From assembly GCF_037392515.1 (NCBI RefSeq), contig NC_090280.1, positions 19,318,618 to 19,382,617 of the forward strand: a stretch of DNA of 64,000 nucleotides, written 5' to 3'. This DNA comes from Haliotis asinina (taxonomy: Eukaryota > Mollusca > Gastropoda > Lepetellida > Haliotidae). Made by a program: the position numbers and the translations under genes. The notes beneath the pieces are model-generated. The model ran no database searches, was not told the DNA's origin, and saw only the letters and a list, made by a program, of their open reading frames with translations. Shown here one piece after another: positions 1-64,000 of this stretch. Within the stretch, counting starts at the first letter, position 1. Each line of letters begins with the position of its first letter.

Positions 1-116
1 TAATATATGCTTAGAGTACACATTTAAATCCAGTATACTTTCACATACATTAATGTTCTACATGCCCAGTTCTTTCCCTTTATATGATATATTCTATTTA
101 CAACAATCTGTTTCAG

Positions 117-1925
117 AATATGCATATTACGCCGTGGTTTCTGATCAAATTATGTTATCAACACCAGAATGGTATACACTTGAACATGAGTTTGCAGATG
201 GCCTTTGGTATCACTGTTTTACCCTGGATGTGTTTCCAGTTGTAGCAGATGTTCCGCGTAACACAGAGAAAGTCACCAGCACACATACCGGAACTACAAC
301 AACTACAGGGGTGCCTCTCTCTGCCACTACAACTGTCAACACTGACCAAAGTAATGGCTTTCATTTTCTAAAAGTATCATTGCAAGGAATTCTATCAATT
401 TCATTTCCTTTGAATAGGTAACGTACAACATGTGTTTTCTTTAACCCCACTCGAACCTCACTTGCACAACACATGTGGAAGACAGGGTTTCAGTTTGTTA
501 CCGACTGCCAGGAAATACATCAGTTTGGAAACTGAAATGGAATTTGATATTTCAGATGTTACTACAGTTGTCCTCTACATCATCGCTGGGTGTTGTGTCC
601 TGCTTTTTGTTCTGGCTGTAGTCATTATTGCAGCTGCTGTATTGATAAGGATCACACGACAAGGTAAGCTTATTTACTGTGCTCCTAAAACTAGATCACT
701 CTGTGGGTGACTGGGTTAGTTGTGCGCTACGCCACTGTGAATCCAACAAGAATGTGTTCGGTCCTGTACACACAGAATTAGTCACAAAACTAATACCTTC
801 ACTATCACTATACCTTCATTCTACCTTCTTTATTCTCATCTAATTATTATTGTTGTCACATATGTACTTATACAGGTATATCTGCTTCAAAGTTTTCTTC
901 TCCTGATGAAAGAGTAAAAATATACTCCAAACGTCGTGGGTGTCATTTTACAGATGTTGACATCAATAAATTGCAATTGTCACCTTTTTTATGTTTCATT
1001 TCTCAAAGTCATACAAAGACCTTTTAACATCAGTTTATAATCATTTTCCTGGCTCTGACCTGACCTTGTTTCCGTTCTTAAAATAATGGCAATTTAAGGG
1101 CGTTATTTCTATTATTTTTCAGATTCCTGGTACTTGAGGTAATGGTATTGTGTTTATTCTGTTTGTTCGAATCAATCATGAAATCTCCCTCCCTCATTTT
1201 AACATGTAACAAGGAAACATTTCCCTGCATTTTCCACTGTCATTTGACAGACCTATGCAGAAGCCCTTGGGAGTCTAGATGGAACTCGAACTTTACATGT
1301 TATATACATTCATATTTAAATGATAAACATGTAGCCTTTTGTATAGCATAGTATATTTGACAGGACACGACGATCGTACATCACACCCATGCTGAGCATG
1401 CCAGAAAACATGGACAGTCGAGGATATGCTGACATCGACGATGCTGATTTAAATAGACGTGGCGCAGGCAACATTGTGGAACCTGTTGGCAATATCCAAT
1501 CTGATGTCAACACACTACCTGTGTGTGGTGCGAATATCATTCGGGAAAGACAGCAGTTAGAACGTAGCCGCAGGAAGGTAGATGAGGATGACGAATATGA
1601 AGAGGTGAAACCACTGAACGTAATTAACACTGAAGAACTTACAGAACAAGACACTCAAATGCAGCAACCCAACAAGAAAACTAAGGAAAACATTACGGAT
1701 GAAATGAACAGAACATTTCTTGACACCTCTCCTCACTCAGATTCTGTGATTGTTCCTGCTCATTCATCAGTTCATAAAAGTGATTCTGGAAACATGGCAA
1801 GAGAGATTATCAATCTGAATGCCGAAACGCGCTTCATGACCCAAGATACTGAGGATGCAACCCTTGATACTGTTGATATGGAGGAGCTGTCAGCGATCAT
1901 AGAATTGTTTCCCGAAGCAGGATGA
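117..1925 (+). CDS. Ig-superfamily receptor copy A, 3' part only, truncated type-1 tail
   Basis: This is the 3' portion of a receptor gene whose signal-peptide, Ig and stalk exons lie left of the window. Visible exons, by alignment to copies F and G: membrane-proximal exon 117-350, transmembrane exon 556-663, 16-nt microexon 1123-1138, tail exon from 1364. Each has AG/GT borders and the phases match copy F. The transmembrane exon encodes a strongly hydrophobic helix with a GCCVLLFVLAVV core followed by basic residues. The tail keeps the YADI and YEEV tyrosine motifs. A 4-nt deletion near 1920, relative to F and G, gives a TGA stop at 1923-1925. The sequence up to the old stop at 2090-2092 is still present but out of frame, so the C-terminal YxxL pair is lost. 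A truncated receptor may still be made; whether it is expressed cannot be told from sequence. Confidence 0.7.
903..1016 (+). repeat. Hammerhead-ribozyme-like repeat remnant in intron 7 of copy A
   Basis: Between the transmembrane exon and the microexon lies a CTGATGA box (903-909), then a GAGTA/TACTC stem with an A-rich loop, then a CAAAC box. This resembles the CUGAUGA-stem-GAAA core of hammerhead ribozymes, with the G of GAAA changed to C. The same block occurs in copies E, F and G (near 33754, 40161 and 46248). A reading frame can be opened through it after a splice acceptor, but the frame differs in length and end between copies, so I treat it as intronic repeat rather than a coding exon. 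Confidence 0.35.
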
Positions 1926-2092
1926 CAGCAAACATTACAGGAGTACATGACATAGCGATGGAAGGAAGAGGGGACAACGCTGAAATTGTAGCACTTGGTG
2001 CATCCAGCACCACATATAACAGTCTGATGCCGCACAGATCTTGTAGCACGTACATGGCGCTGAAAACATTGGGTGACACAGCGGATGATTAG

Positions 2093-4194
2093 TTTTCTAG
2101 CACATGGTTCAGGTGCTGCGTTAAACATAAAATAGAGTATTATGTTTTCTTGTACCACCCCATATTTGGATAGCCAATTCACGCTTGCTCGGAGATATTT
2201 CAATGAAAATCTGATATGTTCATTTTTCACTACCTGAGGATTTTTTTCCTTTCAAATTACAAAATATAACACTATGCTTTTGCTTTAACATCCGTGTGCA
2301 GATATTATTCATGTTAACTGTACATATTTTAGAACATTATACAACAAAGCGTATTAGTATTAGTGAAAGGTATCGTGTCATACATCGAAACACTAATGTT
2401 GTGACTAAATGCTTAATTAGTACTCTGACATGTGTTACATGTACTTCATAAGAAATGCATAATGTGACGTTTGTTTTGCTGATTGTTTATTAGCGTCACA
2501 CTCAGCAATATTCCAGCTTCAGTTCCCCACATGGGTACAATGTGTGAAGCCCATTTTAACTCAAGTAGTATCCTTTTTAAGTGTTAGACTATGGTTATTT
2601 TTAGATCTTGCCTAGTCCATTGCAGGTATAAGGGGTGTCAAGAGATTGTGTCATCGGTTGTGTTGTGCCCTTTGATTTTGTTTGACCCTTGCATGTCAGC
2701 CATTACACGTCATTTCAGTCCGACCGCATTTCAGAGCAACAGGCACCACAACATCTCAGATCTAAGGTAGGAACAATGTTTCAAGTATTGTATATATGTG
2801 TTGCATCAAATAACAATGTTATTAGTATCAGTTATATGTTCTTGATGGTAATAAAATTAGTTAAAGTACATTGGTGCAATTATAAATATTATGCACAGGC
2901 ATTTCTTGTAAGTAGACTACCATGCAGTATTATTTACAAATAAGGCCAATGCTTATAGGTGTGTTGAAATGTACGTTTGTGTATTTGTTGATATTGTAAC
3001 GAATCATTTATGCTTAGGTTATTCTGTATGCCGTAGTTCAGTGACTTAACTGAAAATGCACTAACGTTGTAAATCCCTTTGAATGCCCACGCAAATGATG
3101 AGTTTACGTGGTCTGTGTAGATCCCCACGTATAACCATGTTATTATTCTCACACAGTGTTCAGTCATGTATTTTGTATATATACATATTTAGAATATTGA
3201 GACTTTGGTTTGCTTGTCCTTGTAGCATTCGTCTATTCATCTTGGGAGACGTGGCTTTCCTACACCCCTGTGTCACGCACAGGGTATGAATAATATTATT
3301 GTGTCATATATATAAAGTATCTATGTTCACCACATAGCTGATAGATTTGGGCTAATGTGCTTAACCAGTTTCACTACATCTGTGTGTACGTTGGTACGAC
3401 GTATTTGAAACGTTTTTATAGTGCCGAGGAGTTATCGTTCTTGGCGATTCAGTCATCGTGTCAATGGTAATATAACTATTACCGCATTACTGATCGTGCG
3501 TCTGTTCGTAGTGTTTTCATATGAGATTTATCTCTTATATGTTAGAAATGATATGCGAGATGGAATGAGTGTATATAATTATTTATATTTATATGTTTAT
3601 CCTGAATTTGGTACTTATTCTCCAAACATGTGTTTCAGGGTGTCTGTCAATAAAGATATAGATCCCACAACCCGTAATCAGTGTCTGGTCGTCACTATAG
3701 CCATTCACATCCCGGTTACAATATGATGGTATTGTACATATGATGCTTCGCATTTTATTTCCTTCAATGAAATGTGTAAGTCGTATTAGTTTTTGGTGTC
3801 GTCATCGTTGTAGTGATATGTAGTCTGAACGGACACGAAGGAGAGAAATATGCATTCAGTTATCTGGCTCCGTCTTGTCTGTTTCGGTATATTTCATAAT
3901 TACCCCTATTTGTGTGGGATCTGAAACACTGCATGTCCTCAGACTAAAGCTACAGTTTAGTATCAAGTTTAACATTAATGTCATAGTACAGCAATCAAGC
4001 TAAGTTAAAATACAAGTAACTTCGTATTTTAAAATGTCACAATTTCCACTTGCACGAAAAGACTACACTGAGCCATTTATGTCAGAGAATGTTTCGTAAA
4101 ATGCTTCCTCCTTCGTGGATGGGTCAACGTGCTCAAGCTGTTTTCTGAAAAGGAAGTTTAACAGTAAGAAAATAAAGACAGTACACGAGCCGCC
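2093..4194. other. Spacer between receptor copies A and B
   Basis: 2093-2552 is the conserved 3' flank shared with copies E, F and G, ending in a SINE-like fragment (2505-2552). 2553-3720 is unlike the spacers of the other copies and I recognise nothing in it. From 3721 the sequence again matches the 5' flank of copies F, G and H. The LINE-tail fragment found in the E-F, F-G and G-H spacers is absent. No gene is seen. Confidence 0.6.
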
Positions 4195-4248
4195 ATGGAC
4201 CCGATAAGTCCACTCATTCTTCAGTAATTATCAAATTATAGCTGACGA

Positions 4249-4394
4249 TGGGGTAGCCTTATGGTCAAATCGTACACGCGCCACACCACAGACCCGGGTT
4301 CGATTCCCCACATGGGCACAATGTGTGAAGCCCATTTCTGGTGTCCCCACCGTGATATTGCAGGAAAATACCTCACGGCGGCGTAAAAGTAAAC
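4249..4394 (+). repeat. tRNA-derived SINE in intron 1 of copy B
   Basis: A tRNA-like head has an A-box-like GGGTAGCCTTATGG and a B-box-like GGGTTCGATTCC. It is followed by a conserved core (GTGTCCCCACCGTGATATTG) and a GGCGTAAAAGTAAA tail. The same insertion sits at the same place in copies F, G and H (36987-37130, 43078-43221, 49129-49272), so it predates their duplication. Copy E keeps only its first about 40 bp. Confidence 0.8.
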
Positions 4395-7119
4395 ATATAG
4401 TTCCACGGAAACCGCTGTACATGCATTACTATTGCTATATCGCAATGATAAGCTGATCCTCTTTATTAATACATCATATGACGGCTATGATGCTGTCCAA
4501 TGTGGAGCTGAGATGAAAAGTGAGGTTTTTTTTAAGGTCACAGGAAGGAACAGATTCATCTGGACGTGGATACTTGCTGGTATTTGTGTTTCTATGATTC
4601 TAACTGGATGTGGGCCGGAGGCTCAGAGTAAGTCAAATAAGTGAAACTGATGATTGTAGATTATCTTACTCATCGGTTTGATGTTCTTATTATGTTATAT
4701 TGCTATCGGTGTGTTATGTCATTTTAATACAAACTACTTAGAAACATAACAAATCCAGGTTTTCATTTGTAAGCATAACTTCAATGTGTGTGCGGTATCA
4801 CACACATAAAGGGTAAACTGTTGTATTAAATGCGATAGGTTACATTTACCCTTTGAAGCAGCCACAACCTGTATTTACAGATTATGTGTATGAGCCTTAC
4901 ATCGTGTCTCCGGAGAGAGTCCTGCACGGCAGAGATGTCAACCTGACATGCCACATTTTGACTGACGTAAAGTTCCTCAATTACATCTCATTCACGTGGA
5001 AGAAAAACGATGAACGATTTATCCATGGGGGTAATTATGAGACAAGGTCGGGGTCCGGGTCATTTATAAACAACATATACAAATACTACACCAGTACTCT
5101 GACAGTGAAAGCCACGAGGATGACTGATAAAGGAACGAGATATACGTGTCAAGTTGAAGTGGCATTTAGAGCAAGGACGTCGTCCTTTGACACTGACGAC
5201 TACATATTGGGATACGAAGGTGAGTCCGCTATAAGGTATTATTATTATTGAACAAAAAGACATTTATTGCAAACAGTACTATTCCAGTGAACACGTTACA
5301 GATAAACATTCCATGACATCATAACTGAAGAATGGTAATCTTAATTTACAACAAATGAAAATTGCCTGTAAATTGCTGAATATGCTAGAGTATTCTCTCA
5401 ATGTGGTTATTTCAGTCCCATCTACTACAAACACAACTGTACGTGAAGGTGAAAATGTTGCCATATTCCTGACATGGAGGACGACATATGATGTGATTGG
5501 GTTCTGGTCTCCAAGTGGTGAACTCATTGCCACCATACAATCTAGCACTGTCTATATCTGGCCAAACAGTCGATCGAAAGTGAAGGTCAGCAGATTGTTC
5601 ACATCACACTACCAGAAAACAGTTGAGTTTGTGATCTACAATGCTACAAAGGAGGATGCTGGACGTTATTACTTGTTGGATTTCGAGCAAAAAGACTTTC
5701 ATGGTGGACACAACTTTGTTATTGCTGGTAAGTCTCGAGTATATGTTTTAATATGTAAAACATTATCAACAGAATGTCCTTTTTTCGTATATTCTTTGCT
5801 GCACAAGTGCAATAGAAAATCGCTGTCATGCAAATCTGTTTAAGCTCAAGATATCTTCAAGGCTGCTACAGACCAAACCGGTAACAGACGCAGTCGATCA
5901 GGTTTACCATTAGGTGGTTTTGAAATCTAATACATGTACACTCGCTTATCGAGGGATCAGAGACATGATTAGTGTTAGAGAGGTGAATAATGAATTGAAG
6001 CCTTCAAAATACATGAACAACATAAATACAGCCATAAGTATATACGTGGAAATAGGCGTGATGTCTCGGCTAAACAACCGTTATGTATTTCAAATTTCAA
6101 ACAAAGTATCAGCTTTTGTACCATGTTGAAAGTAAAGACTAGTGTTCATGATGGGTGATAGATTTGTGCATGTAGCCACTGTTAGTACTCTCTTCAAAGA
6201 TCCTCAGTATATAAGGCGCAATAAACACTGAATTGTTCGGGATGTATCTTCGCTTTCAGATCGTAAGAGTACAAAGGTGACAACTAATTCTGTACCTTCC
6301 ACCGAGGCTCAAACGACATTCGAAACGGCGGATCTAGTCTCCAGACCGTCAGCAAGTACTCAAGGTACCTGACAATAACGAGCTTTCTTGTAACAAAATG
6401 TTGTTCAGGATCACTGTCATACCCAACTGTTTCCAAACCCCGAAAACATTACATCTACACCAGATCGTAAACAGTTGATTTAAAGAAATGCACGAAACAT
6501 AATATATGCTTAGAGTACACATTTAAATCTAGTATACTTTCACATACATTAATGTTCTACATGCCCAGTTCTTTCCCTTTATATGATATATTCGATTTAC
6601 AATAAAACTGTTTCAGAATATGCATATTACGCCGTGGTTTCTGATCAAATTATGTTATCAACACCAGAATGGTATACACTTGAACATGAGTTTGCAGATG
6701 GCCTTTGGTATCACTGTTTTACCCTGGATGTGTTTCCCGTTGTAGCAGATGTTTGATATTTCAGATGTTACTACAGTTTTCCTCTACATCATCGCTGGGT
6801 GTTGTGTCCTTCATATTGTTCTGGCTGTGTTCATCGTTGCAGCTGTTGAGGATGAAACAACAAGGTAATGTTATGTAGTTTTTAGTCTATTTAAACGAGT
6901 GAGTGAATGTCTCAATGAATCCCGCGACCATGTGTGAAGTCCTCTATTCCCGGACCACAAGCAGGTCGAGTTTCTGTTTCTTTTGCACCGACAGGATTCT
7001 ACATCTCGACGACAAACTTTTCCAACTCCGATAACTTTAATATCCAAGCTCGAATACACCCTACATCAAGACCTACATGTACGAGAAAGCTTTGAGCCGC
7101 ATACCGTGTTACAGACTAA

Positions 7120-7225
7120 TGTGTGGGTGAGTTCAACTTTTCGCCACTTTTACTGATACTCGGGCAACATCACGGTGGAGGACACCAGACATACCAGGGC
7201 TCCTGATATTGTACCTATGTGGGGA
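7120..7225 (-). repeat. SINE fragment, minus strand
   Basis: A reverse-oriented SINE tail and core (cgccacttttactg, then caacatcacggtggaggacacc) lies in the intron before the type-2 tail exon of copy B. The paralogous position in copy H is 52320-52425. Confidence 0.6.
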
Positions 7226-7706
7226 AACGAACTTAGATCGGCAGCAGGAGGAACAAGCCTTTTAACCTATTGGCTACCAGACTGCCCCTGTTCTAAACGA
7301 AGCCAAACCGCAACTAAAAGTATTGTTCACTTTTGCAGATGATCACCAACGTAGAACCCCTGCAACATCTACGACATCGAACATCGTTCAATGTCAACGG
7401 TATGACGTCGTTGACTGTTTACGTCTTGGTGGTACTGAAGACAGTCAGCTGTATGCTGCAAATAGTTTAGGATACCACACATTGAACTTCAAACGTTTCA
7501 ACAGGGTGAATGAATTCGACCTTACAGATACCAGTACTACCAGGAACAGAGAAGTACCACTGGAACAAGACTCATTGAATAATGAATATCTTCGTTATGG
7601 TTCCATTTCCATGTCCATTTCGATTTCAATCCGGTGGGAAATATCTGACTATGTCAAGAAAAAATACGGACCAGACTTTTGCTTGCGAAATGTTAGATTT
7701 TTTTAA

Positions 7707-8730
7707 AGAATATATATTAAAAAGATTGTCAGTATTGCACGAACCCCTTCTTCAATCTTAACATAAAACATCATTGTGTTTGTTATAAACAAGACGTGTT
7801 TAAAGGTGTGGTCTTACGGCTAACAGCTGTTAGAAAACACGTACCATATGGGGTGCATAAGTGAGTTCAAATTTACCGTCAACTCGGGGAATGTACTGCA
7901 GCAACAAAATTATCATTTGATCGACTCATATACCACTCATGAAGCCAGTTTTTATATATTTGCAATGTCACAAATTACAAATGTGTTGCGTTCTAGTTTT
8001 AAACTGTTGTTCCTTTGAAGGTGTAATTACTAGTGCGGTTTTAAGAATTAATGGTGACACTTTCAGTGTATCATTGTGGGTTTCACTTTCCTTACTGTTG
8101 GCTGTGAATACAGCTTAGCTGATCATTGTTTCTTCCGCCGTATGACCAGATCATGTAGCGGTGATCTTTATAAGTCTGAACAACTGGATAAGTCTGTCCT
8201 ATAAGTCTGTACATTCCTATTACTTAAACGACACGGTTATGTTATTAAAGTTCTGTTATTAAAGTTGATGTTTACTTTGTTAAATCGCGATAAAAATGCT
8301 TCCATCCAAGCAAAGCACGTGTATATGTTACAGTCATATTGTGAAATCATTCTTTTCTTGAAATGACTAAACATTGCAGTCATGTATATACTGAGGGAAA
8401 GAATAAGAGATCACATGATTGCACAAGTGTTCCCTTATGTTTACACACACACACACACACACACACACAGATACATATACATACGTGTGGGTGTGTGTAT
8501 GTATGTGGGTGGGTGTAATATAGACATTGTGCAATGCTCTCCATAAGTACTGCTTTCCACCGGTTCATCTGCAATAAATATTCACGTAAATTAAAGTAAA
8601 CTATTTGTTCTCATGTCTAAACATCTCAACAGGTATAAGTATTTCAATCCACGTTTTAAACAAACTCTTGCACGTATGTACGTACACATTCGCATCTCCA
8701 TCTAAATTCACTGACTTACATGCACATATA
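7707..8730. other. Non-coding downstream block of copy B
   Basis: This aligns through its length with 53150-54766 downstream of copy H, apart from the extra segment at 54076-54510 in the H block. It includes a CA microsatellite at about 8443-8470. No gene is seen. Confidence 0.6.
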
Positions 8731-10028
8731 CAGTGTTCCCAGAAATTATTGAGAAAATCTTTGTTTTTTCCCTAATGATGCTAAGATTAGAAAAGGGGCT
8801 TTCACTATGCACTAAGCATACTAAATAAGGGAGACAACTCTTGAAGGCTTAGAGGGCGGCTCATTTACGTCAAGAGTTATCTCCCTTGTCTGAGCAGACG
8901 GCTTCCTGTGTTGACATGGCAGAATTTACAGCAAGAGAGAAAAGAAAGCTCATTCTAGATGATTTTGAAAGGGGTGAGGCTGATGCTAAAGTGTTAGCTT
9001 GTAGACATGGTATTCCTCTGTCTACAGTATACAGAACTTTGAAGAATATTCAAACAGGAACCGGGATAGAGCACAAAGCAGGGGCAGGTCGGCCTAGGAA
9101 ATTCAGTGTTGTGGATCGCCGAAGACTTGGGCAGATTGTGAGTAGGGGCAAATTGAAAAGTGTTGAGAACATCAGAAATGAAATGATTAGCAGAGGAAGT
9201 CCTCAGGTATGCAATGAAACAGTTAGGCAGGAATTACAGAGACTTAATTAGGTGAAAAAACGTGGAATTCCCTCGCCGTTGATGAAAGATGCACAAATGG
9301 AAAAACGTTTAAACTGGTGTCGGGCTCATGAAAATCAAGATTGGGATAATGTTTTCTTTTCGGATGAAAGTTCTGTTTGGCTTTTCCCTAATTGTGTGAA
9401 AATTTGGACCGAAGATACTGTCAAACCTATCTACCAGCGACCAAAACATAGCCCGAAGTTTCACATGTGGGGTGGCATATCGGCTCGCGGAGTGACGCCA
9501 TTGTGTGTTTTCACGGGAAACTTGACAAAAGAAAGATACGTTGACATTCTAAATGGTCACCTTCTTCCGACAGCACAAACATTGTATGAAGATGATTGGA
9601 TTTTCCAGCATGATAATGACCCAAAACACACTGCGCGCTACACAAAACAGTGGTTGTCGGGCGAAAATGTTCAAGTTTTAGACTGGCCCAGTTACAGCCC
9701 AGACCTAAACCCAATTCAGAATGTGTGGGGAGTCATGAAGGACAGAATAAACCAAAAGGGACTGAGAAATATTGAAGATATGAAGGCCGAGGTGGTCCAA
9801 TATTGGGATACCCTGTCACACGATTACCTACAAACTTTGATGGGTAGTGTGCCTAGGCGTATTCAGGCATGCATTGCTGAGCGAGGAGGTCTAACAAAGT
9901 ACTAAAACAAGACTGAGACTGTAAAAGGATGATGTTTTAACATGTTTATGTAAGTAAAACGCCAGAAGTTAATAAACGTAATGAGTTACATGACGCAACA
10001 TGATTCTCAATAATATCTGGGAATACTA
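8731..10028 (+). mobile_element. Tc1/mariner DNA transposon, non-autonomous by mutation
   Basis: Imperfect terminal inverted repeats, 22 of 25 matching, lie at 8731-8755 and 10004-10028 (CAGTGTTCCCAG at the left). The element is flanked by TA at 8729-8730 and 10029-10030, the hallmark target duplication of the Tc1/mariner superfamily. It is 1298 bp long, the usual size. The paralogous sequence near 54766 downstream of copy H has a single TA and no insert, so it is an empty site and the element arrived in the A-B block only. Confidence 0.92.
8916..9905 (+). pseudogene. Tc1-like transposase, stop-interrupted and with catalytic Glu replaced
   Basis: About 328 residues read in one frame from ATG 8916 to TAA 9903-9905, broken once by TAG at 9249-9251. 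The N-terminal half is a helix-turn-helix DNA-binding region (ACRHGIPLSTVYRTL, then GAGRPRKFS linker). The C-terminal half is a DDE domain: first Asp in FFSDESS, second in QHDNDPKH, then 34 residues to the third position in SPDLNPIQNVW. Family members normally have Glu there (DD34E); here CAG at 9717-9719 gives Gln. The stop lies exactly between the two domains. Both lesions would independently abolish transposition, although the rest of the frame is intact, so inactivation looks recent. Confidence 0.88.
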
Positions 10029-10392
10029 TACACACTAGGATATAAAGTAATTTGAATTGAGTCACACTCAAAACTCAGTCCTGGATCAAGTTAGTGTGGA
10101 AGACAACCGGTTTGCCTTTCTTCTTTCTGAATCGCAGTGAGACTGGATGATAACCGTTGAAATCACGATACATTATTCGTATTGCGTATATATAAAGGGA
10201 CATTCCACCCGGCGCCATAATTACCAGAGTTAAATGCGTATGCGTCATTTGTAGTCTATTGTATTGAGAATGATTAGCTACTTATCAAACTATTGTAACG
10301 TTAGTCGTTCATTTGTAAGAATCATATACATTGGTAACATCGTGTATTAATTAATCGATTCAATTGGGTGTGTGTGTCTGGGAAGGGGTGGT

Positions 10393-10411
10393 GGTGGGGG
10401 GGGGGGGGGGG
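10393..10411 (+). repeat. Poly-G tract
   Basis: An uninterrupted run of about 18-19 G follows ggtggt. It is absent from the paralogous position in the H block near 55090. It could form a G-quadruplex or be a slippage-prone tract. Confidence 0.8.
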
Positions 10412-10839
10412 CGGAGGGTTCGTGTTTGAAACATAAATTGCAAAGCCATAGTTTACCCTGCTTACTCATCCACTGACGACGTTCTCTTTCAAACAGGAAG
10501 GATTTATTTTACCAGGGAACAAACAGGTGACTAATAGGGCTCGTTCTACCATGCGTATTATTAATATATAAACTGCTCTTGGGGAGCTCAGGCGTGCCTG
10601 CGAGACGGGCAGGCTAAAAAGACATTACGTGATGGGTGCTGAAACCGTATAACATGACGATGCTAACTTTACCAACTGTTACCAACTTGTTGCAAACAAT
10701 GATTTACACAACTCATGTCCACGCGTGAGTGTTGGACTAGATTCAATTCAGCGGCATTTCTAACAATCACTAGCCTTCATTACAGATCTTTCAAACCTTC
10801 TTACATTCCTTACGCATATATGTTTCAAGCGCTGTTTAG

Positions 10840-10990
10840 GTGTGAGTGGATGAGTATGGTTTTATGCCATATTTAGCAATAGTCCAGCAACATCATGGCG
10901 GAGGACACCAGAAAATCGCTTCACACATGAGGAGTCGAATCCGGGTCTTCGGCTTGACGAGAAAACGCTTTAAGTATGCTGCCACCACCA
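10840..10990 (-). repeat. tRNA-derived SINE, minus strand
   Basis: Reverse complement of the SINE core and head: ccagcaacatcatggcgg, ccagaaaatcgcttcacaca, then a B-box-like region aatccgggtcttcggcttga. The paralogous copy is at 56245-56400. Confidence 0.65.
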
Positions 10991-11239
10991 CCCTGTTTAA
11001 ACATGAAGGACAAGGAGATCTCGTAGAAAGGTTTATACCAGTTTCCTGTAATGATAAAATTGCAAAACATCGTAATAATACCAGTGCCACTTGAGTTTCA
11101 AAAACCTCCGTATCATTGTAACGTGAGAGCGCGTAATTTTCACTAGACATTTCTTGAGGATTTGTAAACTGACACAATGCCGGTCCAGCACTTGGTGACA
11201 CAACTGCACAATGACGAGTTTCCACTTTCCGTGTTTCGC

Positions 11240-11372
11240 ATTGAATTTATTTTTAATCGATCTGCTCTGAACCGATGACTTAGGCCAACCAAGTCAGCAA
11301 ACCTGACAAACCGATGTCGTTGGTCGCCTCTTTCGACAAACACGGCTTACTGAAGATCAATTCTAACCCGGA
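11240..11372 (+). repeat. Second interspersed repeat family, fragment
   Basis: The string cgatctgctctgaaccgatg, followed by ccaaccaagtcagcaaacct and cggcttactgaag, belongs to a repeat also seen at 16885-17025, 60395-60560, 61640-61745 and in its fullest form at 63165-63395. Confidence 0.6.
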
Positions 11373-13800
11373 CCTTCAAGGGTGGTTAAATTGATTAAAA
11401 GAATGCTGTTGATCAGAATGTTCAGTTCGTTAATACAATCAGTTAAAAACTGTCAAATAAACATAAACATGCATCATCGTTTACCCAACGATGGTATAAG
11501 GCAACATAGAGACGAACATTGTACAAGGATATTGTAAACAGACCCGTATTTCAGGACTTGCTGATACTTGTTCGTGTGTTACAGATCGCCCTTCAACGTT
11601 TGTTGGGGTGATCGAGAAATTGTAGTTACCTCCCTTAGTGTGCCATCTGCTTGTCTGCTCTGACAGGTTTCTGACAGTGTCACCCAAACAAGGTGCAAAT
11701 GTATTGTATTCCCGTTTGACATTACAGCACGGCGTAGCTTAGAACACATCGGTATGTACCAGGTTTCATATCATATCTTACAACACTCGACCCCTAAACA
11801 AGCCTCAGGCACTGGGCTGAAGGCTTGAGGACGAACTGATCTGAGAGTCCAGAGTTGATGTTGGGATGTGAAAACTGCCTGGATCTCCACTACCGACATT
11901 AACAGGAGTATACAACGTCCTGTCATTCATATCATGAACCCTTTCGCTTCTCAGCACGATATTTCTCAACACGATATTTCTCGGCACGACATTTTGCACA
12001 TTGTCGGGTAGTGCAGTGTTCAAAGCGCTGTTCGTTGTGCCGAAGCCATGGGTCGGATTCATAACATTGGTATGGTGGTCCCAAAGGTGCGCAGATCGAT
12101 GCTCATTATGTCAACCACTACACTCTCTGCTCAGGAGTTATTTACTGATATGTTGCTAATTGCGGCGTTAAACAAACAGACACTACACACAGTAGACTAT
12201 CAAAAATGAAACAAACACTGGGTTCACAACGCAGACATCTGCGCTACTGTATACGTGATCCTGACTCCGTATCTATAACATGTACTGCCTGAATGTTATC
12301 TCTACGTTTCTGGTGATGTAACACCTAAAAACATTATGTCATCATTGCATATCGTACAAACGGCAACTAAGCCTTCGAAATGTCTTCTAAAATGTTTTCA
12401 CTGATAACTCGACGTATAACTACAAGTTATACCTATATATTAGTTTAAGCCACTCTGGTGACTCCCGTTGAAATTTAAACAGTCGATTCCTGAAAATATG
12501 ATTCTGTAAATGATCGAGTCTGGACAATCAATTGATCAACACGTTAGCATCGATATGTAAATGCAATAGAATAGATTGATATTTCTAGGTAATTCTTTAT
12601 ATATAGTTTTTTCTGATTGTCATGTAAGCCGAAATATAAAGCGAAATCGAAACATGCACTCGCCGGCGCATTTTTGCAATTCAATAAAAAAAACTGTTAG
12701 TAAATATACCACATATGGTCGGGCGCCTTATGGGCACGTGGTCTATGAACTACGACATCGTCCTTTTCGTTACTGAATAACAACTTCGAAGACTCATGTT
12801 CGTGCTGTCAGTCATTGGACTGTCCGGCAAGGATTCGTTTATTTACAGACAGACACCATATATAACTGACATCTATTTATCCAAAACGATTACGTTATCA
12901 GTGGTCAGTGTGTCTTGGACATGGTGCGAATCCCGATTGTGGTATATTGAAGGCAGGATTTCAATGATTCATTAGAAAAGCACTTAAACTCAAAGAGGTT
13001 GAGAATAAGAAAAATACGAAGCGTTTCCTGAAGCGGAATTACCGTCGTATCGTCGCTAAAAAATGTGTTGAAGTGAAACTATGTCGTAAAAGAAAATTTG
13101 CAAATACTGTCTAGTGAATGTGATATGAATATTTAGCGCATCCTTCATATCGCTTATCTATTGTTATGTATATTCACGAATCAAGGTGTAGTCAACTGGT
13201 TAACTGGGTACAATGTGTGTCCGCCAGTTGCTGAGGGGATAGTGTAAATCCATGAAGGCAGCGAAAGTATTGTAAGTCCCCGTGACCATAATATGGTGAT
13301 CTACGTTCAGTTTTGGCGATCTATAGATATATTTCTTTTTTATGTTGCATCGTCCACATAGTACTATTAGTTTGAACTTATCCGGCTAGTTTTATTTGTA
13401 ACTGGTGATATTCTAGTTGTTTTCATGTCCTTTGAAGACAGATTTTTATACTATCCATTTCAATGTCAAATCAGTTCTCCTCACGATATGGCTGAAACAC
13501 TGCCGATGTGATGTTTGATGTTAACTCACTCACTCACGGTGTGCATTCTGAGGCTCCATATTGGTGGAATATTGCCTAAAGCATCGTCTGCTCTCTAAGA
13601 CACCCACTCACTCATTCATTCACCCACTCAATTGGTCGCACACGAACCCAACCTTCATCCTTAAACATTTACACTTTCCAGTTTATTCTAATTACTTCAT
13701 CTAAAGAAAAATACCACCATTTATATAAAAGTTTACTTTGGAACTTTATCTTTCAGATCTACCATTAAAGATTCGTATCTGGGTAGCAAAATTAAGAGTG

Positions 13801-15764
13801 AGTGAGTGAGTTAATATTTAACGTCACATCGGCAATATCTCAGCCATATCGTGACGAGAACATTTAATACTAAAATGAAATATATGTCTATTATAAAACC
13901 TGTCAACAAAGGACAGTAAAACAACTAGAATATCACAGAGTAGAGTATAAAACTAGTAACTACACCTAAAACAATTTATTTATAGAGGACAATACAATAT
14001 AAAACTGGGCTATAGATTTCTAACAACTGAAGGTAGATCACAATACTAGGGACCACGGGGACTTAGAGTACTTTTACTACTTGCATGGACCCCAGCTGGA
14101 TTTACATCATCCCCTCAGCCGTCAGCACTTTGTGAAATCTAACCATACAATAAAAAGACATTTATTCTACGATTAAAAACCTGGAAAGTTAGAATTTACT
14201 TTGAATATTTGTGGACTTACGTACCCTGTCAGGAGGACAATAATTTTACAATACTTCAGCCCCGTTGAGGATACAGCCACTAACAATTCTAGTTACAAAT
14301 CTAAACTACCAATAATTAAAATACATCTATTTACAGAACATGTTATTCAAAATTCAACCATAAAATCAATTCCTTTTACAAAACCTATAATTAAATGAGA
14401 ATTAACGTTTGTAAAAAGATGCTTTACAGTTTTGACATTGAAATATTTATCCCTTGCGACGGAGAATTCAACACAGTCAAGCAGAATGTGCTTGACTGTG
14501 ACTCTCTCATCACAAGGGATGCAAAATGTATGCCTATTTGGGTGTCCCACTTCTTCTGCATCAGATCACGGATGTAAGTTCTAATGCTAGCTTTGTAATC
14601 AGTGTATGGAATAAGAAGTGGTGTCCCAGATTTGTTGAGTGCTGCCTTAGCAGCAAGATCAGCCAATGTGTTACCAGAGATCCCTACATGGCTGGGTAAC
14701 CAACAAAAGACGATGTCGTATTGGCCAGTAGCAAGATCATCATACAATTCAATAATTTCTATTAAAAGTGGATGTTTGCAAGAAATATTTTTAATAGCCT
14801 GAAGGCAAGAAAGAGAGTCAGAATAGATTATGTACTGTTTGTGTCTAGGGTGTCTTTGAATATATTTAAGTGCTGTTAATATGGCGTTAGCTTCTGCTGT
14901 AAAAATAGAACTATTATCTGGTAATCTAGAAGATATTGTTCGCGATCCAATGACAGTGACACAAGCCACTGACCCACCGTCCTTGGACCCATCTCTAAAT
15001 AAGGATTTATAATTGCTATATTTATGTTTCAACTGATTATATTCTTGTTTGTATTGTCATTCATTAGTTTCTTATTTTAAATGTAGTTAATGTTAGGTGC
15101 CTAACCAATTGCCAAGGAGGAAATGTCAGAAGACGGAAAGGAGCTATATATTCCAGCTCAATGTCGGCTGAAGAAAGAAATGGTGTAATTCTTAAACCAA
15201 GAGGCGTAACAAGAGAATATTTCTTTTTGTATAAATCCTCATACAGAGAACTGAAAACACAGTTATATGCAGGCTTTGACTCACTGGAATAGAGTTTTGT
15301 TACTTACTGTAAAGCTAGTTTTACACGTCGCTGCTCAAGAGATGGCCTCAACCTCATCAGCCTCAACGTACAGGCTGTCAACAGGTGAAGTTCGAAAGGA
15401 GCCAAAACAAAGTCTTACACCTTGATGGTGAACAGAATCTAAACGTTTTAAGTTGATTTTTACAGGCTCCACCATATACAATGAAGCCATAATCAAGTTT
15501 TGACCGGATCAATGATCGATAAAGCTGTTGGAGGGTAGCTTGATCCCCTCCCCACTTAGAATTTGAAACGACTTTCAGCATTTAGTTTTGAGGGATTTGA
15601 TATGTGGTAGAAACGTTAAATGCGAGTCAAAAATTATTCCCAAGAACTTGGCCTCCTTTACAACTTTTATAGGAGATCCATTTAGAAACAGTTCAGGATC
15701 TTTATGCGGTTTATATTTTCTAATTGTATACAATTAGTTTTGGATTTAGAAAATTTAAAGCCGT
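13801..15764 (-). mobile_element. 5'-truncated LINE copy
   Basis: This is a minus-strand copy of the same LINE family as 19882-25942. The 3' end (tgagtgagttaatatttaac) is at the left and truncation within the reverse-transcriptase region is at the right. It encodes pieces of ORF2 with frame breaks: part of the RT at 15378-15581 and an RNase H segment at 14424-15032 (FRDGSKDGG, FTAEANA, YSDSLS, GNTLADLAAK). The paralogous site near 59050 lacks it, so it inserted after the block duplication, with loss of about 20 bp of target sequence. Confidence 0.85.
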
Positions 15765-15872
15765 TTAAAATCTTTTGGAATGGGAAGATGGTTTGATATT
15801 AATCTGGAAAACAGAATATGTACAATTCTTAAAAAGTAATGTTATTTGCAATAAGTTTCATGTTATCTCATC

Positions 15873-16375
15873 CATGTACTCATCAAAATGATGAATATGA
15901 AGAGATGAGTCCACTCAACGCTACCAACAGAGAGGAACGCCCAAGAGAGCAAGAACGGAGAGCCAAAATACAGCAACCTGACACGGAAATCAAGGAACCC
16001 ATTAAGGATCAGATAACCCTGATATTACCCGACTCACAACCTCATGCAGAACGTAGGACTGTTGCTGCTCATAGGTCACCTGAAGGAAGAGAGTTTGGAC
16101 ATTTGGCAGAAGCGACTATAAATCAGTTTGAAGAAACAGGCTTCATGACTCAAGAACCTGATGAAACAGACACTGACAAGTTACTTGCGGCCAGTATGGA
16201 ATATATTCTGGAACCGGTGGGACGACAGCAGGTGAGACAGAAGCGGATCTTCCCTTGGTGGTCGGAAGAGAGGATTCTGCATGAAACGCTTGATTTACCG
16301 TGCAACAGATATGAGAGTCTAATGTCGCCACAGTCTGCTTACACAGCCTACTTACACAGCCTTGGACAATGCTGA
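15873..16375 (+). pseudogene. Fragment C: diverged type-1 receptor tail
   Basis: This is an open frame homologous to the type-1 tail exon of copies A and E-G: DEYEEMSPLNATNREE parallels DEYEEVKPLNVINTEE, FMTQEPDETDTD parallels FMTQDTEDATLD, and NRYESLMSP parallels TTYDSLMPH. The second YxxL of the pair is degenerate (AYLHSLGQC end). It starts abruptly at about 15873, where homology to the block downstream of copy H ends, and no Ig, stalk or transmembrane exon precedes it. Its 3' flank matches fragment D. I read it as the end of a rearranged gene copy of a separate subfamily. Confidence 0.6.
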
Positions 16376-18500
16376 TCACGATAGTGTATGATCAGTAGTC
16401 AAACACGTGCCAGAAGTACTGTAAAAAGCCTGTGAAAAAGGCAAGTGACCCAAACCATTTTCAGATACGACAACGCGAGTACTTTGTCACCGACAATGAG
16501 CAATGTAAAGGCACTTGCGTCATTGTACGCCCGGTACGTCATTGTACGCCCTGCGTATGGCCGCCTTGCTGTGACGTCTATGGTACATCTATGAAAGTCT
16601 ATGTTGACTTTGTCTTTTTTGTGGAGGTTGCACTTTCACATTTGTTGCATTGATGACTGTCCTGATTTACATATACTATTAGTGTGACGTCACATGTGAC
16701 GACCAAGACTTTGGTCGATTCGTAACGATGCCAGGGGTCTTCAGACAGTGTATAGTGTGACGACTGCAGGACACGTGCAGCTGTTCCAATGGATTGTCCA
16801 GCATTAGCCTGATTTAGGGCACTTTAACGCATGTGATTTCTATCTTGAGGTACATTTTAATTTAATTTCACAATACACATTTAATATTCGATCTGCGCAA
16901 TTGGGAACCGATGACATGTGCCAGCCAAGTCAGCGAGCCTGACCGCCCGATCCCGTTAGTCGCTTCTTACGACAAGCATGGGTTGCTGAAGGCCCATTCT
17001 ACCCCGAACCTTCACTGGTCCATTATTAACCCAGGCTGTTTAATCCTGTTCATGTACCTGGATAGCTATCGATACTTGCATTATAAAGCATAATATTTGC
17101 GGATTTGACACGGCGACAACGTGTGTATTTGCCTCAACTGAACATATTTTGAGGAGTATAAACTAAATATCGCAAAGAGTACACAAACGAGTGTATCGTT
17201 CTGTGCTTCGGTAATGAGTGCTTTGTGATAAGTTCCAGGGAGTTTGTCATTAATATTAACCTTCAATGTTTACAGTATATATTTTCTGTATGTTTGTGTT
17301 TATATAATATAAATCGTATACAATGTACATATATTATATTGTTCATGAGTGGTATGAGCAGCAATAAACATTTTGGTGTTTAGTGCACAAGTACTTAGAA
17401 AGATAAGATTAAGAAAATGCATACAGTTATCTCTCCGTCTTTTGTTTTGTTTGTTTGTAGATCTACTGCAAAATCTTTATTTCTTCAAATACTAAATAGT
17501 TTAGCATTAATTACAACGATTCATCTCTAATCGATCTGTGTCTTAATGTACTGCACATATGCTACCAAACCCTTGAAAGCTGTTATAAACAAACTGTACA
17601 TATGTCTATGTTGTGAGCCAGTTATCTTCCCTGCCAATTGCCACCTGCCTTTTTATACTCTAATACTGGTAGAAAATACACTGTATATATTTATTTACAT
17701 GTTTTATTGTCAGTTCTTGACAGGTTTTCATGGTCTTATACAAATTGTTGTCAATTACATGGAACATGGTATTCTCTTGTGAATTCACGATCATGAGCAT
17801 TATGTGCAAACTGTTCGGTAATCCGCATTTAAGAAAGGAATATAGTTTAATTCGGAAAATACTAAAACAATGCAGTAAAGTATTCACCTACTCTTTATTC
17901 GTCATAAACACGCAGATAATAGAGATTAGTGTGAAATATCGTTTTACGAATCTTAACGAAATATTTGTACATATATTTTTTAACTCAAGTTAGAAATTTT
18001 GTTTCCGCTTTAGACGGCTTGTAAACATTGAAAATGCTGCATGTTCCGATCTATTTCATTATGTGAATACCTTCCTGTTTACATTTACATTAAATCAGTT
18101 TTTGTTTCGGCTTCTATTTAACTGCGTGTTTCAATAAATACCTTAAACAGTTCCTTGCATGTGTTTGTGTGTCAACGGAATTCGAAAGGGGACCTGACTT
18201 GTGACCAGGAATGTAATATATGTTGCCAACTGGAAGTATTCCTACGACAGTGCATCAATATAAACCACGATACTAGCATTTGTACAGACACAAAATGTTT
18301 CGACTAACGAAACGAAGAAACCTGGTAAAATTCGCAGCATGATAATCTTCAGTTTGATTAAACAAACAAGTGCTAAAATTCTGATGGTGGTAATACATAT
18401 ACCAGTTTGTTTTTCGTTTCAGGAAATAGAGAAACTATTGGCTTCTCGGTCCTTGCAACAGTGTTGAATCTCCTTATTATTAATCTACAATCTCAGATCA
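16376..18500. other. Spacer with repeat fragments
   Basis: 16376-16500 is the 3' flank shared with fragment D. A tandem pair cgtcattgtacgcc sits at about 16518-16550. A second-family repeat fragment is at 16885-17025. Around 17396-17450 there is weak similarity to the 5' flank of the intact receptor copies (atgcatacagttatct then ccgtcttttg), which may be the upstream end of remnant D. No gene is recognised. Confidence 0.45.
16885..17025 (+). repeat. Second interspersed repeat family, fragment
   Basis: It contains gcgcaattgggaaccgatga, then agccaagtcagcgagcctga, ccgatcccgttagtcg and acgacaagcatgggttgctg, matching the fuller copy at 63165-63395. Confidence 0.65.
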
Positions 18501-18536
18501 AGACCTAATTATATCCGTCGATACAGGCCCCGGTGT

Positions 18537-19080
18537 GTCTGCATACGTGCGTGTGTCTGTGTCTGTGTCTGTGTCTGTGTCTGTGTCTGTGTCTGTGTGT
18601 ATATCTGTGTCTGCGTGTTTGAATTTGTGCCTCTGTGTGTGTGTGTGTGTGGGGGGGGGGTGATTTCCCTGGACACAGGCCCCGCTGTGCGTGCATACGT
18701 GCGCGTGTATGTGTATGTGTATGTGTATGTGTGTGTGTCTGTGTCTGTGATTTCACTCGACACAGGCCCCGGTGTGTGTGCGTGCGTGTGTGTGTCTCTG
18801 TGTGTATGTGTGGTTTCCCTCGACACAGACACACACACACGCACACAAACACACAGGGGCCTGTGTCGAGGGAAACACAGACACACACACACACACACAC
18901 AAACACACAGGGGCCTGTGTCGGTGTGTGTGTGTCTGTGTGAGACAATTGAAACAACGTGTCTGTGTTTGTTTTGTTTTTCTCTCGACACAAGCCACGGT
19001 GTGTGTGTGTGTGTGTTTGTGTGCGTGCGTGTCTGTGTGTCTGTGTGTGTGCGTGTGCGTGTGTGTATGCCCATATGCAC
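18537..19080. repeat. Compound GT/AC microsatellite with an embedded minisatellite motif
   Basis: About 540 bp of alternating tgtg/tctgtg, acac and tgtatg arrays, switching strand bias near 18820 and again near 18920. A non-microsatellite motif (tcgacacaggccccggtgtg and variants) recurs near 18518, 18668, 18760 and 18985 in one orientation and near 18857 and 18912 in the other. Long open frames through it in several frames are low-complexity artefacts. Confidence 0.85.
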
Positions 19081-19085
19081 ACTCA

Positions 19086-19868
19086 CGCTACCACCGTTTA
19101 CACTCAAGATGAGCATGGACACGTGAAGACTCAAACCTAAACACCTTCACAGTCAATCAACACCAGTGTACACGTAAACTACACACTTTCACACTATACA
19201 CAGTCTATACGCTTTAGCACTCAAGCTACCCCGTGTACAGCCACGCTCCCCACTGAAGCTGTGGTGTGGTGTATTCATGTAGAGACACGAATGTTGTTGA
19301 TACGCCAGGAGATGAACAACATACAGTTGTCTGGAAAGGTGTGTCGTGAACTTAAAATGCAGTCTCCATGGTGATTCATTCCAACATAGTAGAGAAAATG
19401 CAAATACGTAGTAGACTCACTCGAGCGCTTCTGTTTCTCAGTCCAACCATTGTCACGTCGTCAATAGATATACGATGAATGTGAATGTATTGTCCAAGTG
19501 ATATACATGAAAGACAAAAGTCTAAACTGAAGATCCGTGGTACAGAAATAATTTCCTCAATTTTAACTGGTTTGACACTGTGATCATCATCAGGCTGCTA
19601 CACTTTGTGAGCCAGCGAGTATGTGTTTAAGATGCTTGCAACAATATCACGGAAGGATTGCACAAGAAAGAGCTTCACACAGTGTACCCGGGTCTTAAAC
19701 TTCGGCGTGACGAGGATAAGTTCTAACAATTCACCTTGTTTCACTTTAGAATAGAATCTGTCTATCATATACATCATGTGTAGACACACACGCATAATGG
19801 TCATCAGATATTACGCAGCCTGATATTAAATATTCAAGTATCCCGCTGAATTTGACACATGGGGGGAC
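19086..19868. other. Spacer left of the full-length LINE
   Basis: It holds a degenerate minus-strand SINE at about 19605-19735. The last about 50 bases form an open frame that continues across the LINE target duplication into remnant D. Otherwise nothing is recognised. Confidence 0.45.
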
Positions 19869-20419
19869 TGGATATGTGGAGTGAGTGAGTTAACATTTAA
19901 CGTCACATCGGCAGTATTGCAGCCATATCGTGACGAGAGCATTCTTAAAAAAGGAATCTATGTATATGATAAAACCTGTCGACGAAGGACAGTAAAACAA
20001 CTAGAATATCACAATAAGAAATAAAACTAGCGTGAAAAGTTAAAACTAATATTCCTATTCAGACAATACAATATAAAAACAGGCTATATAGATCACCAAC
20101 AACTGAAGGTAGATCACCATACTAGGGGCTATGGGGACTTACAGTACTTCTGCTACCTGTATGGTCCCTAGCTGGATTTACATCATCCCCTCAGCTGCTG
20201 GTGATTGTATGCAAGATTAGCCACAAATTAAAATGACACATATTCTACGGCTAAGACAAAATGGAAGATCAAATTCGACTTCAAATATTTTGGGTCTTAC
20301 GTACCCTCTCAGGAGGACAATAATTTTACAGTGCTTTAACCCCCCTCGAGGATACAGCCACTAACACTCTAAGTTACTAATTCAAACTCCCAAGCATAAA
20401 ATATTTATCTATTTACAAT

Positions 20420-23400
20420 TCATTTAGCAAATCTAATTCTTTTAAAAAATGCAATAATTAAATGAAAGCTAACAGAATTAAAAAGATCCTTCAAAGTTCG
20501 TGAATTAAAATATTTATCCCTTGAGATGGAATATTCAACACAGTCAAGCAGGACATGCTTGACTGTGATTCTTTCATCACAAGGGATACAAAACGGAGGA
20601 TCTTCACCTTTTAATAGATACTCGTGAGTATACCTCGTATGGCCAATGCGACATCGTCGCATAATGACCTCCTCAAATCTGGACTGACAACCCAAGTAAG
20701 TATAACCGATATAAGGTTTTATTTCATGTAATTTATTTATACCTACTTGGGTGTCCCACTTCTTCTGCATCAGATCACGGATATAAGATCTTATTGTAGC
20801 TTTAAAATCTGAGTATGGAATAAGAAGTGGTGTCACAGATTTGTTGAGTGCTGCCTTAGCAGCAAGATCGGCCATTGCGTTACCGGAAATGCCAACGTGG
20901 CTGGGTAACAAACAGAAGACGATGTCGTATTGGCCAGTAGCAAGATCATTATATAATTCAATAATTTCAATTAAAAGTGGATGTTTACAAGAAAGATTTT
21001 TAATAGCCTGAAGGCAAGAAAGAGAGTCGGAATAGATTATATATTGTTTATGTTTATGGCGTCTTTGAATATATTTAAGAGCTGTTAATATGGCGTTAGC
21101 CTCAGCGGTAAAAATAGAACTGTTGTCTGGTAATCTAGAAGATATTGTTCTGGATCCAATGACAGTGGCACAAGCTACTGCGCCACCGTCCTTGGATCCA
21201 TCTGTAAATAAGGATTTATAACTGCTATATTTATGTTTCAATTCATTATATTCTTGTTTATACTGTAATTCATTAGTTTCTGATTTTTTAAATGTGGTCA
21301 GTGTTAGGTCCATTTGGGGCCTAACCAACTGCCAAGGAGGAGAAGAAAGAAGACGGGAAGGAGCTATATTTTCCAGCTCAATGCCGGCAGCAGCAAGAAA
21401 CGGTTTAATTCTTAAACCAAGAGGCGGTACAAGCGAAGATTTCATATTATATAAGTCCTCACACAGAGGACTGAAAACACAGTTATATGCAGGGTTTGAC
21501 TCACTGGAATATAATTTTGTTACATACTGTAAAGCTAATTTTATACGTCGCTGCTCAAGAGATGGCTCATCGGCCTCAACGTACAGGCTGTCAACAGGTG
21601 AAGTCCGAAAGGAGCCAAGACAAAGTCTTAGACCTTGATGGTGAACAGAATCTAAAAGTTTCAGGTTGCTTTTACAGGCTCCACCATATACAATGGAGCC
21701 ATAATCAAGTTTTGACCGGATCAGTGATCGATAAAGTTGCGGGAGGGTAGCTTGGTCCCCTCCCCATTTAGAATTTGAAACGACTTTCAACAAGTCAAGT
21801 GCCTTCAGGCATTTAGTTTTAAGGGATTTGATATGTTGTAGAAACGTTAAATGTGAGTCAAAAATTAATCCCAAGAACTTGGCCTCCTTTACAACTTTGA
21901 TGGGAGTGCCATCTAGAGATAGTTCAGGGTCCTTATGTGGCTTATATGTTCTGCAAAAATGTATACAATTAGTTTTGGACTTCGAAAATTTGAAGCCGTT
22001 TTCAAGACACCATTTATTTATTTTCTTTAAACACAACTGCAGTTGCCGTTCAATAGTATGCATATTTTTACCTCGGCAAGAAATATTAAAATCATCCACG
22101 AAAAGCGATCCATCTATTGAATCGTTTAAAACTTTTGATAAACTGTTGATCTTGATGCTAAAAAGAGTAACAGATAAAATACTGCCTTGTGGAACACCCT
22201 GATCCTGATTGTAATGATCAGACAGGGTAGAACCCACACGGACCTGGAATTGTCTGTCATTTAAAAAGTTGGCAATAAATTGAGGCAAACGACCTCGCAA
22301 ACCAAAGTCATGTAAATCCCTCAAAATACCATGTTTCCAGGTTGTGTCATATGCTTTTTCAAGATCAAAAAAGATAGACACAGCATGTTGTTTATTAATT
22401 AGTGCGTTTTTAACAAATGATTCCAGTCGCACTAAGTGATCGACAGTACTTCTGTTTTTACGGAAACCACACTGTATATCTGTGATAAGATTATTTGTTT
22501 CCAAGTACCAAACAAGTCGATTATTTATCATGCGTTCCATGGTCTTGCAAACACAGCTAGTTAGTGAAATAGGTCGATAACTGGACGGATTCGTATGATC
22601 ACGTCCAGGTTTAGGTATTGATACTACTATGGCGTCACGCCATGACGGAGGAAAGTTACCCGATGTCCAAATATCGTCAAAAATATTGAGAAGAGTTTCT
22701 AGGCAGGATTCCGGTAAGTGCTTCAGGAGTTGATAATGTATGTTATCAGCTCCTGTAGCAGTGTCATGAGCTTGATCAAGAGCAGTATGGAGTTCATAAA
22801 TAGAAAACGTTTCATTATAATCTTCACCATTATCAGAATTGAAATTAATAGTTTTCTTTTCTTCTTGTTTTTGATATTGCTGGAATTTTGGTACATAATT
22901 TGAAGAGGAAGAGTGTTTAGCAAGGGTTTCACCTAGTTTATCAGCAATATCTGATTTATCAGTAAGCAATTGATCTCCATGTTTAAGATGATGGACAGTA
23001 GATTTAGTACCTTTACCTTTGATTTTCTGGACCATGTTCCATACCTTGGACATAGGTGTCCGAGAATTTATTTTGGACACATAATTTTGCCAAGATTGGC
23101 GTTTGTTTTGTTTAAAAGTACGCCGTGCTTTAGCATTTAAAATTTTAAATTTATTTAAATTATGCACCATAGGATGCCGACGGAAATAATGTTCAGCTTT
23201 CTTCCTTGCCTTCCTAGCTTGTTTGCACTCATTGTTGAACCATGGTTTTCTTATGTGTGGAACTACAGAGGAATTTGGTATACACTCATCAGCTATGGAA
23301 TTCAATTCATCAGAAAAAGATTTAATAGCATCGGGAACGTCAATAAAACTTTCAGGTTTAAGTTTTTCAGCACACAGTGTTTCATATAAAGCCCAGTTAG

Positions 23401-24061
23401 CCTTTTTAAAATTTCGTCTTGATGATGGAGGAACATAGGATGGAGTTACAGCTTTTAACATAGTAGGAAAATGGTCACTTCCACAGAGGTCATCGTGGAC
23501 TGACCATTCGAATTCATTAAATAGTTCTGAATTTGTGAGTGACAAGTCAAGAGCAGAATAGGTCCCTGTACCAGGGTGTAAATATGTGTTGGAACCATCA
23601 TTATAAATACATAAATCATTGTCAGAACAAAAGTCCTCCAACAATTTCCCTTTAGTGTTTGTAGTTACACTACCCCAGAGTGGGTTGTGCCCATTTAAAT
23701 CTCCCATTATAATACAGGGCTTCGGGAGTTGATCATATAGAGCTTGAATATCAGTTCTGGCAAACGTCGAAGACGGAGAAATATAAAGAGAGCATAGCGT
23801 AAACGCTACATGTAACGTAATTCTCACTGCAACAGCCTGCATATTAGTATTAAGTGAAACAGGGCTTTGAATAACGTTTTGTTTCACTAGAATGGATGAT
23901 CCGCCAGTGGCTCTATCACCCGGAGGTGCAAAACAATGATATGCATTAAACTGACGAAAATTAAATGTATCTGTTTGTTTTAAATATGGCTCTTGGAGAC
24001 ATATAGCTGAAGGTATAAAATCTTGGACTAATAGCTGTAATTCATGTAAATTAGTCCTCAA
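20420..24061 (-). CDS. LINE ORF2: endonuclease, reverse transcriptase, RNase H
   Basis: About 1213 residues. N-terminal apurinic-like endonuclease: QWNCRGL is encoded just upstream of the given start, at 24059-24079, then ICLQEPYL, GDLNGHNPLWG and SDHFPTML. Reverse transcriptase follows: SYRPISLTSC, FFDLEKAYDTTW, GVPQGSILS and a catalytic FVDD box. Then RNase H with the four acidic residues in FTDGSKDGG, FTAEANA, YSDSLS and GNAMADLAAK. A C-terminal CIPCDERITVKHVLLDC looks like a CCHC-type finger. The product would nick target DNA, copy the element RNA by target-primed reverse transcription and degrade the RNA. The frame has no AUG ahead of the endonuclease motif. It overlaps the end of ORF1 in the -1 frame, so translation probably depends on frameshifting or reinitiation. 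Confidence 0.92.
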   Translation of the reverse strand: MRTNLHELQLLVQDFIPSAICLQEPYLKQTDTFNFRQFNAYHCFAPPGDRATGGSSILVKQNVIQSPVSLNTNMQAVAVRITLHVAFTLCSLYISPSSTFARTDIQALYDQLPKPCIIMGDLNGHNPLWGSVTTNTKGKLLEDFCSDNDLCIYNDGSNTYLHPGTGTYSALDLSLTNSELFNEFEWSVHDDLCGSDHFPTMLKAVTPSYVPPSSRRNFKKANWALYETLCAEKLKPESFIDVPDAIKSFSDELNSIADECIPNSSVVPHIRKPWFNNECKQARKARKKAEHYFRRHPMVHNLNKFKILNAKARRTFKQNKRQSWQNYVSKINSRTPMSKVWNMVQKIKGKGTKSTVHHLKHGDQLLTDKSDIADKLGETLAKHSSSSNYVPKFQQYQKQEEKKTINFNSDNGEDYNETFSIYELHTALDQAHDTATGADNIHYQLLKHLPESCLETLLNIFDDIWTSGNFPPSWRDAIVVSIPKPGRDHTNPSSYRPISLTSCVCKTMERMINNRLVWYLETNNLITDIQCGFRKNRSTVDHLVRLESFVKNALINKQHAVSIFFDLEKAYDTTWKHGILRDLHDFGLRGRLPQFIANFLNDRQFQVRVGSTLSDHYNQDQGVPQGSILSVTLFSIKINSLSKVLNDSIDGSLFVDDFNISCRGKNMHTIERQLQLCLKKINKWCLENGFKFSKSKTNCIHFCRTYKPHKDPELSLDGTPIKVVKEAKFLGLIFDSHLTFLQHIKSLKTKCLKALDLLKVVSNSKWGGDQATLPQLYRSLIRSKLDYGSIVYGGACKSNLKLLDSVHHQGLRLCLGSFRTSPVDSLYVEADEPSLEQRRIKLALQYVTKLYSSESNPAYNCVFSPLCEDLYNMKSSLVPPLGLRIKPFLAAAGIELENIAPSRLLSSPPWQLVRPQMDLTLTTFKKSETNELQYKQEYNELKHKYSSYKSLFTDGSKDGGAVACATVIGSRTISSRLPDNSSIFTAEANAILTALKYIQRRHKHKQYIIYSDSLSCLQAIKNLSCKHPLLIEIIELYNDLATGQYDIVFCLLPSHVGISGNAMADLAAKAALNKSVTPLLIPYSDFKATIRSYIRDLMQKKWDTQVGINKLHEIKPYIGYTYLGCQSRFEEVIMRRCRIGHTRYTHEYLLKGEDPPFCIPCDERITVKHVLLDCVEYSISRDKYFNSRTLKDLFNSVSFHLIIAFFKRIRFAK

Positions 24062-24099
24062 TCCTCTGCAGTTCCACTGTACAATATTATTGGAATAAA

Positions 24100-25413
24100 C
24101 TATCTTTTGGGGGGATTTATTGGGGATCTACCCCGCACTCTTTTGGAGGGCGACAAGCTATGTGCCCTAGAATGGACGTTTTCAGAAACGTCCATATTTT
24201 CAAGAGACCCATACTTATTGTACAATTGAATTTTATTTTGTGACCCCTTAGGAGCTCTGCTACTGTGTTGTTTTAAAGCATCAGGCTTTGGCTTTGGTTT
24301 ACTTTCCACCGTTTGCTGACTATCAGATGTTGATTGAGACCTTGAATGTGACTGAGATGATGATGATTTGTGATCAGAAGACGACTTTGAGGTACTAGGG
24401 AGTGGTTCCTCAGTCTGTGATGATATAGCAGGGTACAAAAGCTGTGGAGAATCGCAATTTACCCAAGTCAAGGTAGTTTGGCAGCCTGTGGATGATTTTG
24501 TTATTTTAGAGCGTGACTCCAATGTTGTTTTTGCTACTGCAGCATAGCTTTCTGGAAGATCAGATCTTTTTACTATATTTTTGGCCTCGGAAAAAGAGAT
24601 ATTTTGAGTGAATTTGATTCTATTTATTTCCATTTGTTCTTTCCAAACAGGACATTGTTTAGAAAATGAGGAATGGTCGCCTGAGCAGTTGGTGCATTTT
24701 TTAAAATCACTGGTACAATCTTCTGTTGTGTGTGTCTTCTCACCACAGTGGGCACACACAACGGACAATGTACAAGTATTTACACCATGGCCGTACTTCT
24801 GACATTTAAAACACCTGAGCGGGTTCGGAATATACACGTCAACCTTGATGTTGCAGTAACCAGCCTTCAGTGATTTTGGAGCTGTCGGAGATGAAAAGGA
24901 GAACAGATAAGTATTGGTTGGAACACTTTCATTGTTTTTGCGGACTGAAAAGCGTTTGACATCGAGCACACCTTGATCTTTCATTTCAGTCATGATGTCA
25001 AGTTCTGTCATGTCAGAAAACAACCGATCACGGTCTCTGATGATTCCTTTGCTCGTGTTTAACGTCTTATGAGCAGATACAGTAACCGGAATTCCAACAA
25101 ACGATTCTATGCTCATCAAATTGACTGACTGCTGCCGTTTCCCACACTCAACCTGCAGTGCACCTGAACGTAGCCGTTTAATGTTCTTAACTTCCCCGGC
25201 AATACCTTGAATACCTTTGGCAACTGCGAACGGGTTCAATTTTAGAGGTGTTTTATCAGCAGATTCGATCACAAGAAAGCGTGGCCAAAACTCAATTGAT
25301 CTGGACGGTCGAAGGTCATTATCATCATCATTCTCAAGAGGACGTTTGGTGTTTTTTGTGGGGATTTCATAAGCCATATTTAGGGTTGAGATTTCATCAT
25401 CCGAGCTCCCCAC
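24100..25413 (-). CDS. LINE ORF1: zinc-knuckle nucleic-acid-binding protein
   Basis: 437 residues, Gag-like protein of Jockey/I-type elements expected to coat element RNA. Start Met-Gly-Ser-Ser; a central region resembling an RRM-like fold is possible but not certain. Zinc knuckles: CFKCQKYGHGVNTC and CAHCGEKTHTTEDC (both CX2CX4HX4C), then a variant CTNCSGDHSSFSKQC. The C-terminal third is Ser/Lys/Pro-rich (KSSSDHKSSSSQSHSRSQ) and ends basic (RVRGRSPINPPKR). The stop TAG (24100-24102) overlaps the open ORF2 frame. Confidence 0.9.
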   Translation of the reverse strand: MGSSDDEISTLNMAYEIPTKNTKRPLENDDDNDLRPSRSIEFWPRFLVIESADKTPLKLNPFAVAKGIQGIAGEVKNIKRLRSGALQVECGKRQQSVNLMSIESFVGIPVTVSAHKTLNTSKGIIRDRDRLFSDMTELDIMTEMKDQGVLDVKRFSVRKNNESVPTNTYLFSFSSPTAPKSLKAGYCNIKVDVYIPNPLRCFKCQKYGHGVNTCTLSVVCAHCGEKTHTTEDCTSDFKKCTNCSGDHSSFSKQCPVWKEQMEINRIKFTQNISFSEAKNIVKRSDLPESYAAVAKTTLESRSKITKSSTGCQTTLTWVNCDSPQLLYPAISSQTEEPLPSTSKSSSDHKSSSSQSHSRSQSTSDSQQTVESKPKPKPDALKQHSSRAPKGSQNKIQLYNKYGSLENMDVSENVHSRAHSLSPSKRVRGRSPINPPKR

Positions 25414-26770
25414 CCACCACGGAGTATCACAAGGACAATGCTAAAAACAAGCGGATCTCCAGCTTGCAGCACCAAGGATACCCGGATGATATACTCCAGC
25501 AGAAAAATTAAAAGATTAATAGTTCCACCAGATTGGCCCATGAGCCACCGCCTTCTGGCATACGACTCTAGGCAAAAACAAACAACATTAAGATCAAAAC
25601 ATTCGCCATGTCTTTAGACATGTTATAATTTCGTAATTTTCTCACAACAGTAAACAAATGTACCACAAGGCTTGGCGTGACCAGCCGATTGGTCGAACCG
25701 GGCCTATTCGACCACCCGTCTAGGCGAAGTCAGGGCCAAAGTGGTGTATTGAGCAACAGGAACACGATTGCAGGCCCCTATTGCCCTCAACCACCAGGAT
25801 CCCCTCCTCCGCCGACACAGGCCGCAACCCACGGCAAACGGGTTGGTGGACCAAATATCCCCCCGGGTCCACTACGGGGGTGTCGGCGAGCTCTTAGCGT
25901 GACCCAGCACCCACCACGAGGAGGTTGCTCGCCACGGGTGCCTGGATATGTGGAGTACATGATGGGTACCATAGATGATGAAAGTACACATTTCTTTTCA
26001 AGATTGTCTCATGAGCAAGCATCGCATGCTCTTGTGACCAATGTAGAGACAATCGTCATCACTATAGCGTTGTGCTCTTACCCAAGGTCATCGAAACCAG
26101 AATGGCGTTTTACACAGCCAGGAAAGTTAAAAGACATTACCCACATGAAGTAGTATCACCCGGCAACCAAGAATATGAAACACAATGTATTTGAATATTC
26201 TCACGTCATAAATAATATCACCGATGCAGACTTTGGAGTATACATATTCAGTCTGAAGTACAATCACTCTCCAAATGATTTCATTATGCCTGCCTTCAGA
26301 TTAAAAGGTATGAAAGTGTAAGTCATATATCCACAAAGTATCCCGAAGGTAAGTAGATCTATGGATCTAAAATATGCGAGCTGGAGTCTTTGATGTTGCA
26401 TATTGAAGTGATGGTATCAAGTCTTTAACAAGTTCTGTTGGGACGCTTGCTGTTACTCCAGAGACGAGTCTTCCTGGTTGTTGGTTGTTCAGTCGTTGCT
26501 GTGATTGTAACGGTGGTCATCATTGCTGGTGTGATACTTTGACGACTCAATCAATTAAGGAGTAAGATAAATGCCGTCTGAAAGAAATTTCAACAAATAA
26601 TTTACACCAATACCCTTCTGTGAGGTATGATACTTATGACATTTCAACACTGAATCCGAAATCTAACTTACTTTACACTTATAGCTATATTACTTCAAGC
26701 AGGTATGAAGAAAGCAATATGGGGGTCATTTTTCAGAATACTGCGCATAAACATTATCAGTTGGGGCAGT

Positions 26771-26900
26771 GGGGTAGCGTAGCGGTTAAAGCGTTCGCTT
26801 GTCGCCCTGAAGACCCGGGTTCAATTTCCCACTTGAGTACAATGTGTGAAGCCCATTTGCTGGAATATTGCTAAAGGTGGCGTAAAACTAAACTCACTCA
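26771..26900 (+). repeat. tRNA-derived SINE, well preserved
   Basis: The tRNA-like head is clear: A box in GGGGTAGCGTAGCGGTTAAA, then gcgttcgcttgtcgcc, and B box GACCCGGGTTCAATTTCC. The core is shortened. The tail is gaatattgctaaaggtggcg followed by aaactaaactcactca. The final segment resembles the 3' end of the LINE family at 19882-25942. Confidence 0.85.
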
Positions 26901-27094
26901 TTGATCTTCAGTTAAAAACTAAGTTAAAATTTATTGTTCTCATGTTTCAGAATACTGGACCCTGTGGCAAGTAATATCTCATTACTTTTCATTCGTTTGA
27001 ACATGCCATGTAAATACTGGCGTGCGATTATGTTACAGATGCATTATAGAGAGTTCTGCAAGTCCCAGCATATTCCACAGACTAAAAGTGCTTT

Positions 27095-27278
27095 ATGGTT
27101 CAACTTCTTTATTATACAGATTCTAGTCTCTTCTTCAGGTGAAGTGAGGGTAACAATAAAGGGTTGTAGTATATATACACGTAACAGTAGACTCACTTCA
27201 CCTGAAGAAGAGACTAGAATCTGTCTCGAAACGTTGTGACCTTGTATAATAAAGAAGTTGAACCATAAGGCATTTTTA
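27095..27278. repeat. Long inverted repeat with hammerhead-like arms
   Basis: The left arm tatggttcaacttctttatt ... cttcaggtgaagtgag is the reverse complement of the right arm, ctcacttcacctgaagaaga ... aagttgaaccataa. About 35 bp of unique sequence separates them. The right arm has 20 extra bases (tctcgaaacgttgtgacctt). It reads CTGAAGA, a GAGAC/GTCTC stem, then CGAAACG, a hammerhead-like layout. Open frames across it are ignored. Confidence 0.7.
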
Positions 27279-28061
27279 GTTTGATTCCTCCAACTTCTAA
27301 ATGCCTTTGAAACAACTCATATTCCACAGGTTTCGATCTTACATCACACCATTGCAGAACAGGCCAGAAACACTGTTAATATAGAATATGCTGAAATCGA
27401 CAAAGCCGATTTACCTGGACGTAGCGAAGACAACATTGTGCAACGTGTTGTTTATGTCCGGGTGATAATATCATTACACGTGCACGCGGAGCAGGAATCA
27501 GGCTAGAAGGGCAACAGCTGGAAGGTGAGGATTGTGACTATGAACAGATGAGGCCACTGGACTAAACCAACAGAAACCAAATACTCACAGTAGATCTTGA
27601 AGGGAAAGCTGAAAAGCGGCAGCGGTACACGGATGACATGATAATGACATTACATGGCTGCCATACTCATTCAGAACCGAGGACTGTGGTTGCTGATTGG
27701 TGGGGTGAAGGGGGAGAAAATGACAGCAGGGCGTTTGATGCTATTAGCAGAACCAGGCCTCATGACTCAAGAACCTGGTGAAAAAGACACTGGCAAGTTA
27801 TCCACGGCCATTAGAATATATTCTGGAACGGATCAAACTCAATGTACTTGCACAGAGTTGGACAATGATGATGTTACACATGATTGGAACTCGAACAAGT
27901 GCCATAAGTACTGTGTAAAACCTGAAAAGGGGGAAATTTTCCCAATTAAAATTCAAATACGAGAGTTGTTCATTTTAATTACGCAATGGGAGAAGTGTAT
28001 GCTTTATTGTGAAGTTAGATGTATGTGGCACTTCTTTAGTTCAAGACAACGGAAAGTATAA

Positions 28062-28535
28062 TATTACATCATCCAAATGGAAACCTCAAGAATGACGTTC
28101 TCTCACGTCCCAACGCAATTTCTCCTGACAATATTGCTGCAACAGAAGAAATCACTAACGAATGTGTCCTTCCAGTGCGATCATAGTGGTAAAGTGTTAC
28201 GAGGGCGTGTGGTGTTTATTATTGTGTCACAATGTGGAGTGTTTTGATTGATAGCTATTGTAGGTCACATTTCATGGTAATAGTATTTCAGCGGTACGCC
28301 TTTTAAGGTATCACTTTTAGAGTTGGCTCCCCTCAGGCGGTGCTCTTCTGCACAAGAGTGTGTATTTGACTGTTGGAAAACGCGAGACGAACCGAGAAAG
28401 TTCTAAGTTAATGGCGACGTGGTGGCACAGTGCTCGATCGCTCAAGAATCTGTGTCTGTATATAACATAAGAATATACCACACACAGACACAGACACATA
28501 CACAGACACAGACACACACACACACACGCGCGCGC

Positions 28536-28568
<33 letters not shown>

Positions 28569-29338
28569 CACACACACGGACCTACATGGACGTTAAACTG
28601 GAATTGTATCATCATTCGACGTACCTACATTTTTCTGCCCCTTCTATAACGTTCGATCCTGCGTAGAATTTAGTGTAACTGTTTCACTGAAAATGACGAC
28701 TTTGGTGAGTTGAAATTTTATTTGTGACCAATTTCTTTAGAAAATGTCACTTGTATTAAATAATTGATTTACGTTTACGTAAACAATTAACAAGCCTACG
28801 AATATATGTGTTTCTGTGTTACAGTGAGAGAGTTAAACTTTGGTTTTACATCGCTTTTACCAAAATGATCATTCAAAGTAATATTCCAGCGATATCATGA
28901 CTGGAACACCAGAAATGGACTATACTCACTCTACCCATTGTGGTACAGTTATTGTTACATGTGTATATGCTGTGAGGTGTATCTGCCATTTGTACAATAC
29001 ATTGAAGTAGTTTGTATCAGACGAAAAAGGCGGTATAATATTTTACGTCGATATTACACTTGTGTAGATGTATGGCGTGATAATGGTTTACAGATATGAC
29101 GTGCCAATGCTAATACAGCTGTCAAGGTGGTACTCGGCCTCGCGTGAGCGGACAGTCATCACACTTCAGCCAGCTTCTATCACTTTATGTTGGAGAATGA
29201 TATCGAAAACAGTAAACTCGCTTCTGTGAAATACCATTTTATCGAACTAATGGAAGACAAAATGTCAAACTATGTTCCGCTCTTTTGACAGCAAATCATT
29301 AACAAGTTTCATAAAATGGCATTACATAGAAAGTCATT
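28062..29338. other. Spacer with CA/CG repeat
   Basis: 28475-28577 is a compound CA, CG and CGCA microsatellite. Apart from that I see no gene, conserved receptor exon or recognisable element. Confidence 0.5.
28475..28577. repeat. CA/CG/CGCA alternating purine-pyrimidine repeat
   Basis: cacagacacag arrays are followed by acacacacgcgcgcgcgcgc, repeated acgc and then ca repeats. It is strictly alternating over about 60 bp and therefore a Z-DNA candidate. Confidence 0.85.
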
Positions 29339-29422
29339 TAGTATCCTCTATACATCACTGCGGATTAGACAACTCTGCGTATGCATAATAACCACAGTGA
29401 TGCATAGAGGTAAATACTATAT
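29339..29422. repeat. Short hairpin, possible MITE
   Basis: cctctatacatcactg at the left and cagtgatgcatagagg at the right form an imperfect inverted repeat of about 20 bp around a 35-base loop, with agtat/atact extensions at the ends. Confidence 0.55.
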
Positions 29423-29509
29423 ACCCTGAATGTACTTATGTGCTACACACCAAAAGGTATAGGAACGCTTAAAAAATTGAGAGTCGTATGTAAACTTAAA
29501 CGAGATTGA

Positions 29510-30060
29510 ACTACTCCATATTTGGATAACCAATTCAATGAAAATTTGATATGTTCACTTTTCACTACTTGACGATTTTGTTTCCTTTTAAACTACAAAA
29601 TATAACACTATACATTTGCTATAAAACCGTGTGCAAATATTCTTCATGTTAACTGTACATATTTCAGAACATTACACAACAAAACCTGGTAATATTAGTG
29701 AAATGTATTATGTCATACATCGAAACACTGGTGTTGTGACAAAATGCATCGCTAGTACTCTGCTATGTGTGACATGTACTTCATAAGAAATGCATAATGT
29801 GACGTTTGTTTGGTTGGTTGTTGATTAGCATCACACTCAGCAATATTCCAACTAAATGATGGCGATCTCTAAATATACAAATCTGGACTCCTGATCAACA
29901 GCGTGAGCATTGATCTACGCATATAATGTCAACAAGTCGGCTGGTCTTCCCATCCGATCCTTCATGTTTCTTGAATCGTCTTATCACTAGTGTATTCCTA
30001 AAAGCGACCTAATGCTAAACTCACCCAATCACTCACTCACGGGTGTTGAGATAAAGCGCC
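29510..30060 (+). other. Orphan 3' flank of a lost receptor copy
   Basis: From about 29510 (ccatatttggataaccaatt) the sequence matches the region just after the tail stop of copies A, E, F and G, but no tail exon precedes it. A further gene copy was evidently deleted here. At 29885-29896 a single ggactcctgatc marks the empty site of the LINE-tail insertion seen in the next three spacers. Confidence 0.65.
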
Positions 30061-30674
30061 GATAGTTTCGGTCCCCGGAGTTGTTTATGCATCAGCACGT
30101 AACGTATATATTAGTTCCGTTCTGAGAACAAAACCAGTGATGTACTGAATAGACTTTTGCTATATGCCTAATCTCACACTAACTCGAAGAAAACGTGAGA
30201 AGGTATGATAGTAACATTGTACACGTGCTATTTTGCATTTTGTTGTACATTATTTGCTTCAATAAACTCTATACGTCATATTGATTTTTTGTCCTCATTG
30301 TTGCTGTGATATGTAGTCTGAACGAACACGAAGGAAAGGAATATGCATTCAGTTATCTGGATCAGCCTTGCATAATGACACCTGTTCATGTGGAATCTGA
30401 AACAGTGCATGTCCACATACTAAAGCTATATTGTAGTATCAAGTTCCACATTACTGTTATAGTACAGAAGCCAAGGTAAAATACATATAACCGTTTTTCA
30501 TAAAATGCCATAATTTTCCGCTTGCAAGAAAGCTTGATTTGCACTGTGTTGAAAACATTACACCGAGCAATGTTTCTTCAAATATTTCCTCCTCTTGGAT
30601 GGGTCAATTACTCAAGCTGTGTTCTAAAAAAGGAAGTTTAATAGTAACAGAATAAAGACAGTACACCAGCCACC

Positions 30675-33600
30675 ATGGACCTGTTATGTCCACTCATTCT
30701 TCAGTAATTATAGTGGGGTAGCCTTATGGTGAAAGCGTACACGCTTCACATGAATTATTCTTGCTACATCATAATAATAAGCTGATGCTCGTTATTAATA
30801 CATCATATGACGACTATGATGCTGTCCAATGTGGGGTTAAGATGAAAAGTTTTTAAGGTCATAGGAAGGAACAGATTTATCTAGACGTGGATACTTGCTG
30901 GTATTTGTGTTTCTGTGATTCTAACTGGACGTGGACCGGATGCTCAGTGTAAGTCAAATAAGTCAAACTGATGACTGATGACTCCTTACAAACATAGCAG
31001 ATCCAAATTTTTATTCGTAAGCATAATTTCAAAATGTATACGGCATCACACATATAACGGGTAAACTGTTGTATTAAATGCGATAGGTTACATTTACCCT
31101 TTGAAGCAGCTACGACTTGTATTTACAGATTATGTGCATGAGCCTTACATCGTGTCTCCGGAGAGAGTCCTGTACGGGAGTGATGTCAACCTGACATTTT
31201 TCATTAAACTAAAGTTCCTCAAGTTCGTCTCATTCACGTGGAAGAAAAACAATGAACGGGGGAAATATGAGACAAGGTCGGGGTTCGGGTCATTTATAAA
31301 CAGCAGATACAAATACTACACCAATACTCTGACAGTTAAAGACACGAGGATCACTGATGAAGGAACGAGCTACACCTGCCAGGTTGAAGTGACATTTGGA
31401 GCAAGGACGTCGTCCTTTAACACTGACGACTACATATTGGGACAAGAAGGTGAGTCCGATACAAGGTATCATTATTGTTGAACAAAAAGACATTTACTCT
31501 AAACAGTACTATTCCAGTGAACACTGTACAGATAAACATTCAATGCGATTGTATCATAACTGAAGAACGGTAATCTTAATTCACATCAAATGATGACATG
31601 TAAACTGCCTGTAAATTGCTGAATGGATATGCTGGAGTATTCTCTCAGTGTGGTTATTTCAGTCCCATCTACTAAAACCACACCTGTACGTGAAGGTGAA
31701 AATGTCACGATATTCCTGACATGGAGGGCGACATATGATGTGATTGGGTTCTGGTCTCCAAGTGGTGAACTCATTGCCACCATACAATCTATAACTGTCT
31801 ATATCTGGCCTAACAGACGATCAAAAGTGAAGGTCAGCAGACTGTTCACATCACCCTACCGAAAAACAGTTGAGTTTGTGATCTACAATGCTACAAAGGA
31901 GGATGCTGGACGTTATTACTTGATGGATTTCGAGCAAAAAGACTTTCATGGTGGACACAACCTTGTTATTGCTGGTAAGTCTCGAGTATATGTTTTAATA
32001 TGTAAAACATTATCCTTTTGTCCTTTTGCATGTATCCTTTACTGCACAAGTGCAATAGAAAATTGCTGTCATGCAAATCTGTTTAAGCTCAAGATATCTT
32101 CAAGGCTGCTACAGACCAAAACGGTAATGGACGCAGTCGATCAGTTTTACCATTAAGTAGTTTTGAAATCTAATATATGCACACTCGCTTATCGAGGGAT
32201 CAGAGACATGATTAGTGTTAGAGAGGTGAATAATGAATTGAAGCCTTCAAAAGACGTGAACAATATAAATACAGCCAGAAGTGTATACGTGGAAATAGCG
32301 GCTAAACAATCGTTATGTGTTTCAATTTTCAAACAAAGTATCAGCTTATGTACCATGTTGAAAGTAAAGACTAGTGTTCATGATGGGTGATAGATTTGTG
32401 CATGTAGCCACTGGTAAACGCATCCACGAAAGTTGTTAGTATTCTCTTAAAAGATCCTCAGTATATAAGGCGCAATGAACATTCAATTGTTCGGAATGTG
32501 TCTTTAGATCACAAGAGTACAAAGGTGATAACTAATTCTGTACCTTCCACCGAGGCTCAAACGACATCCGAAACGGCGGATGTAGTCTCCACACCGTCAG
32601 CAAGTACTCAAGGTACCTGACAATAACGAGCTTTCTTGTAACAAAATGTTGTTGAGGATCACTGTCATATCCAATTGTTTCCAAAAGCCGAAACTATTAC
32701 ATCTACACCAGATTTTAAACAGTTGATTTAAAGAAATGCAAGAAACATAATATATGCTTAGAGTACACATTTAAATCAAGTATACTTTAACATACATTAA
32801 TTGTCTACATGCCCAGTTCTTTTTCTTTATATAACATATTCTGTTTACAACAATCTGTTTCAGAATATACATATAACATCGTGGTTTCTGATCAAATTAC
32901 GTTACCAACACCAAGATGGTATACACTTGAATATGAGTTTGCAGATGGCCTTTGGTATCACTGTTTTACCCTGGATTTGTTTCCCGTTGTAGCAGATGTT
33001 CCGCGTAACACAGAGAAAGTCACCAGCACACAAACCGGAACTGCAACAACTACAGGGGTACCTCTTTCTGCAGATACAGCTGTCAACACTGACCAAAGTA
33101 ATGGCTTTCGTGATTTAAAAGTATTATTGTAAGGAATTCTATCAATTTCTTTTCCTTTGATTAGGTAAATCATGTGTTTTCTTTAACCGCATTCGAGCCT
33201 CACTTGCACAACACATGTGGAAGACAGGGTTTCAGTTTGTTACTGACTGCCAGGAAATACATCAGTAACTGAAATGGAATTTGATATTTCAGATGTTGCT
33301 ACAGTTGTCCTCTACATCATCACTGGGTGTTGTGTCCTACTTATTGTCCTGGCTGTAGTCATCGTTGCAGTTGTTGTATTGATAAGGATCACACGACAAG
33401 GTAACCTTATTTACTGTGCTCCTCAATCCAGATCACTCTGTAGGTGAGTGGGTTAGTTGTGCTTTACGCCACTGTGAATCCAACAAGAATGTGTTCTGTC
33501 TTCTTCAAACAGAATTAGTCACAACACTCACACCTACACTATCATTCAGGGTGGTTATCCCCGTTTGTCCGGGGATTGATAGTCTACTGGGACTAATGAC

Positions 33601-34936
33601 GACTTGGTCAACTCCCGGCTTGTACTTCCTCTTTGTTAGTAGCACGTATTCAACTACTGGCTTTCCTTGTTAAGTGTCCGCCATTCTCATCTAATTATTA
33701 TTGTTGTCGCATATGTACTTATACAGGTATATCTGCTTCAAAATTTTCTTCTCCTGATGAAAGAGTAAAAGTATACTCCAAACGTCGTGGGCGTCATTTT
33801 ACAGATGTTGACGTCAATAAATTGTCACCTTTTTATGTTTCATTTCTGAAAGCCATTCAAAGACCTTTAACATCAGTTTATAATCATTTTCCTGGCTCTG
33901 ACCTTGTTTTCGTTTTTAAAATAATGCCAGTCATAAAACCTTAAGGGCGTTATTTCTATTATTTTTCAGATTCCTGGTACCTGAGGTAACGGTATTCTTT
34001 TTATTCTGCAGGTGTTCAAATCAATCATAAAATCTCCCTCCCTCATTTTAACATGTAACAAGGAAACATTCCCCTGCATTTTCCACTGTCATTTGACAGA
34101 CCAATGCAGAAGCCCTTGGGAGTCTAGATGGAACTCGAACTTTACATGTTATATACATTCATATTTAAATGATAAACATGTAGCCTTCTGTATAGCATAG
34201 TATATTTGACAGGTCACGACGATCGTACATCACACCAATGCAGAGCATGCCAGAAAACATGGACAGTCGAGGATATGCTGACATCGACGATGCTGATTTA
34301 CCTACACGTGGCCCTGGCAACATTGTGGAACCTGTTGGCAATATCCAATCTGATGTCAACACACCACCTGTGTGTGGTGCGAGTATCATTCGAGAAAGAC
34401 AACAGTTAGAACGTAGCTGCAGGAAGGTAGATGAGGATGACGAATATGAAGAGGTGAAACCACTGAACGTAATCAACACTGAAGAACAAGACGCTCAAAT
34501 GCAGCAACCTGACAAGAAAATTAAGGAAGACAATACGGATGAAATGAGCAAAACATTCCTTGACACCTCTTCTCACTCAGATCCTGTGATTGTTCTTGCT
34601 CATTCATCAGTTCATAAAAGTGATTCTGGAAACATGGCAAGAGAGATTATCAACCTGAATGCCGAAACACGCTTCATGACCCAAGATACTGAGGATGCAA
34701 CCCTTGATACTGTTGATATGGAGGAGCTGTCAGCGACCATAGAATTGTTTCCCGAAGCAGGAAGGATGACAGCAAACATTACAGGAGTACATGACATAGC
34801 GATGGAAGGAAGAGAGGATAACGCTGAAATTGTAGAACTTGGTGCACCTAGCACCACGTATGTCAGTCTGACGCCGCATAGATCTGGTAGCACGTACATG
34901 GCGCTGAAAACATCGGGTGACACAGCGGATGATTAG
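30675..34936 (+). pseudogene. Ig-superfamily receptor copy E (type-1 tail), start region disabled
   Basis: Exons: 30675-30683, 30858-30948, 31129-31449 (Ig 1), 31663-31974 (Ig-like 2), 32508-32612 (stalk), 32864-33097 (membrane-proximal), 33293-33400 (transmembrane), 33970-33985 (microexon), 34213-34936 (tail). Total 1920 nt, divisible by three, and open except for TAG at 30882-30884, where the other copies encode Trp in the signal peptide. The exon-1 donor is TTATGT instead of GTAAGT. Ig 1 is 6 residues shorter, with LTF instead of LTC, so the first core Cys is gone. The tail keeps YADI, YEEV and the YVSL-8-YMAL pair, and lacks one Glu-Leu-Thr. Only the start region is dead; the rest looks maintained, so it may be a young pseudogene, a donor for gene conversion, or expressed from another start. 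Confidence 0.8.
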
Positions 34937-36931
34937 TTTTCTAGCACATGGTTCAGGTGCTGCGTTAACCATAGAATAGAGAATGATGTTTTCTTGTACC
35001 ACCCCATATTTGGATAGCCAATTCACGCTTACTCGGAGAGATTTCAATGAAAATTTGATATGTTCATGTTTCACTACCTGACGATTTTGTTTCCTTTCAA
35101 ATTACAAAATATAGCACTATACTTTTGCTTTAACATGAAAAAACCGTGTGCAGATATTCTTCATGTTAACTGTACACATTTTAGAACATTATACAATAAA
35201 GCGTATTAGTATTAGTGAAAGGTATTGTGTCATACATCGAAACACTGGTGTTGTGACTAAATGCTTAATTAGTACTCTAATATGTGTGACATGTACTTCA
35301 TAAGAAATGCATAATGTGACGTTTGTCTTGTTGATTGTTGATTAGCGTCGCACTCAGCAATATTCCAGCTTCGATTCCCCACATGGCTACAATGTGTGAA
35401 GCTCATTTTCTGGTGTCCCCGACCGTGTTATTGCTGTAATATTGCTAAAAGCAGCGTAAACCTTAACTCACACATATTCCAGCTAAATGAGGGCGATCCG
35501 TAAATATATAAATCTGGACTTCTGATCTGTGAGTGAGTTAATATTTAACGTGACATCGGCAATATTGCAGTCCATATCGTGACGAGGACAGTAAAATAAC
35601 TAGACTATCACAGATAGATATGTAAAACTAGTAATTAAATCTAAAACAATTAACTCTGGAGGACGATACAATATAAAAACGGGTTTATAGACCGCAAACA
35701 ACTGAAGGCAGATCACCATACCAGGGTCCATGGGGACTTACAGCACCTTTGCTACATGTATGGACCCTAGTTCGATTTATACCATCCGCATTGTATGAAA
35801 GTTTATCCAAATTGTTAAAACAACAAACATACTACGTTTAAAATCGGGTAACTAAAATTCAACTGAGAAATTTTTTGGGACTTGCGTGCCCTCTCAGGAG
35901 GACAATAATTTTAAGATACTTTAACCCCTTTGAGCATACAGCCACTAACAATACCAGTTGATAATTTATACTACCAATCATATAAATACATCTATCTACA
36001 ACACATTAATCACAATTCAATCATGAAATCAATTTCTTTAAAAAATAATTAACTGACTAGCAGTGGTAAAAAGATCCTTAACAGTTTTGACATTGAAATA
36101 TTTATCCCTTGAGATGGTGAAGGACTCCTGATCAACAGTGTGAACATCGATCTACACATATAATGTCAACAAGTCGGGTGGTCTTCCCATCCGATCATCC
36201 ACGGTTCTTGAATCGTCTTATCACTGATGTATTGCTGAATGCGACCTAATGCGAAACTTACTTAATCAATCACTCGCTCAGGGGTCTTGAGATAAAGCAC
36301 TCATAGTTTAGTCCCTCGGTACTGACGTGTTTAGGCATCAGCTCGTAACGTATGTATTAGTTCAGTTCTGAGAACAAAATACGTGACGTACTGAATATAC
36401 CTGTGTTATTTACCTCATCTCACACTAACATGACCAAAAACGTGAGAAGGTATATGATGATATTGTACATATGCTGTTTCGCATTTTGTTGTACACAATT
36501 TGCTTCAATGAAATGTATAAGTCGTATTAGTTTTTGGTGTCGTCATCGTTGTAGTGATATGTAGTCTGAACAGACACGAAGGAGAGAAATATGCATTCAG
36601 TTATCTGGCTCCGTCTTGTCTGTTTCGGTATATTTCATAACTACCCCTATTTGTGTGGGATCTGAAACACTGCATGTCCTCAGACTAAAGCTATAGTTTA
36701 GTATCAAGTTTAACATTAATGTCATAGTACAGCAATCAAGCAAAGTTAAAATACAAGTAACTTCGTATTTTAAAATGTCACAATTTCCACTTGCAAGAAA
36801 AGACTACACTGAGCCATTTATGTCAGAGAATGTTTCGTAAAATGCTTCCTCCTTCGTGGATGGGTCAACGTGCTCAAGCTTCTGAAAAGGAAGTTTAACA
36901 GTAAGAAAATAAAGACAGTACACGAGCCGCC
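34937..36931. other. Spacer between copies E and F
   Basis: Conserved 3' flank to about 35340, a degraded SINE at about 35365-35470, a LINE 3' fragment at 35528-36121, then the 5' flank of copy F. No gene is seen. A GAAAATAAAGAC stretch at about 36905-36916 lies just upstream of the first ATG in all copies. Confidence 0.6.
35528..36121 (-). mobile_element. LINE 3'-end fragment between E and F
   Basis: It starts gtgagtgagttaatatttaa and ends at the coding sequence for the ORF2 C-terminus (cattgaaatatttatccctt). The flanking repeat ggacttctgatc (35516-35527) and ggactcctgatc (36122-36133) is a 12-bp target duplication with one mismatch. The pre-insertion sequence is at 29885-29896. Internally deleted versions occupy the F-G and G-H spacers. 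Confidence 0.82.
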
Positions 36932-39900
36932 ATGGACCTGGTAAGTCCGCTCATTCTTCAGTAATTATCAAATTATAGCTGACGATGGGGTAGCCTTATG
37001 GTCACATCGTACACGCGTCACACCAAAGACCTGGGTTCGATTCCCCACATGGGCACAATGTGTGAAGCCCATTTCTGGTGTCCCCACCGTGATATTGCAG
37101 GAAAATAGCTCACGGCGGCGTAAAAGTAAACATATAGTTCCACGGAAACCGCTGTACATGCATTACTATTGCTATATTGCAATAATAAGCTGATCCTCTT
37201 TATTAATACATCATATGACCGCTATGATGCTGTCCAATGTGGAGCTGAGATGAAAAGTGTGTTTTTCTAAGGTCACAGGAAGGAACAGATTCATCTGGAC
37301 TTGGATACTTGCTGGAATTTGTGTTTCTGTGATTCTAACTGGACGTGGACCGGATGCTCAGAGTAAGTCAAATAAGTGAAACTGATGATTGTAGATTATC
37401 TTACTTATCGGTTTGTTGTTCTTATTATGTTATATTGCTATCGGTGTGTTATGTCATTTTAATACAAACTACTTACAAACATAACAAACCCAGGTTTTCA
37501 TTTGTAGGCCTAATTTCAATGTGTGTTCTGTATCACACACATAACGGGTAAACTGTTGTATTAAATGCGATAGGTTACATTTACCCTTTGAAGCAGCCAC
37601 AACCCGTATTTACAGATTATGTGTATGAGCCTTACATCGTGTCTCCGGAGAGAGTCCTGCACGGCAGAGATGTCAACCTGACATGCCACATTTTGACTGA
37701 CGTAAAGTTCCTCAATTACATCTCATTCATGTGGAAGAAAAACGATGAACGATTTATCCATGGGGGTAATTATGAGACAAGGTCGTGGTCCGGGTCATTT
37801 ATAAACAACATATACAAATACTTCACCAATACTCTGACAGTGAAAGCCACGAGTATGACTGATAAAGGAACGAGATATACGTGTCAAGTTGAAGTGGCAT
37901 TTGGAGCAAGGACGTCGTCCTTTGACACTGACGACTACATACTGGGATACGAAGGTGAGTCCGCTATAAGGTATTATTATTATTGAGCAAAACGACATTT
38001 ATTGCAAACAGTACTATTCCAGTGAACACGTTACAGGTAAACATTCCATGACATCATAACTGAAGAATGGTAATCTTAATTTACAACAAATAAAAATTGC
38101 CTGTAAATTGCTGAATGGATATGCTGGAGTATTCTCTCAATGTGGTTATTTCAGTCCCATCTACTACAAACACAACTGTACATGAAGGTGAAAATGTCGC
38201 CATATTCCTGACATGGAGGGCGACATATGATGGGATTGGGTTCTGGTCTCCAAGTGGTGAACTCATTGCCACCATACAATCTAGCACTGTCTATATCTGG
38301 CCAAACAGTCGATCAAAAGTGAAGGTCAGCAGACTGCTCACATCACCCTACCAGAAAACAGTTGAGTTTGTGATCTACAATGCTACAAAGAAGGATGCTG
38401 GACGTTATTACTTGATGGATTTCAAGCAAAAAGACTTTCATGGTGGACACGACCTGATTATTGCTGGTAAGTCTCGAGTATATGTTTTAATATGTAAAAC
38501 ATTATCAACAGAATGTCCTTTTTCGTGTATTCTTTGCTGCACAAGTGCAATAGAAAATCGCTGTGATGCAAATATGTTTAAGCTCAAGATATCTTCAAGG
38601 CTGCTACAGACCAAACCGGTAACAGACGCAGTCGATCAGGTTTACCATTAAGTAGTTTTGAAATGTAATACGTGTACACTCGCTTATCGAGGGATCAGAG
38701 ACATGATTAGTGTTAGAGAGGTGAATAATCAATTGAAGCCTTCAAAACACGTGAACAATATGAATACAGCCATAAGTGTATACGTGGAAATAGGCGTGAT
38801 GTCACGGCTAAACAACCGTTATGTGTTTCAATTTTCAAACAAAGTATCAGCTTATAATTATGTAAAAGTAAAGACTAGTGTTCATGATGGGTGATAGATT
38901 TGTGCATGTAGCCACTGGTAAACGCATCCACGAAAGTTGTTAGTATTCTCTTCAAAGATCCTCAGTATATAAGGCGCAATAAACACTGAATTGTTCGGGA
39001 TGTATCTTCGCTTTCAGATCGTAAGAGTACAAAGGTGACAACTAATTCTGTACCTTCCACCGAGGCTCAAACGACATTCGAAACGGCGGATCTAGTCTCC
39101 AGACCGTCAGCAAGTACTCAAGGTACCTGACAATAACGAGCTTTCTTGTAACAAAATGTTGTTGAGGATCACTGTCATACTCAACTGTTTCAAAACCCCG
39201 AAAACATTACATCTACACCAGATCGTAAACAGTTGATTTAAAGAAATGCAAGAAACATAATATATGCTTAGAGTACACATTTAAATCTAGTATACTTTCA
39301 CATACATTAATGTTCTACATGCCCAGTTCTTTCCCTTTATATGATATATTCGATTTACAACAATCTGTTTCAGAATATGCATATTACGCCGTGGTTTGTG
39401 ATCAAATTATGTTATCAACACCAGAATGGTATACACTTGAAAATGAGTTTGCAGATGGCCTTTGGTATCACTGTTTTACCCTGGATGTGTTTCCCGTTGT
39501 AGCAGATGTTCCGCGTAACACAGAGAAAGTCACCAGCACACATACGGGAACTGCAACAACTACAGGGGTGCCTCTCTCTGCCACTACAACTGTCAACACT
39601 GACCAAAGTAATGGCTTTCATTTTCTAAAAGTATCATTGCAAGGAATTCTATCAATTTCATTTCCTTTGAATAGGTAACGTACAACATGTGTTTTCTTTA
39701 ACCCCACTCGACCCTCACTTGCACAACACAATGTGGAAGACAGGGTTTCAGTTTGTTACCGACTGCCAGGAAATACATCAGTTTGGAAACTGAAATGGAA
39801 TTTGATATTTCAGATGTTACTACAGTTGTCCTCTACATCATCGCTGGGTGTTGTGTCCTGCTTTTTGTTCTGGCTGTAGTCATTATTGTAGCTGCTGTAT

Positions 39901-41356
39901 TGATAAGGATCACACGACAAGGTAAGCTTATTTACTGTGCTCCTAAAACCAGATCACTCTGTGGGTGACTGGGTTAGTTGTGCGCTACGCCACTGTGAAT
40001 CCAACAAGAATGTGTTCGGTCCTGTACACACAGAATTAGTTACAACACTCATACCTTCACTATCACTTTACCTTCATTCTACCTTCTTTATTCTCATCTA
40101 ATTATTATTGTTGTCACATAGGTACTTATACAGCTATATCTGCTTCAAAGTTTTCTTCTCCTGATGAAAGAGTAAAAATATACTCCAAATGTCGTGGGTG
40201 TCATTTTACAGATGTTGACATGAATAAATTGCAATTGTCACCTTTTGTATGTTTCATTTCTGAAAGTCATACAAAGACCTTTTAACATCAGTTTATAATC
40301 ATTTTCCTGGCTCTGACCTGACCTTGTTTCCGTTCTTAAAATAATGGCAATTTAAGGGCGTTATTTCTATTATTTTTCAGATTCCTGGTACCTGAGGTAA
40401 TGGTATTCTGTTTATTCTGCAGGTGTTCGAATCAATCATAAAATCTCCCTCCCTCATTTTAACATGTAACAAGGAAACATTTCCCTGCATTTTCCACTGT
40501 CATTTGACAGACCTATGCAGAAGCCCTTGGGAGTCTAGATGGAACTCGAACTTTACATGTTATATACATTCATATTTAAATGATAAACATGTAGCCTTCT
40601 GTATAGCATAGTATATTTGACAGGACACGACGATCGTACATCACACCCATGCAGAGCATGCCAGAAAACATGGACAGTCGAGGATATGCTGACATCGACG
40701 ATGCTGATTTACCAAGACGTGGCGCAGGCAACATTGTGGAACCTGTTGGCAATATCCAATCTGATGTCAACACACCACCTGTGTGTGGTGCGAATATCAT
40801 TCGAGAAAGACAGCAGTTAGAACGTAGCTGCGGGAAGGTAGATGAGGATGACGAATATGAAGAGGTGAAACCACTGAACGTAATCAACACTGAAGAACTT
40901 ACAGAACAAGACACTCAAATGCAGCAACCCGACAAGAAAATTAAGGAAAACATTACGGATGAAATGAACAGAACATTTCTTGACACCTCTCCTCACTCAG
41001 ATTCTGTGATTGTTCCTGCTCATTCATCAGTTCATAAAAGTGATTCTGGAAACATGGCAAGAGAGATTATCAATCTGAATGCCGAAACGCGCTTCATGAC
41101 CCAAGATACTGAGGATGCAACCCTTGATACTGTTGATATGGAGGAGCTGTCAGCGATCATAGAATTGTTTCCCGAAGCAGGAAACATGACAGCAAACATT
41201 ACAGGAGTACATGACATAGCGATGGAAGGAAGAGAGGATAACGCTGAAATTGTAGCACTTGGTGCACCTAGCACCACATATGACAGTCTGATGCCGCACA
41301 GATCTTGTAGCACGTACATGGCGTTGAAAACACTGGGTGACACAGCGGATGATTAG
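36932..41356 (+). CDS. Ig-superfamily transmembrane receptor copy F, ITAM-like tail, complete
   Basis: Nine exons: 36932-36940, 37272-37362, 37616-37954, 38155-38466, 39018-39122, 39374-39607, 39814-39921, 40381-40396, 40624-41356. They join to 1947 nt, 648 residues, with no stop and GT-AG at every junction. The start codon has a GCCGCCATGG context. Signal peptide 1-33 (TWILAGICVSVILTG core). Ig domain 34-146 has LTC, MWKK and DKGTRYTC. Ig-like domain 147-250 lacks both core Cys but keeps DAGRYY. Ser/Thr stalk 251-285; unassigned membrane-proximal region 286-363 ends Thr-rich; helix about 367-393; tail 400-648. Tail tyrosines: YADI (426), YEEV (483), YDSL (624) and YMAL (636), the last two spaced as an ITAM. 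I infer a cell-surface recognition receptor signalling through tyrosine phosphorylation; no ligand can be deduced. Confidence 0.88.
36987..37130 (+). repeat. tRNA-derived SINE in intron 1 of copy F
   Basis: Same insertion as 4249-4394, with B-box-like GGGTTCGATTCC and the same core and tail. It sits between the 9-nt first exon and the signal-peptide exon. Confidence 0.8.
38966..38973 (+). promoter_or_regulatory. TATA-like box in intron 4 of the receptor genes
   Basis: TATATAAG, followed by gcgcaataaacact, lies about 45-52 bases before the stalk exon. It is present in copies B, E, F, G and H. Conservation here mostly reflects overall similarity of the copies, so a promoter for a short Ig-less form is only a possibility. 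Confidence 0.2.
40381..40396 (+). other. 16-nt microexon of copy F
   Basis: The exon attcctggtacctgag has a strong acceptor (ttatttttcag) and donor (gtaatg). It enters in phase 1 and leaves in phase 2. It is the only connection I found that joins the phase-1 transmembrane exon to the tail exon, whose open frame needs phase 2. It encodes Asp-Ser-Trp-Tyr-Leu. It is present in A (1123-1138, one synonymous change), E (33970-33985) and G (46440-46455). Confidence 0.75.
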
Positions 41357-43022
41357 TTTTCTAGCACATGGTTCAGGTGCTGCGTTAAACATAGAATAGA
41401 GTATTATGTTTTCTTGTACCACCCCATATTTGGATAGCCAATTCACGCTTGCTCGGAGATATTTCAATGAAAATCTGATATGTTCATTTTTCACTACCTG
41501 AGGATTTTGTTTCCTTTCAAATTACAAAATATAACACTATGCTTTTGCTTTAACATCCGTGTGCAGATATTATTCATGGTAACTGTACATATTTTAGAAC
41601 ATTATACAACAAAGCGTATTAGTATTAGTGAAAGGTATTGTGTCATACATCGAAACACTGGTGTTGTGACTAAATGCATAATTAGTACTCTGACATGTGT
41701 GACATGTACTTCATAAGAAATGCATAATCTGACGTTCGTTTTGTTGATTGTTTATTAGCGTCACACTCAGCAATATTCCAGCTTCAGTTCCCCACATGGG
41801 TACAATGTGTGAAGCCCATTTTCTGGTGACCCCACCGTGATATTGCTGTAATATTGCCAAAAGAAGCGCAAAACTTAACCCACGCATATTCCAGCTAAAT
41901 GACGGATATATAAATATACAAATCTGGACTACTGATCAGTGAGTGAGGTAATATTTAACGTCACATCGGCAATATTGCAGCCATATCGTGAGGAGCACCA
42001 TTAATATTATATACATAATAGAGAATGGTACAGCCACTAACAATACCAGCTGCTAATTTATACTACCAATCATATAAATACATCTATCTACAACACATTA
42101 ATCACAATTCAATCATGAAATCAATTTCTTAACAAAAATAATTCAATGACTAACAGTGGTAAAAAGATCCTTAACAGTTTTAACATTGAAATATTAATCC
42201 CTTGACATGGAGATGGACTCCTGATCAACAGCATGAACATCTATCTACACATATAATGTCAACAAGTCGGGTGGTCTTCCCATCCGATCATCCACGGTTC
42301 TTCAGTCGTCTTATCACTGATGTATTGCTGAATGCGACCTAAAGCTACTCTCATCCAATAAATCACTCGCTCAGGGGTCTTGAGATAAAGCACTCATAGT
42401 TTAGTCCCTCGGTACTGACGTGTTTAGGCATCAGCTCGTAACGTATGTAGTTCAGTTCTGAGAACAAAATACGTGACGTACTGAATACACCTCTGTTATT
42501 TACCTCATCTCACACTAACATGACAAAAAAAAGTGAGAAGGTATATGATGATATTGTACATATGCTGTTTCGCATTTTGTTGTACACAATTTGCTTCAAT
42601 GAAATGTATAAGTCGTATTAGTTTTTGGTGTCGTCATCGTTGTAGTGATATGTAGTCTGAACGGACACGAAGGAGAGAAATATGCATTCAGTTATCTGGC
42701 TCCGTCTTGTCTGTTTCGGTATATTTCATAATTACACCTATTTGTGTGGGATCTGAAACACTGCACGTCCTCAGACTAAAGCTATAGTTTAGTATCAAGT
42801 TTAACATTAATGTCATAGTACAGCAATCAAGCAAAGTTAAAATACAAGTAACTTCGTATTTTAAAATGTCACAATTTCCACTTGCAAGAAAAGACTACAC
42901 TGAGCCATTTATGTCAGAGAATGTTTCGTAAAATGCTTCCTCCTTCGTGGATTGGTCAACGTGCTCAAGCTTCTGAAAAGGAAGTTTAACAGTAAGAAAA
43001 TAAAGACAGTACACGAGCCGCC
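41357..43022. other. Spacer between copies F and G
   Basis: Conserved 3' flank, a SINE fragment at about 41785-41880, a LINE fragment at 41938-42214, then the conserved 5' flank. It is almost identical to the G-H spacer. No gene is seen. Confidence 0.65.
41938..42214 (-). mobile_element. LINE 3'-end fragment between F and G, internally deleted
   Basis: Same insertion as 35528-36121, with flanks ggactactgatc (41926-41937) and ggactcctgatc (42215-42226), but missing about 320 bp internally. Confidence 0.8.
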
Positions 43023-46000
43023 ATGGACCTGGTAAGTCCGCTCATTCTTCAGTAATTATCAAATTATAGCTGACGATGGGGTAGCCTTATGGTCACATCG
43101 TACACGCGTCACACCAAAGACCTGGGTTCGATTCCCCACATGGGCACAATGTGTGAAGCCCATTTCTGGTGTCCCCACCGTGATATTGCAGGAAAATAGC
43201 TCACGGCGGCGTAAAAGTAAACATATAGTTCCACGGAAACCGCTGTACATGCATTACTATTGCTATATTGCAATAATAAGCTGATCCTCTTTATTAATAC
43301 ATCATATGACCGCTATGATGCTGTCCAATGTGGAGCTGAGATGAAAAGTGTGTTTTTCTAAGGTCACAGGAAGGAACAGATTCATCTGGACTTGGATACT
43401 TGCTGGAATTTGTGTTTCTGTGATTCTAACTGGACGTGGACCGGATGCTCAGAGTAAGTCAAATAAGTGAAACTGATGATTGTAGATTATCTTACTTATC
43501 GGTTTGTTGTTCTTATTATGTTATATTGCTATCGGTGTGTTATGTCATTTTAATACAAACTACTTACAAACATAACAAACCCAGGTTTTCATTTGTAGGC
43601 CTAATTTCAATGTGTGTTCTGTATCACACATATAACGGGTAAACTGTTGTATTAAATGCGATAGGTTACATTTACCCTTTGAAGCAGCCACAACCCGTAT
43701 TTACAGATTATGTGTATGAGCCTTACATCGTGTCTCCGGAGAGAGTCCTGCACGGCAGAGATGTCAACCTGACATGCCACATTTTGACTGACGTAAAGTT
43801 CCTCAATTACATCTCATTCATGTGGAAGAAAAACGATGAACGATTTATCCATGGGGGTAATTATGAGACAAGGCCGGGGTCCGGGTCATTTATAAACAAC
43901 ATATACAAATACTTCACCAATACTCTGACAGTGAAAGCCACGAGTATGACTGATAAAGGAACGAGATATACGTGTCAAGTTGAAGTGGCATTTGGAGCAA
44001 GGACGTCGTCCTTTGACACTGACGACTACATACTGGGATACGAAGGTGAGTCCGCTATAAGGTATTATTATTATTGAGCAAAAAGACATTTATTGCAAAC
44101 AGTACTATTCCAGTGAACACGTTACAGGTAAACATTCCATGACATCATAACTGGAGAATGGTAATCTTAATTTACAACAAATACAAATTGCCTGTAAATT
44201 GCTGAATATGCTGGAGTATTCTCTCAATGTGGCTATTTCAGTCCCATCTACTACAAACACAACTGTACATGAAGGTGAAAATGTCGCCATATTCCTGACA
44301 TGGAGGGCGACATATGATGGGATTGGGTTCTGGTCTCCAAGTGGTGAACTCATTGCCACCAAACAATCTAGCACTGTCTATATCTGGCCAAACAGTCGAT
44401 CAAAAGTGAAGGTCAGCAGACTGCTCACATCACCCTACCAGAAAACAGTTGAGTTTGTGATCTACAATGCTACAAAGAAGGATGCTGGACGTTATTACTT
44501 GATGGATTTCAAGCAAAAAGACTTTCATGGTGGACACGACCTGATTATTGCTGGTAAGTCTCGAGTATATGTTTTAATATGTAAAACATTATCAACAGAA
44601 TGTCCTTTTTCGTGTATTCTTTGCTGCACAAGTGCAATAGAAAATCGCTGTGATGCAAATATGTTTAAGCTCAAGATATCTTCAAGGCTGCTACAGACCA
44701 AACCGGTAACAGATGCAGTCGATCAGGTTTACCATTAAGTAGTTTTGAAATGTAATACGTGTACACTCGCTTATCGAGGGATCAGAGACATGATTAGTGC
44801 TAGAGAGGTGAATAATCAATTGAAGCCTTCAAAACACGTGAACAATATGAATACAGCCATAAGTGTATACGTGGAAATAGGCGTGATGTCAAGGCTAAAC
44901 AACCGTTATGTGTTTCAATTTTCAAACAAAGTATCAGCTTATAATTATGTAAAAGTAAAGACTAGTGTTCATGATGGGTGATAGATTTGTGCATGTAGCC
45001 ACTGGTAAACGCATCCACGAAAGTTGTTAGTATTCTCTTCAAAGATCCTCAGTATATAAGGCGCAATAAACACTGAATTGTTCGGGATGTATCTTCGCTT
45101 TCAGATCGTAAGAGTACAAAGGTGACAACTAATTCTGTACCTTCCACCGAGGCTCAAACGACATTCGAAACGGCGGATCTAGTCTCCAGACCGTCAGCAA
45201 GTACTCAAGGTACCTGACAATAACGAGCTTTCTTGTAACAAAATGTTGTTGAGGATCACTGTCATACTCAACTGTTTCAAAACCCCGAAAACATTACATC
45301 TACACCAGATCGTAAACAGTTGATTTAAAGAAATGCAAGAAACATAATATATGCTTAGAGTACACATTTAAATCTAGTATACTTTCACATACATTAATGT
45401 TCTACATGCCCAGTTCTTTCCCTTTATATGATATATTCGATTTACAACAATCTGTTTCAGAATATGCATATTACGCCGTGGTTTGTGATCAAATTATGTT
45501 ATCAACACCAGAATGGTATACACTTGAACATGAGTTTGCAGATGGCCTTTGGTATCACTGTTTTACCCTGGATGTGTTTCCCGTTGTAGCAGATGTTCCG
45601 CGTAACACAGAGAAAGTCACCAGCACACATACGGGAACTGCAACAACTACAGGGGTGCCTCTCTCTGCCACTACAACTGTCAACACTGACCAAAGTAATG
45701 GCTTTCATTTTCTAAAAGTATCATTGCAAGGAATTCTATCAATTTCATTTCCTTTGAATAGGTAACGTACAACATGTGTTTTCTTTAACCCCACTCGACC
45801 CTCACTTGCACAACACAATGTGGAAGACAGGGTTTCAGTTTGTTACCGACTGCCAGGAAATACATCAGTTTGGAAACTGAAATGGAATTTGATATTTCAG
45901 ATGTTACTACAGTTGTCCTCTACATCATCGCTGGGTGTTGTGTCCTGCTTTTTGTTCTGGCTGTAGTCATTATTGTAGCTGCTGTATTGATAAGGATCAC

Positions 46001-47415
46001 ACGACAAGGTAAGCTTATTTACTGTGCTCCTAAAACTAGATCACTCTGTGGGTGACTGGGTTAGTTGTGCGCTACGCCACTGTGAATCCAACAAGAATGT
46101 GTTCGGTCCTGTACACACAGAATTAGTTACAACACTCATACCTTCACTATCACTTTACCTTCATTCTACCTTCTTTATTCTCATCTAATTATTATTGTTG
46201 TCACATAGGTACTTATACAGCTATATCTGCTTCAAAGTTTTCTTCTCCTGATGAAAGAGTAAAAATATACTCCAAATGTCGTGGGTGTCATTTTACAGAT
46301 GTTGACATGAATAAATTGCAATTGTCACCTTTTGTATGTTTCATTTCTGAAAGTCATACAAAGACCTTTTAACATCAGTTTATAATCATTTTCCTGGCTC
46401 TGACCTGACCTTGTTTCCGTTATTTCTATTATTTTTCAGATTCCTGGTACCTGAGGTAATGGTATTCTGTTTATTCTGCAGGTGTTCGAATCAATCATAA
46501 AATCTCCCTCCCTCATTTTAACATGTAACAAGGAAACATTTCCCTGCATTTTCCACTGTCATTTGACAGACCTATGCAGAAGCCCTTGGGAGTCTAGATG
46601 GAACTCGAACTTTACATGTTATATACATTCATATTTAAATGATAAACATGTAGCCTTCTGTATAGCATAGTATATTTGACAGGACACGACGATCGTACAT
46701 CACACCCATGCAGAGCATGCCAGAAAACATGGACAGTCGAGGATATGCTGACATCGACGATGCTGATTTACCAAGACGTGGCGCAGGCAACATTGTGGAA
46801 CCTGTTGGCAATATCCAATCTGATGTCAACACACCACCTGTGTGTGGTGCGAATATCATTCGAGAAAGACAGCAGTTAGAACGTAGCTGCGGGAAGGTAG
46901 ATGAGGATGACGAATATGAAGAGGTGAAACCACTGAACGTAACCAACACTGAAGAACTTACAGAACAAGACACTCAAATGCAGCAACCCGACAAGAAAAT
47001 TAAGGAAAACATTACGGATGAAATGAACAGAACATTTCTTGACACCTCTCCTCACTCAGATTCTGTGATTGTTCCTGCTCATTCATCAGTTCATAAAAGT
47101 GATTCTGGAAACATGGCAAGAGAGATTATCAATCTGAATGCCGAAACGCGCTTCATGACCCAAGATACTGAGGATGCAACCCTTGATACTGTTGATATGG
47201 AGGAGCTGTCAGCGATCATAGAATTGTTTCCCGAAGCAGGAAACATGACAGCAAACATTACAGGAGTACATGACATAGCGATGGAAGGAAGAGAGGATAA
47301 CGCTGAAATTGTAGCACTTGGTGCACCTAGCACCACATATGACAGTCTGATGCCGCACAGATCTTGTAGCACGTACATGGCGTTGAAAACACTGGGTGAC
47401 ACAGCGGATGATTAG
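43023..47415 (+). CDS. Ig-superfamily transmembrane receptor copy G, ITAM-like tail, complete
   Basis: Nine exons: 43023-43031, 43363-43453, 43707-44045, 44242-44553, 45105-45209, 45461-45694, 45901-46008, 46440-46455, 46683-47415. They join to 1947 nt, 648 residues, uninterrupted. Domain order is identical to copy F. Differences are few: Pro for Ser at ETRPGSG in Ig 1, TKQSS for TIQSS in Ig-like 2, EHEF for ENEF in the membrane-proximal region, and NVTNTE for NVINTE in the tail. Introns and spacers are nearly identical to copy F too, so F and G separated very recently or are being homogenised by gene conversion. Intron 7 has a 28-nt deletion between two cgtt tetramers. The tail keeps YADI, YEEV, YDSL and YMAL. 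Confidence 0.88.
43078..43221 (+). repeat. tRNA-derived SINE in intron 1 of copy G
   Basis: Orthologous in position to 36987-37130, with the same tRNA-like head, core and tail. Confidence 0.8.
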
Positions 47416-49073
47416 TTTTCTAGCACATGGTTCAGGTGCTGCGTTAAACATAGAATAGAGTATTATGTTTTCTTGTACCACCCCATATTTGGATAGCCAA
47501 TTCACGCTTGCTCGGAGATATTTCAATGAAAATCTGATATGTTCATTTTTCACTACCTGAGGATTTTGTTTCCTTTCAAATTACAAAATATAACACTATG
47601 CTTTTGCTTTAACATCCGTGTGCAGATATTATTCATGGTAACTGTACATATTTAGAACATTATACAACAAAGCGTATTAGTATTAGTGAAAGGTATTGTG
47701 TCATACATCGAAACACTGGTGTTGTGACTAAATGCATAATTAGTACTCTGACATGTGTGACATGTACTTCATAAGAAATGCATAATCTGACGTTCGTTTT
47801 GTTGATTGTTTATTAGCGTCACACTCAGCAATATTCCAGCTTCAGTTCCCCACATGGGTACAATGTGTGAAGCCCATTTTCTGGTGACCCCACCGTGATA
47901 TTGCTGTAATATTGCCAAAAGAAGCGCAAAACTTAACCCACGCATATTCCAGCTAAATGACGGATATATAAATATACAAATCTGGACTACTGATCAGTGA
48001 GTGAGGTAATATTTAACGTCACATCGGCAATATTGCAGCCATATCGTGACGAGCACCATTAATATTATATACATAATAGAGAATGGTACAGCCACTAACA
48101 ATACCAGCTGCTAATTTATACTACCAATCATATAAATACATCTATCTACAACACATTAATCACAATTCAATCATGAAATCAATTTCTTAACAAAAATAAT
48201 TCAATGACTAACAGTGGTAAAAAGATCAGTTTTAACATTGAAATATTTATCCCTTGACATGGAGATGGACTCCTGATCAACAGCATGAACATCTATCTAC
48301 ACATATAATGTCAACAAGTCGGGTGGTCTTCCCATCCGATCATCCACGGTTCTTCAGTCGTCTTATCACTGATGTATTGCTGAATGCGACCTAAAGCTAC
48401 TCTCATCCAATAAATCACTCGCTCAGGGGTCTTGAGATAAAGCACTCATAGTTTAGTCCCTCGGTACTGACGTGTTTAGGCATCAGCTCGTAACGTATGT
48501 AGTTCAGTTCTGAGAACAAAATACGTGACGTACTGAATACACCTCTGTTATTTACCTCATCTCACACTAACATGACCAAAAACGTGAGAAGGTATATGAT
48601 GATATTGTACATATGCTGTTTCGCATTTTGTTGTACACAATTTGCTTCAATGAAATGTATAAGTCGTATTAGTTTTTGGTGTCGTCATCGTTGTAGTGAT
48701 ATGTAGTCTGAACGGACACGAAGGAGAGAAATATGCATTCAGTTATCTGGCTCCGTCTTGTCTGTTTCGGTATATTTCATAATTACACCTATTTGTGTGG
48801 GATCTGAAACACTGCACGTCCTCAGACTAAAGCTATAGTTTAGTATCAAGTTTAACATTAATGTCATAGTACAGCAATCAAGCAAAGTTAAAATACAAGT
48901 AACTTCGTATTTTAAAATGTCACAATTTCCACTTGCAAGAAAAGACTACACTGAGCCATTTATGTCAGAGAATGTTTCGTAAAATGCTTCCTCCTTCGTG
49001 GATGGGTCAACGTGCTCAAGCTTCTGAAAAGGAAGTTTAACAGTAAGAAAATAAAGACAGTACACGAGCCGCC
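47416..49073. other. Spacer between copies G and H
   Basis: Repeats the layout of 41357-43022: 3' flank, SINE fragment, LINE fragment at 47997-48266, 5' flank. No gene is seen. Confidence 0.65.
47997..48266 (-). mobile_element. LINE 3'-end fragment between G and H, internally deleted
   Basis: Same insertion and same internal deletion as 41938-42214, with the right target duplication ggactcctgatc at 48267-48278. Confidence 0.8.
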
Positions 49074-52000
49074 ATGGACCTGGTAAGTCCGCTCATTCTT
49101 CAGTAATTATCAAATTATAGCTGACGATGGGGTAGCCTTATGGTCACATCGTACACGCGTCACACCAAAGACCTGGGTTCGATTCCCCACATGGGCACAA
49201 TGTGTGAAGCCCATTTCTGGTGTCCCCACCGTGATATTGCAGGAAAATAGCTCACGGCGGCGTAAAAGTAAACATATAGTTCCACGGAAACCGCTGTACA
49301 TGCATTACTATTGCTATATTGCAATAATAAGCTGATCCTCTTTATTAATACATCATATGACCGCTATGATGCTGTCCAATGTGGAGCTGAGATGAAAAGT
49401 GTGTTTTTCTAAGGTCACAGGAAGGAACAGATTCATCTGGACTTGGATACTTGCTGGAATTTGTGTTTCTGTGATTCTAACTGGACGTGGACCGGATGCT
49501 CAGAGTAAGTCAAATAAGTGAAACTGATGATTGTAGATTATCTTACTTATCGGTTTGTTGTTCTTATTATGTTATATTGCTATCGGTGTGTTATGTCATT
49601 TTAATACAAACTACTTACAAACATAACAAACCCAGGTTTTCATTTGTAGGCCTAATTTCAATGTGTGTTCTGTATCACACACATAACGGGTAAACTGTTG
49701 TATTAAATGCGATAGGTTACATTTACCTTTTGAAGCAGCCACAACCTGTATTTACAGATTATGTGTATGAGCCTTACATCGTGTCTCCGGAGGGAGTCCT
49801 GCACGGCAGAGATGTCAACCTGACATGCCACATTTTGACTGACGTAAAGTTCCTCAATTACATCTCATTCATGTGGAAGAAAAACGATGAACGATTTATC
49901 CATGGGGGTAATTATGAGACAAGGTCGGGGTCCGGGTCATTTATAAACAACATATACAAATACTTCACCAATACTCTGACAGTGAAAGCCACGAGTATGA
50001 CTGATAAAGGAACGAGATATACGTGTCAAGTTGAAGTGGCATTTGGAGCAAGGACGTCGTCCTTTGACACTGACGACTACATACTGGGATACGAAGGTGA
50101 GTCCGCTATAAGGTATTATTATTATTGAGCAAAAAGACATTTATTGCAAACAGTACTATTCCAGTGAACACGTTACAGGTAAACATTCCATGACATCATA
50201 ACTGAAGAATGGTAATCTTAATTTACAACAAATAAAAATTGCCTGTAAATTGCTGAATGGATATGCTGGAGTATTCTCTCAATGTGGTTATTTCAGTCCC
50301 ATCTACTACAAACACAACTGTACGTGAAGGTGAAAATGTTGCCATATTCCTGACATGGAGGGCGACATATGATGGGATTGGGTTCTGGTCTCCAAGTGGT
50401 GAACTCATTGCCACCATACAATCTAGCACTGTCTATATCTGGCCAAACAGTCGATCTAAAGTGAAGGTCAGCAGATTGTTCACATCACCCTACCAGAAAA
50501 CAGTTGAGTTTGTGATCTACAATGCTACAAAGGAGGATGCTGGACGTTATTACTTGATGGATTTCAAGGAAAAAGACTTTCATGGTGGACACGACCTGAT
50601 TATTGCTGGTAAGTCTCGAGTATATGTTTTAATATGTAAAACATTATCAACAGAATGTCCTTTTTCGTGTATTCTTTGCTGCACAAGTGCAATAGAAAAT
50701 CGCTGTGATGCAAATCTGTTTAAGCTCAAGATATCTTCAAGGCTGCTACAGACCAAACCGGTAATAGACGCAGTCGATCAGGTTTACCATTAGGTGGTTT
50801 TGAAATGTAATACGTGTACACTCGCTTATCGAGGGATCAGAGACATGATTAGTGTTAGAGAGGTGAATAATCAATTGAAGCCTTCAAAACACGTGAACAA
50901 TATGAATACAGCCATAAGTGTATACGTGGAAATAGGCGTGATGTCAAGGCTAAACAACCGTTATGTGTTTCAATTTTCAAACAAAGTATCAGCTTATGTA
51001 CCATGTTTAAAGTAAAGACTAGTGTTCATGATGGGTGATAGATTTGTGCATGTAGCCACTGGTAAACGCATCCACGAAAGTTGTTAGTATTCTCTTCAAA
51101 GATCCTCAGTATATAAGGCGCAATAAACACTGAATTGTTCGGGATGTATCTTCGCTTTCAGATCGTAAGAGTACAAAGGTGACAACTAATTCTGTACCTT
51201 CCACCGAGGCTCAAACGACATTCGAAACGGCGGATCTAGTCTCCAGACCGTCAGCAAGTACTCAAGGTACCTGACAATAACGAGCTTTCTTGTAACAAAA
51301 TGTTGTTGAGGATCACTGTCATACTCAACTGTTTCAAAACCCCGAAAACATTACATCTACACCAGATCGTAAACAGTTGATTTAAAGAAATGCAAGAAAC
51401 ATAATATATGCTTAGAGTACACATTTAAATCTAGTATACTTTCACATACATTAATGTTCTACATGCCCAGTTCTTTCCCTTTATATGATATATTCGATTT
51501 ACAACAATCTGTTTCAGAATATGCATATTACGCCGTGGTTTCTGATCAAATTATGTTATCAACACCAGAATGGTATACACTTGAACATGAGTTTGCAGAT
51601 GGCCTTTGGTATCACTGTTTTAACCTGGATGTGTTTCCCGTTGTAGCAGATGTTCCGCGTAACACAGAGAAAGTCACCAGCACACATACGGGAACTGCAA
51701 CAACTACAGGGGTGCCTGTTTCTGCAGATACAACTGTCAACACTGACCAAAGTAATGGCTTTCATTTTCTAAAAGTATTATTGCAAGGAATTCTATCAAT
51801 TTCATTTCCTTTGAATAGGTAACGTACAACATGTGTTTTCTTTAACCCCATTCGACCCTCACGTGCACAACACATGTGGAAGACAGGGTTTCAGTTTGTT
51901 ACCGACTGCCACGAAATACATCAGTTTGGAAACTGAAATGGAATTTGATATTTCAGATGTTACTACAGTTGTCCTCTACATCATCGCTGGGTGTTGTGCC

Positions 52001-52966
52001 CTGCTTATTGTTCTGGCTGTAGTCATCGTTGCAGCTGTTGTATTGATGAGGATGAAACAACAAGGTAATGTTATGTAGTTTTTAGTCTATTCAAACGAGT
52101 GAGTGAATGTCTCAATGAATCCCGCGACCATGTCTGAAGTCCCCTATTCCCGGACCACAAGCAGGTCGAGTTTCTGTTTCTTTTGCAAGGACAGGATTCT
52201 ACATCCCGATGACAAACCTTTCCAACTTCGATAACTTTAATATCCAAGCTCGCATACACCCTACATCAAGACCTACATGTACGAGAAAGCTTTGAGCCGC
52301 ATACCGTGTTACAGACTAATGTGTGGATAAGTTCAACTTTTCGCCACTTTTACTGATATTCGGGCAACATCACGGTGGAGGACACCAGACATACCAGGGC
52401 TCCTGATATTGTACCTATGTGGGGAAACGAACTTAGATCGTCAGCAGGAGGAACAAACCTTTTAACCTATTGGCTACCAGACTGCCCCTGTTCTAAAGCA
52501 AGCCAAACCACAACTAAACGTATTGTTTCCTGTTGCAGATGATCACCAACGTAGAACCCCTGCAACATCTACGACATCGAACATCGTTCAGTGTCAACGG
52601 TATGACGTCGTTGACTGTTTACGTCTTGGTGGTACTGGAGACAGTCAGCTGTATGCTGCAAATAGTTTAGGATACCACACATTGAACTTCAAACGTTTCA
52701 ACAGAGTGAATGAGTTCGACCTTACAGATACCAGTACTACCAGGAGCAGAGAAGTACCACTGGAACAAGACTATGAACCAGTCGCCCTCATGGGCCATGG
52801 ACCTGTCCCGAACTGTACTCAGCAACACTCAGATCATGAAGAAGAGCATAATGATTCCGTACCTTTGTGTAGCTTGTATGATAATGATCAGCGTGAGACA
52901 GATGTTTGTGGATATGCACAGTGTGTGGTTGTCGCTGGTAACGCACCGATGATGTCTGTTGAATGA
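49074..52966 (+). CDS. Ig-superfamily transmembrane receptor copy H, ITIM-like tail, complete
   Basis: Eight exons: 49074-49082, 49414-49504, 49758-50096, 50297-50608, 51162-51266, 51518-51751, 51957-52064, 52539-52966. They join to 1626 nt, 541 residues, uninterrupted. The ectodomain is nearly the same as F and G (Ig 1 with LTC, MWKK and YTC; Cys-less Ig-like 2; stalk; membrane-proximal region). After the transmembrane exon the gene is unrelated to F and G: the helix ends VVLMRMKQQ and a single phase-1 exon encodes a 142-residue tail. Tyrosine sites: YDVV (421), LGYHTL (445, ITIM consensus), YEPV (478) and LYDND (513, a pYxN Grb2-type site). There is no microexon. I infer an inhibitory or adaptor-recruiting partner of the type-1 receptors. 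A damaged copy of the same form is copy B. Confidence 0.87.
49129..49272 (+). repeat. tRNA-derived SINE in intron 1 of copy H
   Basis: Orthologous in position to the SINEs of copies B, F and G. Confidence 0.8.
52320..52425 (-). repeat. SINE fragment before the type-2 tail exon
   Basis: Reverse-oriented SINE core (caacatcacggtggaggaca), paralogous to 7120-7225 in copy B. Confidence 0.6.
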
Positions 52967-53088
52967 GCCATCCAGAAAATATGGTGTAAACATATATTTA
53001 TTTCTCCAATTCTGAAATGTTTGTTGACGAAGAAGCCTAGTGGTTTACATAAACACTGTTCCTGTACGTTCCAATACCTGAATGTAAA

Positions 53089-53094
53089 ATTAAA
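53089..53094 (+). terminator. Candidate polyadenylation signal of copy H
   Basis: ATTAAA, 123 bases after the stop codon of copy H. It is the common variant of AATAAA, but no cleavage site is confirmed. Confidence 0.4.
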
Positions 53095-54075
53095 GAAATA
53101 CTTGAAAAGAAAAGCATTATTCTGAAAAAAAGTATGAGATATTTGATTGAATAATGAATATGTTCGTTATGGTTCGATTTCTAGTTCAATCCGGTGATAC
53201 ATAGTTGACTTTATCACGAAAACATACGGATTAGATTTTTGCTTGCAAAATGTAAGGTACATCTTTTTCAAAGAATATATGATAAAAAAATGACAGTATT
53301 GCACGAACCCCTTCTTCAATCTGAACATAAAATGTAATTGTGTTTGTTATAAACAAGACTCATTTATTCTGCGTGTTTAAAGATGTGGTCTTGAGGATAA
53401 CAGCAGTTAGAAAACATGTACCATCTGTGGTGCATGAATGAGTTAAAATTTACCGTCAACTCGGGGAATGTACCGCAGCATTACAAAAATATCAGTTGGT
53501 CGACACATATACCACTCATGAAACCGTTTTCATGTATTTGTAATGCCACAAATTACAAATGAATTGCGTTCTGGTTTTAGACTATTGTTCCTTTGAAAGT
53601 GTAATGACCAGCGCGGTTTCGCAGTTTTAAGAATTAATGGTGACAATGTCAGTGTATCATTCTTGGTTTCGCTTTCCTTACTGTTGCCTGCGAAAACAGC
53701 TTTGCTATCCTTGTTTCATGCGTCGTATGACCAGATCGCGTAACGTTGATCTGGATAAGTCTATCTTACTACAAATAATGTCTCACAGAGGCCATATATT
53801 CCTGTTACTTAAACAACGTGGTTATCTGATGTGAAACATTGTAATGTTTGTAAACGCGCCTGCTGTTGTACAGTTCTCTGATTAAAGTTGATGTTTAGTT
53901 TGTAATTCACGATAAAAATGCATCCATCCAAGCAAAGCACGTGTATATCATACAGTCATATTGTGAAATCATTCATTTCTTGAAATGACTAATTATTGCA
54001 GTCATATATATAGTGAGGGATAAAAATAAGGGATCACATGAATGTACAAGTCTTCCCTTAAGTTTTAACACATGC

Positions 54076-54510
54076 ACAAAAGTAGCCACCCACTACGTTT
54101 GTGATCTCCTACTTTGGATACTCAATAGTACCTATCATAACGAGATCTATGCCTGTCATTGACATCTAGGGTTTTATTATGTTTGGCAACTAAAAGGGTG
54201 CTGACGTCCCATTTGCCTTGCAATGGCCCTGCATGACATGCCAGCATTTGTATGCCTATCACCCGCCATCTCTCACCGGTAGTTACCTTTCTCCTCACCA
54301 TGACTGATTTACTAACTCTGAAGTGTTGAACCAAGTGTGTGAAACTTGATTTTCAAGATGGTAGGAAAACGTAGTTGTACGTGCAGAACGTTTTCCTTGT
54401 CATATCTTGACAATCTTAGCTTCAAGAATCTATGGAAGGCTAATTCAGTCATAAGCATTTATAGTTGGTATTTCTGATCACTGGTGAAATCAAAACACTA
54501 TGAACATTGT
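54076..54510 (-). mobile_element. Segment with Tc1-type transposase N-terminus, degenerate
   Basis: About 430 bp is present here but absent at the matching place in the A-B block near 8445-8510. On the minus strand, 54334-54122 encodes VTTGERWRVIGIQMLACHAG. This resembles the helix-turn-helix start of Tc-like transposases (xTxGERWRxIGM... pattern). No catalytic domain and no clear inverted repeats are visible. Confidence 0.35.
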
Positions 54511-55267
54511 AACGCTGATCTATTGTGCATGTGTATATAGCGCTGGGTAATTTAGACACTGTCCAATGCTTTCCACACGTACTGTTTTCCACCGATTCAT
54601 CTGAAATAAAAATTCACGAAAATTCAAGTAAACTATTTGTTGTTCTGTTTAAACATTTCAACAGGTATAAGTATTTCAAAGCACATATTAAACAAACACT
54701 TGCACCATGTACGCACACATTTGCATGTCCATTTAAATTCACTCACGTACGTGCATACATACACACTAGGACATAACGTAATTTGAATTGTGTCACACTC
54801 ATGACTCAGTCCTGGATCAAGTTAGTGTGGAAGACAACCAGTTTGCCTTTCTTCTTTCTGAATCTCAGTGAGATTGGATGGTAACCGTTGAAATCACGAT
54901 ACATCATTCGTATTGCGTGTAAAGGGACATTCCAAGCGGGGCCATAATTACCAGAGTTAAATGCGTCATTTGTAGTCTATTGTATTGAGAATGATTGGCT
55001 AGTTATCAAACTATTGTAATGTTAGGTGTTACAATCATAAACATTGCTAACACTGGACAATTAATCAATTAATTAAACTGGGTGTTTCTTTAAGAAAACC
55101 CGCCTTTCCAAAATCAAGTTTTTAGTGTTTGAAACATAAACTGCACAGACAAACTTTACCCTGCTCTCAACCACTGACGACTTTCTCTTTCAAACAGGAA
55201 AAAATTCTTACACCAGGAAACAAACCAGTGACTAATATGTTTCATGTTCTTTATGACACACTGTGTG

Positions 55268-55392
<125 letters not shown>

Positions 55393-55424
55393 GCATATCT
55401 ATACAAAATACTCCTCATCCTACT

Positions 55425-55520
55425 GCTTAAAAGCGTTCGCTCGTCGCCTCAAAGATCGGGGTTCGATTCCCTAAATGGGTACAGTGTGTGAAATTCATTT
55501 CTGGTGTCCCTCGCCATGAA
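55425..55520 (+). repeat. SINE fragment
   Basis: taaaagcgttcgctcgtcgc, then ggggttcgattccctaaatg, then catttctggtgtccctcgcc: the right part of a tRNA-like head plus core, directly after the CT repeat. Confidence 0.65.
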
Positions 55521-56244
55521 TTGTTGAAAGACCATACTTTCGCACAGATAGCAATTGTTGTCATCACGCCTGCCTTCCAGTAGTCGGATCACAAGAAAAC
55601 AGTAGCTGCCATATACAACTAAACACTTTGTCCTCACTGAATCAGTTTCAGTTATTTGTTCTTTTTGTCCATACAAATCAAATGTAAACAAACAGTTCAG
55701 GCTTGACTGGCTATAACATGAATACATTGCATGAACATATTCGATATTTTCACGGCCAGTATTTCATTGTAATATTCTTCATTCATGCATAGGCTAGGTC
55801 ACGTATGCATGATTGTGTGATAATGATGGCCACTTTGAGACTAAATCACATATCAACCAAAAACTGGCTTAGGGCTCGTTCTGCCATGCGTGTTATTATA
55901 TAAACTGGCCTTGGTGAGCTCAGGCGTGCCTAAGAGACGGGCAGACTAAAAAGACATTAAGTGATGACTGCACAAGCCGCACAACATCATGATGATGAGT
56001 TTAACACTTGCAGTGTGGTGCGGGTGAACGCAACCGAACACTTTACTTTCACTTCCATTTGAATTAACGGTTCTGACAAAGATCTCGTACGTTTTCACAC
56101 CCGAAACTTGTGTTACAAAAATTGATACAACTAACTATCCAGGCGTGAGTGATGGATTAGATTCAATTCAGCGACATTTCCATCAATAGCTAGCAGTTTT
56201 TTCAAACCTTGTTCTATTCCTTACGCACATATATTTCAAGCATT

Positions 56245-56400
56245 GTTTAAGCGTGAGTGTGTGGGTATAGTTTTAAGCAGCTTTTAGCAATAATCCAGCA
56301 ACATCATGGCGGGGGACCCCAGAAAATCGTTTCACACATTGTACGCATGTGGGGGATCGAACCCCGGTCTTCAGCTTGACGAGAGCTAGAACGCTTTAGT
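56245..56400 (-). repeat. tRNA-derived SINE, minus strand
   Basis: ccagcaacatcatggcgggg, ccagaaaatcgtttcacaca, then gggggatcgaaccccggtct (a clear reversed B box). Paralogue of 10840-10990. Confidence 0.75.
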
Positions 56401-59400
56401 CCGTGTTGGAATGAACCTTCAGTAACCTAAGAGAATGCCATTGATCCGAATGTTCTGTTCATTAAATCCGTAAAACAGTGTCATATAAACATAAACATGC
56501 ATCATATTTTACCCAGCAATGGTATAAGGCAACACAGAGACGGATATAATACATGAATATAATAGCCTGGCTCGTATTACACAACTTGCTGATACGGCTT
56601 GTACGTGCGTTTCAGATCGACGTTCAACATTTGTTTGGGTGGTAGAGACATTCGAGTTACCTCCCATAGTGTGTCCTCTGCGTGTCTGCTTGAACCGTTT
56701 TCTGACCTAAGTGTCTCCCAAACAAGGTCAAAATGTATTGCATTACAGTCTGATATTACGGCACCGTATAACTTATAAACCATCGATCGGTATGTATCAG
56801 GTTTCATGTCATATCTTACAACACTCGACCTCTAAACAAGTCTCAGGCACTGGGCTGAAGGCTTGAGGACGGACTGGTCTGGAGGTCCAGTGTTGATGTT
56901 GGGGTATGAAAACTACCTGGATCTCAACTACCGACATTAACAGGGGTATACAACGTCCTATCGTTCACATCGTGAACCCTTTCGCTTCTCAGCACGATAT
57001 TTCTCGGCACGATATTTTGCACACTATCGGGTAGTGTATTGTTCAAAGCGCTGTTCGTCGCTTCAAAGCCCTGGGTCCGATTCATAACCCTGGTACGGTG
57101 CAAACGGTGCGTAGATCAGTGCTTATAATGTCAACCACTAGACTCTCTGACCAGGAGTTGAACAGTCACGGACATGCTGCTGATTTAAACAAACAAACAA
57201 ACAAACAGAAACATTAACTACACGCAAGTAGACCACCAACAGTGAAATAAACACTGAACTTACAACGCAGGAATCTGCGCCACTGTGCACCTGATCTTCA
57301 CCCCCGTATCTATAACACATATACCTTTACCGCCTGTATGTTATCACTACGTTTCTGGTGATGTCATACCTAAAACATCATGTCATAATTTCATGTCGTT
57401 CAAGCGGCAACGAAGCCTTCACTGATAACGCGCCATATAATTACAAGATATACGTGATTGGTTTAAGCCAGGCTGGGGACACACGTTGAAATTAAAACAG
57501 TCGATTCCTGAAAATATGACGATGTTGTACATAATGTAGAGTGACATCACAGATGCGTGTTAGTTAAAGTCGTACAAACTCGCGAGTGAACGGTTTTCAC
57601 ATGTGTTACGGGACAATTACGCCATGAATGTTTTACACGACTCACCGCGTGTGCGTGCAACCATAAGAGATAACGCCCATCTTCGGGCGATGTTCCGTTA
57701 TATAACGGCCATATCTGTTACATCTAATACAAGGGTAATTTGTATGACTTTCAGTTTGGTTTGCTTGTTGTGTCACGCCGCAATATTCCATCTATATGAC
57801 AGCAGTCTGTAAATGATCGAGTCTGAACCGGACAATCCAGTAATCAACAACGTTCGCATCAGAATATAAATGTTGTAAATGCAACAGAATTATACAACTA
57901 ATATTTCTAGGTAATTCATTATATATTATTTTCTGATTGTCATGTGAGCCTAAATATAAAGCGAAAACGAAACATGCATTCACCGCCGCAGTTTTTGCAA
58001 TTTAATTAAATTTGTCAGTAAATATACAACATATGGTCGGACGTCTTATGCCAGATGAACACCAATAGCTGGTCTATAAACTACGACATCGGACCTTTTC
58101 GTTACTGAATAACAACTTCGAAGATAGATGTTCATGCTGTCAGTCATTGGACTGTCTGTAAGGATTCGTTCATTTACAGACAGACGTCATATAGCTGGCA
58201 TCTGTTTATCCAAAACGATTACATTATCAGTGATCAGTCTATCTTAGCCATGGTTCGAATCCCGATTATGGTATATTGAAGGCAGCCCATTACACCAATG
58301 TCAGTATGTCAATGATTCATTAGAAAAAACACTTTAACTCAAAGAAGTGAAAATATGTCGTAAATACCGTCTAGTGAATATGATATGAACACTAACTATA
58401 TCCTTCGTGTCTGTTGTTATGTATATTCACGAATCACGGTGAGGTCAGCTGGTTAACTGGATATAATGTGCGTCCGCCAGCGGCTGAGGGGATAGTGTAA
58501 ATCCAGCTAGGGTCCATGAAGATAGCGAAAGTATTTAAGTCCCCATGGACCCAAGTATGGTGATCTACTTTCAGTTGTTGGCGATTTAAAGCCTGTGTTT
58601 ATATTGCATTGTCCAAATGGTGCTAATAGTGTCAACTTTCCCGACTAGTTCTATTTGTAATCATGTTATTCTAGGTGCTGTACTGTCATTTGACGACGTA
58701 GTTTCATAATATCTATTTCAATGTCAAATATGTTCTTGTCACGATGTGGCTGAAATATTGCCGATGTGATGTTGAATATTAACTCATTCACTCCCAATGT
58801 GTATTCAGAGCCACGATATTGTTGGAATATTGCCTCACTCACTCATTCTCCCACCCATCCACTCGTTCGCTCACGAATCAAAACCTTCAGCCTTAAACAT
58901 TTACACTTTCCAGTTTAGTCTATGTACTTCATCTAAAGAAAAATACCATCATTTATATAAAATTTCCATCGGGATGATAAAGGATTATCTTATCTTTCAC
59001 TATCTTTGGAACTTTATCTTTCATATCTTCCATCAAAATTTCGTATCTGAGTAACAAAATTTTAAACTTCCAATGATTACCTATGGGAGGATGGTTGAAT
59101 ATTAATCTGGAAAACAGAATATGTACAATTTGTGAAAATAACGTTATTTGTAACAAATTTATCTCACGCATGAAATCAGATTTTACCCACTCTTATTTAT
59201 GTCATGTCTAAACTAATATTTCCAGTTATGTGTTATTGTATCATAAGCGGTTGTATGTTCTCCACATCGTTTGTGCATGATTCACGAGAATAATATGCTG
59301 TTCTAGGGTTCTTTTCATATCTTCATATCAACAGAATGTCTTGGTAACATATGCCAATATGTCCCAACCATATGCGATGATAATCAGCCTCATCACCCAC

Positions 59401-59517
59401 GGCAACATCGTCAACGGCTGATGACATAAGAATGCTCAGGGCCAGATTGGTCTCTGTTCGTGGCAGGCCATAGAAGAGATACCAGATTTGCAGATAGCAC
59501 CCGCTGACCACTCGCAG

Positions 59518-59526
59518 GTATATAAC
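59518..59526 (+). promoter_or_regulatory. Candidate TATA box of the chitin-binding/LamG gene
   Basis: gtatataac lies about 90 bases before the putative 5' untranslated exon's donor (59614 GTAAGTTG). The matching acceptor cgttttag would put the next exon at 60264, with the ATG at 60285. Confidence 0.35.
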
Positions 59527-59869
59527 AGTTCACACACAACACTGGCCATTGTATTCACCGGCGTATTCTAGCAACACACTGCCCAAAGTTCCCGAACTTC
59601 ACTCAGACCTCATGTAAGTTGATTTCAGATTATAGTTACCTCACTAACACATCCATAATCGTTTAAAGTTTTACAGGTCAAACATAAACATCGTTTAAAA
59701 CATTTACGAAGTATTTTAGAATGAATGGGTATCTTGTACGTCTGTTTGTCAATATTTTTGAGATACCACTATTGCGTGAACATAGGGAATTGAACCCGGT
59801 CTGTTGGCGTTACAAGCGAATGCTTTAACCCGCCGACTATCCTATATGCAGTCTCCAGTGCGTTTGTGA

Positions 59870-60005
59870 GCTCAGTTGCACGCCGCTTCAGTCAGTATTT
59901 CAGCAATATCGCTGCGATGCCAGAAATGGGATTCATACACTGTACCCATGTGGGGAATCGAACCCAGGTCTTGAGCGTGACGCTGTAACCGCTAGGCTAA
60001 TTCCA
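59870..60005 (-). repeat. tRNA-derived SINE, minus strand
   Basis: cagcaatatcgctgcgatgc, cactgtacccatgtgggg, aatcgaacccaggtcttgag (reversed B box), then a reversed A-box region near gtaaccgctaggcta. Confidence 0.75.
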
Positions 60006-60284
60006 AAACCCTGTACTATTTCAGTGTTCAGATTGTCATGCACGTTGAATATGGTGTAGTTGCTGTGTACTTATATGGTATATAGTGTGTACATTTCTAA
60101 GGAACCTGATTAAAATTTATCAGTATGAAATAAAGAGTTGCCAGTGCCCTTTAGTTCGTCGAAGCATCATTTGAAATTATTTCAAAGACTCCTTCTGCTT
60201 TCTTACACATGGAATAAATATGTGTCAACGCAGTGACGTCACAATAGAATTCTTTCGTTTTAGCTCCTTTGCACCGTCGGCAAG

Positions 60285-63200
60285 ATGCCACTTGACAAGT
60301 TGTGTTTGGCTGCCGCAGCTTTGCTTGTTGTCATGGTAACGCAGACCGAGGGTATGTATGTAAATGCTTGTTTGAAACGATTTTCTGACATAGTCGCACT
60401 GCTTTGGCGGCAGTCTGTAAATAATCGAGTCTGGACCAGACAACGCAGTGATCAACAGTTTTAGCAGCGTTCTACGTGACTGGGATATGATATCATGTGT
60501 CAACCAAGTCAGTGAACCTGGTTGCCGAAGATCAAATCTAACCCGTATCATCACGAGTCTAAACTTGATATCCGCAGTCTGTCATGATTCTGAACGTTTA
60601 GCTTGTAGGAGTCCATTTGTTGATTAAAGAGATTAAGGTAAAAGATACACTTCCAATATTGTCCCCTTTCAGCTTTATCCTGCATGAACAGCACCGACTG
60701 CGGCGTCAACGCTAACTGCGCCAACTCCACCTGTGTGTGTGATCCTGGGTATCAGGGAGATGGCACAACCTGTACCAGTGAGTTTATAGACCTCAGAACT
60801 GGACTCACTCACATGTTACAGACCAATTGCAATATTGACAAACTTTAACAATAACAGAAACAGAATAGTTAGAAATAGCTTCATTTTGTGAGTATATCTA
60901 AAGAGAGTGATGTCAGTAGATCTAGATATTGCACTTGACAAAATAATCATTTTGGTATCCACTTAGAAATTTCTAATGGTTGTTGCCTGATCTTTGACGC
61001 CCTTGACCTTCAGCTATATGCAGTATGCTGGACTACCTTCTCGGGATCCGGTTCCTGGCACTGCCAGGAGACTGCAGTCGCTTTGTCCAGTGTGACGTCA
61101 CAGTACCCAAGGTGCAGTATTGTGGCTACGGAACTGTGTGGGATGACGTCGTCAAGACGTGTGTGAGACCGTCGAACGGCAACTGCAGTAAGTGGAAGAA
61201 ATACTTCCCCTCCACCACTTATTGCCCCATATGAATAATCTAGTATTGCAGTGGTGCACAAAGCTGAACTACTGACTATGAAAAGACCTTTTACACCCTC
61301 AATCTAATATATACGCGTGTTGTGCTAATACTATTTATGAGTGTTTATTTAGAACGTCTTTCGGGCCTTTGGCTTGCTCTAGTTTATCTAAGTCTTTGTA
61401 AATTGTAATCTAGTTATGAAAGCGATGTTTTAATCATTATTTTACGAAATGTTGTACCTAAAATATGACGTGAGTTAGTGACAAATATACGGTGCTTTTG
61501 AAATGTTTTGTAAAATTCACAAGTGTTGCTTTTGCTAACGATTGTGTGTCATACAAGCGACAAATCCAGAGCGTAAAGAATGCTATAAGATACCATATAG
61601 ATGGCGATGGTCTCCAAACAATCGATCCATCACGAGCATCGATCTATGCAAGTCATAATGCGATGACGTGCTCAGTTGCTTGAACCAGTTTGGAGAGCCT
61701 GACCACACGATCCCGTTAGCCTCCACAAGACCAAACCCTGATGGCAACACACTGGACTAAACAAACCACATTATATATTTCCGTTCATATTCATGATCAT
61801 CTGTTGCAGATAAGTGCAATGGACTTAGTAACGGTGCCGAGTTGCCCTACCCCCTCTTGTGCAACTCTTATTGGCAGTGTCAGGGTGGAGTGCCACGTGC
61901 CATGTGTTGCCCCATCAACAACACCTTCGTCGATGGAGTGGGATGTGTCAGTGGGTCATGTGCTGACACCTGTCCCCCTGCCTCGGCTAATTACACTGCA
62001 GGTAAGTTTACTTTCATAAACCTCTGTCTCAGTTAATTAAACTGCAGGTAAATTTACATTTATAAACACCTGTTTTGCCTAATTACACTGCAGGTATGTT
62101 AACATCTATATGCAGCTAATTGCACTTCAGGTACGATAACAACTATATACACCTGTTCAGTCATATTACACATTTTGCAATGCAAAAGGTTTTGAAGATC
62201 AGAACGTAAAGTTCATTTCCTGTTTCGCCATGTAGCTCCATGTGATTTTGCACCCTCCAATGACGGACCTGAGTTCTATATGGAGACAGTGCCCGGATTT
62301 GGTCTTATCAGGAGAGACTGTCCCCTCGGCACCAACTTCAATAACGTCACCTGCGGCTGTCACGACATCGTCAATCTTCCACCATCACCACGTAAGTGCC
62401 ACATCCGATTTCCCCACCGCCGTACTGCAAAGCATATCCAAAAATATATCTGTCACTAAACCCCCCTTCCTCTATTTACATGAATTCCAGTGTGTCCTAT
62501 GAAGGCTGATATCTACTACGACAACGCCACCACCGTATTCGTCGACAACTCCACAAACAACGCATGGATCCAAGTCAACAACGTCGCCCTTGGCAACCAA
62601 CCGGTGTTTTCCGGGTCAAGTAGTCTGGCGGTTTTCGCTCTGGCTGGGGTCACCTATGGCTCTAATCTGGAAATCGACACCGTCTTCTCTGTCAACCCTT
62701 CCTCCCCCATCAACGACCAGATTGTCCTCCAGAACGGCAAGTGTGACGGGAACGGACCTTCCTTCATGCTCTACGTCAACGACGTCCCTGGTAACGCCTC
62801 CATCATGGACGTGACCTTCACCCTTCAAACTGGCAACTCCGTCGTTGAAATTAACTCAACCCTGACGGTCGATGTAAGTGACGTTTATCAGAACTTACCA
62901 TCAAATGTAATTACTGATGTTAAATATGACTGTTAGAACACCCAGCTTGAGTTCCATCTATTTATCAATGATAATAAGAATTGTTCAAGTAATTAAAAAT
63001 GGTTACCTTTTTTAACAGAAAGCCACAACGGTGAGGGTTGAAGTCATGTACCCATCTCGCAGCAACAGCAGCACCTACTCCTACACCCTGTTTGACGACG
63101 ACACCGACGTGTCCCTCACCACCGTCACGGACGTCATGCCTGCCACAAGTGAGTTCTTTTCCTTGTTTGTTGCCGCACTCAGTATTCCAGCAATATGGCG

Positions 63201-63874
63201 GTGGTATGTAAATAAACGAGTCTGGACCAGACAATCCAGTGACCAACAACATGAGCATCGATTTCCCCAATTGGGAATCGATGACGTGTCAACCAAGTCA
63301 GCGAGCCTGACCACCCGTCCCCGTTAGTCACCTCTTACGAAGAGCATGGGTTGCTGAAGGCCTATTCTATCCCGGACTTCAATGGTCACACGAAGAAGCT
63401 GTTGGAACATATAGCTCCACTCCAAAGTTATAATGCCCCGACTTCAGTAGATCCTAGAGGCGCAACACAGCATAGTCGGAAATGATGGTTTTAGTGTATT
63501 GTGAACTTCATACGACACGTGTCCACCTGAAACCTGTAATTTGCCTCTTACGACAAGCATTGGTTGCTAAAGACCAATTGATCTCCACGGCTGACAGGCA
63601 ATCAATCAATTCAGCTGGATCACCCAGCTAGATTCTCCACAAGGATAAAATATGTGACGCCCAATTTTGACATTATTCGACCTGACATTGGTGGAATGGT
63701 GATCAAATCGGCTTAAAATGATACTCGATGACTTAGTAATGTCTCGAATATGTTTGACTAAACAATACTGATCATATTTCAGCTACCATCCCCAGGAAGA
63801 ACGCCGCTCTACAGATAGGGAGTGGAGACTGCACCAGTCAAGGATTCTCCGGATTTGTTGGATCCATCTTCAGG
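60285..63874 (+). CDS. Secreted EGF/chitin-binding/laminin-G protein (Pif/BMSP-like), 3' end outside window
   Basis: Exons: 60285-60351, 60673-60777, 61014-61187, 61810-62001, 62236-62391, 62491-62873, 63019-63148, 63783-63874, all with GT-AG borders and matching phases; the frame continues off the window. Signal peptide: LCLAAAALLVVMVTQTEG. Exon 2 is one EGF-like module (CGVNANCANSTCVCDPGYQG, ending GDGTTC). Exons 3, 4 and 5 are cysteine-rich modules of the chitin-binding type 2/peritrophin-A kind (CSRFVQC and YGTVWDDVVKTC; NSYWQCQGG; RRDCPLGTNFNNVTCGC). The third is the weakest. Exons 6-8 form a laminin-G/concanavalin-like region (AWIQVNN, LQIGSGDC, GFSGFVGSIFR). Pif-type shell matrix proteins combine chitin-binding and LamG domains, usually with VWA; here an EGF module takes that place. 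I infer an extracellular chitin-associated matrix protein. Confidence 0.85.
60395..60560 (+). repeat. Second interspersed repeat family in intron 1
   Basis: ggcagtctgtaaataatcga, tctggaccagacaacgcagt, then tgtcaaccaagtcagtgaac; partial copy of the repeat at 63165-63395. Confidence 0.65.
61640..61745 (+). repeat. Second interspersed repeat family, fragment in intron 3
   Basis: It contains gagcatcgatctatgcaagt, then gagagcctgaccacacgatc; a short diverged piece of the 63165-63395 family. Confidence 0.5.
63165..63395 (+). repeat. Second interspersed repeat family, fullest copy
   Basis: It starts tgttgccgcactcagtattc and continues aatcgatgacgtgtcaacca, cagcgagcctgaccacccgt and gcatgggttgctgaaggcct. 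It lies in intron 7 of the chitin-binding/LamG gene. The element type is not certain; no coding capacity is visible. Confidence 0.7.
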
Positions 63875-64000
63875 GTAAGGATCATGCGACATCAACACAC
63901 TTATAGTTTGACACCCACTTACAAAATGCACGAATCACACAAAAATACATAGACAGGTCTGATTAAATCTTCAATAAAATATTGACACAATCCGACTTCG

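Follow-up and report, generated by a model that had tools for sequence, protein, structure and literature searches.

An abalone immunoglobulin receptor cluster with matched ectodomains and two unrelated tails, tentatively organised like paired receptors

Introduction

Paired receptors are known from vertebrates, in which, according to passages of PMC5112662, they are a response to pathogens that take advantage of inhibitory receptors. Examples presented in excerpts of the cited sources are CEACAM1/CEACAM3 and the Xenopus ceacams (PMC2832619, PMC5112662) and Siglec-11/Siglec-16 (PMC5701461). As far as these excerpts go, the abalone array described here resembles such systems in being a cluster of Ig genes in which matched ectodomains sit on differing tails and their likeness is kept by gene conversion, and it resembles the CEACAMs in carrying an ITAM-type pair in one tail, here tail 1. 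The only kinship seen with them is the Ig fold, however, and the sign of its tail 2 is unproved. Moreover, the homogenised tract in the abalone takes in the whole ectodomain with its introns, whereas passages of PMC5112662 describe single N exons for the Xenopus ceacams.

Among molluscs, both an ITAM and inhibitory action have been reported for oyster Ig receptors, and passages of PMC11999971 describe CgIgIT2/IgIT as receptors acting in haemocytes that combine Ig domains and a helix with a tail of ITAM or inhibitory type. CgIgIT2 is inhibitory according to reference 93 of that source and ITAM-bearing according to its review text; it differs from the abalone receptors in having five Ig domains, and the same passages report no matched tandem pair. 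In the gastropod Biomphalaria, PTC1/GRC, PTC2 and linked clusters encode single-pass receptors, some with Ig domains; compared by description with passages of PMC7494358 and PMC10875847, they are defined by allelic hyperdiversity and schistosome resistance, and some contain FN3, TMEM154 or lectin parts. Scaffold 9 of the pearl oyster holds clustered Ig genes that vary in copy number between haplotypes and frequently have a transmembrane domain at the C-terminus; these often include FN3, and neither tails nor pairing are described in the passages of PMC9646362. The Botryllus fester co-receptors and Hydractinia Alr are likewise clustered Ig receptors with ITIM, hemITAM or core tyrosine motifs, some Botryllus loci switching between ITIM and hemITAM by splicing, but they serve allorecognition in colonial animals and have other domain sets (passages of PMC12065747). 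With these nearest systems set apart by their descriptions rather than by direct sequence comparison, no named family was found for the abalone receptors, in agreement with a sequence-only reading of the locus that had recognised none for its layout.

Results

The window, a 64,000-nucleotide stretch of Haliotis asinina DNA, contains a tandem array of units of about 6 kb. Its copies, A to H, occupy the positions given to them by the sequence-only reading, although copy A begins about 2.1 kb before the window; all features below lie on the forward strand. On its contig the cluster continues to the left for about another 89 kb, and it also encodes the annotated H. asinina protein P0008. Copies F (36932-41356), G (43023-47415) and H (49074-52966) are the only three of the eight that are intact. 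They encode 605, 605 and 498 aa, F and G with tail 1 and H with tail 2. As had been claimed, their frames are open from ATG to stop, with GT-AG at every junction (8/8 introns in F, 8/8 in G and 7/7 in H) and exons 3-7 all in phase 1-1. The lengths proposed earlier, 648, 648 and 541 residues, were not reproduced, each being 43 residues longer than the present models, and no counterpart of the extra segment was seen in H. rubra proteins.

Copy G illustrates the predicted domain order, which had been read correctly: signal peptide, Ig1, Ig2, Ser/Thr stalk, helix and long tail. Exon 1 (43023-43031) gives a Met-Asp-Leu start, and H. rubra P0001 begins MDL too. Exon 2 (43363-43453) encodes a signal peptide by hydropathy, exon 3 (43707-44045) Ig1 with its Cys pair, exon 4 (44242-44553) a cysteine-less, V-set-like Ig2, exons 5 (45105-45209) and 6 (45590-45694) the Ser/Thr-rich stalk, and exon 7 (45901-46008) a transmembrane helix whose core is free of charged residues. 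A 16-nt micro-exon (exon 8, 46440-46455, phase 1 to 2) links the helix exon to tail 1 in exon 9 (46683-47415). Copy F has the same plan: exons 1-2 at 36932-36940 and 37272-37362, Ig1 at 37616-37954, Ig2 at 38155-38466, stalk exons 5-6 at 39018-39122 and 39503-39607, helix at 39814-39921, micro-exon at 40381-40396 and tail 1 at 40624-41356. In copy H, exons 1-4 (49074-49082, 49414-49504, 49758-50096, 50297-50608), exons 5-6 (51162-51266, 51647-51751) and the helix exon (51957-52064) lead to a tail 2 exon at 52539-52966.

The micro-exon was preferred since a counterpart, reading RQ-DYWNLR-S, is present in H. rubra proteins. It was one of 28 in-frame candidate exons each in F and G, of which three (F) and two (G) had GTAA/GTGA donors; the other candidates had no visible counterpart in H. 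rubra proteins. A 50-nt exon at 46209-46258 between helix and tail was rejected, as it shifts the reading frame of the tail when combined with the acceptor at 46683. An interim 621-residue G model combining this exon with an acceptor at 46671, which had served for the Pfam scan and the first protein search, was replaced by the 605-residue model used for the later search.

The protein database search with the interim G model matched H. rubra proteins at E values down to 1e-160, and the exon joins of the G model, including the micro-exon, are common to these proteins. Given both observations, the predicted gene array is far beyond chance. The H. rubra members (LOC124274006, 008, 012, 054 and 057; LOC124279053; entered as hemicentin-1-like or uncharacterized) belong with H. 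asinina P0008 to one family with common exons and tails; all are database entries with no function assigned. In the protein searches, every match at E 1e-3 came from Haliotis, one of the searches having scored its 7992 best candidates, and the receptor family has so far been seen only in this genus.

The remaining copies are damaged. The 3' part of copy A (1-1925; exons 6 to 9 at 246-350, 556-663, 1123-1138 and 1364-1925) belongs to a gene open for 539 aa, in which a 4-nt deletion cuts tail 1 short of the YxxL pair. Copy B (4513-7572; Ig1 4881-5219, Ig2 5416-5727, stalk 6260-6364, helix exon 6765-6864) has an ATG in frame upstream of exon 2, at 4513, but has lost the exon 1 donor and exon 6; an 8-nt deletion in its helix exon shifts the frame relative to a partial tail 2 (7339-7572), so that the copy is open for 324 aa and stops, tailless, six residues past the helix. 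Copy E (30675-34936) is a pseudogene with a stop in the signal peptide and with the exon 1 donor and the first Ig1 Cys lost. Relic C (15884-16348) is a degenerate tail 1 of the P0007/P0008 subfamily, and relic D (19269-27884) a broken gene of that type, in pieces at 19269-19343 and 25974-26303 (Ig), 26474-26572 (helix) and 27328-27884 (tail). A LINE sits between the pieces of relic D.

With only three fully intact copies, an F and a G that differ at four residues and are 99.6% identical over 4950 aligned bases, and a protein database that returned no F, G or H protein though it holds P0008 from the same cluster, the locus might be a decaying, mostly silent array in which F, G and H are partly an assembly duplication. 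We consider this most improbable: even pseudogene E keeps an open tail 1, H has a tail of its own and nine differences from G within the first 320 residues, annotated H. rubra models exist for each tail, and the array lies on a 106-Mb contig.

Ig1 of G matches PF00047 above the cutoff (2.2e-8), and Ig2 is placed in the immunoglobulin superfamily by its predicted fold, which is supportive but not proof. The structure model of H. rubra P0002 has a mean pLDDT of 49.7 (Ig parts mostly about 65-80) and the exon 4 model one of 62.9, and because these values are low, the fold matches are likewise supportive, not proof; the VIA fold-match rows span mainly model residues 104-223, so that Ig1 is hardly tested by fold. 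A signal peptide and one helix, from the hydropathy of G, indicate a single-pass type I receptor, and the P0002 model places a helix at residues 293-329. VIgL proteins (FREP/CREP), which are secreted and join Ig to a fibrinogen or C-type lectin domain, are a different class, since G has neither Pfam domain and does have a membrane helix. TMEM154 had no match in G and a sub-threshold one in P0004.

The best solved-structure sequence match was Dpr-interacting protein alpha (E 9.7e-4), and the fold matches include nectin-like and NCAM2 domains. These would suit an ordinary abalone adhesion or neural-wiring IgSF family whose tyrosines serve trafficking or cytoskeletal coupling. In adhesion molecules, however, it is unusual to find almost identical copies in tandem, pseudogenes among them and a conserved ITAM-core pair, and this array has all of these; together with the restriction of the search matches to Haliotis, this makes an adhesion family unlikely.

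The sequence-only reading, whose interpretation as a recognition-receptor array is supported in part, had missed that the array carries two unrelated tail exons: tail 1 in F, G and E (cut in A) and tail 2 in H (broken in B). The two are about 20% alike, and both have H. rubra counterparts, at 66% identity for tail 1 and 72-74% for tail 2. Tail 1 of G contains SYITP, YADI, YEEV and YDSL-x8-YMAL, the last two of its conserved tyrosines forming an ITAM-core pair, YxxL-x8-YxxL. The pattern YxxL/I-x(6-8)-YxxL/I occurs, always with x8, in 7/7 C-terminally complete tail-1 sequences (F and G taken as one sequence; A, P0001 and P0003 break off ahead of the pair, and C is degenerate). In shuffles the core had p 0.004-0.011 per sequence, the sequences being homologous and so not independent. 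The tyrosine columns of the tail 1 exon are invariant in 5/5 cases across six sequences, versus 46/219 other columns (p 5e-4); the micro-exon tyrosine is not conserved. The strict ITAM consensus calls for an acidic residue three positions before the first Tyr (-3), which is absent in F and G, where the sequence reads S-T-T-Y. Tail 2 of H contains QRYDVV, LGYHTL, QDYEPV and YDN. The ITIM-consensus motif LGYHTL is present in 3/3 tail-2 sequences but does not stand out against shuffles (p 0.22-0.37), and the inhibitory sign of tail 2 is unproved because this match is at chance level; tail 1 of F, G and E has one ITIM-consensus match each, likewise at chance level.

The ectodomains on these tails are nearly the same. 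Between tail 1 and tail 2 genes of the window (G-H), Ig1 and Ig2 are 98 and 95% identical; in H. rubra the values are 83 and 83% for P0001-P0002 and 82 and 77% for P0001-P0005, and between species 64-71%. In an ectodomain tree of ten rows (distant outgroup, P0004 and P0006 dropped; P0003 partial), one 100/100 branch parts the species and the tails interleave on both sides; a tail-2 clade was rejected (AU p 1.9e-9). Further trees had 11 rows with the outgroup and 12 with copy A; once the distant outgroup and copy A were both included, the window clade fell to a bootstrap of 56, with an SH-aLRT of 100. P0007 and P0008 were left out of all trees because their ectodomains differ.

Copy H is a mosaic, G-like in front (80/102 informative sites) and B-like at the back (11/16; Fisher p 3e-4), with the switch near 52007 inside its helix exon. 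The tract at 3721-7572, which contains copy B, is 95-96% identical to its counterpart around H (48594-52772), compared with 73-85% in the collinear flanks; in a collinear duplication, 173 of 6463 columns are mismatched in the gene parts, against 632 of 4559 in those flank pieces that could be aligned. Homogenisation extends to the introns of the ectodomain as much as to its exons. The array thus shows two features of paired receptors, ectodomains that are almost the same on differing tails within a single cluster and a likeness maintained by recombination or gene conversion; the matching within species together with the mosaic of H indicates that gene conversion matches the outsides while the tails stay distinct. 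Sequence comparison establishes the predicted genes, the two tails in two species, the ectodomain matching within species and the switch at the helix exon.

The same homogenisation could be a side effect of unequal exchange between tandem genes, the receptors being isotypes with two interchangeable, non-opposing, adaptor-binding tails. Introns are homogenised as well as exons, rather than ligand-binding exons only, no tail 2 motif exceeds chance, and simple tandem duplication would explain the near-identity of F and G. Yet each of two species has retained both tails along with ectodomains that match among its own genes, and the exchange in H stops at the helix exon, which leaves the isotype explanation a serious but doubtful one.

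Nei-Gojobori counts gave no clear positive selection. In exon 3, ratios were 1.66-1.68 for B against F, G and H, on seven differences, and 0.80-0.83 for pseudogene E against the others; exon 4 ranged from 0.38 to 1.28, and tail 1 gave 0.52 (E-F) and 0.54 (E-G). The exon 7 ratio of F/G-H was 3.4 on ten differences, in an exon that is recombinant, and F and G show no synonymous change in the compared exons, their residue differences being too few to test. Abalones are solitary and do not fuse. This, with the low ectodomain diversity of F, G and H, speaks against receptors for self/non-self or gamete recognition like the Botryllus fuhc co-receptors or Hydractinia Alr, although invertebrate allorecognition is reported to use Ig receptors of this type, clustered and bearing tyrosine motifs (passages of PMC12065747); we regard that function as very unlikely.

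Discussion

We tentatively favour, at somewhat less than even likelihood, a Haliotis Ig receptor cluster organised like paired receptors, in which one conversion-matched ectodomain is joined to two unrelated, differently signalling tails. An ectodomain of Ig1 and cysteine-less Ig2 on a Ser/Thr-rich stalk would be kept near-identical among neighbours and plugged onto either tail. In F and G, the conserved tyrosine pair of tail 1 would recruit a Syk-type tandem-SH2 kinase; Syk/Zap70 homologues occur in invertebrates with Bcl10/CARD-CC, molluscs among them, according to passages of PMC5978004. In H, single tyrosine motifs would turn binding of the same ligand into another kind of signal, probably a modulating or inhibitory one. 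The balance of the two tails may then set the response to a microbial or cellular ligand in cells that are most likely haemocytes or mucosal epithelium. Copies A, with its cut tail, and B, with none, may be decoys or genes in decay.

In no H. rubra model does a complete tail 1 follow the ectodomain of this array: P0001 and P0003 stop before the YxxL pair, and the complete H. rubra tails 1 (P0004, P0006, P0007) are carried by other ectodomains. This makes paired receptors slightly less likely, and isotypes or an adhesion family slightly more so. That the cluster forms a full molluscan paired system, with ITAM-core activating and tail 2 modulating receptors sharing a ligand face, A and B as decoys, and an origin independent of vertebrates, is a more speculative proposal that we think rather improbable. 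No link to abalone herpesvirus selection scans emerged, the terms immunoglobulin, hemicentin and LOC12427 being absent from passages of PMC9327721 and all five searched terms from PMC11250055.

Paired-receptor organisation would turn a vague Ig array into specific predictions, namely that the ligand is the same and the signal different. Abalone disease research would gain a defined set of candidate recognition receptors, and with the same layout in a snail, an independent origin of paired receptors would become testable.

Gene structure and state of the copies

The window is organised in head-to-tail units of approximately 6 kb. The gene models of copies F, G and H, all three intact, were reconstructed one exon at a time, yielding nine exons in F and G and eight in H. 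The GT-AG junctions at every intron and the phase 1-1 of exons 3–7 reported by a sequence-only reading were recovered in all three copies; the rebuilt products comprise 605, 605 and 498 residues, and the lengths of that reading (648, 648 and 541), each greater by 43 residues, were not recovered. Seven H. rubra proteins match an earlier 621-residue G model, with E-values down to 1e-160, and the exon joins of G are common to them, including a 16-nt micro-exon leading from the helix exon to tail 1. The annotated H. rubra models P0005 and P0006 skip the helix exon and P0001 skips stalk exon 5, all symmetric phase-1 exons; possible explanations are soluble isoforms or annotation errors. Intron 1 harbours a repeated element (43060–43230), found at the same place in other copies and with similar words near 47850, which we take to resemble a tRNA-derived abalone SINE.

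Copy A retains an open frame of 539 residues, and a 4-nt deletion terminates its tail 1 ahead of a YxxL pair. In copy B exon 6 is missing, and the helix exon carries an 8-nt deletion that shifts a partial tail 2 out of frame, leaving 324 open residues and a stop 6 residues past the helix. An in-frame ATG at 4513, before exon 2, is usable as a translation start in B; G carries a stop at the matching position, and F, G and H depend on exon 1 (MDL). Copy E is interrupted by a stop codon within its signal peptide and has lost the exon 1 donor and one Ig1 cysteine. The relics C and D derive from a gene of the P0007/P0008 type, P0007 being an H. rubra and P0008 an annotated H. asinina protein. Between the pieces of D lies a LINE (20420–25440, minus strand), possibly a recent insertion, with two long open frames of 446 aa (zinc-knuckle-like motifs, by eye) and 1235 aa (Pfam matches to endonuclease, reverse transcriptase and RNase H). 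The duplicated flank adjoining copy B contains a Tc1/mariner-like DDE_3 transposase gene (8853–9905) with one interrupting stop, identified in a Pfam run that covered 9252–9902. An adjacent gene (61025–62876) has two chitin-binding peritrophin-A (CBM_14) exons by Pfam, the second just over the cutoff, and two more likely exons without a Pfam match; presumably it resembles shell-matrix or peritrophin-type genes.

Extent of the cluster

The window corresponds to C1:19318618–19382617 in a 1.14-Gb genome (G000). Genome-wide, where all counts are lower bounds, the tail 1 exon has at least eight matches (A entered as two pieces, relic D not included), all within C1:19.229–19.367 Mb, and the tail 2 exon at least two, H and the truncated B. 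The Ig2 exon has at least 16, of which the six reaching 85% identity belong to copies A, B, E, F, G and H; the remainder, at 24–38% identity, lie likewise on C1. Weak Ig2 relatives (24–38% identity, E 2e-8 to 9e-4) at 13.80–14.07, 18.97–18.99 and 21.54 Mb of this contig perhaps form a wider Ig receptor neighbourhood. The cluster also encodes P0008, whose first and last exons match at 100%, which makes H. asinina the most likely source of the window. P0008 lies left of the window on the minus strand, accompanied by isolated Ig exons and, on the plus strand, a gene resembling P0007. No family members were found in the readable part of the 40 kb to the right.

Two tails with conserved tyrosines

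Tail 1 (F, G, E) and tail 2 (H, B) are approximately 20% alike, the level of unrelated sequences, and their H. rubra counterparts show 66% and 72–74%, respectively. All five tyrosines of the G tail exon are invariant across six aligned sequences, whereas only 46 among the remaining 219 columns are (p 5e-4); the micro-exon tyrosine is not conserved. The last two tail 1 tyrosines form YxxL-x8-YxxL in 7/7 tails complete at that point (F/G counted once, E, P0004, P0006, P0007, P0008 and the further sequence L005), with shuffle p values of 0.004–0.011 per sequence, these sequences being homologous and hence not independent. Strict ITAM acidity is not present. The pair is lost in A and degenerate in relic C, and the P0001 and P0003 models stop before it, so that no H. 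rubra model combines a window-type ectodomain with a complete tail 1. The tail 2 motifs QRYDVV, LGYHTL, QDYEPV and YDN occur in 3/3 sequences, and its ITIM-consensus match is no rarer than in shuffled sequences (p 0.22–0.37).

Ectodomain conversion across tail types

G (tail 1) and H (tail 2) are 98% identical in Ig1 and 95% in Ig2. The corresponding H. rubra values are 83/83% for P0001 (tail 1) versus P0002 and 82/77% versus P0005 (both tail 2), and 81/73% within the tail 2 pair; between species, the window and H. rubra domains share 64–71%. An unrooted tree of ten ectodomains splits the species by one 100/100 branch, with tails interleaved on either side, and rejects a tail 2 clade (AU p 1.9e-9). 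When a distant outgroup is included, bootstrap support for the window clade is 91 without copy A and 56 with it (SH-aLRT 100 in both).

Copy H is mosaic: its front part resembles G (80/102 informative sites) and its back part B (11/16; Fisher p 3e-4), with the switch falling within the helix exon. Moreover, block 1–13793 is collinear with 45345–59061, and its gene pieces are 95–97% identical (173 mismatches in 6463 columns) versus 73–85% for alignable flank pieces (632 in 4559), which argues that the genes were homogenised later than the block duplication. In H. rubra, P0004 and P0006 differ from P0001 in the ectodomain (30–34% alike) on a near-identical stalk (94–100%), tail 1 (90–96%) and helix (89%, P0004), indicating that ectodomains have been swapped over tails, and tails under ectodomains. 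Selection tests were flat.

Proposed function and relation to known systems

The sequence itself shows the gene structure, the two tails, the conserved tyrosines and the conversion of ectodomains. Under the proposed mechanism the receptors would be displayed on the membrane and bind ligand through Ig1/Ig2; tail 1 would recruit a kinase, tail 2 would give a different signal, and the receptors may act in defence. In support, Syk/Zap70 homologues exist in invertebrates with Bcl10/CARD-CC, molluscs among them, according to PMC5978004, and signalling by oyster Ig receptors in haemocytes is described in PMC11999971. Against it, the proteins returned by database searches included P0008 but none for F, G or H; the flat selection tests, the missing strict ITAM acidity and the want of an H. 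rubra model uniting this ectodomain with a complete tail 1 likewise speak against the reading. The opposing sign of the two tails is the weakest step of this mechanism; a simpler reading, in which tandem exchange operates on genes whose tails are not opposed, is possible, and we hold it with rather low confidence.

The array falls outside the definition of VIgL/FREP, and searches of open-licence papers yielded no description of this Haliotis receptor family. Its way of working would be most like that of vertebrate paired receptors (PMC2832619, PMC5701461, PMC5112662); because opposing signals are putative here, the array is not assigned to that class.
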